64,000 nt of DNA from Tritonibacter litoralis (lineage in GTDB: Bacteria > Pseudomonadota > Alphaproteobacteria > Rhodobacterales > Rhodobacteraceae): positions 124,001 through 188,000 of the forward strand of contig NZ_WIBF01000008.1 in assembly GCF_009496005.1 (NCBI RefSeq), given 5' to 3'. The notes under the pieces are model-generated. The model had not been told where the DNA came from. It did no database searches and worked only from the letters and a program-made list of their open reading frames with translations. A program made the position numbers and the translations under genes. This document shows positions 1 through 64,000 of this stretch, one piece after another (position 1 is the first letter of the stretch; each line of letters starts with the position of its first letter).

Positions 1-828
1 GATCCCGTGTCCCGGCTGCTTCGCACGTATGGCGCGCGCGTGATCTGGGATTATGCAGGGGCGGGGCCTTATCTGCCCATCGATATGGGGGGCAGGGGTG
101 CGGTGCGCAAAGACGCGGTGGTGATCTCTCCTCATAAGTTTCCGGGAGGGCCGGCGGCATCGGGTGTGTTCATCGTGAATCAATCTGCGGTGCGGCGGCA
201 AACGCCAAGCTGGCCCGGCGGCGGAACGGTTCGGTTTGTCTCGCCGTGGCGGCATGACTACAGCGACGATCTTGCCGCGCGAGAAGAGGCGGGAACGCCC
301 AATGTGATCGGCGACATTCGGGCGGCGCTTGCCTTTTTGGTGAAAGAGGCGGTGGGCCATAAAACAATTGCCACAACCGAGGCCCGATTTGTCCAGATGA
401 CCCGCGACGCCTGGGGCGACCATCCTCAGATTACGATTCTTGGCCATGAGACGGCCCCGCGGCTGCCGATCTTTTCCTTCCAGATCAGTGATCGTGACGG
501 GGCTGCGATTCATCAGCAGCTGTTTACGCGCATGTTGAGCGATATCTACGGTATTCAGGCCCGCGGTGGCTGCGCCTGTGCGGGACCCTATGCGCATCGT
601 TTGTTGAACATCGACGCGCAGAGCTCAAACTTGCTGATTGCCCGTCTTGATGCCGGAAGTGAACTGGATAAACCCGGCTGGGTGCGGTTGAACTTTTCCT
701 ATTTGATGTCTGAAGACACAGTGAAATACATTCTCGACAGTGTGATCGAACTGGCGGAAACTGCGCATCACCATGTTCAATTTTATCAGGCGGATCCAAC
801 AACGGCACGCTTCAAAGCGGCGGGTTAG
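1..828 (+). CDS. Class V aminotransferase / cysteine desulfurase-like protein (5' truncated by window)
   Basis: The reading frame is open from base 1, so the gene begins before the window; only the C-terminal ~275 residues are seen. PLP-fold features are visible: an aspartate-containing strand (IWDYAGAG), then VISPHKFPGG, whose Lys is the likely PLP-binding residue, and a late GGCACAGPYAHRLL segment like the C-terminal Cys loop of NifS/SufS-like enzymes. The family includes cysteine desulfurases, selenocysteine lyases and isopenicillin-N-epimerase-like enzymes; the substrate cannot be told from this fragment. It ends at TAG and is followed by an 94-bp gap before an unrelated gene, so no operon partner is evident. 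Confidence 0.8.
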   Translation, partial: DPVSRLLRTYGARVIWDYAGAGPYLPIDMGGRGAVRKDAVVISPHKFPGGPAASGVFIVNQSAVRRQTPSWPGGGTVRFVSPWRHDYSDDLAAREEAGTPNVIGDIRAALAFLVKEAVGHKTIATTEARFVQMTRDAWGDHPQITILGHETAPRLPIFSFQISDRDGAAIHQQLFTRMLSDIYGIQARGGCACAGPYAHRLLNIDAQSSNLLIARLDAGSELDKPGWVRLNFSYLMSEDTVKYILDSVIELAETAHHHVQFYQADPTTARFKAAG

Positions 829-922
829 GCCGCATCAGGCGGGAAATTCCCCGTAACACAGTGATGACAGCCTGTATGCGCCATGGCAGAGTTTCCATGT
901 TGTTTTTGTGTGGAGCATTGTT

Positions 923-2572
923 ATGGCGCTCAGTCTGTCCGCCCCTGTGGGGGATAAGAAACGTATTACCAAAAGTGATCCCAAGACCGGCACCAGTAAG
1001 TTCAAGCCGGTTAAAAACGCACCGGCTGATGTTAAGCTGGTGCAGTTGATGCTGAAAGCGAACGGGTATTCCAATATTCAGATTTCCGGCAAATGTGATG
1101 CTGGGCTGATCAAGTTGATCCGGGATTTTCAGTCCAAGAAAGTGGGATACAAGAAACCCGACGGAATTGTTGATCCGGGCCTTGGCACCTGGAAAACGGG
1201 TCTGCCCAAGCTGCAAAAACAGCTGGCTGAGGATCAGAAAGTCGAGGTTTATGAGATCAAGGAAGAGGGCAAGACCAAACAGGTCAAGGTCAATGAATTC
1301 CTGGCCGGAGAAAAAGCCCTGCGGCATGAGGTCTTGTCCAAAGCCAATATGATGTATGGCCAGGCCGAAACTTGGGTGGATTTCTGCAACGATGTTGAGA
1401 AAACCCGCCAGGCCGAGGAAGGCATGATGATGGCGATCGTGGAGTTCACCATGTCGACCGTCAACAGTGACACCGATCCGCCGTGGAGCGCCATTTTGAA
1501 AGCGCGGTCCGAAGCTTCTTCGTTGCAATCTTTGGTGAAACGGGACCGGCCGGACTGGAAGAAGGTCCAGAAGCAGGATGCCAAGGCGACCAAAGCCTAT
1601 AATGACGGGCAAAAGGCGTTCAAGAAGTTCATCGACGCCCGGATCGGCACCGCAAGCAATGCGATCTTTACGCTAGAAATTGTACGCGAGACCTCCTTTA
1701 CCGTGATCGAGGTCTATGCAACCGCCCGTCTGATGGCGACCAAGGGGATGGACCCCTGGAAAGCCCATGCCATTGCGAGCGCCGGAACCGAAGCGATGAA
1801 ATCGAGCGCCGGTCAGCTTGGTGAATATTTGGCAGGCAACAAGGTGACATGGGAGGGCGCAGCCAAGAAGGTTGCCACCGATACCTTCTTTGCGGCTTTG
1901 GCCGGTGCCGCGGGCGGAAAGCTGGGCGGTGCATTCCTCAAAGGGGTTGCGGGCAAGGTTGCGGCGCAATTGCCGTCCAAAGCGTTCCAGACCTTTTCGC
2001 AAAAAGCGCTCACCCAATTTATGGAGAAGATGTTCACAACTGCGGTTGGCCAAGAGCTGATCAATAACGCAGCCAAAGAAACCATCATGCTGTTCAAACC
2101 TTTGGTCGAAAAAGGCCGCCCCCCCAATCAGAAAGAAGTTCTGGATGGCATTGTCAAAACGCTGACCGGTGGTTTGATGAAAGCGGCACCAATGAAAAAC
2201 GTCAGCGAGTTTGCAGGCAATTATATGTCAAACACGCAGAACTGGATGCTGAAAAAACTGATCCCTTCGACAATGGATGGCATGGTCAAAAAGGAACTGG
2301 CCAAGAAATACGGCGCGGATGTCGTAGACGCATTTGCGGAAAAACACGGGCCCAAGATCTATAAGGACATTGCGGATTCCGTGAACAGCAAAACGATCAT
2401 CCAATTCGCCAACGATATTCTGGGTGGATCTGACGGCAGCAAATCCGGCAAATCCATGCAGAAATCCATGGAAGAGGCGATGCGCAAAGACGCCAACCTG
2501 CGCAAGGAGATTGCGGCGATGATCCAGAAAAAAGCGGATGCGGAACTGAAAAAAATGGCCAAAGCGGGGTAG
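923..2572 (+). CDS. Protein of unknown function with peptidoglycan-binding-like N-terminal domain (549 aa)
   Basis: I chose the ATG at 923 rather than an in-frame GTG at 908 because the protein then begins MALSLSAPVG. Residues ~25-85 resemble a peptidoglycan-binding type 1 fold: a helical stretch (VKLVQLMLKANGY) followed by CDAGLIKLIRDFQ and a proline/glycine-rich end (KKPDGIVDPG). The middle (~310-345) is Ala/Gly-rich and hydrophobic (FFAALAGAAGGKLGGAFLKG), which could insert in membrane. The C-terminus is highly charged, Lys-rich and helical. No signal peptide or catalytic motif is seen. PG-binding-like N-termini followed by unknown modules are common in proteins exported by type VI systems, but no T6SS gene is nearby, so a role as an effector is only inference. 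Confidence 0.7.
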   Translation: MALSLSAPVGDKKRITKSDPKTGTSKFKPVKNAPADVKLVQLMLKANGYSNIQISGKCDAGLIKLIRDFQSKKVGYKKPDGIVDPGLGTWKTGLPKLQKQLAEDQKVEVYEIKEEGKTKQVKVNEFLAGEKALRHEVLSKANMMYGQAETWVDFCNDVEKTRQAEEGMMMAIVEFTMSTVNSDTDPPWSAILKARSEASSLQSLVKRDRPDWKKVQKQDAKATKAYNDGQKAFKKFIDARIGTASNAIFTLEIVRETSFTVIEVYATARLMATKGMDPWKAHAIASAGTEAMKSSAGQLGEYLAGNKVTWEGAAKKVATDTFFAALAGAAGGKLGGAFLKGVAGKVAAQLPSKAFQTFSQKALTQFMEKMFTTAVGQELINNAAKETIMLFKPLVEKGRPPNQKEVLDGIVKTLTGGLMKAAPMKNVSEFAGNYMSNTQNWMLKKLIPSTMDGMVKKELAKKYGADVVDAFAEKHGPKIYKDIADSVNSKTIIQFANDILGGSDGSKSGKSMQKSMEEAMRKDANLRKEIAAMIQKKADAELKKMAKAG

Positions 2573-2645
2573 GACGCGCAGTCTTGCGGGTTTTCCATTT
2601 GTTGTGGTGTCGATATGACTGGTGCGATAAAAGGAGCCCAAGCAT

Positions 2646-3743
2646 ATGACGCAGATCACACCGCAGCCCGGAATTATGGACATTGCCCTCTATCAGGCGG
2701 GCAAGTCTCATGTGGCGGGCCAGGCGCGGGTGCTCAAGCTGAGCGCGAATGAGAACCCGTTTGGCCCCAGCCCCAAGGCAATTGCCGCAGCGCAGGCGGC
2801 AGCTCCGGATCTGCATCGGTATCCGTCGACCGACCATGCCTCGTTGCGTGCTGCCATTGCTGAGGTGCATGGGCTGGACCCGGACCGTCTGATCTGTGGC
2901 GTCGGCAGTGACGAGGTGCTGCAGTTCCTGACCCAGTCCTACACGGGGCCGGGCGATGAGGTGATCTATACGGAACATGGGTTCTCGATGTACCCGATCC
3001 TGGCCCGTCAGGCCGGGGCCACACCGGTTTGTGTTCCCGAAACAGAGCGTCAGGTGGATGTGGACCAGATCCTGAACGGCGTCACAGATCGCACGCGGCT
3101 GGTGTTTTTGACCAACCCCGGCAATCCAACCAGTACGCTTTTGCCAGAAAGCGAAGTTGCCCGTCTGGCGGAAAGCCTGCCCAAGCATATCTTGCTGGTC
3201 ATTGATGGGGCCTATGCAGAATTTGTGCGCCCCGAAGTGTCCTTTGACGGCGGGGTTGCCTTGGTTAACAAACACCCCAATGTGGTGATGACGCGGACGT
3301 TTTCCAAAGCCTACGGCCTGGGCGGCCTGCGGGTTGGCTGGGGCTATGCCGCGCGGGACATCATTGATGTGCTGAACCGGGTGCGTCAGCCCTTTAACCT
3401 GTCGAATTTGTCATTGGCCACGGCCGAGGCGGCGATGCGCGACCGGGAGTATCTGACGTTTTGCGTTGCTGAAAACGCAAAGTGGCGGGATTGGTTGGTG
3501 ACAGAGCTGGCGGCTGTTGGGGTGCCTTGTGATCAAAGCCAGACCAATTTCATTCTGGCCCGATTTGCAGACCAGGACGAGGCCGAAGCCTGTGATGCGC
3601 TGTTGCAATCGCGCGGCATCATTGTGCGCAAAGTTGCAGGTTATGGCATCCCCGAAGCGCTGCGGATCACCGTGGGAGACGAGGAAGGCAGCCGCGCCGT
3701 TGCCGCTGGTATCAAAGACTTCAAAGAAGGCGCGCGCGCATGA
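2646..3743 (+). CDS. hisC: Histidinol-phosphate aminotransferase
   Basis: 365 aa, the normal length for HisC, a cytosolic class I/II PLP aminotransferase that converts imidazole-acetol phosphate and glutamate to histidinol phosphate. Visible landmarks are [14 protein letters not shown] near residue 30, the YTEHGFSMY segment, NPGNPTS (~158), and the PLP lysine K221 within [16 protein letters not shown] ribosome-binding AAAGGAG lies just upstream. The gene ends in an ATGA overlap with the prephenate dehydrogenase gene, so both are translated from one message. HisC-type enzymes often also act on aromatic keto acids, which fits the pairing with tyrosine biosynthesis; that dual use is inference. 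Confidence 0.96.
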
Positions 3744-4654
3744 GCGAAGTGATCTATAAGCGCGTGGCGCTGATTGGCCTGGGGCTGATCGCCTCCTCGA
3801 TGTTCTGGGCGATGAAACGCGGGGGGCTGGTCGGTGAAGTGACCGGCTTTGCCCGCAGCGCGGAGACCCGCGAAACCGCACGCCGTATTGGCCTGTGTGA
3901 CCGGGTTTGTGACAGTGCGGTTGACGCGGTCCAAGACGCGGATCTGGTGGTGCTGTGTGTGCCTGTTGGTGCCATGGGCGCGGTTGCGGCAGAGATTGCG
4001 CCGCACCTAAAACCCGGCGCAACTGTGTCAGATGTGGGATCGGTCAAGAAACATGTGATCGAGGCGGTGGCGCCGCATTTGCCAGATGGGGTACATTTTG
4101 TCCCTGCGCACCCTTTGGCGGGAACCGAGCATTCGGGGCCAGAGGCGGGCTTTGCCGAGCTTTATGACAATCGCTGGTGCATTCTGGTGCCAGTGGAAGG
4201 CACCGAGCCCAAGGCCACGGCACGCTTGCGCAGCCTGTGGGAGGGGATGGGCGCAAATGTGGATGAGATGGACGCCGATCATCATGATCTGGTCCTGGCC
4301 GTGACCTCGCATGCGCCACATTTGATCGCCTATACGATGGTTGGCGTGGCCGATGATCTGCGACGGGTCACGGACAGTGAAGTGATCAAATATTCGGCGG
4401 CTGGGTTTCGTGATTTCACCCGGATTGCAGCTTCGGACCCAACCATGTGGCGCGATGTGTTTCTGACAAACAAAGACGCCACGCTTGAGATTTTGGGGCG
4501 GTTTACCGAAGAGCTGTTTGCCTTGCAGCGCGCCATTCGCACGGGCGACGGTGATCATCTGCACGCCTATTTCACGCGTACCCGTGCCATTCGCCGCGGC
4601 ATTATTGAAGCTGGGCAGGACACCGATGCGCCGAACTTTGGGCGTGAATCGTGA
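3740..4654 (+). CDS. tyrA: Prephenate/arogenate dehydrogenase family protein
   Basis: 304 aa. The N-terminus is an NAD(P) Rossmann fold ([21 protein letters not shown], GxGxxxS type), followed by [15 protein letters not shown]. The TyrA catalytic segment is [14 protein letters not shown] (~116-129), and the all-alpha dimerisation domain follows ([21 protein letters not shown]). It oxidatively decarboxylates prephenate or arogenate in tyrosine synthesis. Whether it prefers prephenate or arogenate, or NAD or NADP, cannot be judged by eye. It starts inside the hisC stop (ATGA) and ends overlapping the next gene (GTGA), making a three-gene translationally coupled string. Confidence 0.93.
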
Positions 4655-5373
4655 AGAGGGTCTGGCGTCACGGTGGCCTCTTTGGCCTAGTTCTCGCACT
4701 GGGCTTGCCGGACATCACCCACGCGCAGCCGGCTGCATCAAACCGCGCCCACGTCGCCTGGGCCTTGCCTACTGACATTGGTGCAGCTGACTGGAGTGAG
4801 ACGATCGGGCAAGGTGGCGTGCTGGAGCCAGTGTTGTTTGGCAGGCGCAAACGTCGCCGGGCGGCAATTTGCGGGGATCCGGACCTACAAGGGGAGCCGG
4901 TTGGCGCCGTTTCTGGACATATTCAGGGCTGCGGCGCAACCGATGCGGTTCGCGTGCGTTCGGTCTCTGGTGTGGCCCTCAGCCAACAGTCTGTAATGAC
5001 ATGTGAGACGGCGGCAGCGTTGAAAGATTGGGTGGAAAATGGTGTGCAGCCGGCGTTTCGCAAGGATGTTGTAGGGCTGCGGGTTGCCGCGCATTATGCC
5101 TGTCGCACGCGCAACAACCGGCCCGGTGCACGTTTGTCGGAACATGGGCGCGCCAAGGCAATCGATATCTCGGGCTTTATATTAAAGGGTGGCGAGGTTG
5201 TGACCGTTTTGGACGGGTGGAAAAGCCGTAAGACGCGGAAACGGCTGGAAAAAGCCTGGCGCGCAGCCTGTGGTCCGTTTGGGACCGTTTTGGGGCCGCG
5301 TTCAGATCGCTATCATCTGGATCACTTCCATCTGGATACCGCCCGTCACCGGGGGGGACCCTATTGCCGGTGA
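4651..5373 (+). CDS. Extensin-like C-terminal domain protein (secreted)
   Basis: 240 aa with a GTG start that overlaps the tyrA stop. A hydrophobic signal-like segment (GLFGLVLALGLPDITHAQP) opens the protein. The extensin-like C domain is clear: TCETAAALKDWVENGVQPAF, then LSEHGRAKAIDISGF and the terminal DHFHLDTARHRGGPYCR. The paired His/Asp motifs (SEHG..AID and DHFHLD) resemble metal-binding motifs of M15/LAS-type peptidases, so a periplasmic cell-wall role is plausible but unproven. Cysteines suggest disulfides in the periplasm. Coupling to tyrA is probably just operon packing. Confidence 0.88.
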   Translation: MKRVWRHGGLFGLVLALGLPDITHAQPAASNRAHVAWALPTDIGAADWSETIGQGGVLEPVLFGRRKRRRAAICGDPDLQGEPVGAVSGHIQGCGATDAVRVRSVSGVALSQQSVMTCETAAALKDWVENGVQPAFRKDVVGLRVAAHYACRTRNNRPGARLSEHGRAKAIDISGFILKGGEVVTVLDGWKSRKTRKRLEKAWRAACGPFGTVLGPRSDRYHLDHFHLDTARHRGGPYCR

Positions 5374-5482
5374 CCCCCATGAAGGCGGGGGGGCTCCCGC
5401 GCCTGAAGGGGCCTTGCGGCCCATTACAGCCTTGGGCCAAGCATCGCGCCTTGCGGCGCAATGTGCGCGACACAATTACCGA

Positions 5483-6484
5483 TTAGCGAATAATGAACCT
5501 GGGGGCGGGGCCCAAAGGCAGTGGCCCCAGCATCATGTTGCCCCGTGCGAAGGTCAGGCGCATTTCCAACCGGTCCGGATGCCCGCCGCGTCCGGCCAGA
5601 ACCGCAAGCACCTGTTCCAGAGTGCCGCGCATATGAGCAGCCAACAGGCCGGAATGTTCGGCCAAGGTGAGCATTTGCTGCCAATCCTGAGCTTGGATCA
5701 TGATCTCTCCGGTCGGAATGCCGCCGGTATCCACCGTCAAAGACCCGGCTGCACGCAAATGCATAGGCCCCCATTGGGCGCGGACGCTGTCCAGTTCGAC
5801 CCGCTGCGGCTGTGGCCTGTGAAGCTCAAGGGCGCGACGATCCCAGGCGGTGTCAAATTGCACTGTTGCTCTCAGCTCGAAGGCCTCAAACCTGTCGGGC
5901 AGACCGTCGTTGCCACTTAGGTAAGAGCGTTGCAGCGCAGGAAGAGACAAGTCAGGCAGTGCTAACGTGAGCGCATAGGTTTCGGGCGCTGCGGTTTTGG
6001 TCATCCGCAGCTCGGCAGATTGCGCGGCCGCCAGGTCCAGCCCGGCCTCCTGCACTCGCCAAGTGCCGGTCTGAAGGTTCAGATCGTCAAGGGCCAGGGC
6101 TTGACCAGGAGCCAGATCCAGCGCGACCTTCATATCAGCAGCAGTCAGAACCAGCGTCCGATCAAAATAGGATATCCGCTGCGCAGTTGAGGGAAACTGC
6201 AACCGTTGCTGCAGCGGCGACAAGGCCGCGCTGTTCAGGGACAGCCAATCCGCCCGCCAGGCGATTCCGGTGCCCGGATCCGCAAGAACTGGCCTTGTCA
6301 TTTCAAGCTTTTGGTGCAGGGGGTAGCCGCTGCTGCCCAGGCCATCATGTTCGGCCAACCAACCCTGACGCGTGCGTTCAATGAACCACGCAGAGACCCC
6401 TTGGTGCAGAGCCCAGGCGGCGATGCCCCAATAGCCACTCCACAAAATGGCCCCGACCACCAGCCAGTTCAGCAGTTTGCGCAT
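5483..6484 (-). CDS. DUF2125 domain-containing protein
   Basis: 333 aa on the minus strand. The N-terminus has one membrane anchor or signal (LLNWLVVGAILWSGYWGIAAWAL), followed by a long beta-rich periplasmic region typical of DUF2125 (GSSGYPLHQKLEM near the start; repeated ALPDLSL/LDLAPGQALAL-like strands). The family is widespread in Alphaproteobacteria and has no assigned biochemical function. The gene is convergent with the extensin-like gene and divergent from the ChaC-like gene 65 bp away. Confidence 0.85.
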   Translation of the reverse strand: MRKLLNWLVVGAILWSGYWGIAAWALHQGVSAWFIERTRQGWLAEHDGLGSSGYPLHQKLEMTRPVLADPGTGIAWRADWLSLNSAALSPLQQRLQFPSTAQRISYFDRTLVLTAADMKVALDLAPGQALALDDLNLQTGTWRVQEAGLDLAAAQSAELRMTKTAAPETYALTLALPDLSLPALQRSYLSGNDGLPDRFEAFELRATVQFDTAWDRRALELHRPQPQRVELDSVRAQWGPMHLRAAGSLTVDTGGIPTGEIMIQAQDWQQMLTLAEHSGLLAAHMRGTLEQVLAVLAGRGGHPDRLEMRLTFARGNMMLGPLPLGPAPRFIIR

Positions 6485-6548
6485 AACAGCCCTCTTTTCG
6501 CAGTTCAGAAATGTTGTTTATAAGGAGCGGTCAGAAAGGACCAGCGAC

Positions 6549-7079
6549 ATGACGATGTGGGTATTTGGATACGGATCTTTGTTGTGGAACCCGGGGTTCC
6601 CGGTGGCCGAACAGCGCACTGCTGTTTTGCACGGTTATGCGCGGTCGTTTTGCATGTGGTCAATCCATCATCGTGGAACGGAAGAAAACCCAGGGCTTGT
6701 TTTGGCCCTGGACGAGGTAACGGACGCGCAATGCAGTGGTATGGCATTGGCAGTGGAACCGGGCCACGAAGAGGTGACGTTGGCAGAACTGCGTGAGCGG
6801 GAATTGATTTCATCGGCCTACTTGGAGCGCAATCTGGATGTTCGACTTGCCGATGGGCGCACAGTTCAAGCGGTGACTTATGTGGTGGATCCCGCCCATG
6901 TACAGTATTGCGGTGGCATGCCGCTTGAAACACAAGCCAAAGTGATCGCCCGCGCTATCGGACAGCGCGGCCCCAATACCGAATATCTCTACAACACAGC
7001 CGCGCATCTGGCGGAAATTGGGTTGGAAGACGAGGATCTCAACTGGCTGGCACGTCGGGTGCGCGGATTGACCGCATAA
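6549..7079 (+). CDS. ChaC-like gamma-glutamylcyclotransferase
   Basis: 176 aa from the ATG at 6549; the frame is open further upstream, but MTMWVFGYGSLLWNPG is the standard ChaC N-terminus. The VFGYGSL loop is the substrate-binding signature of the gamma-glutamylcyclotransferase fold, which releases 5-oxoproline from gamma-glutamyl substrates, glutathione in the ChaC branch. Other ChaC-like segments are RSFCMWSIHHRGTEENPGLVLAL and YCGGMPLETQAKVIA near the end. The likely catalytic glutamate lies in the central ELREREL region. It is cytosolic. No operon partner: the next gene begins 89 bp later with its own ribosome site. Confidence 0.92.
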   Translation: MTMWVFGYGSLLWNPGFPVAEQRTAVLHGYARSFCMWSIHHRGTEENPGLVLALDEVTDAQCSGMALAVEPGHEEVTLAELRERELISSAYLERNLDVRLADGRTVQAVTYVVDPAHVQYCGGMPLETQAKVIARAIGQRGPNTEYLYNTAAHLAEIGLEDEDLNWLARRVRGLTA

Positions 7080-7168
7080 ACACGTCATAAACACTTGGCG
7101 CTTTTAGGTCTTTCCTTATAGTCTGCCCCCTGACAACGAGCAGTAACAGGTGTCAGGAGCCACAACCT

Positions 7169-8344
7169 ATGGCGCAAACAGGGCGCGAGGCGAGACCGCA
7201 GTTTTCTCAACCCGTTCGCCAGGTGATCATGATGTTGATCGCACTGGGGCTTGCTGGATTTGGGGCCTTTGTCGCCCTGCCACGGGTACTGCCCGTGTTC
7301 GAGGCCAATCCTTGGCTCAACGGGTTTATCCTGTTTGTCTTTGTCATCGGGGTGCTGGCCTGTTTTTGGCAAGTGGGACAGCTGATCGGTTCGGTACGCT
7401 GGATTGAACGCTTTGCCAGCGAACAAACATATGAAGATGACAGCCCGCCATCCATGCTGGCGCCGCTGGCCTCGCTGTTGCGCTCACGGGGCGCGCGGAT
7501 GCAGCTGGGCTCGTCCTCCACACGATCCATTCTGGATTCTGTCGCCACCCGAATTGATGAAGAGCGTGAGATCACGCGATATATTGTTAATCTTCTGATT
7601 TTCTTGGGTCTTCTGGGGACGTTTTATGGTCTGGCCACCACGGTTCCCGCGGTTGTGGACACCATTCGCAGTCTTGCACCACAAGAAGGCGAAGAAGGCT
7701 TGGCCGTCTTTAATCGCCTGATGAGCGGTCTGGAATCTCAGCTTGGCGGTATGGGTGTGGCCTTTGCATCCTCGCTTTTGGGCCTCGCAGGGTCTTTGAT
7801 TGTGGGCCTCTTGGAGCTTTTTGCGGGTCACGGTCAGAACCGGTTTTACCGTGAGCTGGAAGAATGGCTCTCCTCCTTCACCCGTGTGAGCCTGTCGTCT
7901 GAGGACGCCACCGGAGAGGGGGGTGCGGTCAGCCAAGTGCTGGACACAATGGCCGAGCAGATGGAAGCGCTGCAGGTGATGTTCATGGACACCGCGCAGT
8001 CGCGGGCTGAGGTCGACCAGAAAATGGATGCGCTGATCACGGTGATTTCGGACATGAATCAACGCCAAGATCGGACCGAATCTCTATCCGCCGCCATCGA
8101 ACGGGTGGCTGTTGGACAAGAGGCGCTGGCTGAGATCATGCGGGCGCAGGGCGACGTCGGGATCGACGCCGAAAGCCGGATGCGTCTGCGCTCAATTGAT
8201 GTGCAGATGCTGCGCATCCTCGAAGAGATTTCCGCAGGCCGTCAGGAAAGTCTGGCAGAGCTGCGCAAAGATATCGACTTGATGGTCAAAGCTTTTGCCA
8301 GCCCGCGTGTGCGCCCACGTCCGACACCGGGCGAGGGAGCATAA
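7169..8344 (+). CDS. MotA/TolQ/ExbB-type proton-channel family protein
   Basis: 391 aa with four predicted membrane segments: MMLIALGLAGFGAFVAL, GFILFVFVIGVLACFW, YIVNLLIFLGLLGTFYGLA and GGMGVAFASSLLGLAGSLIVG. The last two pairs carry the Gly-rich MotA/ExbB signature. Residues after ~235 form a long cytoplasmic, helix-rich tail ending in a Pro/Arg-rich end. Three bases separate it from an OmpA-domain partner with a single N-terminal helix, so the two probably form a MotAB/ExbBD-like inner-membrane proton-driven complex. The pair recurs in Rhodobacterales genomes; its physiological role is not assigned to my knowledge. Confidence 0.85.
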   Translation: MAQTGREARPQFSQPVRQVIMMLIALGLAGFGAFVALPRVLPVFEANPWLNGFILFVFVIGVLACFWQVGQLIGSVRWIERFASEQTYEDDSPPSMLAPLASLLRSRGARMQLGSSSTRSILDSVATRIDEEREITRYIVNLLIFLGLLGTFYGLATTVPAVVDTIRSLAPQEGEEGLAVFNRLMSGLESQLGGMGVAFASSLLGLAGSLIVGLLELFAGHGQNRFYRELEEWLSSFTRVSLSSEDATGEGGAVSQVLDTMAEQMEALQVMFMDTAQSRAEVDQKMDALITVISDMNQRQDRTESLSAAIERVAVGQEALAEIMRAQGDVGIDAESRMRLRSIDVQMLRILEEISAGRQESLAELRKDIDLMVKAFASPRVRPRPTPGEGA

Positions 8345-8347
8345 CCC

Positions 8348-10723
8348 ATGGCCCTGTCACGGCGAACCGGCCAAAGGTTCCAGGCCTCGATCTGGCCCGG
8401 GTTTGTGGACGCCATGACCGGCCTCTTGCTGGTGCTGATGTTTGTCCTCACCATTTTTATGATGGTGCAATTTGTGCTGCGTGAGACGATTTCAGGCCAG
8501 GAAGAGACCATTTCTGGTCAGGAAAACCAGCTTGAACAATTGGCGAGCGAGGTCAGCGCGCTGGCGCAGGCGCTGGGGCTTGAAGAAAGCGAAAACGCGG
8601 CGCTGCAGACCCAATTGGGCGCTTTGAATGCGACATTGACCAGCACACAGGGGCAGTTGACCCGGACCCAACAGGAGCTGGCCGCGGTTTCAGCTGAGCG
8701 GGACCTTACGGCTTCTGAATTGCAAATTGCCCAAGGGCGGATCACCGCCTTTGAGGCGCAGGTGGCCGCCTTGATCACCAGCCGCGATGATGCGGAACGT
8801 CAAGTGTCGGCGCTGACGGCACAACGCGATGATTTGCAGAGCCGTCAGGCCGAATTGCTGAATGAGCAAGAAGCGCTGGATCTGGCATTAGCTTCGGCAC
8901 GGCAAGAGATTGATGCACAAGTGGAAGCTGCCCGGCTGGCCGCAGCCAAACGGGAGGCGCTTGAGGCGCTGATCGCGGATTTGGAACAGGAAGGTGAAAC
9001 CCAAACGGCGGCCATCGCGGACCTGCAGCAACAATTGGACAGCGAAGCGGCCGCGCGCCTGGCCGAAGCCGCCGCAGCCCAGGCCTTGCAGGATCGACTT
9101 AAAAACGCAGATGCGGAACTGACCGCGATGACGCTTGCTTTGGAAGGCCAGCGCCAGGAGGCAGAGGATACGCTGACGTTGTTGGCCGCCGCAGAGGCTG
9201 CGCAATCGCAGTTGAACACACAGCTGGAAGAGGCTTTGGCAACCTTGGAAGCCGCCAAAGCCCAGGCACAGGAGCGGGATATCCTGGCGGAGCGCTTGAC
9301 CCGGGTGCTGGCGCAGATGGATGTGGCGCAATCAGAAGCGGCTGCGCGGGTGTCCGGTCTGGAAGCCGAATTGGACCGGGTCCGGACGAGCGCGGCTGAG
9401 ACGCAGAAATCTTTGAGCAGCGCTTTGGGGGCGGCCCAAGCCGAAGCCTTGCGCACCCAACAAGAGCTGGAACGCCAGTTGCAACAGCAGGCGGAGGAAT
9501 CGGTTCAGACACAAAGCGCCTTTGATGCTGAAATTGCCCGATTGCGGGATGCGCAGGATGCGGCCGCGCGGACCTATGAGCAAGCGCTGGCAGATGCGGC
9601 CTCTGAGCAAGCGGCTTTGGAAGCCCGTGTCAGGGCGCAACTCGCGGATGCGGAACGTGCGTTCCAGTCCGAAAAAGCAGGGCTTGAAGCGCAATTGGCG
9701 CAAAGTAAAACGGATTTGGAAGCTGCACGCGCCTCCACCACAACAACCGAGGACCAGCGGGCCGAAGTGGAAGCTCGCCTACTGATGGCCCTGGAAGAGT
9801 TGGAACGTGCCAATGCGGCCGCGCGGGATGAGGATGTGCTGCAAAGCCGTTTGCTGGCTGCATTGGAAGACAAAGAAAGCGCAGAGACCGCTGCCGCAGA
9901 AAACCGCGATCTGGCACAGGAGCGCGCGAATTTGTTGGCGCAGGCGCGTGCGGCACTGGCGGAAGAGCAGGATATTTCGGCCGAAGCCCAACGTCAGACC
10001 GCCTTGTTGAACCAACAAGTGTCGGCCCTGCGGGAACAATTGGGGGGGCTGCAGGCGCTTTTGGATGATTATGAGGCGCGCGATGCGGCGCAGTCCGTAC
10101 AGCTGCAGAGCCTGGGCCAAGACCTGAATGCGGCGCTGGCGCGCGCGGCCTCTGAGGAGCGCAAACGGCGGTTGCTGGAAGAAGAAGAACGCAAACGTCT
10201 GGAAGAAGAGGCGGCGGCGCTGGCATTGAAAGCAGAGGCTTTGGAAGCGGAAAGCGAAGATCTGGCGCGGTACCGGTCGGAGTTCTTTGGGCGTTTGCGT
10301 GATGTTCTGGGCAATCAGGATGGGGTCCGGATCCAGGGCGACCGATTTGTTTTTGCCTCGGAAGTTCTGTTTGACGCGGGCAGCGCGGATCTGTCGGATG
10401 CGGGACGTGCAGAGATTGCAAAAGTGGCGCAGATCCTGCAAAGCGTTGCGGCTGCAATCCCCCCAGAACTGGGCTGGATTATCCGCGTCGATGGGCACAC
10501 GGATAATGATCCGCTGATCAATCACCCCAAATTCGCCGATAACTGGGAGCTGAGCCAAGGGCGGGCATTGTCCGTGGTGCGGTACATGGTGGAGAGCCTG
10601 GGCCTGCCACCGGAACGTCTGGCGGCCAATGGGTTTGGCGAATTCCAACCGGTAAACGCGGCGGACACGCCTGAAGCGCGGGCCCAGAACCGGCGGATTG
10701 AGTTGAAATTTACCGAGCGATAA
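8348..10723 (+). CDS. MotB-like protein: one TM helix, very long coiled coil, C-terminal OmpA domain (791 aa)
   Basis: An N-terminal helix (DAMTGLLLVLMFVLTIFMMV) carries an aspartate at its cytoplasmic start, in the position of the proton-carrying Asp of MotB. From ~55 to ~640 the sequence is an almost uninterrupted Ala/Glu/Gln/Leu coiled coil. The C-terminal ~130 residues are an OmpA-like peptidoglycan-binding domain: VLFDAGSADLSDAGRAEI, VDGHTDNDPL, LSQGRALSVVRYM and AQNRRIEL. The length of the rod is unusual: it would hold the peptidoglycan anchor far from the channel or fold back. Coupled to the upstream MotA-like gene by a 3-bp gap. Confidence 0.87.
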   Translation: MALSRRTGQRFQASIWPGFVDAMTGLLLVLMFVLTIFMMVQFVLRETISGQEETISGQENQLEQLASEVSALAQALGLEESENAALQTQLGALNATLTSTQGQLTRTQQELAAVSAERDLTASELQIAQGRITAFEAQVAALITSRDDAERQVSALTAQRDDLQSRQAELLNEQEALDLALASARQEIDAQVEAARLAAAKREALEALIADLEQEGETQTAAIADLQQQLDSEAAARLAEAAAAQALQDRLKNADAELTAMTLALEGQRQEAEDTLTLLAAAEAAQSQLNTQLEEALATLEAAKAQAQERDILAERLTRVLAQMDVAQSEAAARVSGLEAELDRVRTSAAETQKSLSSALGAAQAEALRTQQELERQLQQQAEESVQTQSAFDAEIARLRDAQDAAARTYEQALADAASEQAALEARVRAQLADAERAFQSEKAGLEAQLAQSKTDLEAARASTTTTEDQRAEVEARLLMALEELERANAAARDEDVLQSRLLAALEDKESAETAAAENRDLAQERANLLAQARAALAEEQDISAEAQRQTALLNQQVSALREQLGGLQALLDDYEARDAAQSVQLQSLGQDLNAALARAASEERKRRLLEEEERKRLEEEAAALALKAEALEAESEDLARYRSEFFGRLRDVLGNQDGVRIQGDRFVFASEVLFDAGSADLSDAGRAEIAKVAQILQSVAAAIPPELGWIIRVDGHTDNDPLINHPKFADNWELSQGRALSVVRYMVESLGLPPERLAANGFGEFQPVNAADTPEARAQNRRIELKFTER

Positions 10724-10727
10724 AAGG

Positions 10728-10816
10728 GGCGGGGCGCTCCCGCCCAGTGCGGCTGACTCCCTGGCGGGGGTCACGCACTGGTTGGGCGTAGCGCCTTGTG
10801 CTGTCGCACAAGGCGC
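10728..10816. terminator. Two GC-rich hairpins between convergent genes
   Basis: The gap between the OmpA-domain gene and the convergent M23 gene has GGGCGGG/CCCGCCC near 10,729 and a perfect 11-bp hairpin GCGCCTTGTGC / GCACAAGGCGC (10,791-10,801 and 10,806-10,816, TGTC loop). There is no long T tract, so efficient intrinsic termination is uncertain. Confidence 0.5.
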
Positions 10817-10827
10817 GATGGCGCGCG

Positions 10828-11796
10828 TTAGTTCACAAGGATGCTTGTAACAGCCTGATCGATCACTTGTCCGGCTCGTACAAGGCGGGCGGTGCCGGTG
10901 TATTCCCCTTTGGGCCAGTTGGTCTCTCGCAGGCGACGCCCTGCGGCGCGGAAAAACTGCGATTGGGCTTTGGGGAGCTCTTCAGTGTGGGAAATGAACG
11001 CGCCCTGCGGGCCAGTAATTTGCAATTCCAATTGATCGCCAAGGCGACCTCCAAAGGCGTAGCCCCAAAATACAAGAGCAGGTGCCGCGGGTGATAATGT
11101 GTCCGCCGCCGCAGTGCCCGCGCGTATAGCGTCGTAATCGGGCAAAGTGGCGCTGAAACCCGTGGCAAGGAGGCCACCGGGGGTATAGGGAACTGGGTCC
11201 GACCAGAGGGTGTCGGCGCTTTGTGAACAACTTGTGCCCAGGGCTTCAGGTGTAAAAGGGTCCACAACCGCGCCGTTCTTGCGCACCGAGAGATGCAGAT
11301 GGGGGAACTGGGTTTGCCCAGACAGCCCGATCTCCCCCAAAGGGGTGCCAGCGGCGACCGTCTGGCCCGGTTCCACCAAGACGGATCCCTGTTTCAGGTG
11401 GCAATATTGGGTTTCCCAGCCGTCATTGTGTTTCAGAACCACACCGTTGCCGCATTCGCGTCCTTGGATCTGGTCAGCATGGGCGTCCGTGTAGCGCTGA
11501 TCTACCATCGAATTGCGCACGCCCGCCACAACTCCGGGTGCTGCGGCCAGAACCGCTACGCCTGCGTGCATCTCCAATAGTGTGGGAAGGGCGATGTCGG
11601 TGCCTTTGTGGCCGTCATAAGTCAGGCCCTGGCAGCGGAAATCCTGTGCCTCGGGGCCAGGGTCGTGATCCACGTATTGCTGGATGTGGCAACTGTCACC
11701 CAGGGTGCAGTCAACGGGCCAGTGCAACAAAAAATCGCTCGCGCCCAAGGGGGGCGCGAGCGTTGTTGCAAAGGCAATTGCCCAAGCCTGTTTCAT
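10828..11796 (-). CDS. Secreted M23-family metallopeptidase
   Basis: 322 aa. The N-terminus (MKQAWAIAFATTLAPPLGAS) is a signal peptide. The LytM/M23 zinc motifs are present: GHKGTDIALP (HxxxD, ~63-67) and PHLHLSVR (HxH). Between them lies the usual beta-roll (GNGVVLKHNDGWETQYCHL). M23 enzymes cut peptide cross-links in peptidoglycan; with both zinc motifs complete it may be active rather than a degenerate activator. The C-terminal ~100 residues are an extra beta-rich region. Paired cysteines fit a periplasmic location. Only 4 bp separate its start from the stop of clpA, so it may be co-transcribed from clpA. Confidence 0.9.
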   Translation of the reverse strand: MKQAWAIAFATTLAPPLGASDFLLHWPVDCTLGDSCHIQQYVDHDPGPEAQDFRCQGLTYDGHKGTDIALPTLLEMHAGVAVLAAAPGVVAGVRNSMVDQRYTDAHADQIQGRECGNGVVLKHNDGWETQYCHLKQGSVLVEPGQTVAAGTPLGEIGLSGQTQFPHLHLSVRKNGAVVDPFTPEALGTSCSQSADTLWSDPVPYTPGGLLATGFSATLPDYDAIRAGTAAADTLSPAAPALVFWGYAFGGRLGDQLELQITGPQGAFISHTEELPKAQSQFFRAAGRRLRETNWPKGEYTGTARLVRAGQVIDQAVTSILVN

Positions 11797-11800
11797 TCGC

Positions 11801-14131
11801 TTAATCCGCTGTCAGCAGGGGGGGCTTTTTGCCGGAGATGCGCGGTTTGGCGGGGCCTTCGATGCGCAGATCCAGTTTTCCGTCCTTGATGCCAACTTTG
11901 ACCAAGCCACCTTTGGTGAGTTTGCCAAAAAGCAACTCTTCGGCCAGCGGCTTTTTGATATGTTCCTGGATCACCCGGCCCAAGGGGCGCGCGCCCATCT
12001 TCTCATCATAGCCTTTGTCGGCGAGCCATTCGGCAGCTGGGCGGGTCAGCTCGATCGAGACATCGCGGTCCATCAGCTGTGCTTCGAGCTGCAGGACGAA
12101 TTTCTCAACCACTTGCAGGATCACCTCTTTCGGCAGGGCACCGAAGGAGATCACCGCGTCCAGACGGTTGCGGAATTCCGGCGTAAAGGTGCGTTCGATC
12201 GCGGCGGTGTCTTCGCCCTCGCGACGATCGCGACCAAAGCCGACCGCAGCCTTTGCCATATCAGAGGCACCGGCGTTGGAGGTCATGATCAGAACCACAT
12301 TACGGAAGTTTACGTTGCGACCGTTGTGGTCAGTCAGCTGGCCGTTATCCATCACCTGCAACAGGATGTTAAACACATCCGGGTGGGCTTTTTCGATTTC
12401 ATCCAACAGCAGCACACAATGCGGGTGCTGGTCGACGCCATCTGTCAAAAGGCCACCTTGGTCAAAGCCGACATAGCCCGGAGGGGCACCAATCAGGCGT
12501 GAGACCGCGTGTTTCTCCATATATTCGGACATGTCAAAGCGGAGAAGTTCCACACCCAGCTGATCCGCAAGCTGTTTGGCCACCTCGGTCTTACCAACCC
12601 CGGTTGGGCCCGCGAACAGATAGTTGCCGATGGGCTTTTCGGGTTCCCGCAGACCCGCACGGGCCAGTTTGATCGCACTCGACAGCGCATCGATGGCGTC
12701 ATCTTGACCAAAGACCACGCGTTTCAGCGTTTTCTCCAGGTCTTTCAACACTTCGGCATCATCCTTAGAGACACTCTTGGGCGGGATGCGGGCGATTTTG
12801 GCCACGACGGCCTCGACTTCTTTGACGCCGATGGTTTTGCGGCGTTTGCTTTCGGGCACCAGATGCTGTGCCGCACCGGCTTCGTCGATCACATCAATGG
12901 CTTTGTCCGGCAGCTTGCGGTCATTGATGTAACGGGCCGACAGCTCAACCGCGGTTTTGATCGCTTCCGAGGTGAATTTGATCGAGTGGTGATCCTCGAA
13001 ATAGGGCTTCAGACCTTTGAGGATCGCAATCGAATCTTCCACAGAAGGTTCGTTCACGTCGATTTTCTGGAAACGACGGGACAGGGCGCGGTCTTTTTCA
13101 AAATGCTGGCGGAACTCTTTGTAGGTGGTGGAGCCCATGGTGCGCAGCTTGCCGCCTTGAAGCGCAGGCTTCAGGAGGTTTGAGGCATCCATGGCCCCAC
13201 CCGAGGTGGCACCAGCCCCAATGACAGTGTGGATTTCGTCGATAAACAGAACCGCGTCGGGATGGTCTTCCAGCTCGGTCACGACGGCCTTCAGCCGTTC
13301 CTCGAAATCGCCACGATACCGGGTGCCTGCTAGAAGCGCGCCCATATCAAGGGAATAGATGGTGGTGCCGGACAGAACACTTGGAACCTCACCTTGGACA
13401 ATCTTGCGGGCCAGACCTTCGGCAATGGCGGTCTTACCAACACCGGGGTCGCCCACCAAAAGCGGGTTGTTCTTGCGGCGACGGCACAGAACCTGAATGC
13501 AACGTTCAACTTCATGTGAACGGCCGATCAGCGGGTCGATATCGCCATCGCGGGACTTCTCGTTGAGGTCGACGCAATATTTGGCCAGCGCGCTCTCTTT
13601 CTTTTCGCCGCCCTCGGATTGTGGGGGCTGCTGCGAAGTCTCTTCATAGTCTTCGGCACCACTGACGGTGCGGTTCTCGCCAAAGGCGGGATCCTTGGCC
13701 ACGCCATGCGCGATGAAGTTCACCGCGTCATAACGGGTCATTTCCTGATCCTGCAGGAAATAGGCCGCGTCGCTTTCGCGTTCCGCAAAGATCGCAACCA
13801 GCACATTGGCACCGGTCACCTCGGTGCGGCCAGAGGATTGCACATGGATCGCCGCGCGTTGGATAACCCGTTGAAAAGCAGCGGTGGGCACAGCTTCGGA
13901 TCCCTCGACGCTGGTGACCAAATTGGCCAGCTCTTCATCCACAAATTCCAACAGAGCCGCGCGCAATTCCGTGAGATCAACACTACAGGCCTGCATGACA
14001 CGGGCCGCGTCAGGTTCATCTGTTAGAGCCAGCAGCAAATGCTCCAGCGTTGCAAATTCATGACGTCGATCATTCGCCAGCGCCAGCGCTGCGTGAATGG
14101 CCTGTTCGAGCGTGTTCGAGAATGAAGGCAC
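11801..14131 (-). CDS. clpA: ATP-dependent Clp protease ATP-binding subunit ClpA
   Basis: 776 aa, standard ClpA length. Domains in order: N-terminal Clp repeat domain (~1-150), an acidic linker, AAA module 1 with [13 protein letters not shown] and VLFIDEIHT, and AAA module 2 with [13 protein letters not shown] and [10 protein letters not shown]. The short ClpA-type middle, without the ClpB coiled coil, separates them. ClpA unfolds substrates, including N-degron proteins brought by ClpS, for ClpP. No clpS-like gene is adjacent: the 194 bp upstream hold no convincing ORF, so the adaptor must be elsewhere or absent. The M23 gene follows at 4 bp. Confidence 0.97.
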
Positions 14132-14325
14132 GGGCGTGCTCCTCTGTCTTGGGTTTCTGGATCCCTGGCCGGTTTGAAGCCTTCTGGCATCTATTAACCA
14201 AGGATCCTTCGTTCAACCTTGTCTCCATATTATTAGAGTTTGGTTGATCTGGCGGCGGCTTCAAGAGGTTTCTTTCATTTTGCGGTCACAAAACCTCCGG
14301 TTTCATTACGTCAGATCGCGGAGGC

Positions 14326-15093
14326 TCAGAAATTATCCTTTCGCCGCCGTATCTCTGTAAACACGGCCAACGGCTCTTGATCTGTCATGTCCAACGCCGC
14401 TTTTACCGAAGGCTCAGCGGCCCTCAGAAACGGGTTTGTGGCACGTTCAAGTGCCAGTGAAGATGGCACTGTTGGGCGACCTTGGGCACGTGCTTCATCA
14501 ATATCAGCGACGCGTTTGATCAAGGCCGGGTTATCTGCTTCGATTGTGAGGGCAAATTTTGCGTTTGCTTGAGTGTATTCATGCCCTGAATATACAATAG
14601 TTGCTTCTGGCAGACTGGCAAGAGCACAAAGGCTGGTCCAAGCCTGTTCCGGGGTGCCTTCAAATAGCCGCCCGCACCCAAGGGCCATCAAGCTGTCGGC
14701 GGTAAACGCGGCGTTCGAGGCCGGGAAATGAAACGCGATATGGCCAATTGTGTGACCAGAGACATCCAGAACATGCATGTCTTCGCCCAGGATTTTCAGA
14801 ACATCGCCGTCCGCGACCTCTTGATCCAAGGGGGGGAGGCGGTGGGCGTCAGCGGCAGCGCCGATGACTGTGCTGCCATATTGGTCCCGCAGTGTCGCCA
14901 CGGCGATGATGTGGTCGTCATGATGATGAGTGATCAAAATATAGTCGAGCCCCCAGCCGCGTGCTTTTAAGGCAGCTTCCAGTGGCGCGGCTTCGGGTGC
15001 ATCGACCAAAGCAGTTTCGCCAGTTTCGTTGTTATGCAACAAAAAGGCGTAATTGTCGGTACGACAGGGCAGGGTTACGATTTCCAGGGGCAT
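14326..15093 (-). CDS. gloB: Hydroxyacylglutathione hydrolase (glyoxalase II)
   Basis: 255 aa with start at 15,093 ([17 protein letters not shown]); an in-frame start 15 bp upstream is less likely. The metallo-beta-lactamase motif THHHDDH is at residues 55-61, followed by [12 protein letters not shown] and [15 protein letters not shown], all typical of glyoxalase II. The C-terminal substrate-binding part ends in NPFLRA...[11 protein letters not shown]. It hydrolyses S-lactoylglutathione in methylglyoxal detoxification. It is divergent from the methyltransferase gene; 61 bp between start codons must carry both promoters. Confidence 0.96.
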
Positions 15094-15154
15094 GGTGTTT
15101 CGTCTCAAGATTGCTAAACTGCGCCCAGTTTGGCCAAAGGAGTGCGCGGCTGCA

Positions 15155-15934
15155 ATGTATCTGGACGTTCAAGATTTGCGGAACTTCTATTATCGAAGCA
15201 AATTGGGGCGTGCCGCACAGGCTTCCATCCGAACGCGCCTGATGGAGTTGTGGCCGGACGTCGAAGGGGAAACGGTTGCGGGCTTTGGCTTTGCTGCGCC
15301 GTTGTTGCGTCCCTACCTTAAATCAGCACGGCGGGTTGTCGCCCTAATGCCTGGCCCCCAAGGGGTGATGCAATGGCCTGCGGGGCAACCAAATGTTTCT
15401 GTCCTGTGCGAAGAGACCCAGTGGCCATTGGACACAGGTCACGTGGATCGGCTTGTGGTGATGCACGGGTTGGAAACCTCCGAGCGGCCAACCCAATTGC
15501 TGGAAGAATGTTTTCGCGTTCTGGGGCCGGGGGGGCGCGCCGTCTTTATTGTGCCGAACCGTGCGGGGCTTTGGGTGCGTTCGGATCAAACGCCGTTCGG
15601 CTTTGGGCGCCCTTACACGTTGGGCCAATTGGAAAGCCAGCTGCGCAGCCATCAGTTTGAGATCGAAAGCCATATCGCCGCGCTGTATCTGCCACCAAGT
15701 GAGCAGCGATTCTGGTTGCGGTCGATGCGCCTCTTTGAACGGGTCGGGCGTCGGCTGCCCACGGTTCTGGCCGGGGGTGTGTTTTTGGTCGAGGTCCGCA
15801 AACAATCCTATCCTCAGTCGGGCAATCGTATCAAATCTGGAAACCCTGGCCGCATTCGTGTTCTTGAAGGATTGTCAAATCCGCTACCGGAACTGGCGTG
15901 GAAAGCGCGCGAAGAGGTTCGGGGCGACCTGTAA
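15155..15934 (+). CDS. Class I SAM-dependent methyltransferase (type 11-like)
   Basis: 259 aa from the ATG at 15,155, which has AAAGGAG 12 bp upstream; the frame is open earlier but overlaps gloB. The glycine motif is atypical ([15 protein letters not shown]), followed by an acidic/Asp region and [16 protein letters not shown], then [21 protein letters not shown], the classic post-motif segment of methyltransferase 11 proteins. The substrate is unknown. Homologues of this type often sit near gloB in Rhodobacteraceae; I infer no pathway link. Confidence 0.78.
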
Positions 15935-16266
15935 ATGTGATTCCCGGATTGCGCGAGATTTGAACGCGTTTCACGACCGGTTGCATGTTTTTCAGGCGTG
16001 TTAGCGAACACAGATCACGAAAAATGTCGGATGCGTGTGACGTTTTTCAAGGCTTTATCTTGGGTAAAAGCGTCGCAGTTTGGGTAAGCCCTTGAAAACA
16101 CGTGTGTCGCATAAATGAAATAAGATTTTAAGGCAGTTGATAGGTTGGTAACGCTCTGCTACATCCACGCTGATTTTGATGCCCTGCCGACACCGGGGGG
16201 CTCACTCACGCCCCCGGACGCGCGCGAAAGCCTGCCAACCGGGGCCTAAGTATCGGAAGGGTGGAC
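15935..16266 (+). promoter_or_regulatory. Leader/promoter region of the atp operon
   Basis: 332 bp without a gene. It should hold the promoter of atpHAGDC. A stable hairpin CCGGGGG / CCCCCGG (16,193-16,199 and 16,211-16,217) lies about 50 bp before the atpH start, in the probable 5' leader. I could not pick a convincing -35/-10 pair. Confidence 0.45.
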
Positions 16267-16827
16267 GTGTCCGAACCAGCTTCGATTTCCGCAGGCATTG
16301 CCGCGCGCTATGCCACCGCGATCTTTGAGATCGCGGAAGAGAGCAAGTCTCTCGATAGTCTTGAAACCAGCATTAACGACCTGGCCACCGCATTGGCTGA
16401 CAGCGCTGAGCTGTCTGAGCTGATCAACTCCCCGGTCGTTTCACGTGACGCACAAGGTGCAGCGATCATTGCTGTTGCGGAAAAGATGGGTGTTGATCCC
16501 ATTGTTCGCAACACGCTGGCGCTGATGGCTGAAAAACGCCGCCTGTTTGTACTGCCTGCGCTGATTGATGCGCTGCGTGCGCGTCTGGCCGAAGCCCGCG
16601 GTGAAGTCACCGCCGAAGTGATCTCAGCCAAAGCGCTGACAAAAACCCAGAGCGAAAAGCTGGCCAAGACTTTGGCCGAACGCGTGGGCAAGAAAGTCAC
16701 GATTAACGCAAGCGTCGATGCAAGCATCATCGGCGGACTCGTCGTAAAAGTGGGCTCGAAGATGATCGATAGCTCGATCCGCTCCAAGCTCAACTCTCTA
16801 CAGAATGCAATGAAAGAGGTCGGATAA
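16267..16827 (+). CDS. atpH: F1 ATP synthase subunit delta
   Basis: 186 aa. I prefer the GTG at 16,267 (VSEPASISAGIAARYA) over the in-frame GTG at 16,261, because GGAAGG ends at 16,260 and gives a proper 6-bp spacing only to the second. The protein has the OSCP/delta N-terminal helical bundle (RYATAIFEIAEES...SLDSLETSI) and C-terminal signature (DASIIGGLVVKVGSKMIDSSIRSKL). It forms part of the stator linking F1 to the b subunits. First gene of atpHAGDC; the stop TAA abuts the atpA ATG. Fo genes are not in this window, as usual in Rhodobacterales where F1 and Fo operons are separate. Confidence 0.96.
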   Translation: MSEPASISAGIAARYATAIFEIAEESKSLDSLETSINDLATALADSAELSELINSPVVSRDAQGAAIIAVAEKMGVDPIVRNTLALMAEKRRLFVLPALIDALRARLAEARGEVTAEVISAKALTKTQSEKLAKTLAERVGKKVTINASVDASIIGGLVVKVGSKMIDSSIRSKLNSLQNAMKEVG

Positions 16828-18369
16828 ATGGGTATCCAAGCTGCAGAGATTTCTGCGATCCTGAAAGACCAAATCAAGAATTTTGGTCAAGAAGCAGAGG
16901 TGGCCGAAATCGGTCGCGTGCTGTCCGTCGGTGACGGTATCGCTCGTGTATACGGCCTGGATAATGTCCAAGCCGGCGAGATGGTCGAATTCCCCGGTGG
17001 CATCATGGGCATGGCTCTGAACCTGGAAGCCGACAACGTTGGTGTTGTTATCTTCGGTTCTGACCGTGACATTAAAGAAGGCGACACCGTTAAGCGCACC
17101 AACTCCATCGTGGACGTACCTACAGGTGACGGTCTGCTGGGCCGCGTTGTTGACGGTCTGGGCAACCCGCTGGACGGCAAAGGTCCGATCGTTTCGGACA
17201 AGCGTGGCGTTGCAGACGTCAAAGCGCCTGGCATCATCCCGCGTAAATCGGTTCACGAGCCGATGGCAACCGGTCTGAAATCCGTTGACGCGATGATCCC
17301 GATCGGCCGTGGCCAGCGTGAGCTGATCATTGGTGACCGTCAGACCGGTAAAACTGCCGTTGCTCTGGACGCGATCCTGAACCAGAAAGTTTACAACGAA
17401 GCTGCAGGCGACGATGAGTACAAGAAACTGTACTGCGTTTACGTTGCTGTTGGTCAGAAGCGCTCGACTGTTGCGCAGCTGGTTAAAAAGCTCGAAGAAA
17501 CTGGTGCGATGGAATATTCCATCGTTGTGGCCGCAACCGCGTCCGACCCGGCACCGATGCAGTTCCTGGCGCCTTATGCGGCGACCGCAATGGCCGAGCA
17601 CTTCCGTGACAACGGCCGTCACGCGCTGATCATCTATGATGATCTGTCCAAGCAAGCGGTTGCTTATCGTCAGATGTCCCTGCTGCTGCGCCGCCCGCCG
17701 GGCCGTGAAGCCTACCCTGGTGACGTTTTCTACCTCCACTCCCGCCTGCTGGAGCGTTCTGCGAAGCTGAACGAAGACTTCGGTGCTGGCTCGCTGACCG
17801 CGCTGCCGATCATCGAAACCCAAGGTGGCGACGTTTCCGCGTTTATTCCGACCAACGTGATCTCGATCACCGACGGTCAGATCTTCCTGGAAACCGAACT
17901 GTTCTACCAAGGTATCCGTCCTGCTGTGAACACCGGTCTGTCGGTTTCGCGTGTGGGCTCCTCGGCTCAGACTGATGCGATGTCTTCGGTTGCCGGTCCG
18001 GTGAAACTGTCGCTGGCTCAGTACCGCGAGATGGCTGCGTTTGCTCAGTTCGGGTCCGACCTTGACGCCGCAACCCAGCAGCTGCTGAACCGTGGTGCAC
18101 GTCTGACAGAGCTGATGAAACAGCCGCAGTACGCGCCGCTGACCAACGCAGAAATCGTTTGCGTCATCTTTGCGGGTACCAACGGTTACCTGGACAAAGT
18201 CGACGTCAAGGACGTAGGCCGTTTTGAAGCAGAGCTTCTGACCTTCCTGCGCGCCAAAAAGGCGGATTTCCTGGACTGGATCCAAACCGAAGATCCGAAG
18301 TTCAAGAAGGGCGAGCCCGTTGAAAAGATGAAGGCTGTTCTCGACGAATTCGCAGCTGACTTCGCATAA
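16828..18369 (+). CDS. atpA: F1 ATP synthase subunit alpha
   Basis: 513 aa, full length. N-terminal beta-barrel ([20 protein letters not shown]), nucleotide fold with P-loop GDRQTGKT (~170-177), and the ATPase alpha/beta signature region near [17 protein letters not shown]. Non-catalytic nucleotide-binding subunit of the alpha3beta3 ring. Begins directly after atpH and is followed by atpG after 14 bp carrying AAGGAGAGAG. Confidence 0.98.
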
Positions 18370-18383
18370 GGAGAGAGTAGGAC

Positions 18384-19259
18384 ATGCCTTCTCTCAAGGA
18401 CCTTAAAAACCGGATCCAGAGTGTGAAAAACACTCGGAAGATCACAAAAGCCATGCAAATGGTGGCCGCGGCGAAACTTCGCCGCGCCCAAGAAGCTGCT
18501 GAAGACGCACGTCCCTATGCCAAGCGGTTCAACGCTGTGATGGCGGGGCTGGCGGCTTCGGTCGGCGGCAGCGATACCGCGCCCAAATTGATTGCGGGCA
18601 CCGGCAGCGACCAGGTTCATCTCCTGGTCGTCCTGACGGCGGAGCGCGGCCTCTGTGGCGGCTTCAACTCCAACATCGCGAAACTGGCGCGTCAAAAAGC
18701 CAATGAGCTGAAGGCCCAAGGCAAAACCGTAAAAGTTCTTACGGTTGGCAAAAAAGGCCGCGACGCCCTGAAACGCGATTTCGAAGACTTGTTCGTTGGT
18801 CACGTAGACCTCACCGGCCTCAAGGCTGTGGGTTATGCCAATGCACAGGACATCGCAAAAGACGTGCTGACGCGTTTTGATGCGGGTGAATTCGACGTTG
18901 CAACGATCTTCTTCTCGGAGTTCGTGAACGTTGTGACCCAGATCCCGACCGCGCAGCAGATCATCCCGGCCTCTTATGAGGCAAGCGAAGACGAAGGTCT
19001 TGCGGCTGAATACGACTACGAGCCCAGCGAAGAAGCCATTCTGGCTGACCTGCTGCCGCGTGGTGTGGCCACTCAGATCTTCTCGGCGCTGCTGGAGAAC
19101 GGTGCATCTGAACAAGGTGCCCGGATGAGTGCGATGGACAATGCGACCCGCAACGCGGGCGAAATGATCGACAAGCTGACCATCGAGTACAACCGCTCGC
19201 GTCAGGCTGTGATCACCAGCGAACTGATTGAAATCATTTCGGGCGCTGAGGCGCTCTAA
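18384..19259 (+). CDS. atpG: F1 ATP synthase subunit gamma
   Basis: 291 aa, normal length. N-terminal coiled-coil helix ([25 protein letters not shown]) and C-terminal helix ([28 protein letters not shown]) that together make the rotating shaft; the Rossmann-like middle includes [17 protein letters not shown]. Third gene of the F1 operon, 21 bp before atpD. Confidence 0.98.
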
Positions 19260-20705
<1,446 letters not shown>

Positions 20706-20716
20706 GGAGTATCCCG

Positions 20717-21127
20717 ATGGCTGACACCATGCAATTTGACCTCGTAAGCCCCGAGCGAAGCCTAGCTTCGCTCCAGGCGAGCGCGGTTGTGATCCCAGGC
20801 GCGGAAGGCGACATGACGGCAATGCCGATGCATGCGCCGACCATCACCACCCTGCGCCCGGGTCTCCTGAAGGTCGAAAGCCCGGAAGGAAACTCGGAAT
20901 ATGTGGTTACCGGCGGTTTTGCTGAAATCGGCGTCGAGGGCCTGTCGGTCTTGGCCGAAAAAGCGGTTCCGACCTCTGAGCTGACACGTGAGCAGTTGGA
21001 TGCCTTTATCGAAGAGGCACGCGCGGCACACAAGGAAGCAGTGGACAACGAACAGCACGACCTCGTCAGCGACGCGGCAAAACTGTTGGCAGATATGGAA
21101 GCCCTGGGCACCCATATCGGTCTCTGA
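20717..21127 (+). CDS. atpC: F1 ATP synthase subunit epsilon
   Basis: 136 aa. The N-terminal ten-stranded beta domain is complete ([34 protein letters not shown]) and the C-terminal helical hairpin is shorter and more acidic than in E. coli, as in many alphaproteobacteria. It is the last gene of the operon; a strong intrinsic terminator follows 34 bp after the stop. Confidence 0.97.
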
Positions 21128-21161
21128 CCTGCTCAGATCGCATAAAAGAGACAAACGAATC

Positions 21162-21188
21162 GGCCCCCAATTCGGGGGCCTTTTTTTT
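21162..21188 (+). terminator. Rho-independent terminator of the atp operon
   Basis: GGCCCCC (21,162-21,168), AATTC loop, GGGGGCC (21,174-21,180), then eight T residues. A textbook intrinsic terminator. Confidence 0.95.
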
Positions 21189-21498
21189 GTGCATAAAGGT
21201 GAGTTTTCAACTTATCTTTTTTGCAAAAGTTAAATGCTAATATTTTGATATTCATACATTTTACGATCACTTAATTGAGTTGAAAGGTCTTCTTCATACG
21301 ATGCACAGATACCGTTTCAAAATGTGAACCACGGTATTGCGACTGTTTTGCGTGTTGTAGCGCTTGGGAGAAGACGGATTGGGTGGAACCAACAATCCCA
21401 GAAGCTCCGAATGAGCCTGCATCCAGCAGCTGAAAGGCGTGATCGCTCGCGTGTCGGGTGCACGATTATTAAATGGTGAAGTTCAACAGGGGATGTTG
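21189..21498 (+). promoter_or_regulatory. AT-rich region upstream of the chemoreceptor gene
   Basis: 310 bp without a gene. The first half is AT-rich (TTTTTTGCAAAAG, AATATTTTGATATTC) and probably carries the receptor promoter. An in-frame GTG at 21,439 precedes the proposed start but lacks a clear ribosome site. No operator was identified. Confidence 0.35.
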
Positions 21499-23568
21499 AT
21501 GATGACGTTACGGAATTTTGTACTGTTGCTGATTGCGGTACCTACATTCGCCCTTCTTATGATTGGGGGGCTCAAGGCGTTCGGCGATTTCGCTGATCTC
21601 AGAAATGCGAACAAGACATTGCATACGACCGAAGAAGCGCTGCTGATTGCGGACCTTGTGCATTATCTGCAGGTGGAGCGCGGTCTCAGTGTGCGCTACC
21701 TCAAAAAAGAGTCACCTGAATTGAAAGCGGAACTGGACAAAACCCGCGGTAAGGTGGACGAAGATTTCCGTCTGACCCATGAGCTGGCGCAAAATATTTT
21801 GCGCAGCAATATGGAGCTTTCGGTGATGCGCGACCAAGTTGACCGTGGTGCCATTGAAGCGCGCGAGATCAAGCAGGCGTTTTCCAAAGCGATTACAGCT
21901 CTGTTGGATGAATCCGCGGCCGAGCTGCTGCACCAGTCCAACTCGGAACTGGTCAATATCTCTTCCGGCGTTGTTGCGCTGGACCTGGCCAAGGAAGCGG
22001 CGGGCAAACAGCGGGCTGCGGGTGTTGCTGTCTTCACGGAAGGTGGCGGCGATCTGAAGGATTACCATGATTTTGTTGCCTATGGTGCAGCTGAATTTGA
22101 ACAATTGCACCGCGCCCAAGCCGTATTGAGTGAGTATCTGCCGGGGCTGGACCTTGAGGCACGCGCTGTTGAAATCGGCCTGAAGGACGTGATCTATCGT
22201 GTGGACACCGAAGGCCCGGCCCTTGACCGCCCATATATGTCTGCGGAGGAATGGTTTGCCCTGTCGACCGAATGGGTCAATTACCTGCACGATGTCGAAG
22301 TGGACATGGCAGATATCCTGATCACCAAGGCGACCAAGGCCAAGAAAGCTGCGTTGACCGGTCTGATTTTTGACAGCGTCTTGATCTTCCTCTCAGCCTT
22401 CGCTTGTTTGGGCCTTGGTTTCAAACTGTTGCGGACGTTCAATACGCAGATGGACACCGTGCAAGGAGATCTGGATCGCCTGGCGCGCAAGGAATTTGAT
22501 TTCCGCCCGGCCTATGTGGATGCGCAAACCGAAATGGGTCAGCTTAGCCGGTCCATGGACACCACGCGCGTCGCGCTGAAGGAGGCCGAAGAAATTCTGG
22601 TCGCCAAAGAGCGGGATCGCAAATTGGTGATTTCCGAACTGGATACGCAATTGGGGCGCATGTCTAATCGGGATCTGAACTGTATCATTACGTCGGATTT
22701 CCCGACCGAATACGCCGCCCTGCGGGACAGCTTCAATTCGACTGTTCGCACTTTGGCAAGCTCGCTCCAGCAGGTTGTCCAGGCATCAACCAGCATTCAA
22801 AGCGGAGCAACCGAAGTCAGCCAGGCGGCAGATGATCTGTCGCATCGCACCGAAAGCCAGGCCGCAACGTTGGAAGAAACCGCCGCTGCCCTGGAACAGC
22901 TCAGCGTTTCGGTTGCCTCTTCGGCCGAAGGTGCACGCCGGGTGGAAGGGATCATGGTTGACGCACGCCAAGAAGCTGAAAACAGCGGCGTGGTTGTCCA
23001 GGATGCCGTCACAGCCATGCATGAGATCGAGCAATCCTCGGACCAGATCGTCAAGATCATTGGCGTGATTGATGACATCACCTTCCAGACCAACCTTTTG
23101 GCGTTGAACGCGGGCGTTGAAGCCGCGCGTGCCGGAGAGGCAGGCCGTGGCTTTGCGGTGGTGGCTTCTGAGGTTCGGGCCTTGGCGCTGCGCTCTGCGG
23201 AGGCCGCAACCGAGATCAAAGAGCTGATCGGTGAAAGTTCCAACCAGGTTCGCCAAGGTGTGGATCTTGTGGGACGGGCGGGCGAAGCGCTCAACAATAT
23301 TGTGGGTCAGGTCAACCATATCTCTGAACTGGTCACAGATATTGCAACCGGTGCGTCTGAGCAGTCCACAGGTCTGAATGAAATCAACGTCGGCGTGACC
23401 CAGCTGGATCAGGTGACCCAGCAAAACGCGGCCATGGTGGAAGAGACAACCGCAGCGGGGCATTTGCTGGCCTCTGACGCATCTGGCCTGTCCGAGATGG
23501 TGCAAGGGTTCAAACTGCCCAGCGACGCCACTGTTGGCCAGAGTGGTCTGGCGCAACAGGCGGCCTAG
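21499..23568 (+). CDS. Methyl-accepting chemotaxis protein with NIT sensor domain
   Basis: About 689 aa. ATGs at 21,493, 21,499 and 21,502 are all in frame; CAGGGG at 21,487 best fits 21,499 or 21,502. First membrane helix FVLLLIAVPTFALLMIGGL, then a periplasmic nitrate/nitrite-sensing (NIT) domain marked by VHYLQVERGLSVRYL, second helix SVLIFLSAFACLGLGF, HAMP, and the MCP signalling domain with its conserved hairpin tip (TFQTNLLALNAGVEAARAGEAGRGFAVVASEVR). NIT domains bind small anions in known cases; the ligand here is inference. No other che gene is adjacent. Confidence 0.93.
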   Translation: MMTLRNFVLLLIAVPTFALLMIGGLKAFGDFADLRNANKTLHTTEEALLIADLVHYLQVERGLSVRYLKKESPELKAELDKTRGKVDEDFRLTHELAQNILRSNMELSVMRDQVDRGAIEAREIKQAFSKAITALLDESAAELLHQSNSELVNISSGVVALDLAKEAAGKQRAAGVAVFTEGGGDLKDYHDFVAYGAAEFEQLHRAQAVLSEYLPGLDLEARAVEIGLKDVIYRVDTEGPALDRPYMSAEEWFALSTEWVNYLHDVEVDMADILITKATKAKKAALTGLIFDSVLIFLSAFACLGLGFKLLRTFNTQMDTVQGDLDRLARKEFDFRPAYVDAQTEMGQLSRSMDTTRVALKEAEEILVAKERDRKLVISELDTQLGRMSNRDLNCIITSDFPTEYAALRDSFNSTVRTLASSLQQVVQASTSIQSGATEVSQAADDLSHRTESQAATLEETAAALEQLSVSVASSAEGARRVEGIMVDARQEAENSGVVVQDAVTAMHEIEQSSDQIVKIIGVIDDITFQTNLLALNAGVEAARAGEAGRGFAVVASEVRALALRSAEAATEIKELIGESSNQVRQGVDLVGRAGEALNNIVGQVNHISELVTDIATGASEQSTGLNEINVGVTQLDQVTQQNAAMVEETTAAGHLLASDASGLSEMVQGFKLPSDATVGQSGLAQQAA

Positions 23569-23594
23569 AGCTGCTGTTACAATGACAATTGCCT

Positions 23595-23614
23595 GCGCCT
23601 TTTGATGAAGGCGC
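23595..23614 (+). terminator. Hairpin downstream of the chemoreceptor gene
   Basis: GCGCCTT (23,595-23,601) and AAGGCGC (23,608-23,614) form a 7-bp stem 26 bp after the stop; a short TTTTCC run follows. Probable weak intrinsic terminator. Confidence 0.55.
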
Positions 23615-23748
23615 GGGTCGTTTTCCTGTTTGCTGGGCAGGGGGATTGCCGCTGGATGTGGAAAACCTCCGACGCTCTGCCTTGCCGCGCGTCGGCGCAT
23701 GGGCTATTCCGCCGGTCGTAACATAACGACACCTGCGAGGAGGCCACT

Positions 23749-25239
23749 ATGGCCAAGACCAAGAAACAGCCCCGCCCCAAGGCGCAGACGCCCAAAGGGT
23801 TCCGTGACTATTTTGGTGAAGAGGTGACCCAACGCACAGAGATGCTGCGGGCCATTGCGGGTGTCTACCATCATTACGGGTTTGACGCGCTCGAAAGCTC
23901 TGCTGTGGAAACAGTGGAAGCTTTGGGCAAGTTTCTGCCGGATGTGGATCGTCCCAATGCAGGCGTCTTTGCCTGGCAGGAAGCGGAGGAGGGCGACAAG
24001 GGCGACTGGATGGCCCTGCGGTATGACCTCACCGCTCCGTTGGCGCGCGTTTATGCTCAGTTTCGCAATGATTTGCCGTCGCCCTATCGTCGCTATGCAA
24101 TGGGGCCGGTCTGGCGCAACGAAAAGCCGGGACCGGGACGGTATCGCCAGTTCTATCAGTGTGATGCGGACACGGTTGGTACCGCGTCCATGGCGGCGGA
24201 TGCAGAGATCTGCATGATGCTGTCGGACACCCTGGAAACCGTTGGCATTCCACGCGGCGATTATCTGGTGCGCGTGAACAACCGCAAGGTTCTGAATGGC
24301 GTGTTGGAGGCCATGGGCCTGGCCGAGGACGACCCCAAGCGTGATGATGTTCTGCGCACCATCGACAAATTCGACAAGGTGGGCGAGGCCGGCGTGCGCG
24401 AACTGCTGACCAAAGGGCGGCTGGACGCCTCGGGTGCCTTTATCGACGGTGTTGGTCTGGGCGAAGCGCAGGCTGATCCTGTGATTGCGTTCCTGACGTC
24501 CAAGGCGGACGACGTGGCAGGCACCATGGCAAACCTGCGCAACGCGGTGGGCGACAGCAAGGTTGGCCAAGATGGTATTGCGGAACTGGAACAGATCGGC
24601 GAACTGTTGGCCGCCTCGCAATATGGCGCGGACCGCGTGTTGATTGACCCCTCCATTGTGCGCGGGCTTGGCTATTACACGGGGCCCGTGTTTGAGGCTG
24701 AACTGACCTTTGAAATCCTGGATGAAAAAGGTCGCAAACGTCAGTTTGGCTCTGTCTCGGGCGGGGGCCGCTATGACGGCTTGGTCAAACGCTTCACCGG
24801 ACAGGAAGTGCCTGCGGTGGGGGTCTCAATTGGCGTCGATCGTCTGCTGGCCGCGCTGCGCGAAAAGGGACGTCTGGCCGCGACGCCAACCGGCCCGGTT
24901 GTGGTGACCGTCATGGATCGTGACCGGATGGCCGATTACCAGGCCATGGTGGCCGAGCTGCGCAAAGCAGGCATTCGGGCCGAAGTTTATCTGGGCAATC
25001 CCAAGAACTTTGGCAACCAGCTGAAATATGCGGACAAACGCAACTCTCCCATTGCTGTAATCGAAGGCGGCGATGAAAAAGCGCAAGGCATCATTCAGAT
25101 CAAAGATCTGATCCTAGGGGCCAAGATCGCCGAGAACGCCACGTTGGAAGAGTGGAAAGAACGCCCCAGCCAATTCACAGTCGCGCGCGGGGAACTGGTG
25201 GCCAAGGTGCGTGAAATCTTAGAGAGTCAGGAACAGTAA
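23749..25239 (+). CDS. hisS: Histidyl-tRNA synthetase
   Basis: 496 aa class II synthetase. Motif 2 region [23 protein letters not shown], histidine-specific loops [11 protein letters not shown] and [10 protein letters not shown], and motif 3 [16 protein letters not shown] with [10 protein letters not shown] are present. The longer length than E. coli HisRS (424) matches the alphaproteobacterial form, with an N-terminal extension ([20 protein letters not shown]). The GGAGG at 23,740 sets the start. Two bp separate it from hisZ, so charging and synthesis genes for histidine are co-transcribed. Confidence 0.97.
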
Positions 25240-25241
25240 CA

Positions 25242-26330
25242 ATGGCCAATACGTCTGACATTCAAGCCCGCGCCCAGCGGTTGCGGATGAATTTCGAGGC
25301 AGCAGGCGCCAAACTGGTTGAACCGCCGATCCTGCAATCGGCGGAAACACTGCTTGACCTTTATGGCGAAGATATCCGGGCCCGCGCCTATGTGACCTCG
25401 GATGCGCTGCGTGGTGAACAGATGCTGCGTCCGGACTTTACCGTCCCCGTGGTCGAGCGGCACATGCGCCAAAGCGCTGAGCCTGCGCGCTACACCTATG
25501 CGGGCGAGGTGTTTCGCCGTCAGGAACATGACCCTGATCGCGCCAATGAATATGTGCAGGTGGGATATGAGGTGTTTGACCGCGCCAATCCTGCCGCTGC
25601 GGATGCCGAAGTTTTTGCATTGATTTCGATGCAGCTGCGTGATCTTCCGGTGCGTCCAGCTTGTGGCGACATCGGTATCTTGACGGCTGCGGTTCAGGGT
25701 TTGAACACCTCTGATCTACGCAAATCCGCCCTGATGCGCCACATCTGGCGACCCCGCCGATTCAAATCGCTGCTGGATCGGTTCGCCGGACGTACGACGG
25801 TCAGCGAACACCGCGAAAAACTCCTCAGCACCGAAGGGGCCGTGTCAGCCTCGGCACCCGAAATTGGCAAACGCCGCGCCGCTGATATCGACGCCCGGAT
25901 GGAGGCTTTGCGAGCCGATGCAAAAGTGGCTCCGATCTCGGAGAATGAGATCTCGGCACTGGAAACGCTGCTTGCGGTGCGTGAGACGATCCCTTTTGCG
26001 GTGGAGCAACTGCGGGATGTTGCCGTTGATCTGCCAACCATTTCACATGCGCTTGACCGGCTGGATGCACGGGTTGTTGCGATGCGCGCGCGCGGCATTG
26101 ACGTGGATAACCTGGAATTCGAAGCGTCTTATGGGCGCACCTCGATGGAATACTACGATGGGTTTGTCTTTGGCTTTTATGCCAACAACCGTCCCGATCT
26201 GCCAGCAATCGCAACCGGCGGTCGCTATGATGCATTGACGCGGTATCTGGGCAACGGCCGTGAAATTCCAGCCGTCGGTGCGGTTCTGCGTCCCGATCTG
26301 ATGCTGCAGCTCGAGGAGGGTGCACAATGA
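25242..26330 (+). CDS. hisZ: ATP phosphoribosyltransferase regulatory subunit
   Basis: 362 aa, a HisRS-like paralogue lacking tRNA charging. Seen: MNFEAAGAKLVEPPILQSAE, LRPDFTVPVVERHM, YAGEVFRRQ and the degenerate motif-3-like AIATGGRYDALTRYLG. HisZ pairs with the short form of HisG, and the short hisG overlaps its stop by ATGA, so the two subunits are coupled. Confidence 0.95.
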   Translation: MANTSDIQARAQRLRMNFEAAGAKLVEPPILQSAETLLDLYGEDIRARAYVTSDALRGEQMLRPDFTVPVVERHMRQSAEPARYTYAGEVFRRQEHDPDRANEYVQVGYEVFDRANPAAADAEVFALISMQLRDLPVRPACGDIGILTAAVQGLNTSDLRKSALMRHIWRPRRFKSLLDRFAGRTTVSEHREKLLSTEGAVSASAPEIGKRRAADIDARMEALRADAKVAPISENEISALETLLAVRETIPFAVEQLRDVAVDLPTISHALDRLDARVVAMRARGIDVDNLEFEASYGRTSMEYYDGFVFGFYANNRPDLPAIATGGRYDALTRYLGNGREIPAVGAVLRPDLMLQLEEGAQ

Positions 26331-27019
26331 GCCTGAAACTGGGTGTGCCCTCTAAAGGGCGTCTGATGGACAAGACGTTTGACTGGTTTGCCAAACGCGG
26401 GCTGACACTTTCACGTACAGGGTCCGAGCGGGAATACGCAGGCCGCGTAGACGGTATTGACGGGGTTGAACTGGTGCTGTTGTCCGCCAGCGAAGTGCCG
26501 CGCGAATTGGCAGCAGGCCGTATCCACCTTGGGGTGACCGGTACGGATTTGTTGTTGGAGAAACTGCCACGTTGGGAGCAACAGGTCGAAGAGGTCGCGC
26601 CGCTGGGGTTTGGCTTTGCCGATCTGATCCTTGCGGTCCCGCAGTTCTGGATCGATGTGGATGGGCTGGATGACTTGGATGCCGTTGCAGCCCGGTTTCG
26701 CGTCGATCACGGCCACCGCCTGCGCATCGCAACCAAATACCACCGTCTGGTGCGCGAGTTTCTGGGCGATGCCGGTGTTGCCGATTACCAGCTTGTCGAC
26801 AGCCAAGGGGCAACCGAAGGCACCGTCAAAAACGAAACGGCTGAGATGATAGCAGACATTACCTCCACCGGTGAAACTCTGCGCGCCAATCACCTCAAAA
26901 TCCTCTCGGATGGCCTGGTGCTCAAATCACAAGCCACCCTGTGGCGCAGCCGCACGGCCAAATACGAGGCCGAGGATAAGGCGACGCTGAACCAACTTCG
27001 GGATCTGTTGGACAGCTAA
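26327..27019 (+). CDS. hisG: ATP phosphoribosyltransferase, short form
   Basis: 230 aa, the short HisG_S form without the C-terminal allosteric domain, consistent with adjacent hisZ. Typical stretches: LGVPSKGRLMDKTFDWFAKRGL, VTGTDLLLEK, RIATKYHRLVREFL and the phosphoribosyl-binding SQGATEGTVKNETAEMIADITSTG (last segment ~166-190). First committed step of histidine synthesis. Confidence 0.96.
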   Translation: MSLKLGVPSKGRLMDKTFDWFAKRGLTLSRTGSEREYAGRVDGIDGVELVLLSASEVPRELAAGRIHLGVTGTDLLLEKLPRWEQQVEEVAPLGFGFADLILAVPQFWIDVDGLDDLDAVAARFRVDHGHRLRIATKYHRLVREFLGDAGVADYQLVDSQGATEGTVKNETAEMIADITSTGETLRANHLKILSDGLVLKSQATLWRSRTAKYEAEDKATLNQLRDLLDS

Positions 27020-27040
27020 GCCCGCCATCGAACGCGACCG

Positions 27041-27096
27041 CCCGCGCGCTTTACGCGCGGGCCATGCCCAACGCGAGGACGGGCATTTTAATGCCC
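27041..27096 (+). terminator. Tandem hairpins after hisG
   Basis: CCCGCGCG/CGCGCGGG (27,041-27,048 and 27,054-27,061) and GGGCAT/ATGCCC (27,081-27,086 and 27,091-27,096, TTTA loop). They lie 22 and 62 bp after the hisG stop. No T tract, so termination may be factor-assisted. Confidence 0.5.
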
Positions 27097-27202
27097 GATC
27101 TCGGGGCGGGAGCCCTGGCCTTGATGTTTCTCTGCCCGATGCCTCTTGCCTTTGACAGGCGGCTCTGCCTCAGTAGCCACGACCAAGACCGTGAGAGGCC
27201 CC

Positions 27203-28306
27203 ATGACTGACACGCCCAAACCCTTCGCCCCCGGAGCCTTTTTGCATCTGCGCGCAAACCAGTTGGCAAAAGGTGCCCCCATCGCCCCGCCCATCACCAC
27301 GGCCTCGATGTTTCACCTGCCCGGGCAGCCCGATGGCTCTGATTTCTATGGACGGGCCACCAATCCCACCTGGAATGACGTTGAAAAACAGCTCACCGTG
27401 CTCGAACAGGCGCCGACGCGCCTTTTCCCATCGGGCATGGCGGCAATTTCAGCAGCACTTTTTGCCACCTGCCGCAGCAAGACCCGGCTGTTGCTGCCAT
27501 CTGATGGCTATTACACCACGCGGCTGCTGGCGGATCGGTTTCTGGCACAGCTCGGCGTCACGGTGGTGGAGCGCCCAACGGCGGCCTTTGAGGATGGCGG
27601 CTTTGACGGGTTTGATGTGGTTTTCCTTGAAAGCCCCTCCAATCCGGGGCTGGATATGATGGATATTGCGGCAACGGCTCAGGCCGTGCGGGCGGCGGGC
27701 GGCATCACCATCGCCGACAACACCACGCTGACACCGCTGGGGCAGCGTCCATTGGATTTGGGCGTCGATATCGTGGTCTCTTCTGACACCAAGGCGATGG
27801 GCGGGCATTCGGACCTGCTGCTGGGCCATGTGTCCAGCCGCAATGATGATGTGATGGAGGCCATAACGGACTGGCGGCTTTACTCTGGTGCCATTCCAGG
27901 TCCACACGCCGCCTGGCTGTTGCATCGAGGGTTAGAGACGTTGGAGGTGCGTTTTGACCGCATGTGCCACAACGCGGAAGCCCTTGCCGCGCGGCTGGCC
28001 GAACATCCCAGCGTCCAAACCCTTCGTTTCCCAGGTCTGCCGCAGGATCCGGCCCATAATCTGGCGCGCGCGCAATGCAGCCGGTTTGGCTTCCTGATCA
28101 GCTTTACGCTGGCAGATGAGGCCACAGCAGAGGCCTTCATCAATGACTGCCCTCTGATCCGCCCGGCAACCTCGTTTGGCGGTGTGCATTCTTCGGCTGA
28201 ACGGCGTGCACGTTGGGGCGATGCGGTGGATCCGGGCTTTGTGCGCTTGTCGGTTGGGATTGAACCGGCGGAGGAGTTATGGGCAGCGATTGAAGCCGCG
28301 CTCTAA
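27203..28306 (+). CDS. PLP-dependent Cys/Met metabolism enzyme (cystathionine beta-lyase-like)
   Basis: 367 aa from the ATG at 27,203, with GAGAGG just upstream; a longer in-frame ORF is not needed. Landmarks of the gamma-subfamily of PLP enzymes: YGRATNPTWNDVEKQL, FPSGMAAISAALF, ESPSNPGLDMMDI, and VVSSDTKAMGGHSDLLLG, where the Lys of DTKAMGGHSD is the PLP lysine. The C-terminal FGGVHSSAERRARWGDAVDPGFVRLSVGIE fits MetC/CGS proteins. Beta-lyase is the best guess; gamma-synthase or -lyase cannot be excluded. Its stop overlaps the convergent DUF3291 gene by 4 bp. Confidence 0.88.
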   Translation: MTDTPKPFAPGAFLHLRANQLAKGAPIAPPITTASMFHLPGQPDGSDFYGRATNPTWNDVEKQLTVLEQAPTRLFPSGMAAISAALFATCRSKTRLLLPSDGYYTTRLLADRFLAQLGVTVVERPTAAFEDGGFDGFDVVFLESPSNPGLDMMDIAATAQAVRAAGGITIADNTTLTPLGQRPLDLGVDIVVSSDTKAMGGHSDLLLGHVSSRNDDVMEAITDWRLYSGAIPGPHAAWLLHRGLETLEVRFDRMCHNAEALAARLAEHPSVQTLRFPGLPQDPAHNLARAQCSRFGFLISFTLADEATAEAFINDCPLIRPATSFGGVHSSAERRARWGDAVDPGFVRLSVGIEPAEELWAAIEAAL

Positions 28307-28830
28307 GGGGCAGGGCGCTTCATCGCTTTGATCCGGGCCGGGTCCGGGCGCAGCACTGCGCCGTTTCGGTCAAATGCCGTTTGAAATGAGAATGCCGCGG
28401 GGCTTGGGCCTGCCTCGTGTAGCTGCATGTAACGGGTGACGCCCTCACTCCAGGTGGGATTGTCTGCAGCCCCCGTATGCCACCACATCACCAGCGGCGG
28501 CCACGCGCCAGATTGGAACCAGTCGCCGCCACGGTCCAATGCCACCTTGTGCAGCCCACCATAGGTAAAGGCGAGGATGCTCTCCAAATCCTCCCACAAT
28601 GATAGGGTGGCGGGTGACCACCCATCGCCCTTTTCTGTGTAGAAGGGCGGGTATACTTCATCGCCCCAGGGCGCGGGGCCCGGATCCGAGGCATAGCCAG
28701 AGCGCGCGATCAGACCGGGGGCCTGATCCACCTCGTCAAACACGCGGTCATTCAGCGCATAAAACCCGTCATTGGCAGGATCATCTGCGGGTTTGCGAAA
28801 CAGACCAAACGTGTAAAGGGCAAGGGGCAT
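28303..28830 (-). CDS. DUF3291 domain-containing protein
   Basis: 175 aa. N-terminal ALYTFGLFRKPADDPANDGF, central LSLWEDLESILAFTYGGLHKVAL, and C-terminal PPLVMWWHTGAADNPTW...GPSPAAFSFQTAF are the conserved blocks of DUF3291, which resembles the ferredoxin-like dimeric alpha-beta barrel (monooxygenase/heme-binding) fold. No substrate is known. No membrane segment. It lies between a convergent PLP enzyme gene and the DUF1489 gene on the same strand, 69 bp apart. Confidence 0.85.
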   Translation of the reverse strand: MPLALYTFGLFRKPADDPANDGFYALNDRVFDEVDQAPGLIARSGYASDPGPAPWGDEVYPPFYTEKGDGWSPATLSLWEDLESILAFTYGGLHKVALDRGGDWFQSGAWPPLVMWWHTGAADNPTWSEGVTRYMQLHEAGPSPAAFSFQTAFDRNGAVLRPDPARIKAMKRPAP

Positions 28831-28899
28831 GGGCGTGACCTCTCAGCGCGCGGGGTGAAACAGCCTTACCATTGATCTGTCAAATCGCGCGCCGCTTTG

Positions 28900-29331
28900 T
28901 CAGATCACACCAATTTCCGCGAGCGCCTGTGACAGTTCTGCTGGCAAAGGCTCTTCTTGTTTGCGAGTGCCTGACAGATCCGCCGGGCTGTCTTCGACCT
29001 TCAGATAGCGCCACCCCTGAAAGGGACGTTTCAGCGCGGTTTGGGTCATGTGGATCTCCGGCTCCAAGACGATGGCACAGCGCCGCACACCGTCCTCGCC
29101 AATGACTTCCTCCATCCGTAGGATGCGCTGGCGACATTGGATCTGGCCTTTGATCACCCAAAAAATAGATCCGCCATTCAGGATTTCAGTCTCGCGCTTG
29201 GGCCACATGCGGGTCACGTGGCGCGGCAGCCCATCCGGCCAACGCGCCGCATATTCCGCCTGCCAGGCCGCCAAAGTTTCCACGCTTTCCGTGCCAACCG
29301 AAAGTTTCACCAGATTGACTGTCTTATCCAC
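28900..29331 (-). CDS. DUF1489 family protein
   Basis: 143 aa if it starts at the GTG at 29,331, which has GGGGAAG upstream; an in-frame ATG at 29,355 would add 8 residues. Conserved DUF1489 blocks are VNLVKLSVGTESVETLAAWQ, HVTRMWPKRETEILNGGSIFWVIKG, CRQRILRMEEV and FQGWRYLKVEDSPADL. The family is nearly confined to Alphaproteobacteria; some members are described as restriction-nuclease-fold-like but function is unassigned. Divergent from nrdJ. Confidence 0.88.
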   Translation of the reverse strand: MDKTVNLVKLSVGTESVETLAAWQAEYAARWPDGLPRHVTRMWPKRETEILNGGSIFWVIKGQIQCRQRILRMEEVIGEDGVRRCAIVLEPEIHMTQTALKRPFQGWRYLKVEDSPADLSGTRKQEEPLPAELSQALAEIGVI

Positions 29332-29517
29332 AGCTTCCCCACAGAGTCGTCCCAAGAAATTGCGGTATATTGTAGGTCACGGTTTGGCGGGGGCAAGGTC
29401 TTGTGGTATGCTCGTCAGTAAATTGCTGCTGAGTGGCTTTTTTCGCATTGTGATTTTCACGAGCCCTGTAGTATCGATCCCGTCTCTTCCAGGCACCCGA
29501 TTCATAGGAACCACTGA

Positions 29518-31803
29518 ATGACCCGCTTTGCTGCCCCCATTGCTGAACAAATCTGGGATATGAAATACCGTTTCAAGGAAGCGGATGGCACGCCGATTGA
29601 CCAAAGTGTCGAAGACAGCTGGCGCCGGATTGCGCGTGACCTGGCGCGTGTGGAACAGGACGCTGAGGCCTGGGAAGAGACATTTTATGCCGCGCTGGAA
29701 GATTTCAAATTTTTGCCTGCGGGACGTATCACAGCCGGTGCAGGCACGGCCCGTCAGGTGACACTGTTCAATTGTTTTGTCATGGGCACTGTGCCGGACA
29801 GCATGGCGGGCATCTTTGACATGCTGAAAGAAGCGGCGCTGACAATGCAGCAAGGTGGCGGGATCGGCTATGACTTCTCGACCATCCGTCCACGGGGGGC
29901 GGATGTGAAGGGTGTGGCCGCAGATGCATCGGGGCCATTGTCGTTTATGGATGTCTGGGACGCCATGTGCCGTACCATCATGTCTGCGGGGTCGCGCCGT
30001 GGGGCGATGATGGCGACGATGCGCTGTGACCACCCGGATATTGAGGCCTTTATCTCCGCGAAATCCGACCCCGCACGTTTGCGGATGTTCAATATGTCGG
30101 TTCTGGTCACCGATGATTTTATGGAAGCCGTCAAAGCTGATGGGTCTTGGGAGCTGGTTTTTGCGGATAAAGTTTACCACACCGTGCAGGCGCGGGATCT
30201 GTGGAACAAGATCATGCAGGCGACCTTTGACTATGCGGAACCGGGGGTGATCTTTATCGACCGGATCAACAAGGCCAATAACCTGAACTATGTCGAGGAT
30301 ATCTGCGCGACAAACCCCTGCGGCGAGCAGCCGCTGCCGCCGTATGGCGCCTGCCTGTTGGGGTCGATCAACTTGGCGCGTTTGGTGAAGAACCCGTTTG
30401 ACGCGGACGCGGAGCTGGATCCCACAGCCCTGTCAGCGCTGGTGGCGACGGCTGTGCGGATGATGGACAATGTGGTGGATGTGTCCAAATTCCCGTTGGA
30501 CGCACAGGCGCAGGAAGCACAGGCCAAACGCCGGATTGGTCTGGGGGTGACAGGACTGGCGGATGCGCTTTTGATGCTGGGGCTGGAATATGGCACCGAC
30601 GAAGCGGCGCGTCAGACGGATCGCTGGCTGCACGCGATCGCCCGCGCCGCCTATCTGGCGTCGGTGGATTTGGCCAAGGAGAAGGGGGCGTTTCCCTTGT
30701 TCGACGCGGAAAAATATCTGGCGTCCGGCAATATGATGAACATGGACGAGGACGTGCGCGACGCCATCCGTGAACACGGCATCCGCAATGCGCTGCTGAC
30801 CTCCATCGCGCCAACCGGCACCATCAGCCTTTATGCGGGGAATGTGTCATCCGGGATCGAGCCGGTTTTTGCCTATGCTTACACCCGGAAGGTCTTGCAG
30901 AAGGATGGCAGCCGCACCGAAGAAGAAGTGGTGGATTATGCGGTCAAAATGTTCCGCGATAAATTCGGCGCGGACGCGGCCCTGCCGAGCTACTTTGTGA
31001 ATGCACAGACGCTGGCACCAGCCGCGCACGTGAAGATGCAGGCGGCGGCACAAAAATGGATCGACAGCTCGATCTCCAAAACCATCAACTGCCCGGAAGA
31101 CATTTCCTTTGATGATTTCAAGGATGTTTACATGCAGGCCTGGGATCAGGGATGTAAGGGCTGCACGACCTATCGACCCAACGATGTGACCGGCTCGGTT
31201 CTGTCTGTGTCGGAGAGCAGCGAAAAGGCACCGGGTGAGGGGGCCGAGACGCCGCAATCAGATGAAGGCGCGGAAGTGGTTTACATGTCCGAACCGCTGG
31301 ACCGTCCGCAGTCCTTGGAAGGATCGACCTACAAGCTCAAGTGGCCGGATTCGGAACATGCGATTTACCTGACCATCAATGACATCATCATCGGCGGGCA
31401 TCGCCGCCCGTTTGAGGTCTTTATCAACTCCAAGAACATGGAACATTACGCCTGGACCCTGGCGCTGACACGGATGATCTCGGCTGTGTTCCGCCGAGGT
31501 GGGGACGTGTCCTTTGTGGTGGAAGAGCTGAAAGCCGTGTTTGATCCGCGCGGTGGAGCCTGGGTAAAAGGGAAATACATCCCATCGATCTTGGCGGCCA
31601 TCGGCGGTGTGATCGAGACCCATATGGTCAAGATCGGCTTTATCGAAGGCGAGGGCATGGGGCTTAAATCGGATCCGCAGGCCGAGGTTGTGAACCTGGA
31701 TCAGCGCCCCGGCAAAGCTTGCCCGTCGTGCGGCGAATTCACTTTGCAGATGGTCGAAGGGTGCATGACCTGCACCAGCTGCGGCTATTCAAAATGCGGG
31801 TGA
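29518..31803 (+). CDS. nrdJ: Adenosylcobalamin-dependent ribonucleoside-diphosphate reductase (class II)
   Basis: 761 aa. The enzyme makes deoxyribonucleotides using B12 and works with or without oxygen. Visible class II RNR features: FLPAGRITAGAGT, LFNCFVMG (first active-site Cys), GGGIGYDFSTIRPRG, NPCGEQPLPPYG (N266-E270, thiyl Cys in NPCGE), and IAPTGTISLYAGNVSSGIEP. The last ~70 residues hold a zinc-finger-like CPSCG...CMTCTSCGYSKCG tail with redox cysteines. No N-terminal ATP cone is evident. No B12 riboswitch is visible in the 162-bp leader. A Tn7-like transposon is inserted 15 bp after the TGA without damaging the coding sequence. Confidence 0.96.
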   Translation: MTRFAAPIAEQIWDMKYRFKEADGTPIDQSVEDSWRRIARDLARVEQDAEAWEETFYAALEDFKFLPAGRITAGAGTARQVTLFNCFVMGTVPDSMAGIFDMLKEAALTMQQGGGIGYDFSTIRPRGADVKGVAADASGPLSFMDVWDAMCRTIMSAGSRRGAMMATMRCDHPDIEAFISAKSDPARLRMFNMSVLVTDDFMEAVKADGSWELVFADKVYHTVQARDLWNKIMQATFDYAEPGVIFIDRINKANNLNYVEDICATNPCGEQPLPPYGACLLGSINLARLVKNPFDADAELDPTALSALVATAVRMMDNVVDVSKFPLDAQAQEAQAKRRIGLGVTGLADALLMLGLEYGTDEAARQTDRWLHAIARAAYLASVDLAKEKGAFPLFDAEKYLASGNMMNMDEDVRDAIREHGIRNALLTSIAPTGTISLYAGNVSSGIEPVFAYAYTRKVLQKDGSRTEEEVVDYAVKMFRDKFGADAALPSYFVNAQTLAPAAHVKMQAAAQKWIDSSISKTINCPEDISFDDFKDVYMQAWDQGCKGCTTYRPNDVTGSVLSVSESSEKAPGEGAETPQSDEGAEVVYMSEPLDRPQSLEGSTYKLKWPDSEHAIYLTINDIIIGGHRRPFEVFINSKNMEHYAWTLALTRMISAVFRRGGDVSFVVEELKAVFDPRGGAWVKGKYIPSILAAIGGVIETHMVKIGFIEGEGMGLKSDPQAEVVNLDQRPGKACPSCGEFTLQMVEGCMTCTSCGYSKCG

Positions 31804-31818
31804 TCTGACGCGTTTGGC

Positions 31819-31823
31819 GTTCC
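31819..31823. repeat. Left target-site duplication (GTTCC)
   Basis: GTTCC here and at 49,781-49,785 immediately flank the two terminal inverted repeats. Five bases is the duplication length made by Tn7/Tn5053-type DDE transposases. Confidence 0.92.
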
Positions 31824-31848
31824 TGTGAAAACCCACATCAGTTTGCAA
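31824..31848 (+). repeat. Left terminal inverted repeat of the Tn7-like element
   Basis: 25 bp beginning TGTGAAAACCC and ending TTTGCAA. Mismatches with the right end are at positions 7, 8, 15 and 18 only. The TGT start agrees with Tn7-family ends. Confidence 0.92.
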
Positions 31849-32146
31849 TTTGACCAGCATAAATTGCAACTCTGACCACTAAAAGTTTGCCATCGCCCCT
31901 ATCGGTCGGTGGCAAATACCTTTCTGGGAGTGAAGCAAGACCGATCAGGTGTTTGGCGATTATTTCCGTTCTGACGGTTGCATTTAGTGAAACGGTCCAT
32001 TGCCGCCACGAACCAGGATTTTAGAACGCTGCGGGGCGCGACAGCACAACTAACAATCTTGGCATCGAACATCATGGGGCCTATGGTGATCCCAACAAGC
32101 TACCGAAGTGTTGTAAGATATTAGATTTGAAGAGAAGAAGACTGCG
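31842..32146. promoter_or_regulatory. Left-end internal repeats (putative TnsB sites) and leader of the cargo operon
   Basis: TTTGCAATTTGACC (31,842-31,855) and AATTGCAACTCTGACC (31,862-31,877) are tandem copies of one motif, with a degenerate third near 31,885 (TTTGCCATCGCCCC). They match the TTGCAA motifs of the right end. The rest, to 32,146, has no gene and must contain the promoter of the Dam-phosphoesterase-ATPase operon; TAAGATATTAGATT near 32,114 is a possible -10 region. Confidence 0.65.
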
Positions 32147-32947
32147 TTGAAGGCTCACCAAACGAAACCGATACGCTGGGCAGGCAGCAAGCTTCCAATA
32201 GCTTCCCGCTTGGAACGCTATATTGATTTTGACAAGGAATACTATGAGCCATTTGCAGGCTCCGCGGTGCTGTTTTTTCGTAACAGTCCGCGAGACGCTT
32301 ACCTCAATGATCTCAATGGTTCTTTGGTCGACTTCTATCGCGATGCGCGCACCCACCCTGAGAAACTCTGGAAAACTTACTCAACGCTTCCCGCCGACAA
32401 AGAGACGTACTATTGGGTGCGATCTGAATTCAATCGACTGAGGAAATGTGTTCGGCGATCTGCTTATTTTCTCTACCTCAACCACCTTTGCTTCAACGGT
32501 ATTTATCGGACAAACCTAAAAAACCAGTTTAATACGCCGTTTGGCGGAGGTCGCCTCAAACTGATTGATCAAGAAAGCTTCTTTGGCTTCTCAGAGCTGA
32601 TCCGAGATGTGGAATTTCACAGCCTTGACTTTGAGAATTTCTTGACGTTGGTGAAACCCAGAAGCGGAACAGTCTATATGGATCCGCCATATTACACCGA
32701 AGGGCAAAGAGTTTTCCGCGAATATGGGCCCAAGACGTTTTCGCACGATGATCTAATTCGTCTGTCGGATTCAGCGAGAAAATGGGCCAACAGAGGATGT
32801 CGCGTTGTTGTTTCTTACCGCGAATGTCCTGAATTTCGCGATTTATTTGGTGATTGTATTCAGGAGGAAGTCAGCGTTTCCAGAAACGTGGGGGGCTTTA
32901 AGAGTAGGCGAAATAGTCAAAAAGAACTTATTGCAGTGTTGGCGTAA
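32147..32947 (+). CDS. Dam-type (D12 class) DNA N6-adenine methyltransferase
   Basis: 266 aa with a TTG start behind GAGAAGAAG. D12-class order of motifs: KPIRWAGSKLPI (motif X), FAGSAVLFF (SAM motif I, residues 36-44), and YMDPPYYTEG (motif IV, DPPY at 179-182). Such enzymes methylate adenine in short palindromes; the target is unknown. It is the first gene of a tight operon: its TAA is followed at once by the ATG of the metallophosphoesterase. GC is lower than backbone. In context I infer it protects self DNA for the following nuclease-like genes, but it could also be an orphan methylase. Confidence 0.9.
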   Translation: MKAHQTKPIRWAGSKLPIASRLERYIDFDKEYYEPFAGSAVLFFRNSPRDAYLNDLNGSLVDFYRDARTHPEKLWKTYSTLPADKETYYWVRSEFNRLRKCVRRSAYFLYLNHLCFNGIYRTNLKNQFNTPFGGGRLKLIDQESFFGFSELIRDVEFHSLDFENFLTLVKPRSGTVYMDPPYYTEGQRVFREYGPKTFSHDDLIRLSDSARKWANRGCRVVVSYRECPEFRDLFGDCIQEEVSVSRNVGGFKSRRNSQKELIAVLA

Positions 32948-34186
32948 ATGAAATTTCTCATAATTAGCGACATCCATGCAATGTCAAAGGATCTTCTCAA
33001 CTTAACGGAAAGCTCCCAATCGAAACCTGGCAGCAGCAGTATCGGCGGCTACAATGGATCTACGCGGGGCAGTGTCTACATTGAAGATCGCACGACAAAG
33101 GCAAACCGGCTACTCGCTGTCCCAGAATACCTGATAGATGCTGGCTTGAATCAGGACATCGACTTTCTAATTTGCCTCGGTGACATGGCTCATCAATGCA
33201 AGAGAGGGGTACTTCAGTTAATTTGGCAGCAGCTGAATGACATCGCCAATGATCTTAGTATATCAAATATTTGCGCGGTCAGTGGAAACCATGATGTTGC
33301 TTCACATGAAGTCGATTTTCAGAACGGATCGCCAGATTCGATACTGAAGAATTTGCGCCCTCCTTTCCCGATGGCTGATCCCGAACTTCGAAGGGATTAC
33401 CATGGCAACCAATTCGCGGTTATCGAAGAGGGGGATGTGGGATTGGTTCTTGTCGATACTACTTCGCTAATTGGATACCAAGGACAAAGGAAAGCTGACC
33501 TGTGGAACAAAGGCTTTATCAGTAACGAGTTAATTAGCGGAATAAGAGCGAGCATCACCTCTTCAGACTGTAGCGCGTTCGTCATCGCAATGCACCATCA
33601 CCCCACGAGAGTGCACAAGCTCCAGGATGTTGAAACAGATTACATCGAAAACGGTGATAACTTCCTTACGATGCTTCAGGATACTGGTAAGCCGTGCTTC
33701 CTACTCCATGGACACAAGCATTTTGTGAATTTTCGACGATATAATGAGCGTCAAAACTCGCCATGGATTTTCTCGGCATCCAGCTTAGCCGCCACTCCTT
33801 ATCCTGGAATGCAGGAAAGATATAAGTGCCAGTTCCACATACTGGATTTCGCATTGAACCCAAACACTAAAGAAATATCCGGGCAGATAGCGAGCTGGGA
33901 CTGGGTCGCAGGTCAATGGGAAAAAGCTGGGTCGACAGGAATGACCCATTTAATTGGATTTGGCCGTCAATCCTCTCTCAAGGACATGGCGGAAAAGATT
34001 AGCTCCGTTGTTTCGGAAGGTGGGACACTGCGAGGTAAGGGTGCGTTTGATGAAGTCCCCGATCTAAGATACCTGACACAAGATGATATTTTCGATCTTC
34101 AGAAGCTACTGAAAGAAACTCATTCCGTTGAGATGATTGCCTCGCATGGCGTTCAGAAGTTTGCTTTTTATGCGGAGGATGACTGA
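32948..34186 (+). CDS. Calcineurin-like metallophosphoesterase with C-terminal extension
   Basis: 412 aa. All five metallophosphoesterase blocks are present: D8-x-H10 in LIISDIHAMS, GDMAHQC, SGNHDVAS, MHHHPTRV and LLHGHKHF, so the dinuclear metal site should be intact. After ~residue 280 comes a ~130-residue extension with no motif I recognise. The fold covers Mre11/SbcD nucleases, cyclic-nucleotide phosphodiesterases and protein phosphatases; the substrate cannot be assigned. Sits between the Dam-type gene and an AAA ATPase gene with no gap upstream and a TGATG overlap downstream, so the products are made together and may form a complex. Confidence 0.88.
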   Translation: MKFLIISDIHAMSKDLLNLTESSQSKPGSSSIGGYNGSTRGSVYIEDRTTKANRLLAVPEYLIDAGLNQDIDFLICLGDMAHQCKRGVLQLIWQQLNDIANDLSISNICAVSGNHDVASHEVDFQNGSPDSILKNLRPPFPMADPELRRDYHGNQFAVIEEGDVGLVLVDTTSLIGYQGQRKADLWNKGFISNELISGIRASITSSDCSAFVIAMHHHPTRVHKLQDVETDYIENGDNFLTMLQDTGKPCFLLHGHKHFVNFRRYNERQNSPWIFSASSLAATPYPGMQERYKCQFHILDFALNPNTKEISGQIASWDWVAGQWEKAGSTGMTHLIGFGRQSSLKDMAEKISSVVSEGGTLRGKGAFDEVPDLRYLTQDDIFDLQKLLKETHSVEMIASHGVQKFAFYAEDD

Positions 34187-36000
34187 TGTCCGAAGCCTCG
34201 ACCGCTTACAATGCGCGAAACAGTGATCCCAAACAAATCGCTCGATCGTTTGTGAAGCCAACTGATTTCGATAAGATCATCGGGTTTCAAAGCAAGGTAC
34301 TGGTGGGACCCAGGGGAATCGGAAAAACAACGATCCTCAAGCTCCTAACGCCTTCGGGACTCCACGAACTCAAGAAGCGCCCTGCTTTCAAAGATTTCAA
34401 GCTGGACCACGTTCCGTTATACATTCCTGCTGACACACTTTGGAAAGGTGAAGCCAGTGCCTTCGAAGGCATGCAAAGTTTGGGCCGCTCAAGCATAAAC
34501 GCAGAAACTGTTCGGTTTGTTCAGAACGCGTTGTTTGTTGATTACTGTCTTTATGAAGTTATCGCGTCGGTTCAAGATGCAGCAGAGATCGCATGCGAGT
34601 ATGGTTCGGAAAAGCCGGATTGGTGCATTGATATTTCTCCTTCGGTCGAAGCAAAGATCTGCGAGAACTGCGCCGATTTTTGGGGTTTGCCAACGAGGCC
34701 GAAGTCCTTTTTGGGCCTACGCCTTGCCCTCCTCAAGCGGCAAAACAGAAGGTCAGCCCTGATAAACTCCCTTGATGATCCCGACTTTTCCCGCATTGAG
34801 GCTGAAGAGCCGTTGGACTTGTTTATCATGCTGCAGGGATTCTTTACGATCATGGAAGACCTGACCGGCGTTAGGAAGTGGGCTCTCCATTTTGACGAGA
34901 TGGAAATTGCACCGCAGTTCATCTTGGCATCAATTTATGAGCGTTTGCGTTCGTTTGACAGGCGTGCGGTCATCAAGTTCTCGTTGTTCCCGTATATTGA
35001 CTTTGTCAAAGAGAGTGAGAGTGCCCGCATCAGCCCAAGAGAAGGACATGACTTCGAAACCATTACATTGAGTGGAAAATTCAAGAACGAAAGCTACCAG
35101 TTTTCTTCTGAGTTGGTCTCCAGGATTTGCGAAGGGCAAGGACTCAAGGCCACTGATTTCATCGAGTATGTGAACTCTGCAGCAGATCAGACTACACTGG
35201 CGTTTGACAAGAACGGTCATCGCAAGAGGAAGTACCAGGCAATTTTTCGAAGCTTGGCAAAGAAAGATACATCGTTCGCCGCGCACCTCAGCGACAATGG
35301 GATAGAGATACCAAGAATTCCACAATACACGGAGCACGATAGAGCACCTTCAGTTAGGAAATTGGGAGGGATTTCTGAGTTTCGCAATCATTACCTTCGG
35401 TCTTTCACTAAAGGGCAAGGCCGAAAGCTCTCCAGAAAATCATACCACTACTTTAATAATTACGATCAGCTCCTCAAGTTGACTGAGCAAAACCCGAGAG
35501 CTGTCCACTTCTATTGTGATGACATCATTAAGTGTATGACTGATGGCAAGCCGGCTCAGGGTGCATTGAAAAGTGTCATTGAAAAAAACGTGAACAGGTT
35601 TAGAGCGCTTGTTGCCACCCAGTCCGTCCCATTTGATCCCATCAACAACAAAATGTCGCATGTTCTTGATGTAGTCGACAACTTTGGGGAAGCTCTTTAC
35701 ACGAAGCTGATCTCGAGTGCGTTTTCTCCTGAACCGCAGCTCGCGTTCAAAGTTGCGCAGAGCATGGATGACTATTCCCTTAAGATATTGGGAATTGCCG
35801 TAAACACGGGAGCGATAATTCTCGATGAATCCAATCAGCGAGGGCTCCATTTGGATCTGCGAGGCTTACGATTTAGAGTTTCTTACCAGCTTTCACCTTG
35901 GTACCCCCTTCCAACGCAGACAGGCAGTGAAAGAAAGATCTCCCACCTTGGGTTCCATAAGCCAACTGCCCAGACAGCTTTATTCGACTGGGAGGACTAA
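34186..36000 (+). CDS. ORC/Cdc6-like AAA ATPase
   Basis: 604 aa. Walker A is VGPRGIGKTTILKLL (P-loop 41-48), reached after an N-terminal ARNSDPKQIARSFVKPTDFDKI lead typical of ORC/Cdc6-like P-loop proteins of accessory regions. Walker B is ALHFDEMEIAP (~233-243). The C-terminal 300 residues are helical with no known domain seen. It would bind and hydrolyse ATP, perhaps as sensor or loader for the phosphoesterase. Starts inside the upstream stop (TGATG) and ends 1 bp before the next ATG. Codon use is AT-richer than backbone. Confidence 0.82.
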   Translation: MSEASTAYNARNSDPKQIARSFVKPTDFDKIIGFQSKVLVGPRGIGKTTILKLLTPSGLHELKKRPAFKDFKLDHVPLYIPADTLWKGEASAFEGMQSLGRSSINAETVRFVQNALFVDYCLYEVIASVQDAAEIACEYGSEKPDWCIDISPSVEAKICENCADFWGLPTRPKSFLGLRLALLKRQNRRSALINSLDDPDFSRIEAEEPLDLFIMLQGFFTIMEDLTGVRKWALHFDEMEIAPQFILASIYERLRSFDRRAVIKFSLFPYIDFVKESESARISPREGHDFETITLSGKFKNESYQFSSELVSRICEGQGLKATDFIEYVNSAADQTTLAFDKNGHRKRKYQAIFRSLAKKDTSFAAHLSDNGIEIPRIPQYTEHDRAPSVRKLGGISEFRNHYLRSFTKGQGRKLSRKSYHYFNNYDQLLKLTEQNPRAVHFYCDDIIKCMTDGKPAQGALKSVIEKNVNRFRALVATQSVPFDPINNKMSHVLDVVDNFGEALYTKLISSAFSPEPQLAFKVAQSMDDYSLKILGIAVNTGAIILDESNQRGLHLDLRGLRFRVSYQLSPWYPLPTQTGSERKISHLGFHKPTAQTALFDWED

Positions 36001-36001
36001 A

Positions 36002-36949
36002 ATGTCTGAACCTATTTCGTGCGCAGAAAAGTCTCTTCCAAGAGTTTTGGTCGGGGCATTGGGATACGAAGCCAGGTCGTCTCAGTTTATGCTGTCAGAG
36101 GATCTGGATGTTTACCAAGAAGTTCTCGTTTTCGACTATGAAGCAGAAAACCTTCATAGCTATTTAGAGAACAAAGAGATTTACAGTAACTTATTGGGAG
36201 GTCGAGCCAAGGCGTGTTCCTCAAAGTCTGAAATTGTTCTGGAAATAGGGCGCCTTAGCCAAACCTTCCGGGATTCTGGGTTTGAAATTTCTGTTGACTT
36301 TAGCTCTTTGGACCGCGGCTTGATTGCAGATTTGGTACTGGCGATCTATAGGAACAGGTCAGTGATTAGATCGTTGGAAGTTCTGTACTTTCCACAGACT
36401 TTCTCAAAGCCAGAACTGAAATTAGAAACCGTCACCAAGTTTGGACCGATCTCGCCTGAGTTTTCCGGGTCGTCTCGGTCGAGCACTCAAAAGCTCTGCA
36501 TGATTGTTGGTGCTGGATATGAGTTTGGGAAAGTCATCGGCGCGCAAGATCGTCTTGAGCCAGATGAGATGTATGTTTTTTCTCCGGTAGGAACAGACCC
36601 TAAATTCGAGGATGCTGTAAAAAAGGCCAACTACGAGTTTGAGTTCATTGGTGACACGAAAAACGTTGTCAACTACAATCTCTCCGAGCCCGAAGAGACC
36701 TTTTCTTCATTGTTTGAATTGGTGAGGCACAAGAAATCTACCCACCGAGTGCTCCTACTGCCAATGGGACCTAAAATCCTTGCTGTTTTTAGTTTGCTTA
36801 TTGCTGTTCGGTTTCATCCAGATGTAAGAGTTTGGCATTATTCGACCCACAAATCTGGCGACCCTCAGATATCTAATGCATTTGCTTCTGGCCAAAGGAT
36901 TGCTTTGAGGTTCTCATCTGCTGCCATATTTGGAGAGCCTCAGGATTGA
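36002..36949 (+). CDS. Unrecognised protein, last gene of the Dam/phosphoesterase/ATPase operon
   Basis: 315 aa; the start at 36,002 (MSEPISCAEK) lies 1 bp after the ATPase stop and is chosen over a longer frame overlapping that gene. I do not recognise the family. It looks like two Rossmann-type alpha/beta halves: RVLVGALGYEARSSQFML (14-31) with VLVFDYEAENLHSYL, then ISVDFSSLDRGLIADLVLAIY (~96-116); the second half begins LCMIVGAGYEFGKVIGA and has LLLPMGPKILAVFSLLIAVRF (~250-270). The GYEAR, DFSSLDR and PMGPK patches are polar and look like active or ligand sites. No membrane segment. An effector or signal-sensing role is a guess from context. Confidence 0.75.
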   Translation: MSEPISCAEKSLPRVLVGALGYEARSSQFMLSEDLDVYQEVLVFDYEAENLHSYLENKEIYSNLLGGRAKACSSKSEIVLEIGRLSQTFRDSGFEISVDFSSLDRGLIADLVLAIYRNRSVIRSLEVLYFPQTFSKPELKLETVTKFGPISPEFSGSSRSSTQKLCMIVGAGYEFGKVIGAQDRLEPDEMYVFSPVGTDPKFEDAVKKANYEFEFIGDTKNVVNYNLSEPEETFSSLFELVRHKKSTHRVLLLPMGPKILAVFSLLIAVRFHPDVRVWHYSTHKSGDPQISNAFASGQRIALRFSSAAIFGEPQD

Positions 36950-37293
36950 TACATTGTGGGAACGCTCAAGGTTGTCATAGTCCGAGCCGTGCATCTCATA
37001 GTCTCCTATTTGATGGCTTTCACTTAGTACCCAAGAACTGCGTGCCGAGGGGAGCGACATCCGCAATCGACGTCTGGTTCCCATCTCTGGATCTGCGGGT
37101 TCACATTTGTAACATCCTACCGTTTCCCGCTCATTGTTGAAGCCCCGTCGGTTCAGTCGGCGGTTCCCGTGACTCCAATCTTCTCTCGAATTGGAAGCTT
37201 TGGAGGACTCGGTGCGGTTCAATCCAACACTGCCATAACGGTTGTGACACCGCTGAAAAAACAAACCTCATCAGTGCCACCTATGGATATCTC
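36950..37293. other. Gene-free gap between convergent cargo genes
   Basis: 344 bp between the four-gene operon and the convergent methylase gene. Frames on both strands code for improbable, Arg/Ser-rich sequences; I see no gene, hairpin with T tract or repeat. Confidence 0.4.
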
Positions 37294-38109
37294 CTACATA
37301 GTTGTTTGGCCCAGAATTTCAGAAAACAGGTGCACAATCTCAGACTTGCTGATCGAAGGGCAACCCGCTGTGTTTTGCCGAACTGTATCGAAGTCGATCA
37401 GTTCGAATTGTGCTCGCAGGAGACAAGGGTCGTAGTTCGCTCGCAGAAAGTAGTGCGAATTCTTGCTTCCGGCCTCGGAAAGGGATTTGATGCGTCCGGC
37501 GTTTGCGCCGACGCGCTGAAGAGCGAAGTCCGCTTCCTCGGGGGTGCAAAAAGCGAATGCGGCATGTGTGGTAGGTTTACGTGAGGCTGGCCGTAAATCC
37601 GTGCGACGCTCCCAGACTTGAAAACAAGAAGGCACCGAATACACTGCACCTTCGAAAACAAAGGCTTCGTCCGGCAGCACAAGCTCGTTGACGAAGTGAA
37701 AACGCCGATCCAATTGTCTCTGGATGCTATCCTTACGGAAGCTACGGGGCACAATGAAGGCGATAGCATCTGCAAAAGTCGCTGCCTTATTGAAGAACTT
37801 AATCGCCTTTCGTGCCACCCGACCAAATGGCGGATTCCCAATGGTTACGGTGCTGCCCAGGTCATGAGGTGGTGCCCAATGAAGAAAATCTGCTTGAGTT
37901 ATTTTTGGTCCGCGAGGCGCGATGTCGAGAGCAAGGCAAGCCTCACCAAGTTGGCTGGAAAATGCTACGGTACCAGCTGAAGGTTCCAAAACAGTATCAA
38001 ACTTGTGATGCGCTAACTGGTCCTCGGAAAATGCAATGCATTGGCGGGCGATAGTCGGGATGGTGTAAAATTGGTCGAGGCTGCGGGCGTCGGTTGAGCT
38101 GGTGGTCAC
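37294..38109 (-). CDS. N6-adenine DNA methyltransferase-like protein (NPPF type)
   Basis: 271 aa with a GTG start at 38,109 and SD CAGGAG 7 bp upstream. N-terminal SLDQFYTIPTIARQCI is the FYT-type motif X lead seen in gamma-class adenine methylases; SAM motif I is VLEPSAGTVAF (LEPSAG 41-46) and the catalytic motif is GNPPFGRVARKAI (NPPFG 92-96). A C-terminal ~130 residues lack a clear target recognition domain, so it may be an orphan methylase of the transposon rather than half of an R-M pair; no nuclease gene is coupled. It is convergent with the upstream operon. The SD lies in a hairpin (38,117-38,139). Confidence 0.82.
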   Translation of the reverse strand: MTTSSTDARSLDQFYTIPTIARQCIAFSEDQLAHHKFDTVLEPSAGTVAFSSQLGEACLALDIAPRGPKITQADFLHWAPPHDLGSTVTIGNPPFGRVARKAIKFFNKAATFADAIAFIVPRSFRKDSIQRQLDRRFHFVNELVLPDEAFVFEGAVYSVPSCFQVWERRTDLRPASRKPTTHAAFAFCTPEEADFALQRVGANAGRIKSLSEAGSKNSHYFLRANYDPCLLRAQFELIDFDTVRQNTAGCPSISKSEIVHLFSEILGQTTM

Positions 38110-38116
38110 GGTTGGT

Positions 38117-38139
38117 CTCCTGAGTTCTGAGCTCAGGAG
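38117..38139 (-). promoter_or_regulatory. Hairpin that covers the methylase ribosome-binding site
   Basis: On the mRNA strand CTCCTGAG, a 7-nt loop, and CTCAGGAG form a perfect 8-bp stem. The AGGAG is the only good SD for the GTG start 7 bp downstream, so folding would block initiation. Seen directly; regulation is inferred. Confidence 0.6.
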
Positions 38140-38622
38140 GTCGGTCCGAAATACTAAGTTCAGAAACGCTGAGTTGGATTGCTCCGATTAGGGAACTGCA
38201 TTTCTGCAAGCTGAAGATCATGGTGAAGCCGACCGAAATCTACCGCTTCTGTTGTATCTGGGACGCGCCCGGAAAATGCAGAGCCGCGATCCAGCAAAAG
38301 ACCAGAAAAACCAGACTGTGGACGCCGGCTAAGCGCCAGGGAATGTCCGAGTTCCGCTCCTCTGGCAAATGGCATGAGAGGCCCAGAGCCGACTTTGGGA
38401 GCGTCGTTCGGTTTCTGTGGTTAGCCCGCTTTCTGGACGTTCGCCGCAAACCCGAAACCCCTACTTGGTCGAATTGACAGGTCGAGGACGTATTAGCCGT
38501 TTGCTATCGCGTAAAAAATGGCCGCTCGTACCTGTTTTACCAGCGATCCGCAATGCTTACATGTAGTCAAACAGAGCACTCCAAGCGAGCCACTCACACC
38601 ATTTTTGAAACGGAGAGAATTG
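38140..38622. other. Gene-free stretch upstream of the methylase
   Basis: About 480 bp. Short frames exist on both strands (for example near 38,220-38,477) but lack ribosome sites and credible composition. It should contain the methylase promoter on the minus strand. Nothing else seen. Confidence 0.4.
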
Positions 38623-39126
38623 ATGATCAACGATGTTGCTCCATTGGGCGGTCAGACAATCGGCAAAGCCGCAAGTCGCGAAGATGCCTGGTGGCTTTGA
38701 TGCCGCTATGGCCTAAGGCCATTTCCTTTGAATGACGCTTCAGCGGTAAGTTTAGAGGATGCTGAGAATGGAGCGAAGGTGTGGACTGTTCCCTGCGAGC
38801 ATACCCAATACCCATATGATCGTGCTGCCTTTGAAAATCGGCGTCGTGACGGCTTAGCTACATTAGAGAACGGCCTTCCAGCATGGCCGGTTGCTGAAGA
38901 AAATGGGATAGCCTTCCAAACCTTCAAACAACGGCTCAAACGAGGCTGGTCGGGCGAAAGAGCAGCAACCGAAGGAGTACGGGAGATAGCGCATAATCCG
39001 GATGATGAATGGGAAGTAATTGCGCTTGAGAACGGGCTATCTGTCCGTGCATTTCGCAGCCGTGTGCAGGCTGGTTGCCCTGAAGCCATCGCCGCAACAA
39101 TGGGGCTAAGTTGGCGAAAGTGGTAA
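38623..39126 (+). pseudogene. Small HTH-repeat protein gene interrupted by one in-frame TGA
   Basis: An ATG at 38,623 with GGAGAG 5 bp upstream opens a frame that meets TGA at 38,698-38,700 (after ...EDAWWL) and then stays open, same frame, to 39,126. The distal part carries two similar units: LENGLPAWPVAEENGIAFQT then FKQRLKRGWSGERAATEG, and ALENGLSVRAFRSRVQAG then CPEAIAATMG. Such (G-I/L-S/A-x-x-x-F-x-x-R-x-x-x-G-W/C) units are short HTH-like motifs of phage and plasmid proteins. Either a nonsense mutation (TGG to TGA would restore Trp) made a pseudogene, or the distal part (possible TTG at 38,728) is translated alone. Function unknown. Confidence 0.55.
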
Positions 39127-39413
39127 GACGCGCTCTTAGCAGGCGCACCTGGCCTTATCTGGTCATTCTGGCTCATCGAAGTAAGAGCCTGGTTTGAGCC
39201 CTCACTGACCATCTCGGCGCTTTGGGCGGTCGACGGCAATGGGCAGATAGCGACCTTTGCAAAGTGAAGTGAACAGCCCATACTGGGCATTCCTTTGTGG
39301 CTGTAACGAATGTCTGCCTATGGAACCCAATCGGCTTTTTGGGACGGCACGGTGAACGACCCGTCCCCTAATTAGTGTTGGCAGCTACCGATCCGTATCA
39401 TCTTTTGAATTCA

Positions 39414-40121
39414 TCAAAGCGTCACCAATTCCGCAAGCTTTGCCGCCACATTTGTCATGTTATCTTCAGCAGTGCTTAAGCCGCTTCGTGAACCAAGCAA
39501 GGGACTCACTTCGCGTAGCTCTTCGTAAGTCGTCTCATGGACAATTGGGACAAGAAGATCGCGCGCCAGCAATGCCGAAAGCTCTTTATCGGCAATTCCT
39601 TCGGCCTGAAGGCGGCGCAAAAGTGCTGGGGTGACCAAAACGATGCCAACGCGCGATTTCACAAGCCCTTTGTCGATTTCACGAAGAAGGTTCGAACCAA
39701 GCAATACATCTTTCTCACTGAACCAAACTGAAACGCCAGCTGCTTCCAGGAAATCGTGTAGCTCTTTCGCCGGGCCTCCTCGGTCGTCCCATGCATGACA
39801 GAGAAAAACGTCACGAATGTCGGGGATAGATGCTCGCCTCTCGACGTTTTCTCGCACTGGAGTGAGTGTTCGCACTTCGACTGGTGTGTAAATCACCGTC
39901 GAGCCAGCCTTAGACCAACGCGGTTTTGTGCTTCCGCCAGATTTGGAACCGCTACCGCTACGTGAACTGCTGCTACCTCCCAATGAGGAATAGGATGGGC
40001 TGCGATACGGTGAATAAGAAAAAGAGGACCTGTAACCACGGGCACCACCTCGACAAGCAGGGCAATTTGCGGCCCCACTTGCCGTGCGATGACCGTTCAC
40101 GGGTGCTGTACATTGTGCCAT
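39414..40121 (-). CDS. TIR-domain protein with N-terminal zinc motif and Ser-rich linker
   Basis: 235 aa; AAGGAG 9 bp before the ATG at 40,121. Layout: residues 4-23 hold C4...H11...C20-P-A-C23, a possible zinc ribbon; ~26-72 is Ser/Gly/Tyr/Arg-rich and disordered; ~102-230 is a TIR domain (DVFLCHAWDDRGGPAKELHDFLEAAG... box 1; VSVWFSEKDVLLGSNLLREID; SRVGIVLVTPALL). E180 in ADKELSALL occupies the position of the catalytic Glu of NAD-cleaving TIRs. TIR NADases kill infected cells in several bacterial defence systems; activity here is inference. A DUF2188 gene precedes it by 56 bp on the same strand. Confidence 0.88.
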   Translation of the reverse strand: MAQCTAPVNGHRTASGAANCPACRGGARGYRSSFSYSPYRSPSYSSLGGSSSSRSGSGSKSGGSTKPRWSKAGSTVIYTPVEVRTLTPVRENVERRASIPDIRDVFLCHAWDDRGGPAKELHDFLEAAGVSVWFSEKDVLLGSNLLREIDKGLVKSRVGIVLVTPALLRRLQAEGIADKELSALLARDLLVPIVHETTYEELREVSPLLGSRSGLSTAEDNMTNVAAKLAELVTL

Positions 40122-40177
40122 TGAATTTGCTCCTTTGTTCGGGGGCGCTGGAAAGGCGGGATAAATCGCGACGCGGT

Positions 40178-40399
40178 TCAGCCTTTCGGAGGATAGGGAT
40201 CGTTGCCGTAGCTCCAGGCTTCGCGGAACTGTCCGTTCCGCCCCTGAATACGGAGCTCAGAGCCCTGGTTGCGGGCGATATCACGCCCATGGTCGATAGC
40301 TTCGCGCTGAGTGTCGAAGCTACGTGTAAGACGTTCGTTGCCTTCACCACGGACGCCCCATTTGTCGCCATTGCGAACGACATATTGGTTCTTAGACAT
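40178..40399 (-). CDS. DUF2188 domain protein
   Basis: 73 aa from the ATG at 40,399 (MSKNQYVVRNGDKWGVRGEG), which has GGAGA 5 bp upstream; a start at 40,411 is less well placed. The whole chain is one DUF2188 unit: W-G-V core, TQREAIDHGRDIARNQGSEL, then IQGRNGQFREAWSYGNDPYP. Function of DUF2188 is unknown; such small proteins occur next to toxins and mobile-element genes. First gene before the TIR protein, so a partner, inhibitor or co-regulated role is possible. Its promoter region is shared with the divergent XRE gene. Confidence 0.85.
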   Translation of the reverse strand: MSKNQYVVRNGDKWGVRGEGNERLTRSFDTQREAIDHGRDIARNQGSELRIQGRNGQFREAWSYGNDPYPPKG

Positions 40400-40445
40400 T
40401 GCTGTCTCCATTTAACACGGCCCCACCATTGGTGACCGATATCGT

Positions 40446-40499
40446 ATCATATGATCTTACGGAAGACTTTGTCAAGCTGACCGGCACGTGATAATATCA
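40446..40499 (+). promoter_or_regulatory. Promoter and twin operators for the XRE-ImmA operon
   Basis: TTGTCA (40,469-40,474), 17-bp spacer, TAATAT (40,492-40,497) is a near-consensus sigma70 promoter reading toward the XRE gene. TGATAATATCA (40,489-40,499) is an odd palindrome lying on the -10, and ATCATATGAT (40,446-40,455) is a second palindrome sharing the TATCA/TGAT half-site. They are natural candidates for XRE binding and autoregulation, and the upstream one lies between the two divergent genes. Confidence 0.7.
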
Positions 40500-40557
40500 T
40501 TGCATCTTACGACGCGCTCGCTTATGAGCTGCGCCGCTATGATTCAGGGAGAGAACC

Positions 40558-40893
40558 ATGACATTTGCAGTCCGTCTGAACGAACTCCGAGTAAAAAAGA
40601 AAAAATCGCTGCAGGAAGTTGCAGACGCACTCGGAGTTTCCAAGACTCATATCTGGGAGCTTGAAAAAGGCCGAACGGACAACCCATCGCTTGAGTTGTT
40701 GACCAAGATTGCGGACTACTTCAAGGTGTCGATCCGGCATCTGGTTGGCGAAGATTTTGAGAACGAACAGAACGATGAAATGGCACGTATGTTCAGGCAG
40801 GTCGGCGATTTAGAAGAAAATGACCGGGCGATCATTGACGATATGATCCAGTCGCTTCGAAACCGCCGAAAGGGGGCAGATGGTACAAATTGA
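40558..40893 (+). CDS. XRE-family HTH transcriptional regulator
   Basis: 111 aa. The Cro/C1-type HTH occupies ~6-62: LNELRVKKKKSLQEVADAL, then SKTHIWELEKGRTDNPSLEL, with the recognition helix at VSKTHIWELEKG. The tail (MFRQVGDLEENDRAIIDDMIQ) is acidic and helical. RBS GGGAGAG. It overlaps the ImmA/IrrE peptidase gene by 14 bp. Pairs like this (ImmR-ImmA, IrrE-DdrO) work by peptidase cleavage of the repressor after stress. Divergent from DUF2188-TIR, so it may control the TIR module. Confidence 0.92.
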   Translation: MTFAVRLNELRVKKKKSLQEVADALGVSKTHIWELEKGRTDNPSLELLTKIADYFKVSIRHLVGEDFENEQNDEMARMFRQVGDLEENDRAIIDDMIQSLRNRRKGADGTN

Positions 40894-41734
40894 CCGCATG
40901 GAAATTGATGATGCTGGGAGCGATCCGAAGAGGCTCGCGACGGCAATTCTGGATCAACTTCCAGACGATACGGTAATGGTGCCGGTCAGAGATATCGCGA
41001 AAGCCATAGATATCTACGAGATCCGCGAGGAACAGTTGAGCGGCCTTGAGGGAGCGCTCATTGTTCCCAAAGAGAAATCTGAAGGGGCGATCTTGATCAA
41101 CAAAGATCGCCACGAAAGCCGAAAACGCTACACGATTGCCCATGAGCTTGGGCACTACGTACATCCGTTCCATCGAGCCAATAGCCCAGATGGCTTCCGC
41201 TGTAAGAAGAACGATCTGGCAATCACGAAGGCTAAGCCAAACGATCCACACTCGCGGATGGAACAGCAGGCCAACGAATTCGCTGCTGAACTGCTCATGC
41301 CAGCTCGAGCTGTCGCGTCCTTCGTTCGAGACACTGGCGAGGCTGATCTGTCCCACATTCTGGAACTGGCTCGACGCCATGACGTGAGCAGGGAGGCAGC
41401 AGCGAGACGCTATATTCCCCGGATTGGCGATCCTGCTGCCATAGTTTTTTCGAAAGGAGGCGTTATCCGGTATGCGCGGAACAACGAGTTCTTTCCCAAG
41501 TTATCCGTTTGCAGAGGAGGCCAGGTTCCGCACCAAAGTGTCTCCGCTCTTTCAAACGCCGAAATTGGAGAGATAACGGGTTGCATTGAGGTTGCAGCGC
41601 ATACCTGGCTGCAAAAGTCAGCCGGAGTAACCTTGTTCGAGCAAACGCTGGCACAACAAAACGGTTTCCGAATGACATTGCTTACGGCTGAGATCGAAGA
41701 AGTCGAGGACGAATGGGTAGCCCCATCGTTCTGA
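40880..41734 (+). CDS. ImmA/IrrE-family metallo-endopeptidase
   Basis: 284 aa, start within the end of the XRE gene behind AGGGGG. The zinc motif is RYTIAHELGHYVHP (HELGH 88-92), and the third ligand region is MEQQANEFAAELLMP (Glu of ANEFAAELL). These features define COG2856 peptidases, which cleave a cognate XRE repressor. The C-terminal 140 residues (~145-284) are an extra module with no motif I know. Overlap with the XRE gene supports a functional pair. Confidence 0.92.
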   Translation: MVQIDRMEIDDAGSDPKRLATAILDQLPDDTVMVPVRDIAKAIDIYEIREEQLSGLEGALIVPKEKSEGAILINKDRHESRKRYTIAHELGHYVHPFHRANSPDGFRCKKNDLAITKAKPNDPHSRMEQQANEFAAELLMPARAVASFVRDTGEADLSHILELARRHDVSREAAARRYIPRIGDPAAIVFSKGGVIRYARNNEFFPKLSVCRGGQVPHQSVSALSNAEIGEITGCIEVAAHTWLQKSAGVTLFEQTLAQQNGFRMTLLTAEIEEVEDEWVAPSF

Positions 41735-41992
41735 CACAGGGTCGCAACGCGTCCATGTTGCGCAGAAGCAGACAGTGTGCAGATTGCGGCGAAGGTCTCT
41801 CTCCCCTCATCGTTAAAGCACCTCCGGTCCTCTCGACGGTGTCGGAAGCTCTAAAGGTGCTGATTGTCTCGCTCCCAATCTGTTTGTTTCACAACGGCAG
41901 CGATCGCTGAAGAGAGTCCCACCAAACTTGCATTTTTGTTTTTGGGAGTAGTGACCAAGTCCTTTCCAGGCAACAAACAGAGGACAGGATAA

Positions 41993-42382
41993 ATGCCCCA
42001 AGGAATCCAAACAACGATTGTCCGCGACGCCATCGCACGAGGGACCCTGCTATTTGAACAAAGGGAAGCTTCGCTTTGGTTCAAACTGGTTACCAAGGAA
42101 TGCGCGGTGTGTGGGCCGCTGAACGTTCGGCAGGATTGGGCCGAATGTTCGCCAGGCGTGATGCCAGTTATCGACCGAGTGAGCTTGATGTCAGGCGACT
42201 GTATCTCAGCGGCCTTTCTTCATGAGCACCCCGAGCGCGCATCCTATTGGTATGATTTACTTCAAGAGAGACTTGCGCCTGAGAAGGTTTTCCAGTTTTG
42301 CGAACGGAGAGGCTGGTCTGTAACTTCCGTCAAATCAAAACCATTGGAGCTGGAAGAAATGGGTATGCTGGCCGCGGGATAA
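41993..42382 (+). CDS. Hypothetical protein (129 aa)
   Basis: I do not recognise it. It starts at ATG 41,993 with AGGACAGG upstream and stops at TAA 42,382. It has ECAVCG and several further cysteines, charged helices toward the C-terminus (HPERASYWYDLLQERLAPEKVFQFCERRGW), and no membrane segment. Same strand as the XRE-ImmA pair but 258 bp away, so separately expressed. Composition is coherent enough to be a real gene. Confidence 0.55.
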   Translation: MPQGIQTTIVRDAIARGTLLFEQREASLWFKLVTKECAVCGPLNVRQDWAECSPGVMPVIDRVSLMSGDCISAAFLHEHPERASYWYDLLQERLAPEKVFQFCERRGWSVTSVKSKPLELEEMGMLAAG

Positions 42383-42614
42383 TGAAACGGTGAGAGTGAT
42401 GGCGCCGTGAATACTTATTCATCCGTAGGTTTTTCGGGACGCAACTGCACCGTTATGCCGCTTAGAAGCAAAGCGTCAGCAAACCTGCGTCTGGCGCATG
42501 GCAGGAGAAATCTGCAATCAGCGGTCGTCATCATTGGCCTCCAAGGATGGAGATCTGGCCATGGAACATGCGGTGTCGCTTCTGCCCGTCATCGGCATGT
42601 GATACAGATTTCAC

Positions 42615-42911
42615 ATGAGTGATGAGAGATTCAAGTTTTCAGACCGAGTGAAACAGAAAGCGTTTAGCCGTGCTCGAGATGAGGCCCGGCTCAATTCTGG
42701 GGACGTCACCTCATCAGAGCTGCGCAAATAGAATGCGTTCATCAAGGCCTCGGGATTTGCCAAGAAGAAGATCGGGTTCTCTCCTAAATGCCGACCCGAA
42801 AATGGCGACAAGTACTTTACGGACCGATCTGCTGAAATCAAACGAGTTTCAGGAGCGAAGCCAGGGGGGGCGGTGATGCAGATTGAGCGCTGGCTGGAAA
42901 CCCGTCTTTGA
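42615..42911 (+). pseudogene. Small ORF interrupted by one in-frame TAG
   Basis: From ATG 42,615 the frame reads MSDERFKFSDRVKQKAFSRA and on to ...SSELRK, meets TAG at 42,729-42,731, then continues in the same frame NAFIKASGFAKKKIGFSPK... to TGA 42,909-42,911. Both halves are Lys/Arg-rich and similar in composition, suggesting a ~98-codon gene with a nonsense mutation. No strong RBS. Function unknown. A second short overlapping frame follows to 43,041 (VFDGLALQSKDFGNVLLAAV...), perhaps another remnant. Confidence 0.45.
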
Positions 42912-43044
42912 TGGGCTTGCGCTGCAGAGTAAAGATTTTGGTAACGTGCTTTTGGCGGCAGTCTTGGGCAAAGCCGAAACAACTATATCGAGCAAGGATG
43001 CGATCGCTGATCTGTGCCACGGATGCCTTGCAGGAGGTTAGAGA

Positions 43045-43236
43045 ATGACAGGTTTCGAAATCGCATTCAGTGTCTGCGTGGCGTTCACTACTGCTGCTAT
43101 TTTGCTATATTTGCGCGGCTTGGTCAGAACCTCTGGTCGCGACCCTATTGACGATCCAGAGCGTGCTAAGCGGTTTCTCGAAACCGCGCCATACCATCTG
43201 CTTGAAACCTCCAGCGGGGCTACTCGCCAACACTGA
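43045..43236 (+). CDS. Small single-pass membrane protein (63 aa)
   Basis: ATG 43,045 with AGGAGG 7 bp upstream, the best SD in this part of the cargo. Residues 3-26 form one hydrophobic helix (FEIAFSVCVAFTTAAILLYL), followed by a polar cytoplasmic tail (RDPIDDPERAKRFLETAPYH). Unknown family; could be a membrane partner of a defence or toxin module, but nothing adjacent proves it. Confidence 0.55.
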   Translation: MTGFEIAFSVCVAFTTAAILLYLRGLVRTSGRDPIDDPERAKRFLETAPYHLLETSSGATRQH

Positions 43237-43956
43237 CTGTGCTTGACGGAAAGAGCGGATCTGAGCGCAAACGAACCCGGCGCCGTTTGCAGGCAACATT
43301 TATGCGCAGTGGAGCGCGGGTAAACCCCGCATTCGTATCCAGCAAAGGTCCTTTACTCCACGACAAAAGCTTGGGGGGGTAAGATGATGCTGCCCAGCTG
43401 TCGTGGTGAGCTCACCTCGCGGCAAAGGAAAACCGCTGATTGTTACCAGGTTCACCGTTCAGCTCGAGCCATATGAAAACCGGTATTATGTCGACCCAGA
43501 CCATCAGTCGTAACTAAGCAAATTAGCTTCAGGAATGCACGAATCAATGCGTTGATTCGGCACGACTTATTGGTTCACGCAGCGTTTCTATTAAAAGCCG
43601 CCGAAAGACCGGGATGGTAGGGTAAGGCGAGGGTATAGGGGAAAACCCCTATAAATCGCCCTGAAATTGGGGATTCAAACCATGTTCCGCCCCGAGTCAA
43701 ATTTATTGTTTGTTGATTGGTTTTGTAGGGTGCATACCCGCGCCCGAAACAAGAAGGGGCAACCTCAAGACGCTACAATCTCAACAAAAAAACGCGCGAA
43801 CTGCGCCAACAGTCCACGCGTCTTTAGGAACTGCCAAAGGCGACTCGCAATGTAAAGACTGTGTGCCACCAAACACACGCAGCCTCAAGTTCCTTTGGCA
43901 GAAGACAACACGACACAACTGACACCGCTTTTAGCTATGCGGTGAACAGTGGCGTC
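43237..43956. other. Gene-free region upstream of tnsA with two inverted repeats
   Basis: 720 bp. At 43,626-43,660 a long hairpin is nested: GGCGA ... TATAGGGG AAAA CCCCTATA ... TCGCC, with perfect 8-bp inner arms (43,634-43,641 and 43,646-43,653). At 43,831-43,840 and 43,892-43,901 CTGCCAAAGG is inverted, 51 bp apart, 56 bp or more before tnsA. The second pair is well placed to be an operator for the transposition genes. No credible gene on either strand. Confidence 0.55.
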
Positions 43957-44661
43957 ATGCCAAATGAGGCTACATTGATCACTTTTACAGAAACGGGTGG
44001 GCTGAAGAGACCGGCGCCATCTATTGCGGAGCGAAAGCCTGCACGGTCTTCCAGAGGTCATTCCTCAGGATCTATGACGGTATTGAACGACGACGGATAC
44101 CGGGTCCTATATTACGAATCTAAATTGGAACGGTGTTGCGCCACAATCATGGATGCAAGCCCGGCAATTCTGCGGATTCATGAGCAGGTCGCCTTTGGCT
44201 GGCTCGACAGGGGAGCCGCGCGAACTCACTACTTTGACTTTGTGGTTACCAAAAAAAGTGGGGGGCGTGCAGCTCTTATTGTTAAACCGGAGAAGCGAGC
44301 CCACAAACCGGCTTTTCTGAAAGAAGTCAGAGAGATTTCTGAGCAGGCTGTTCAAATTGGTGTGGTTGAAGAGGTCTTTGTCTACACAGATGAGAGCTTC
44401 TCAGATGTTCAGCTAAGAAATGCGGAGCTGATCCGGAGCGTTCGCGAGGTTGATATTGAAGCCGATAGGGTGGTGGCTGACTTAATCAAAGGGCTCCAAG
44501 GGAATGTCAGGATCCAAGAGTTGGTGGCTGCTTCGCGTCTTGAGGCCAGGGGGTTTCGCGCTGTCGTGCGGCAGATTGGAACCGGATCTTTGGAGTATGA
44601 CGAGGGGGTATCCATTTCACGTAGTCTGGAAGTCGCGAAGAGCAGGGAATGCAACACATGA
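43957..44661 (+). CDS. tnsA: TnsA-like transposon endonuclease
   Basis: 234 aa from ATG 43,957. The restriction-endonuclease-like core is readable: YYESKLERC (E54/E58), then EQVAFGWLDRGAARTHYFDFVV (D94) and GRAALIVKPEKRA (K110). Spacing of D94 to K110 approximates the D114...K132 pair of Tn7 TnsA. TnsA cuts the 5' ends of the transposon so that, with TnsB, it moves by cut-and-paste. The stop overlaps the ATG of tnsB (ATGA). A GTG at 43,942 is an alternative start. Confidence 0.88.
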   Translation: MPNEATLITFTETGGLKRPAPSIAERKPARSSRGHSSGSMTVLNDDGYRVLYYESKLERCCATIMDASPAILRIHEQVAFGWLDRGAARTHYFDFVVTKKSGGRAALIVKPEKRAHKPAFLKEVREISEQAVQIGVVEEVFVYTDESFSDVQLRNAELIRSVREVDIEADRVVADLIKGLQGNVRIQELVAASRLEARGFRAVVRQIGTGSLEYDEGVSISRSLEVAKSRECNT

Positions 44662-46769
44662 CATTCGCTTCACCTGCTGCATTCATTGGCGCATTTGATC
44701 GAGTTTCGATCGGAAATGTGCGATATCGCGTCCATCAGGCTGTCGTCGACGGGTTTGTTCTTCAAGAGATCGAAGGGAACAAGCTTTCACAGAAATTCAC
44801 ACATGCTGAGATTCACGCCAGAGCAAAAGTCGGTGATGTAAAGGTTGAACAACACTTCTTTGCTCCACACATCCAAGCGAAATTGAAAGCCAACCAGGAC
44901 TTTGATTTGGGGCTCTTGAGCAAAGAGCATTTGGAATTTGTTTCCAATAAGTTGGCTGTTGTTCAAGCCGTTCGCGTGTTGCGAAGCCGGGGAAAGGTTA
45001 GCCTTTCTCATAGGTCTTTGAAGTCAGCCTTGCCAGAAATCATGATGTTGGCTGATGAGCTGCGAGAGGAAAAACGCAAGAAAAGAAAATATGCTGGAGG
45101 GAAGAGGACGAGTCTTGAAAAACCGTGTTCAAAAACCGTTTGGAACTGGTACACGGCCTACAGGGACTTTGGGGTTGCTGGCCTTGTTGATAAACGGTCA
45201 AGGTCGGGTCAGCGAGGTAGCCGCCTACACCCTGAAGTGAACAAACTTATGTTAGAGTGCGTTGGCGCGTACAAAAATCCAGACCGGCCTACAAAAGAGC
45301 AAGTGATTCAAGACACGCAAGATGCGGTCATGGCTGCCAACGAAAAGCGGGCTTTGGATGGTCTTGCACCTCTAAAAATTCCATCGCGAAACACTATCAT
45401 GCGGCGAATTAACAGCATACCTCCCTTTGAGGCTGCCGTCTGTCGACATGGTCGTGCACAAGCCATTTCCGAATTCTATCCCGTCGGCAGGGGGCTCGTC
45501 CGCAGTAGGCCCCTTGAGCGATTGGAGATGGACGATTGGACTGTGGATTTGTTCACCATCGCAAAGCAGATGGGCATTTTCCCGCTATTGCCACCAGAGT
45601 TGCAGGAGGCCATTGCACTTGATGGAAAGAAGAGCAGATGGCACCTTTGCGTTGCTATCTGCGGCACCACCAGATGCATCCTCGGAATGACTCTTTCAAG
45701 CTCACCGGCGACACAGGCCGCTCTTGAGTGCCTCCATATGGTCGTACGTGAAAAGGAACAGTGGGCTGATGCCGTTGGCGCAACTTCTCCATGGGAAATG
45801 GGTGGATTGCCAGAGCTCTTAGTAACGGATGCTGGATCCCAATTTGACAATGCGCGCATTGAAGTAGCCGTTCATGACCTTGGCATAACGGCAGATATCC
45901 CGCCGCAAGGCCTTCCACAGTTGCGAGCAACGATTGAACGTTTGTTTGAGACAATCGGAAGCAACCTGTTGCCAAGATTGTCAGGGCGGTCATTTTCAAA
46001 TGTGATGCAGCGGGGCGATTATCCGTCAGAAGAACGTGCCGTTTTGTCCGTGCATGATTTTTCTCGGATTTTGGTGCGGTGGGTTGTTGATGTTTATCAC
46101 AACACTCCACACGCAGGGTTGTCTGGAGAGACACCACTGGAGTGCTGGAAACGTCTATCCGAGGAATATGGTGTTCGCCCAATGCCAGACCGGCGAAGCC
46201 GCCGTATCGCTTTCGGTGTCACTAAGAAACGCGAGCTTTCAAAAAAGGGAGTTCAGGTATTGGGGGTCCACTACAACAGTGATCGCTTGATGCAATACAT
46301 GCGTAACGAAACCAATCGCACGCTCAATGTGCAATGGTTGGCCGAAGACATCGGTGAGGTAGAGGTGCAGCTGGGGGCTGACTGGTATTCGGTCCCTGCG
46401 GTTCTACCGGGGTTCAAAGGCGTAAAAGCGAGCAACTGGCTTGCCGCTTGCGAGAGGATCAGGAAAGGAAACCCGCAGGCGAGGAAGGTATCCGAAGAAG
46501 CGATTTCCACGGCGCTCAAGGAAATCAAACATTGGAATACTGCTGCGGGTGAAAAAGCTGGGATCGTAAATGAAGGATGGACCAGCGACTTGATCGAGAA
46601 GTTGGAGGAAAATTCTTTCCTCGGATTCCAAGTCGGAGATCCAAGTTCCTCGACTTCAGAACATGGTTTGTTGGGAGCGCGAGTAGAGGTTCCTGACGGC
46701 CCAAAGTTGGAGGGGAACGAATCCACCCGTCCAGTCCTGCCTACCAGCAACGAGGATTGGAAATTCTAA
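44658..46769 (+). CDS. tnsB: TnsB-like DDE transposase
   Basis: 703 aa from ATG 44,658, which overlaps the tnsA stop; an in-frame ATG 9 bp upstream is possible. N-terminal HTH-rich DNA-binding part (~90-260, with SKTVWNWYTAYRDFGVAGLV), RNase-H-like core with D near EMDDWTVDLF (~residue 292), D in LLVTDAGSQF (~391) and E in RATIERLFETIG (~427), i.e. D-D(35)E, then a beta-barrel Mu-C-like domain (VQWLAEDIGEVEVQLGADWY). The C-terminal tail would contact TnsC. It should bind the TTGCAA motifs of both ends and join 3' ends to target DNA, producing the 5-bp GTTCC duplication. Confidence 0.95.
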   Translation: MTFASPAAFIGAFDRVSIGNVRYRVHQAVVDGFVLQEIEGNKLSQKFTHAEIHARAKVGDVKVEQHFFAPHIQAKLKANQDFDLGLLSKEHLEFVSNKLAVVQAVRVLRSRGKVSLSHRSLKSALPEIMMLADELREEKRKKRKYAGGKRTSLEKPCSKTVWNWYTAYRDFGVAGLVDKRSRSGQRGSRLHPEVNKLMLECVGAYKNPDRPTKEQVIQDTQDAVMAANEKRALDGLAPLKIPSRNTIMRRINSIPPFEAAVCRHGRAQAISEFYPVGRGLVRSRPLERLEMDDWTVDLFTIAKQMGIFPLLPPELQEAIALDGKKSRWHLCVAICGTTRCILGMTLSSSPATQAALECLHMVVREKEQWADAVGATSPWEMGGLPELLVTDAGSQFDNARIEVAVHDLGITADIPPQGLPQLRATIERLFETIGSNLLPRLSGRSFSNVMQRGDYPSEERAVLSVHDFSRILVRWVVDVYHNTPHAGLSGETPLECWKRLSEEYGVRPMPDRRSRRIAFGVTKKRELSKKGVQVLGVHYNSDRLMQYMRNETNRTLNVQWLAEDIGEVEVQLGADWYSVPAVLPGFKGVKASNWLAACERIRKGNPQARKVSEEAISTALKEIKHWNTAAGEKAGIVNEGWTSDLIEKLEENSFLGFQVGDPSSSTSEHGLLGARVEVPDGPKLEGNESTRPVLPTSNEDWKF

Positions 46770-47753
46770 ATGTCACACGACCAACTCGGTACAGTTTCGG
46801 ATGATGTGGCGGAAGCTATCGACATGCTCGCCCGCACTCATGTGGAAACACCAAGAATTAGGCAGTTGTCGACCGCGTTTCAGCGACTATTCCGTGCTGA
46901 TACTGGTATTGGCGATCGGCTGAAACCGCGCCGTTTCAGCGATGGTCTGGAAACCCATGGGATTGCTATTATTGGCGCTTCAGGGAGTGGCAAGACTGAA
47001 CTGCTTCACCACTATTTCAAGAGTCATCCTTCGCTTCAGGCCGCTCCTGGTGAAAAGTGGTCGCGCTACTTGCATGTTACGGTTCCAAGCCCGGCAACGT
47101 TGAAGAGCCTTGGCTTTGAGTGCCTTAAGTTGCTTCATTATCCGAATGTTTCTGATCGTAGCGAGAAGTGGAAGATATGGGACCTCGTTAAGTTTCGGTT
47201 GAGCAAAGCCGAGATCCAAGTTTTGTGGATCGACGAGGCACATGACCTCTACAAACCGCAGGAACGGGAAGATCTGTTGAATACCCTGAAATCGCTGATG
47301 CAGGGTGAGAAGGCCGTTGTTGTGGTATTGTCCGGAACTGAGAAACTGTCGGATATCCTGAAAGAAGACAGGCAGGTTGGAAGGCGTTTTGCGAAAATCT
47401 ATCTGCCTGAGGTGACCTTGGCTACCGATGGTGAGCAGTTGGCGAGGCTGACCACAGCCTATGCTCAACGAGTGGGCTTGGAGGCCAGCCCATCGGAGGA
47501 GTTGATACAGCGACTTATACATGCCGCCAGGAATCAATTTGGGCTTTCGGTTGAAATCGTAATCGGGGCCATCGAGTGGGCTCTCCTCGCGGGAAAAGGC
47601 ACACTGAATGTCCAGGATTTCGCTGAGTATTGGGCTGCGCAGGAAGGATGCAAGCCGGACAAGAACGTATTCCTTGTGCGAAATTGGGCCGAAATCGAAT
47701 TGGATGAACGCGCCGGGGAAGCGCCTGTTCGGAAGAGGAGCAGGCGAAAGTGA
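46770..47753 (+). CDS. tnsC: TnsC/TniB-like AAA ATPase
   Basis: 327 aa. Walker A GIAIIGASGSGKTELLHHYF (P-loop 69-76), Walker B IQVLWIDEAHDLY (WIDE 153-156), then the sensor region VVVVLSGTEKLSDIL. TnsC assembles on target DNA selected by TniQ and activates the transposase. Starts at the base after the tnsB stop and ends in a GTGA overlap with tniQ. Confidence 0.95.
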   Translation: MSHDQLGTVSDDVAEAIDMLARTHVETPRIRQLSTAFQRLFRADTGIGDRLKPRRFSDGLETHGIAIIGASGSGKTELLHHYFKSHPSLQAAPGEKWSRYLHVTVPSPATLKSLGFECLKLLHYPNVSDRSEKWKIWDLVKFRLSKAEIQVLWIDEAHDLYKPQEREDLLNTLKSLMQGEKAVVVVLSGTEKLSDILKEDRQVGRRFAKIYLPEVTLATDGEQLARLTTAYAQRVGLEASPSEELIQRLIHAARNQFGLSVEIVIGAIEWALLAGKGTLNVQDFAEYWAAQEGCKPDKNVFLVRNWAEIELDERAGEAPVRKRSRRK

Positions 47754-49591
47754 CTGGCGTTCTTTATCCGCTACTTCCTCTAAAGGAGCAGGAAACCGCG
47801 TCGTCTTGGGTTTGTCGTCTTGCAGACTTTCACACTGGTGGTCCGTTGTTGTCCTTCCTGAATGACCAAGCTTTGTCCGCAAAAGATGTTAGCTTGGGTA
47901 AGAGAGATAACATGCTGAGATTGTCAGATGTGACCGGCGTCGCATTTGAGGAACTTGTTTCGAGGCAACCAGAACAAGTGGCGAAAAGGCGATATCGCTT
48001 TCGCAACGAAGAGTTTTCTACAGAGTTCATGGTTGGGATGCGAACAGCGTTTTGCGCTGCTTGTATACTTGAAAATGATGTGTCCGGTTCTCACCGCCGA
48101 GTGGGCATCTGGCCATGGCTTTTCGCCTCTGTTCGGACCTGTGAGAAACATACTTCAGCTCTACAATACGTTTCGGTCAAACACTGGGCGGGGAAATTAC
48201 GAAACCTTCACGAAGTTGCCCCGGAGGGACAGGCATTATTCCAACTTGCGGACAGTGCGCGCCAGCGTAGTTGCTCTCCGCTGCAGCGATATCTGCTGAA
48301 TCGGCTCGAAGGTGGGAGCGGACCGGATTGGATGGATAATCAGAGCTTGGAGCAGGCGTGCTGGGCCACAAAAATGCTGGGGGTTTTGGACGGATGGGGG
48401 ACAAAACCTGATTTGAACGAATTTGACGATCATGATTGGGATCAAGCTGAGCGGCTTGGCTACGAAATTGCTCAAGCGGGCGAGCAGTCCATTCGAGATG
48501 TGTTTTCGGATGTTTTGCGAAGAGCAGCAATTCGTCGAGGCAAGGCTGGTCCGTCCGGCGTGTTCGGATTTCTCTACGAGAAGCTGCAATCGAAAAAGCT
48601 CAATAGAGATCCGGGCCCTATTCGGAGTGTTCTACGCGAGTTCATCTTGGACGAGATGGTGGTAAGTGTGGGTTTCAATTTGCTTGGAGAAGAAGTTCAA
48701 AAGACCCGTCGCCATCATGCGCACTCCTTGGCGGTCAAATACAAGCTGCATCCTAAGACCGTTCACCGGGCGTTGGTTGCTCAAGGCCTGATTTCTTCAC
48801 ACGATCTGGACCACATGTCAGGTCTGGAAACCTTTGACGCTGCCGAAGGCGAAGAAATGGCGCGATCCATTTGCCGAGCTATTCCTGTGTCGAAGTTGGC
48901 CAAATACATGAATGCGACGCGACCGCAGGTGGATATTTGTCTGAAGGAGGGATTTCTTCAAAGTTTGGCCGGAGCTGAGATGAAGGTTGCTCAGGTTTTG
49001 GAAGGCGTTGACGCTGAAAAAGTTGATTGCTTCCTTGCTCGGTTGTCAAACGAGGCGCGTATAGTAGGCGTGCCAGCGCGCGGGCTTGCAAACATTCCAC
49101 AGGCGGCGCAGGAGGCAAAACGATATTCCGGTGACATCTTGAGGCTTTTGCTTGAAGGGAAGCTCACAAGGGTAGAACAGAAACAGGGAACGAAAGGCTA
49201 CCTTGCGATTTTGGTGTGCCCAAAAGAAGTAAGGAAGTTGCTGCCGCGAGATACCTCGCATTTACCCTTGTGCAAGGCGGAGGCAGCAGCGTTGCTGGGC
49301 GTCAATTTGGTGGCTCTTGATGCTTTGTTGGGATTGAAAGGCGGTGTTCCGCTTCTCCGATGGGTCAAAGACACTTTACCAGGGCCTATCAAAGTCAGAA
49401 TTGAAAATGAGGAAGTGGAGCGGTTTCTAACAACCCATATCACTCTTGGTGAGTTACAGAAACGTTCTGGATTGCATCAGCAGACGATGCGCAAGCTGTT
49501 GCGCCAGAAGTGTATCGAGCCCCTCTATGATCCAAAGAAGATTAGAGTGTACCTCTACGACAGGGGCGAGGCGTTGGCTGCGATCCAGTAA
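47750..49591 (+). CDS. tniQ: TniQ/TnsD-like target selector (613 aa)
   Basis: GTG start in a GTGA overlap with tnsC. N-terminal TniQ domain: ETASSWVCRLADFHTGG..., zinc ligands C102-x2-C105 (FCAACI) and C131-x2-H134 (RTCEKHTSAL). The protein is long for a plain TniQ (often 300-400 aa) and similar to TnsD: after ~200 it has several HTH-like stretches, including HHAHSLAVKYKLHPKTVHRAL and HITLGELQKRSGLHQQTMRKL near the end. This suggests sequence-specific binding of an attachment site, here plausibly the 3' end of nrdJ. That target is inference from the insertion position. Confidence 0.9.
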   Translation: MTGVLYPLLPLKEQETASSWVCRLADFHTGGPLLSFLNDQALSAKDVSLGKRDNMLRLSDVTGVAFEELVSRQPEQVAKRRYRFRNEEFSTEFMVGMRTAFCAACILENDVSGSHRRVGIWPWLFASVRTCEKHTSALQYVSVKHWAGKLRNLHEVAPEGQALFQLADSARQRSCSPLQRYLLNRLEGGSGPDWMDNQSLEQACWATKMLGVLDGWGTKPDLNEFDDHDWDQAERLGYEIAQAGEQSIRDVFSDVLRRAAIRRGKAGPSGVFGFLYEKLQSKKLNRDPGPIRSVLREFILDEMVVSVGFNLLGEEVQKTRRHHAHSLAVKYKLHPKTVHRALVAQGLISSHDLDHMSGLETFDAAEGEEMARSICRAIPVSKLAKYMNATRPQVDICLKEGFLQSLAGAEMKVAQVLEGVDAEKVDCFLARLSNEARIVGVPARGLANIPQAAQEAKRYSGDILRLLLEGKLTRVEQKQGTKGYLAILVCPKEVRKLLPRDTSHLPLCKAEAAALLGVNLVALDALLGLKGGVPLLRWVKDTLPGPIKVRIENEEVERFLTTHITLGELQKRSGLHQQTMRKLLRQKCIEPLYDPKKIRVYLYDRGEALAAIQ

Positions 49592-49612
49592 ACTGCCCAA
49601 GCTAATGACAGA

Positions 49613-49637
49613 GCCGCGCGTAAGCGCGGCTTTTTTT
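49613..49637 (+). terminator. Rho-independent terminator of the tns operon
   Basis: GCCGCGC (49,613-49,619), GTAA loop, GCGCGGC (49,624-49,630), seven T residues. It lies 21 bp after the tniQ stop, still inside the transposon. Confidence 0.93.
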
Positions 49638-49650
49638 GTGCTTGGCGACA

Positions 49651-49762
49651 GCTTAGTTGCAATGTTCTGTTGGTAATAATTGCAAAATAGCCAAGAGTTC
49701 TTACTGATCTATTTTCGGTAAGTATCTGATTTTATGGGGTTTAGGTGTTGGGCTGTTGCAAA
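49651..49762. repeat. Right-end internal repeats (putative TnsB sites)
   Basis: Reverse-strand motifs ATTGCAAC (49,656-49,663), TTTGCAATTATTACC (49,672-49,686) and TTTGCAACAGCCC (49,750-49,762) match the left-end consensus TTGCAA followed by C-rich bases. The outermost is part of the terminal inverted repeat. More, wider-spaced sites on one end than the other is usual for Tn7-type elements. Confidence 0.65.
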
Positions 49763-49780
49763 GTGTTGTGGGCATTCACA
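49756..49780 (-). repeat. Right terminal inverted repeat of the Tn7-like element
   Basis: On the reverse strand it begins TGTGAATGCCCACAACAC and ends TTTGCAA. It matches the left end at 21 of 25 positions. Confidence 0.92.
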
Positions 49781-49785
49781 GTTCC
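49781..49785. repeat. Right target-site duplication (GTTCC)
   Basis: Second copy of GTTCC, directly after the right inverted repeat. Confidence 0.92.
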
Positions 49786-50154
49786 TTGTGGAACGACACA
49801 TAAGGTGACACTTATTGACGCCGACTTGCCATTTCTCGGCGTCAAACTTGCAATTTTAGTAGCAGCCTGAGGGATTCGCCATCAACTCATAGTGAAACAG
49901 GAAGAAATCGGTCGTTTGCTACGGATGCGAAATTTGGCAAGCCGCCATGCGTAGCAGATTACCCCACTCGATTTATTGATTTTGGGATTGAAAATCCTCG
50001 TGTCGGTGGTTCGATTCCGCCTCCGGGCACCATAATAACTGAAATCATTGGAAAATTTCACCCCTGAGGGGGCAGATGAGGGGGCAAATCACTCCTAGTT
50101 TATCCTCCATCAACCCAATTTCGCGCAATCAAAACCCAAAGCGTTTGCCTGCAG
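49786..50154. other. Junction between the transposon and the restriction block
   Basis: 369 bp without a gene. It begins with the right half of the original insertion site (TTGTGGAACG), then a perfect 10-bp hairpin TTGACGCCGA / TCGGCGTCAA (49,815-49,824 and 49,836-49,845), then a tRNA-Phe 3' fragment, then CCCCT/AGGGG near 50,062 and a GGGGGCA repeat (50,069 and 50,080). No integrase gene is present. Confidence 0.6.
49984..50032 (+). pseudogene. 3' fragment of tRNA-Phe(GAA), likely attachment-site scar
   Basis: GGGATTGAAAATCC is the anticodon arm with GAA, followed by CGTGTC, a T-arm with GGTGG/CCGCC stem and TTCGATT loop, the acceptor strand TCCGGGC and ACCA. The 5' half (acceptor, D-arm) is missing: upstream bases do not fit it. 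Site-specific integrases commonly use tRNA 3' ends and leave such fragments. It cannot make a functional tRNA. Confidence 0.82.
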
Positions 50155-51798
50155 TCAGTCCGGCAGTTTTGGCAATCCGAGCTCTTCAAGGAACTTATTG
50201 TGACGTTGCCTAGCCTCTTTGGCGTTCGACGAAGACGCAACCAGCCGATCATGCACTTCGGCTAGGTCGATTTTCTTCTCTGGTTTAGCGGTGCTCACAT
50301 ATCTCGAGATATTAAGATTGTAGCCATTCTTTTCGATTTCATCCATCGACACCCGGCGCGCGTAGCGCTCGATCTTTTCGGGCCTATCTCGATAGGTCGT
50401 CAAAATCTCTTCTATGTCGTCAATGTTTTCATCTTGCCTTAGGTAGTTTTGCTTCTTGCCTTTGCCGTAGCGCTCGCTGGCATTGATAAACAGCACGTCA
50501 TCTGGCTGCTTACATTTCTTGAGAACCAAGATGCATACAGGGATACCTGTTGAGTAGAACAGGTTTGAAGGGAGCCCTATGACAGTGTCGATATGCCCGT
50601 CTTCTAGTAGTTTGCGGCGAATGCCTTCTTCAGCACCGCTTCGGAATAGCACCCCATGCGGTAGGATGATCGCCATGGTTCCTTCGTCTTTCAGAAAATG
50701 AAATCCATGTAGAAGGAACGCAAAGTCCGCCGCCGATTTCGGGGCAAGGCCACCATAGCTCTTGAAGCGAAAGTCTTCCTTCAAAGCGTCCGTGTGATCC
50801 CAACGAAGGCTAAAGGGTGGGTTCGCTACTACGGCGTCGAATGACATTTTTTTCGCTGGATTAGCTTCGCTCAGCATGTCCCAATCGTTCTTGAGTGTGT
50901 CTCCGTGGAAAATCTCGAACTCGCTGTCGCTCATACCATGTAGCAACATGTTCATCCGCGCGAGGTTGTAAGTCGTAATGTTGCTCTCTTGACCGTAAAT
51001 TTTGCCAATACCCCGGTCGCCCATCTTACTGCGAACATTAAGCAGCAACGAACCTGACCCACAGGCCATGTCCAAGACGCTGGCAAGGTAACTCTTCTTT
51101 CCTGAAGCTGGATTCTGACTGTCCAACGAGACGATGCCAGAGAGGATGTCAGACACTGACTGAGGGGTGTAGAATTCACCGGCCTTCTTACCTGACCCAG
51201 CAGCGAACTCACCGATCAGATATTCGTACGCATCGCCAATCGTGTCCTGATCCCGGGAGAAATCTGGCATAGCCTCAGCGATCTTTCCCACAATGGCGCA
51301 AAGCTTATTATTGCGTGCATTGTAGTCTTTTCCCAGCTTTTCGGAACTCAGGTTGATCTCAGAGAAGAGGCCTTGAAAGACGCTCTCGAAGCTCTCTTCC
51401 TCGATATGCTTGAAGCTCTGTTGGAGCGTATCGAGTAGGTCGCCGTCCTGTGTCCGCGCAAGTTCGGCAATGCTGTCCCAGAGGTACGCAGGCTTGATGA
51501 CGTAGTGCATGCGACGACGCATGACGCTTTCAAACTCGTCTGCATCCTCTTGGTTTTGGTTGTACCAAATCTGAAGCGGGATCGTCTTGCGTTTTCCCTT
51601 GTCAGTCTCTTCGGTTGGAACTGGGTAATCGGAGCCCAACTCGTCCTGAACTGCTTTGACATAGTTGTCGGACAGGTACTTCAGAAAGAGGAACGACAGC
51701 ATATAGTCCCTGAAGTCATCCGCGTTCATTTGACCACGCAATTGGTTTGCGATGGCCCAGAGTACTTTGCCGAGTTCCTTTTGCTGCTCTTCGGTCAT
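50155..51798 (-). CDS. hsdM: Type I restriction-modification system, methylase subunit
   Basis: 547 aa. N-terminal helical domain (LGKVLWAIANQLRGQMNADD), conserved GEFYTPQSVSDIL, SAM motif VLDMACGSGSLLL and catalytic motif VVANPPFSLRW. With HsdS it methylates adenine in a bipartite site. It is the last gene of the operon on the minus strand and overlaps the anticodon-nuclease gene by 4 bp (ATGA). Confidence 0.96.
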   Translation of the reverse strand: MTEEQQKELGKVLWAIANQLRGQMNADDFRDYMLSFLFLKYLSDNYVKAVQDELGSDYPVPTEETDKGKRKTIPLQIWYNQNQEDADEFESVMRRRMHYVIKPAYLWDSIAELARTQDGDLLDTLQQSFKHIEEESFESVFQGLFSEINLSSEKLGKDYNARNNKLCAIVGKIAEAMPDFSRDQDTIGDAYEYLIGEFAAGSGKKAGEFYTPQSVSDILSGIVSLDSQNPASGKKSYLASVLDMACGSGSLLLNVRSKMGDRGIGKIYGQESNITTYNLARMNMLLHGMSDSEFEIFHGDTLKNDWDMLSEANPAKKMSFDAVVANPPFSLRWDHTDALKEDFRFKSYGGLAPKSAADFAFLLHGFHFLKDEGTMAIILPHGVLFRSGAEEGIRRKLLEDGHIDTVIGLPSNLFYSTGIPVCILVLKKCKQPDDVLFINASERYGKGKKQNYLRQDENIDDIEEILTTYRDRPEKIERYARRVSMDEIEKNGYNLNISRYVSTAKPEKKIDLAEVHDRLVASSSNAKEARQRHNKFLEELGLPKLPD

Positions 51799-52886
51799 GC
51801 TTCGGCCTCCTCGGGCTTCAATACTTCAGGTAGTGCGAACTCGTATCGCGCAAGAAACTTGGTCAAAAGGTCCCGGAACAGGTCTTTGTTGTCTTCGCCC
51901 ATCTGCCGAGGGTCGTAAATTGAGTATCTACCGTGGCTCATGAGTTGAACGGCCCGCTCGTAGAGAGCTTCGTTCTCTATGCCCTGAATACACGTTTGGA
52001 ATTTGTCTTGCCCAAAGAACACGGCGGTCTTCTCCATGATGCTTCGGAGGACGTTGAAGTGATAGGTGTAGATATCGCCGGTTGCGACCGCTTGTTTGAG
52101 TTCGGCAAGCTGGGCGACGTGGTTGAAGAAGGGGGTATCGTCAGTCCATCTCAGTGTGTACGTCGTAGCGTCTTGAGACCGGTGGTAGAAGTACGTCTTC
52201 CGCTTGAGTTTTCGGTTCTTGATCTCATTCCAGAATACGTTGTGAAACAGAGTGTGGTGAGTTGAAACCACTGCACCGATTTTGTCTTTGCCTCGCTCCA
52301 CCAACTGAGCGAGGTCAACTGCAACGGCTATTGCGTTGTTGTCGTCCAAGGACGAAACGGGATCATCAATATAGACGTTCTTTACCCAATCGTAGGAAGC
52401 GTGCCCGTCGATTGCCAATTCGTAGATTGCCAAGAACATACACCAAACGAAGATATTCTCTTCGCCGCGAGAGACCTTGATGTTGTCGTTTTCATCTTTG
52501 CTGAAAACGACCTTCCATTCGTCATAGTCAATGCGGAAATCGAAATTAGCGTACTTCTCAAGGAAGGAAAAAATCTTTTCTTCCAAAGCCAGCTCTTTGA
52601 AGCCTTCAAAAAAAGCTGAATCAGAGTTGATCCTAAGGTAGCGGTTCGCGTCCTCATCTAGGTCGTTGTCCCACCAAAACAGATCCTCAGTAAAGGCGTT
52701 AAAGTACAACGTGCTTCGACCATGTTTGCGTTTGGCGTCTTCTTTGAACTCCATAGAAAGGCGCGTTTTCCCAGTCCCATTGTGCGCAAACAAGAGCACG
52801 CAATCGTGATTATTGAGATCATCAGAAATCCGTACCACAACATCTCTGATGCTGTTCAGTTGATAGATTTTTGCTCCCTCGACCAT
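51795..52886 (-). CDS. prrC: PrrC-like anticodon nuclease
   Basis: 363 aa. ABC-type ATPase head: Walker A FAHNGTGKTRLS (34-41), degenerate signature VSRGEEN (138-144), Walker B VYIDDP (171-176), D-loop SSLDD (178-182), H-loop STHH (208-211). The C-terminal nuclease triad is R281-x3-E285 (LRSIMEKT) and H318 (LMSHGR), with spacing nearly equal to E. coli PrrC R320-E324-H356. PrrC is held silent by its type I R-M partner and cuts tRNA-Lys at the wobble base when a phage inhibitor disturbs the complex. Location inside the hsd operon supports the same role. The tRNA target here is unproven. Confidence 0.9.
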   Translation of the reverse strand: MVEGAKIYQLNSIRDVVVRISDDLNNHDCVLLFAHNGTGKTRLSMEFKEDAKRKHGRSTLYFNAFTEDLFWWDNDLDEDANRYLRINSDSAFFEGFKELALEEKIFSFLEKYANFDFRIDYDEWKVVFSKDENDNIKVSRGEENIFVWCMFLAIYELAIDGHASYDWVKNVYIDDPVSSLDDNNAIAVAVDLAQLVERGKDKIGAVVSTHHTLFHNVFWNEIKNRKLKRKTYFYHRSQDATTYTLRWTDDTPFFNHVAQLAELKQAVATGDIYTYHFNVLRSIMEKTAVFFGQDKFQTCIQGIENEALYERAVQLMSHGRYSIYDPRQMGEDNKDLFRDLLTKFLARYEFALPEVLKPEEAEA

Positions 52887-52888
52887 GA

Positions 52889-54106
52889 CTATGAAAACGC
52901 CTGTCTAGGAAACAATTGCTGAACCAAGCCTAACTTGTGGCACTCAAGATCGTCGATCTTTCGAGACTGAACTTGAATTTGGCGCTCCGCCGAAACCAGG
53001 CACTCGGCCACGTAATCCTGAGTTTCAGAATCCGGAATAGGCAACGACACACTTCTTAATGCATTTAAAGACAGGACCCTTTGTGCGTTTCCGACACCGT
53101 GCACCCCAATGTATCTCGCATAGCGCTCAAGCAAGAACAGAAAGAACTTTGTATTTCCACCACTTATTTTGAACACTGGGTAGTACTGGCTTACGATTCC
53201 CGTAATTCCAAGTGTATTTTCATTGAAGAAGTAGAAATCGTCATCGCTCCGACTTCTATATGTGATGCAGTCTGGGGGTAAAATATTGAAGCCGATATTG
53301 TTGCGTTTTGATAGCCTACTTTCTTCGAAGTACTCATCCTGTCGCACAAGACCTCCTCGGGAAGAGGTAAGCACAGGATATTGATCTTGGATTTCCGACT
53401 TCTCTTGAACCTCTAGAATGTGCGACCCAATCGAGGTCTCTATCCAGTGTTTAAAGGTCGCAGATTCCGAAATATTTAATGAAATAGCACCCTCAGCCAA
53501 CGGCGGGAATAAACGTTGCATCAGTCCAGCCTTGTGATCTTTCAATGCAATAAGTTTTTGGTTTTCTGCCGAAATCACGTCTTTTATTGCCTCGATACAA
53601 TCGGCAACTTTCTTTTGTTCTGCGCGGCTTGGAAGAGGGATTGGGATATCGCTAAACTGTTTATAGCTAATCATTTTTCCATCGCGCAATCCTTCGACGT
53701 TTACATTCAAAAGGCGAATAAACTCAGGGCTCTTGAAGAAGTGCGCGAAGAATTCGACGACGTTCGGATGAGAGCTTCTCAAGATGACGTATGCAGGGCT
53801 GCATATGCCAGTATAGCGAGAAACCTCGATGCCACCTTGAAAGGACCTAAGGCTAATGATGAAATCGTCTGGCTTGACAACCTTATAACCGGCGAGACTG
53901 CTGGTGCTTACGCTGACGTGATAGTCGATCAGTTTGCGAGGTATTGCCCCGTGTTCTTGTGTTATAGCAAGTACGGGCAAATCAGAATTGTGGCTCTTGT
54001 CGGAAATTTGGTCGAAAAGTTTGCCACCAAGCTCAGCTTCCCAAGGTGCGTGGCTTCGAAACTCTGGAAATCTCAGTTTGGGAGAAAGCTCATCCGGCAT
54101 CATCAT
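52889..54106 (-). CDS. hsdS: Type I restriction-modification system, specificity subunit
   Basis: 405 aa, with two target-recognition halves joined by conserved helices: SYKQFSDIPIPLPSRAEQKKVADCI and a matching C-terminal RSVSLPIPDSETQDYVAECL...QVQSRKIDDLECHKLGLVQQLFP. The variable halves differ from each other, as expected for a bipartite DNA site. It overlaps the end of hsdR by 17 bp and is separated from prrC by 2 bp. Confidence 0.94.
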   Translation of the reverse strand: MMMPDELSPKLRFPEFRSHAPWEAELGGKLFDQISDKSHNSDLPVLAITQEHGAIPRKLIDYHVSVSTSSLAGYKVVKPDDFIISLRSFQGGIEVSRYTGICSPAYVILRSSHPNVVEFFAHFFKSPEFIRLLNVNVEGLRDGKMISYKQFSDIPIPLPSRAEQKKVADCIEAIKDVISAENQKLIALKDHKAGLMQRLFPPLAEGAISLNISESATFKHWIETSIGSHILEVQEKSEIQDQYPVLTSSRGGLVRQDEYFEESRLSKRNNIGFNILPPDCITYRSRSDDDFYFFNENTLGITGIVSQYYPVFKISGGNTKFFLFLLERYARYIGVHGVGNAQRVLSLNALRSVSLPIPDSETQDYVAECLVSAERQIQVQSRKIDDLECHKLGLVQQLFPRQAFS

Positions 54107-57062
54107 ACACCTCCAGGCCAGAGATTTCTCTGCCGCCTGCCATGTCCCGCAAAAGGGGGCCGAGTGCGTTCATCAATGCGAGTTTCCTCTTAGTTCGTTC
54201 CTTCCACCCAAGTCCCAGCGGTCTTAGTAGCTCTGTTAGCTCTCCATCATCAAAAATGTATCGCTGGATAATACGGTCTACAAATTGTTGCAGTTCATCA
54301 ATTGCGAGACCATGTTGCTGCGAGATACTGTTAAGCTCGCGAAAGTTTTTGGCGGCCTTGAAGGCTTTGAAACCGTCCCGGATTTCATTCTCTTCCAATG
54401 CGACTCCAACTTCCAAGCTGTTTATGTAGGCTTCGATATCGTCGCGCTCACCCATAAACTTCGCATCTGATGCGATTAAGCCGATCAACCGTTGACGCGA
54501 CATTTCACGCTTCTCCGGTGACGTTCGTGTGTAGTCTGAGACCAAGCTCATGATGTAGTCGTAGTCGATAATCTCCGATGCGAAGAGGACGAACTCGAAG
54601 TCGAGTTGTTCGACCTCTGGTGGCATATCGTCACCACCTTTGTTCTGGACGTCTCGCAGGCGTTTGGCTGTCTCAATGTAGACGCCCTTGTAGCCCTGCA
54701 GATCATCCTTGGGGATCACGTCAGAGATTGTTGCCTTCTGCTCCTCGTCGAGGTCGGTGTATTGGTCCAGTTGCGTCTTAAGCTTCTGAACGTTCTTGAA
54801 CAGGTTGATGAACTGGCTGCGCGCCGCGTCCCCTTTGAGTTTGGGAACTTCGCTCGGTGCTGCTTCCAAACCTTGAGACTTCATGAAGGCGTCAAGCTGG
54901 CGCTTTGCTTCGTCCAGTTTGCCGATAACATTCGGAGCCTCGTCGACAAGCCAAATCTCACTCGCTCTTTCCTGCTCACCCTCGCCGGAGAACAGCTTGA
55001 TCGCTTCTTGCACCTGATCTTGCTGCCCACGGAAGTCGATTATGTTCCCGTAGGGTTTGCTATCGTTCAGAACACGGTTAGTTCGCGAGAAGGCTTGGAT
55101 CAGGTTGTGGAACTTCAGATTTTTGTCCACATACAAGGTATTTAGGTACTTGCTGTCGAAACCGGTCAGCAGCATGTCAACAACGATAGTGATGTCGATT
55201 TTTTCGGCGTGTGGTAGGTCGTGGTTGGGATATTGCTGATCTTTGATCCGTTTCTGTACATCTTGGTAGTACAAGTCGAATTCGCTGATCTTGTGATTGG
55301 TCCCGTACTGTTTGTTGTAGCTGTCCAGTATCTTGATCAGGGCTTTCTTTTTCTTCTCAGGCTCCTGCTTGTTGTCGAGTTGCTCTTGAGGAAGGTCTTC
55401 TTGGATTTGCTTAACGTCCTTGTTGCCCTCTGCAGGAGGGGAGAAGACGCAGGCCACGTTCAGAGGCCGAAATTCCGGGTCTGGTGATCTCTCAGTCTGA
55501 ATTTCGCTGAAGAGATCAAAATACTCTATGGCGTCAGTGATCTTGGCCGTGGCGAGAATTGCATTGAACTTTCTCCCAGCCGTCGCAGCATCATGCTTCT
55601 CAAGAATTGCCTCGACGACAGCCCGTTTGGCCAACGCTTCACCGGGCTTCACCTTGTTTTTGCTGTCTGGTTTAAAGTAGTCGACGTGGAAGCGTAGGAC
55701 ATTCTTGTCCTCAATCGCGTGTGTGATTGTGTACTCATGGAGCGACTGGTCAAACAAGCTTTCCGTCGTCTTGTAGCTGGCTTCCGTTCCTTCGATCTGA
55801 TGGTAGTTCGAGTTCTTGTCGAAGATTGGAGTCCCCGTGAAGCCAAACAACTGAGCGTTTGGAAAGAACTCTTTGATCGCTTTGTGGTTGTCACCGAACT
55901 GAGAACGATGGCACTCATCGAAAATAAAGACGAAACGTTTGTCTTTGAGTGGCTCCAAGCGAGACTTGTAATCTTTCTTGTTGGTTCCATCCAAGGCCAA
56001 CCCAAGCTTCTGGATGGTCGTAACTATAACCTTGTCTGCGTAGTTGTCCGAAAGCAGACGGCGAACCAGAGTGCCCGTGTCGGTATTGCTTTCCACGCAA
56101 CCTTCTTGGAACCTATTAAATTCTTCCCGGGTTTGTCGATCCAAGTCCTTTCGGTCGACAACAAACAGGCACTTGTCCACGACGGGATTGTCTTTCAATA
56201 GAATAGACGCCTTAAAAGAAGTAAGGGTCTTCCCACTGCCGGTCGTATGCCAGATGTAACCATTGCCACACCTTTGCCGGATGCAGTCCACAATGGATTT
56301 GACGGCGTAGACTTGGTAAGGTCGCATCATGAGCATTTTCTTCTCGCTCGCGACCAGAACCATGTATCGGCTTATCGTCTCAGCAAGAGTCCATTTGGCC
56401 AAGAATGAATCTGAAAACTTGTGAAGCTCATTTACTTTTTCATTGTCTCGGGTCGCATGCTGGTAGATTGGGAGAAAACGTTGGTCAGCATCAAAATTGA
56501 AGTGTTGCGAGTTATTGTTTGAAAAGTACCAAGTCTCTGACTTGTTGCTGACAATGAACATCTGCAGAAAACACATTAACGTGTTTCCATAGCCGTTCCC
56601 TCGGTCGTTCTTGTAATCTACGATTTGTTGCATCGCTTTGTACGGCGATACTTGCAGGTTCTTAAGCTCGACCTGCACGACGGGCACACCATTCAACAGC
56701 AAAACGACGTCATAGACGTGATGGCTAGAAGACGTGTTGATCCTGAGTTGTGAGACGGCTTCAAATGAGTTCTTGCACCAGTCTTTTATGTTAACCAAAG
56801 CAAAATTCATCGGTGTTCCGTCATCTCGTTCAAATGACGTTCTGTTACGAAGGATATCTGCGCAAGCAAATACGTCCGGCGATACAATTCGCTCCAAGAG
56901 GCGCTCAAATTCGCTTTCGGTCAGCTTGACTTGATTTAGCGCTTCAAACTTTTGCCGGAAATTGGCTTCTAGCGCGTCCAAGTCGGTAATATCGGTCCGA
57001 TATGTGTATTTTAGGTCAACAAGCTTTTGGATGAGCTCGTTTTCAATGTCTTTTTCCTGCAT
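54090..57062 (-). CDS. hsdR: Type I restriction-modification system, restriction (translocase/nuclease) subunit
   Basis: 990 aa. N-terminal PD-(D/E)xK nuclease (YDVVLLLNGVPVVQVELKN, with the E-x-K of VELKN), SF2 motor with Walker A HTTGSGKTLTSFKAS and DECH box FIFDECHRSQFGDN, later motor motifs LFGFTGTPIF and VVDMLLTGFDSKYLNTLYVDK (last segment shown in part of the motor). The C-terminal helices bind HsdM. It is the first gene of the operon; the start at 57,062 has no gene upstream on that strand. Confidence 0.96.
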   Translation of the reverse strand: MQEKDIENELIQKLVDLKYTYRTDITDLDALEANFRQKFEALNQVKLTESEFERLLERIVSPDVFACADILRNRTSFERDDGTPMNFALVNIKDWCKNSFEAVSQLRINTSSSHHVYDVVLLLNGVPVVQVELKNLQVSPYKAMQQIVDYKNDRGNGYGNTLMCFLQMFIVSNKSETWYFSNNNSQHFNFDADQRFLPIYQHATRDNEKVNELHKFSDSFLAKWTLAETISRYMVLVASEKKMLMMRPYQVYAVKSIVDCIRQRCGNGYIWHTTGSGKTLTSFKASILLKDNPVVDKCLFVVDRKDLDRQTREEFNRFQEGCVESNTDTGTLVRRLLSDNYADKVIVTTIQKLGLALDGTNKKDYKSRLEPLKDKRFVFIFDECHRSQFGDNHKAIKEFFPNAQLFGFTGTPIFDKNSNYHQIEGTEASYKTTESLFDQSLHEYTITHAIEDKNVLRFHVDYFKPDSKNKVKPGEALAKRAVVEAILEKHDAATAGRKFNAILATAKITDAIEYFDLFSEIQTERSPDPEFRPLNVACVFSPPAEGNKDVKQIQEDLPQEQLDNKQEPEKKKKALIKILDSYNKQYGTNHKISEFDLYYQDVQKRIKDQQYPNHDLPHAEKIDITIVVDMLLTGFDSKYLNTLYVDKNLKFHNLIQAFSRTNRVLNDSKPYGNIIDFRGQQDQVQEAIKLFSGEGEQERASEIWLVDEAPNVIGKLDEAKRQLDAFMKSQGLEAAPSEVPKLKGDAARSQFINLFKNVQKLKTQLDQYTDLDEEQKATISDVIPKDDLQGYKGVYIETAKRLRDVQNKGGDDMPPEVEQLDFEFVLFASEIIDYDYIMSLVSDYTRTSPEKREMSRQRLIGLIASDAKFMGERDDIEAYINSLEVGVALEENEIRDGFKAFKAAKNFRELNSISQQHGLAIDELQQFVDRIIQRYIFDDGELTELLRPLGLGWKERTKRKLALMNALGPLLRDMAGGREISGLEVYDDAG

Positions 57063-57611
57063 TGTTCCCTCGGTCGCTCTTCTTGGCAGACTGTGGAAAA
57101 CATTCTGCCTTTACGGCGAAATCCTCATTTAGGAGGTGGGTCGGCTCACTCTGCTCTTGTTTCCCTTAATGCCACAGCGAGCGAAGGTTGTCACCGGATG
57201 CTGTGGGCAACGGTGTAGTTTTTCGACGAGCATCGGTTAGGCGCTTGCTGTAGCCACCCCGACACATTCAGGAGCACGGTTTGTCAGAGGACGATTGCCG
57301 AAAGCGGCTCATGAAGCTAGGTTGGTCGATCCTCAAGAAGGTGACCCTTTTTCGCAGTTAGCTGGCTTTTTTACGGCAAATTGTGTATACTTGAGCCATC
57401 ATAGAGCAGAGCGTCTTCGCTCTCGGTTCGCGGCGGGGTTGCGGACATTTTTCCAATCGAGAAAGGAACTACAACTTGCCGCAAGGCATTGAGACTTTTT
57501 GCGTGTCATCAAACGATATTCGAGCCGCGACCGCGGACAAATGGGGCCTCTATCGTATCCGTGCTATAGTTCGCGGATTGCCATCGGTTGCGGCAACGAT
57601 AGAAGACGCTT
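57063..57611. other. Gene-free region between hsdR and the IS element
   Basis: 549 bp. It contains the hsdR promoter on the minus strand. A 65-codon frame at 57,295-57,492 lacks a ribosome site and is not convincing. ATTGCCATCGGTTGCGGCAACGAT near 57,579 makes only a weak hairpin. Nothing else seen. Confidence 0.4.
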
Positions 57612-57675
57612 TGACCCAGCCCCCTGAATTCCGGCCACTGAGGTGTTAGTAATCCGTCCAAGCAAAGGATGGACT

Positions 57676-57939
57676 ATGAAACGCAGATTTTCAGACGAAC
57701 AGATCATTGGGATGATCAAAGAATACGAAGCCGGTGTGAAAGCCCAAGAGCTGTGCCGGAAGTACGGCATCAGCGATGCAACGTTTTACAAATACAAAGC
57801 CAGATTTGGCGGCATGAACGTGTCCGATGCGAAGAAACTGAGAGCGCTGGAAGACGAGAACAATCGTCTGAAGCGGATGTTGGCAGATACGATGCTGGAC
57901 AATGCGGCCTTGAAAGACCTCGCGACAAAAAACTACTGA
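57676..57939 (+). CDS. IS3-family OrfA
   Basis: 87 aa. HTH of the IS3 OrfA type (FSDEQIIGMIKEYEAG, then VKAQELCRKYGISDATFYKY) followed by a leucine-zipper-like helix (LRALEDENNRLKRMLADTML). The slippery heptamer AAAAAAC at 57,927-57,933, four codons before the stop, allows -1 frameshifting into the OrfB phase to make the OrfAB transposase. Confidence 0.92.
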   Translation: MKRRFSDEQIIGMIKEYEAGVKAQELCRKYGISDATFYKYKARFGGMNVSDAKKLRALEDENNRLKRMLADTMLDNAALKDLATKNY

Positions 57940-58853
57940 CGCCTGATGTGAAGCGCAGGGCCGTGTCGGACGTGATGGATCGGCACGGCCTGTCTGAGCG
58001 TCGGGCGTGCGAATTGGCGGGCCTGCATCGGTCTGTTTTTCAATATGAGATGCAGGATCAGGGCGATGACGCCCTGCGCAAACGACTGCGTGAACTGGCG
58101 AACGAGCGCCGTCGGTTCGGATATCGCCGTTTGGGCATCCTGTTGGCCAGAGAGGGTTTTGAGGTGAACCACAAGAAACTGTTCCGGCTCTACCGCGAGG
58201 AAGGGCTGGCCGTGCGGCGCAGGCGTTCTCGTAAGCGGGCTCTGGGCACGTGCAGGCCGATCCTGGTGCCTGAACGGGCAAACCAGCGCTGGTCGTTGGA
58301 ATTCGTGTCAGATGCCTTCGCAGACGGCCAACGGTTCCGCGTGCTGTGCATCGTGGATGACTGCACCCGAGAAGCACTGGCTACGGTCGTGGATCGCTCG
58401 CTGTCGGGTTCACGCATGACCCGAGAACTGGATGAACTGATCCGCCGACGCGGTCAGCCCGACATGATCGTCAGCGACAACGGAACGGAAATGACATCTC
58501 ATGCTGTGCTGCGATGGTGCCAGGACACTGGCGTTGGTTGGCACTACATCGCGCCAGGAAAGCCCATGCAGAATGCGTTTGTCGAAAGCTTCAATGGCCG
58601 CCTGCGCGACGAATGCCTGAACGAACATATCTTCGGCAATCTCGCCGAAGCCAGAAAGATAATTGAAACCTGGAGGATCGACTACAACACTGAACGACCA
58701 CACACTTCACTTGGCGGGCTGGCTCCAGCCGTTTGCGCCAGTCTCAACCGTGCCACCCGGCCTGCCTCGCTTGAGCTCCGCAAGGGCTCCGCTCAGCAAG
58801 CCTTGACCGCAACCCAATCAACAGAAAGAAACAAGAACGGATTCTACACCTGA
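57927..58853 (+). CDS. IS3-family OrfB phase (DDE transposase, made as OrfAB)
   Basis: The coordinates start at the slippery site because no separate start is well placed (a GTG at 57,948 is possible). After the linker KKLLTPDVKRRAVSDVMDRH come HTH_21 (RRFGYRRLGILLAREGFEVN) and the rve core: first D in WSLEFVSDAFADG, second in MIVSDNGTEM, E in AFVESFNGRLRDE, then YNTERPHTSLGG. All catalytic residues of the DDE triad are present. Confidence 0.92.
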   Translation, partial: KKLLTPDVKRRAVSDVMDRHGLSERRACELAGLHRSVFQYEMQDQGDDALRKRLRELANERRRFGYRRLGILLAREGFEVNHKKLFRLYREEGLAVRRRRSRKRALGTCRPILVPERANQRWSLEFVSDAFADGQRFRVLCIVDDCTREALATVVDRSLSGSRMTRELDELIRRRGQPDMIVSDNGTEMTSHAVLRWCQDTGVGWHYIAPGKPMQNAFVESFNGRLRDECLNEHIFGNLAEARKIIETWRIDYNTERPHTSLGGLAPAVCASLNRATRPASLELRKGSAQQALTATQSTERNKNGFYT

Positions 58854-58890
58854 ACGGCCCGGATCAGGGGGCTGGGTCACACTGTTCCTC

Positions 58891-58930
58891 AAACCCATCG
58901 GTTGCGACTGCGACCGGTGGGTTTTTCTTT
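58891..58930. terminator. Hairpin between the IS element and acnB
   Basis: AAACCCATCGGT (58,891-58,902) pairs with ACCGGTGGGTTT (58,913-58,924) apart from one mismatch/GU; TTCTTTT follows on the plus strand and TTTGAGG on the minus strand. A probable terminator for plus-strand transcripts, possibly also for acnB read from the other side. Confidence 0.65.
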
Positions 58931-59020
58931 TGCGCCCTCTGCATGGTTTGGCAACAGGGCAAAGAAAATGGCAGCCACGGTGTCCCGTCGCTGCCATTTT
59001 TGTCTGAGTGTCTCTGAACT

Positions 59021-61813
<2,793 letters not shown>

Positions 61814-62645
61814 GACTGCCTCGATGAATATGGGTTTCGATAAGCTTGACCACTGAATCTAAAAAGGTCTGGCGAGTCAGCGACAAGCGCGTTTGTATGC
61901 GGATGTATACCACGGTGGGCGGCTTTGCAAGATGCTCTGTCACTCGGCAAGACTGGCCAAGTCGTCACATCCAGGGTGAGCCACGGATTCGGCTCCAAAA
62001 TTCACTCTCTTCCTTTAGAAGCTGTTACTACATTTGACGCGTGTGCTCAATCGTTCCAACTTTGGCTTAGAGCGGTGCGGACATCACCATATATCCTACT
62101 TTTCCCGCACATTTCGCTCGCCTGGACTGAGGGTTACTGTCGTATGTGCGTGCCAAGACACGCAGCCTGTTCACAGGGTCATGCGCAAGGCCATGGCAAT
62201 TAAAACGCACTCCGAAAACTGAATATTAATATGGTTTCACCTGCAATTAATTGGGAGTGGTTTTTTGGGGGGTAATATGGGGGATCAAAATTGGGGCATT
62301 TTAAATGCATGTTTTTACGTGCTGGTGAATTGATGATGGCATTGCTTTAGAGGGTGGGCGCAATTTCATTTTAATAAACGTCACGTAGAAGGTGAAGGGG
62401 GCTCACTTCTCGCGTGACGTTTTCTCAGTTGGATATCATTTAAGGAATATTGATATCGGAATGTGTTTCTTGTGTGAATTCTTAGGGTTGTGTGAATTCT
62501 GAGTACATTTTTTAAATCGTGCTTGAATATTGAAAAAAAGGAGGAGCTTTCGGGGGGATATTTCATTTAAATCTTTGCCCGTTAACTGATCGTGAGGCCT
62601 TTTGTGGAATTTCTCGGCGTAAACGGATGAATTTGCGAGTTCACG
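61814..62645. promoter_or_regulatory. Long divergent intergenic region acnB / cytochrome c peroxidase
   Basis: 832 bp. The part next to acnB is of normal GC, while ~62,200-62,640 is AT-rich. A 13-bp direct repeat TTGTGTGAATTCT occurs at 62,470-62,482 and 62,488-62,500 (18-bp period), about 150 bp upstream of the peroxidase start; it may bind a regulator. Short frames at 61,846-62,222 have no ribosome sites and are not called. Confidence 0.5.
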
Positions 62646-63641
62646 ATGAAACGATTGAAAATATCTGGCCTGCTCCTTTTCCTCTCGTCGGCAGCATTTG
62701 CGGCATCTTCGGGTGACCGTTCTGATTATGTGCGCCCCCTAACAATTCCATTTCCTGAAGATGCGCCATATCATCCGCAAATCGCGACTTTGGGAAAAAT
62801 GATCTTCTTTGATCCGCGCGTGTCCGGTGCGCAGAACATGAGCTGCGCAAGCTGCCACAACCCATCCTTTGGGTGGGAAACGCCGGTCGAAACGGCGGTG
62901 GGAGGCATGAACACCTCTTTGCCGCGCCACGCACCGACAGTTTTGAACGGGGCCTGGATGCCGCATTTCTTTTGGGACGGTCGTGCGCATTCTCTGGAAG
63001 AACAGGCCGCAGGACCAATCACAGCCGATGTGGAAATGAACGCGACTTTTGAACAGGTTGTGTCGCGCCTGTCCGAAGTTGATGAGTATGCGCATTGGTT
63101 TGCACAGCTTTTCCCGCAAGAAGGCATGACACGCGAGACCATCCTGACGGCGATTGCCACTTATGAACGCACCGTCGTGTCTGGTTGGGCCCCGTTTGAT
63201 GATTGGGTTGATGGCAATGAAAGCGCCATCTCAGAGAGTGCCAAACGAGGTTTTGCGCTGTTTACCGGCAAAGCGGGCTGCGCGGATTGCCATACGGGGT
63301 GGAACTTCACCGATAACGCGTTCCATGACATTGGGCTGGCGACCGAAGATGAGGGGCGTATTACGCTGGATCCTGGAAATGAGATGGCGCGTTTTGCCTT
63401 TAAAACACCGGGGCTGCGAAACATTGCATTGCGGGCGCCTTATATGCATGCGGGGCAAATACCGGATCTCTTCTCCGTAATTGCCCATTACGCGAGCGGA
63501 GGAGAGGATCGACCATCACGTTCTCCGATGATGCGTCAGGTTGAGCTTGAAGATCAGGAATATGAAGATCTGATCGCCTTTATGAACAGCTTAACTGAAC
63601 GGCAGACCCTGCTTCCTACACCTATTCTTCCGGCGAATTGA
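62646..63641 (+). CDS. Dihaem cytochrome c peroxidase (MauG/CcpA family)
   Basis: 331 aa. Signal peptide MKRLKISGLLLFLSSAAFAA. Two haem-binding motifs: CASCH at 67-71 (NMSCASCHNPSFGWE) and CADCH at 212-216 (GCADCHTGWNF). A Tyr-Met in LRAPYMHAGQ near 275 fits the distal Met ligand region of the electron-transfer haem. The family reduces periplasmic H2O2 with electrons from small cytochromes; some MauG-like members modify proteins instead. The next gene starts 8 bp downstream, so the two are probably co-transcribed. Confidence 0.93.
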   Translation: MKRLKISGLLLFLSSAAFAASSGDRSDYVRPLTIPFPEDAPYHPQIATLGKMIFFDPRVSGAQNMSCASCHNPSFGWETPVETAVGGMNTSLPRHAPTVLNGAWMPHFFWDGRAHSLEEQAAGPITADVEMNATFEQVVSRLSEVDEYAHWFAQLFPQEGMTRETILTAIATYERTVVSGWAPFDDWVDGNESAISESAKRGFALFTGKAGCADCHTGWNFTDNAFHDIGLATEDEGRITLDPGNEMARFAFKTPGLRNIALRAPYMHAGQIPDLFSVIAHYASGGEDRPSRSPMMRQVELEDQEYEDLIAFMNSLTERQTLLPTPILPAN

Positions 63642-63649
63642 GGTTACCC

Positions 63650-64000
63650 ATGTCTATCCTTTCACGTATTCTCACCGGTAACGCTGTTTTGGCCTGCGCC
63701 GCAATTTTGGGGGCCGGTTCAATTGGCGGTGTGGCTTATGTCTCTTCGCAGCACAAAGAACAGATTCTGGAAAGCGCGTTTCAATCCGTTGCGATGGCCA
63801 AGGAATTGTCGAATGTAATTGAACACTCGGATGAGTTGCTGTGGTCGGTTCTGGATATGACCAGATTGACCGATTTGGACAAAGTGCAGGCAGAGTTTCT
63901 TGAAAACTCTGAGCGATTGCTGAAACGCACGGCCGAGATCCATGCGCAGGCGGAAACCGAGGCGATGATTGCCGCCTTGGAGCAGCTCGAGATCAATGAA
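63650..64000 (+). CDS. Membrane-anchored protein, N-terminus only (cut by window end)
   Basis: 117 residues are visible from ATG 63,650. One membrane helix (AVLACAAILGAGSIGGVAYV) is followed by a charged helical periplasmic region (ELSNVIEHSDELLWSVLDM...LLKRTAEIHAQAETEAMIAA). This looks like the start of a chemoreceptor or sensor kinase/cyclase, but no signalling domain lies within the window. Linkage to the peroxidase gene suggests sensing of an oxidant or redox state, which is a guess. Confidence 0.6.
   Translation, partial: MSILSRILTGNAVLACAAILGAGSIGGVAYVSSQHKEQILESAFQSVAMAKELSNVIEHSDELLWSVLDMTRLTDLDKVQAEFLENSERLLKRTAEIHAQAETEAMIAALEQLEINE

Follow-up and report, generated by a model that had tools for sequence, protein, structure and literature searches.

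A Tn7-like transposon with the nrdJ 3′ end as its very probable homing site in Tritonibacter litoralis

Results

Organization of the nrdJ locus

In the window, the 64,000-nucleotide stretch of Tritonibacter litoralis contig NZ_WIBF01000008.1 that was analysed here, nrdJ is followed by an element of 17,957 bp (element A, 31824–49780), the first base of which lies 20 bp past the nrdJ stop codon, a TGA read from the window sequence. Beyond element A lies the end of an older element, B′. The features are listed below; those given without a sign carry no strand.

29518–31803, +, nrdJ, B12-dependent ribonucleotide reductase, the intact target gene (Pfam Ribonuc_red_lgC 1.9e-131; TIGR02504 NrdJ_Z 5.1e-180)
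31804–31818, 15-bp spacer from nrdJ stop to target duplication (window sequence)
31819–31823, 5-bp target duplication GTTCC, nrdJ side (window sequence)
31824–31900, nrdJ-side, right-type end: TGTGAA and three packed TnsB-type sites at 31843, 31864 and about 31886 (sequence; site arrangement comparison)
32147–32947, +, D12-class adenine methyltransferase (Pfam 1.7e-40)
32948–34186, +, calcineurin-like phosphoesterase with wHTH (Pfam)
34186–36000, +, ORC/CDC6-like ATPase (Pfam PF24389 4.9e-117)
35825–36949, +, CARF6-like protein (PADLOC 1e-40; no Pfam match)
37294–38109, −, type II methyltransferase-like protein (PADLOC 1.7e-41; no Pfam match)
39414–40121, −, ThsB-like TIR protein (PADLOC 2.3e-116; Pfam TIR_2 1e-14)
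40558–41734, +, CapH-like HTH protein and CapP-like M78 peptidase (PADLOC 1.1e-21 and 1.2e-53)
43861–44661, +, tnsA (E90 and D126 invariant in 12 aligned; NCBIfam match under the cut-off to TnsA-like, 9.8e-07; Tn7 TnsA 1f1z/1t0f matched by profile, 5e-5)
44649–46769, +, tnsB, DDE transposase (Pfam match below cut-off; D394 and E430 invariant in 13 aligned; profile match to Tn6677 TnsB, 3.7e-58)
46770–47753, +, tnsC, AAA+ regulator of the TniB family (Pfam TniB 5.3e-22)
47750–49591, +, tniQ, 613-residue, TnsD-sized target selector (Pfam TniQ 7.5e-14; C102, C105, C131 and H134 invariant in 14 aligned)
49612–49637, +, G+C-rich hairpin and T run, likely operon terminator (read from the sequence 3′ of tniQ)
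49655–49780, tniQ-side end, of the left type, with one terminal site separated by ~70 bp from two more (sequence; site arrangement comparison)
49781–49785, 5-bp target duplication GTTCC, distal side (window sequence)
49787–50024, end of B′, an older element that is partly lost and was displaced by element A (49787–49857 95.8% identical to G303 sequence directly 3′ of nrdJ; 49790–50024 76% identical to a second G303 copy)

Element A begins with TGTGAA at 31824 and closes with TTCACA at 49780. An earlier note on this DNA had described 25-bp inverted ends starting with TGTGAA, and these do match at 21 of 25 positions; the flanking duplication of GTTCC that it reported is exact, at 31819–31823 and 49781–49785, and its placement of the insertion, with 15 bp and then GTTCC between the nrdJ stop and the element at 31824, is correct. 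The TTGCAA motifs that it saw repeated within the ends number two on the left of the window (31843 and 31864) and three on the right (49657, 49680 and 49756), with 21 copies across the whole window. The TGT...ACA ends, the several putative TnsB-type sites, arranged differently at each end, and the 5-bp duplication are all as in Tn7-like elements.

The tnsA-tnsB-tnsC-tniQ operon is intact as claimed, with all four genes open and the hairpin and T run following at 49612–49637. The tnsA product had no Pfam match, and a TniQ profile matched no solved structure in the PDB. PMC11406308 defines Tn7-like elements by TnsB (DDE) and TnsC (AAA+) together with TnsA and/or TniQ; element A encodes the first two with both TnsA and TniQ. 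Its cargo includes likely anti-virus genes. No Cas proteins were recognised among the element A proteins tested with Pfam and PADLOC, the nearest being the CARF6-like protein alone; Rfam gave zero family matches over 31000–51000, and element A holds no direct repeats of at least 20 bp spaced within 120 bp.

Comparison with Tn7 and other site-specific elements

Tn7 inserts about 25 bp past glmS, its packed-site end adjoining glmS and tnsA adjoining that gene-side end. Element A shares with Tn7 the combination of TnsA, TnsB, TnsC and a large TniQ/TnsD, a 5-bp duplication, a position shortly after the stop codon of a conserved gene, a packed-site end beside that gene and an operon that reads away from it. 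Unlike Tn7, which homes to glmS by TnsD, it lies at nrdJ, it places tnsA ~12 kb away from the gene-side end and tniQ 189 bp short of the opposite one, and its TnsA is only distantly related to that of Tn7 (5e-5). General family searches (Pfam, PADLOC and NCBIfam), which are not TnsE-specific, named no TnsE, the protein of the second, plasmid-directed Tn7 pathway, among its proteins. The earlier note had set the polarity of the element against that of Tn7, with the cargo end facing the target gene. This fails for the ends, as packed TnsB-type sites mark the nrdJ-side end, which is also the end upstream of tnsA, but stands for the cargo, which sits between that end and tnsA. The end upstream of tnsA is by convention the right end, according to PMC11406308.

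Tn6022 (comM) and Tn6230 (yhiN), as given in Table 1 of PMC11406308, are likewise Tn7-like and have a fixed chromosomal site. Their target genes are others, and Tn6022, which uses TnsF with TniQ, inactivates comM, according to PMC11406308 and PMC10293859, whereas nrdJ stays whole. CRISPR-associated transposons resemble element A in pairing a TniQ/TnsD-type selector with a chromosomal site, namely an att site at parE, tRNA genes or glmS to which the protein homes (PMC11406308), nrdJ recognition being a prediction for element A; they differ in having Cas proteins and a CRISPR array, neither of which was recognised here. In the literature searched, nrdJ was not reported as a Tn7 site and no named element was found to use it, in agreement with the earlier note.

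Recurrence of elements downstream of nrdJ

The nrdJ-side end of element A recurs after nrdJ in G097 (93% over 214 bp) and G105 (85% over 74 bp), and one metagenome-assembled genome carries a remnant of element A at nrdJ. When 92 nrdJ flanks were scanned strictly for inverted repeats, the end pair of element A had 4/24 mismatches with an exact duplication and that of G028 had 2/24, also with an exact duplication. Because some match was found at the loose cut-off in 9/92 nrdJ regions against 2–7/92 with shuffled tails, only these two pairs stand out above the shuffled control; further elements were detected with looser end matching. Exact 5-bp duplications located 19–27 bp past nrdJ were found for element A and eight other elements, four of them joined across contigs:

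G028, CGTAC (strict inverted-repeat scan)
G220, ACCGT (looser-end duplication test)
G254, GGCCA (looser-end duplication test)
G128, CCAGA (looser-end duplication test)
G262, TGTGG (looser-end duplication test)
G038, TACAC (looser-end duplication test)
G267, CCTCC (looser-end duplication test)
G108, GATTA (by eye)

The looser-end test was positive for 6 of 17 elements; the other 11, three of them off-site, gave no credible duplication. It omitted G206, G263 and G108, in which the nrdJ stop was not located automatically; the last of these was then read by eye. Exact 5-bp matches in G039 and G260 were set aside as chance: they fall 849 and 787 bp beyond the tniQ match, and the ends there show little similarity.

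Sequence immediately after nrdJ is common to different genera in 29/92 genomes, compared with 0/86 at +2 kb, 0/84 at +3 kb and 0/83 at +5 kb (0/253 in total). A tns or tniQ match is absent from 20 of these 29 flanks, seven of the 20 stretches being shorter than 7 kb. An internal-repeat test was positive for 21/92 nrdJ flanks, against 2–6 of 84–92 neighbouring stretches and, after shuffling, 2.65 on average, a signal that is real but weak and is given no weight here. Among the matches listed, 30 TniQ rows share a contig with nrdJ. Of these, 18 are found up to 60 kb 3′ of the gene, none up to 60 kb 5′ of it, and 12 elsewhere. This tally was made by hand and leaves out TniQ rows from genomes with no listed nrdJ or with nrdJ on another contig.

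The clade of the window's TniQ, whose members are ~30–37% identical to it, comprises 24 rows among the matches listed, with 11 linked to nrdJ, 10 for which contig breaks hide the context and three away from nrdJ (G070, G199 and G260). In all 11 linked rows tniQ is oriented as nrdJ, and end polarity is conserved among the elements compared at nrdJ, a pattern that points to a fixed site with controlled orientation. The operon of genome G297 is inverted. The earlier note held that close TniQ homologues at unrelated sites would refute its reading; this applies in part, through the three off-site rows, in a clade only ~30–37% identical to the window's TniQ. The nrdJ flank of G070 looks empty; for its off-site element the search yielded neither a target nor defined ends. 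In the TniQ tree, which left out two fragments (G033 and G181b), nrdJ-linked proteins cluster but fall in more than one clade, with at least two deep TniQ groups and several end types. By sequence comparison, the nrdJ flank is apparently a safe landing site reused by several Tn7-type lineages within the family.

Stacked elements and the older element B′

The earlier note had reconstructed an empty site from the two flanks of element A. That site is not empty: from 49787 the right flank belongs to the end of another transposon, which the note had missed, and TGTGGAACGACACA... is the end of an older element that lies directly 3′ of nrdJ in the congener G303. Across genomes, the tniQ-side flank matches the nrdJ-side sequence of another genome in 8/28 cases; in the control, 0/159 distinct segments matched, all of them from 20 loci, the other loci contributing none. 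Elements therefore appear, from these matches, to stack 3′ of nrdJ.

Homing to nrdJ and alternative explanations

With base-level boundaries, the duplication, open tnsABC-tniQ, the shared offset and end recurrence at nrdJ in other genera all directly established, element A is a complete Tn7-like transposon, very probably one with the nrdJ 3′ end as its homing site, and the earlier note's placing of such an element at a fixed position past nrdJ is borne out. Comparison across 55 genera found the nrdJ 3′ codons conserved as far as the stop, where conservation ends; this would permit recognition, yet is expected at any coding end. The three off-site TniQs, the shared flanks lacking a tns or tniQ match and the 11 elements that gave no credible duplication weigh against homing.

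An unlikely alternative is that the flank merely tolerates many kinds of element, nrdJ going unrecognised by TniQ. The variety of end types and the two or more deep TniQ groups at nrdJ fit such tolerance, as do the three clade members elsewhere; the tight offset of the nine elements with exact duplications, the co-direction of tniQ with nrdJ in every linked clade row among the matches listed and the lack of listed same-contig TniQ rows up to 60 kb 5′ of the gene argue against it. Plasmids bear on the same question. A TniQ relative occurs on 37 plasmid records and nrdJ on 44; among the 15 listed of the 37, only that of Paracoccus seriniphilus also carries nrdJ, and the 14/15 without it weaken the homing reading and strengthen that of a tolerant flank. 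Two of these nrdJ-less plasmids match TniQ over 98–99% at 30% identity. A TniQ search of genome contigs returned one relative only.

It is considerably less probable that resident transposon ends, rather than nrdJ, are the target and so produce tandem arrays. The 8/28 matching flanks would suit this, and the G028 insertion lies near sequence resembling the G297 nrdJ-side end; against it, the constant distance runs to the nrdJ stop, and 20/28 flanks match no other end, in a test that ends outside the 92-genome library or more than 1.5 kb past tniQ escape. We give almost no credence to a host origin of the sequence after nrdJ, as a conserved control element with a likeness to transposon ends, despite how commonly end-like sequence lacking recognised tns genes follows nrdJ: the sequence type varies between congeners yet is common to different genera, several elements have their far end marked by an inverted copy with an exact 5-bp duplication, and for element A the idea is already contradicted.

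Under homing, the 613-residue TniQ would act like TnsD, binding the conserved codons that close nrdJ and recruiting TnsC; TnsC would place TnsA-TnsB, and the packed-site end would be joined ~20 bp past the stop, leaving nrdJ unharmed. Because the address would lie inside the gene, newcomers would insert between nrdJ and older elements, and tandem arrays would result, the newest element adjoining nrdJ and many decayed to lone ends. More broadly, and with less assurance, we favour the nrdJ 3′ end as an order-wide shared landing site, like glmS for the hosts of Tn7, reached by more than one deep TniQ lineage, where fixed-offset entry pushes older elements outward and the array forms a time-ordered record of how defence genes were acquired. 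Such arrays could supply relative ages of defence-gene gains. As an apparently undescribed homing site, nrdJ would extend the short list for Tn7-like elements and offer a natural panel of divergent TniQs directed at a single short coding segment of high conservation, making DNA reading by TnsD/TniQ C-terminal regions approachable through comparison and domain swaps; it is also a possible gene-insertion site for Rhodobacterales.

Lone ends after nrdJ

Other identities were tried for the lone ends. A TniB family search matched 33/33 genomes and 13/14 control genomes, mostly through general AAA proteins, and so did not discriminate. IS21 was rejected, as Pfam searches of 20 ORFs from ten such flanks gave no istA or istB. 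Among these ORFs was a single transposase, of the rve/HTH_21 kind, in the G042 flank, which we take to be of the IS3 type.

The probable homing site of the window's element

The element downstream of nrdJ in the window (element A) is a complete Tn7-like transposon whose homing site is apparently undescribed; it belongs to a widespread nrdJ-homing assemblage in which recognition of nrdJ DNA by TniQ is putative. The features involved are as follows.

29518–31803, + strand: nrdJ, stop codon TGA
31824–49780, 17,957 bp: element A, flanked on both sides by GTTCC
49787–50024: B', the end of an older, partly lost element
50155–57062: type I restriction-modification genes (hsdM, AAA protein, hsdS, hsdR), on the far side of the B' end

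Fifteen base pairs separate the nrdJ TGA from the first GTTCC, and the second lies directly beyond the element, whose terminal 25 bp agree at 21 positions. The genes tnsA, tnsB, tnsC and tniQ (613 aa) share one orientation; the far end follows 189 bp beyond tniQ, with a hairpin and T run in that interval. The TnsB profile matched Tn6677 TnsB (3.7e-58) and the TnsA profile matched Tn7 TnsA (5e-5). The complete element proposed in an earlier note is borne out, and its remark that no named Tn7-like element is known to use nrdJ agrees with a literature search by title and abstract start, which returned no description of nrdJ as a Tn7 site; mention in a table is possible. The main texts of PMC10293859 and PMC8649781 contain neither 'nrd' nor 'ribonucleotide', and the passages of PMC2864759 and PMC9120033 matching the search terms are unrelated to nrdJ as a Tn7 site.

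The ~12 kb between the nrdJ-side end and tnsA encode methyltransferases, a phosphoesterase/ORC-CDC6-like/CARF6-like set, a ThsB-like TIR protein and CapH/CapP-like proteins, alongside some unnamed ORFs. This cargo is of the defence type that passages of PMC8649781 report for Tn7-like elements. The consecutive genes at 32948–36949 (phosphoesterase-wHTH, ORC/CDC6-like ATPase, CARF6-like protein) are a possible undescribed defence set. No ThsA was recognized among the tested neighbours of the ThsB-like TIR gene (39414–40121; 2.3e-116).

Insertion next to nrdJ across the Rhodobacterales

In eight other genomes of the order (denoted by G numbers), the nrdJ-side end lies 19–27 bp past the stop codon and an exact 5-bp duplication is present.

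Table. Target-site duplications of nrdJ-adjacent elements
G028: CGTAC, exact
G220: ACCGT, exact
G254: GGCCA, exact
G128: CCAGA, exact; two ends on different contigs
G262: TGTGG, exact; two ends on different contigs; end similarity weak
G038: TACAC, exact; end similarity weak
G267: CCTCC, exact; two ends on different contigs; end similarity weak
G108: GATTA, exact, read by eye; ends on different contigs; nrdJ-side end begins TAT, not TGT

Those of G220, G254, G128, G262, G038 and G267 came from one test of 17 elements; the remaining 11 yielded no credible duplication, three being the off-site elements of G070, G199 and G260. In these six the far end lies 194–250 bp beyond the tniQ match end, comparable to the 189 bp of the window; in G028 it lies ~3.4 kb beyond tniQ.

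Searches of 292 genomes of the order matched the window's TniQ in 105 and NrdJ in 281. Counted by hand among the matches listed, 30 TniQ rows share a contig with an nrdJ match: 18 are at most 60 kb downstream (3') of nrdJ (own genome, G206, where the nrdJ match is only partial, G263, G220, G201, G100, G038 twice, G098, G138, G050, G254, G028, G159, G181, G285, G234 and G033), none is that close upstream (5'), and 12 are farther off (G070, G270 twice, G105, G051, G181, G157, G285 twice, G252, G042 and G192). Among the matches listed, tniQ and nrdJ are co-directional in 14 of the 18 linked rows and opposed in four (G159, G181, G285 and the second of G038). With E below 1e-60, 27 rows are found among the matches listed, 12 of them on a contig with nrdJ, and all of these but G070 are linked (11/12). 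On plasmids, Paracoccus seriniphilus p420573 carries two TniQ genes 24–28 kb 3' of nrdJ; 44 plasmid records hold nrdJ, and of the 15 listed plasmids that carry a TniQ relative the other 14 are absent from that set, which counts against nrdJ homing. Three of the 15 were examined in detail.

Mapped on a 53-protein TniQ tree, linkage to nrdJ as a label (22 rows) takes 11 changes, against a shuffled mean of 17.1 (as low in 0/500). Of the 24 rows in the window's clade, 11 are linked, contig ends interrupt 10, and 3 are elsewhere. A second linked group comprises G303, G028, G302, G234, G304 and G297, and a third G300, G038b, G159, G285 and G181; a near-copy of the third, G225a, is on a different contig from nrdJ, and in G159 and G285 tnsA, tnsB and tnsC were not recognized within the 20 kb. 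A single clade uniting the 17 linked rows from the first and second groups, against 20 unlinked rows, was rejected (p-AU 4.7e-5), a grouping chosen after the tree was seen. Use of nrdJ may have arisen by separate gains, or by one gain with losses.

Polarity of the element

In Tn7, glmS lies next to the right end, which is the one with packed sites. Read by eye, the nrdJ-side ends of the window, G138, G254 and G128 have three sites packed in ~70 bp, and their tniQ-side ends have one site, a ~70 bp gap and further sites; the distinction is not plain in G028 and G303. The nrdJ-side end of element A is the right end both by its packed sites and by its position upstream of the transposition genes, the convention given in a passage of PMC11406308, and the polarity is therefore that of Tn7. 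The earlier contention that the cargo end, unlike in Tn7, faces the target holds for cargo placement, which does differ, but not for polarity. At locus L090 (G297) the operon after nrdJ is inverted, with tnsABC-tniQ in reverse order and tniQ nearest nrdJ.

Probable repeated insertion beside nrdJ

Removing element A and one GTTCC leaves nrdJ, 21 bp and then TGTGGAACGACACATAAGGTGACACTT, which the earlier note had taken for the empty site. The site is not empty: TGTGGAACGACACATAAGGTGACACTT is found directly 3' of nrdJ in the congener G303 (95.8% over 71 bp), where it recurs in inverted orientation 20.3 kb further along, with tnsABC-tniQ in between. The sequence that follows there, TTGTGGCGTTTCAC..., also lies 3' of nrdJ in G301, and by sequence G303 reads as nrdJ, an element of this end type (B) and another end. 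Because the window's flank matches the element end adjoining nrdJ in G303, the pre-insertion site was most likely nrdJ plus the B' end. Twelve of 18 genomes of the genus (own included) match a 424-bp nrdJ probe, and flanks read by eye in the other 11 revealed no clean empty site. Beyond B' are the type I restriction genes, probably cargo of the older element, a transposase with rve/HTH_21 domains, presumably IS3-type, and then aconitase; this stretch has no match to the window's tns proteins.

A tRNA 3'-end-like stretch (49985–50037) lies ~200 bp inside the B' end, has a 98% identical counterpart on contig C5 in its own genome, and is matched in 18/18 genomes searched within the genus (own included); a diverged copy lies inside a second B-type end of G303. 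ARAGORN found no whole tRNA in the window. The stretch may be a former att site belonging to a different island.

We compared nrdJ 3' flanks from 92 genomes of 55 genera (80 spanning genera, 11 congeners and the window). A 120-bp stretch from 8 bp past the stop matched between genera in 29/92, in seven clusters; the alignments listed start 13–31 bp past the stop in five clusters and ~30–75 bp past it in the two that remain, of 9 and 2 genomes. Matches at +200, +400, +800 and +1200 bp (19/92, 10/91, 10/90 and 8/87) fit the expectation that longer remnants are shared, and none occurred at +2, +3 or +5 kb (0/86, 0/84 and 0/83). Any tns or tniQ match was found in 17/92 flank stretches, all four genes in 8/92, and none in 20 of the 29 shared-sequence flanks; nrdJ-side ends on their own seem to be frequent. 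In two other genera (G097 and G105) nrdJ is followed by an end of element A's own type; nothing within 20 kb of these lone ends, at loci L100 and L121, matched tns or tniQ.

Within 1.5 kb beyond the tniQ match, 8/28 elements have sequence resembling the nrdJ flank of another genome, versus 0/159 control segments, which fits repeated insertion beside nrdJ with the newest element innermost, an order of events that we infer. In the metagenome-assembled PAPN01000034.1 (Rhodobacteraceae SP161), nrdJ is followed by another end type, a remnant of element A (the last 92 codons of the window's tniQ, 91%, and the far end, 96.4% over 447 bp) and a further end.
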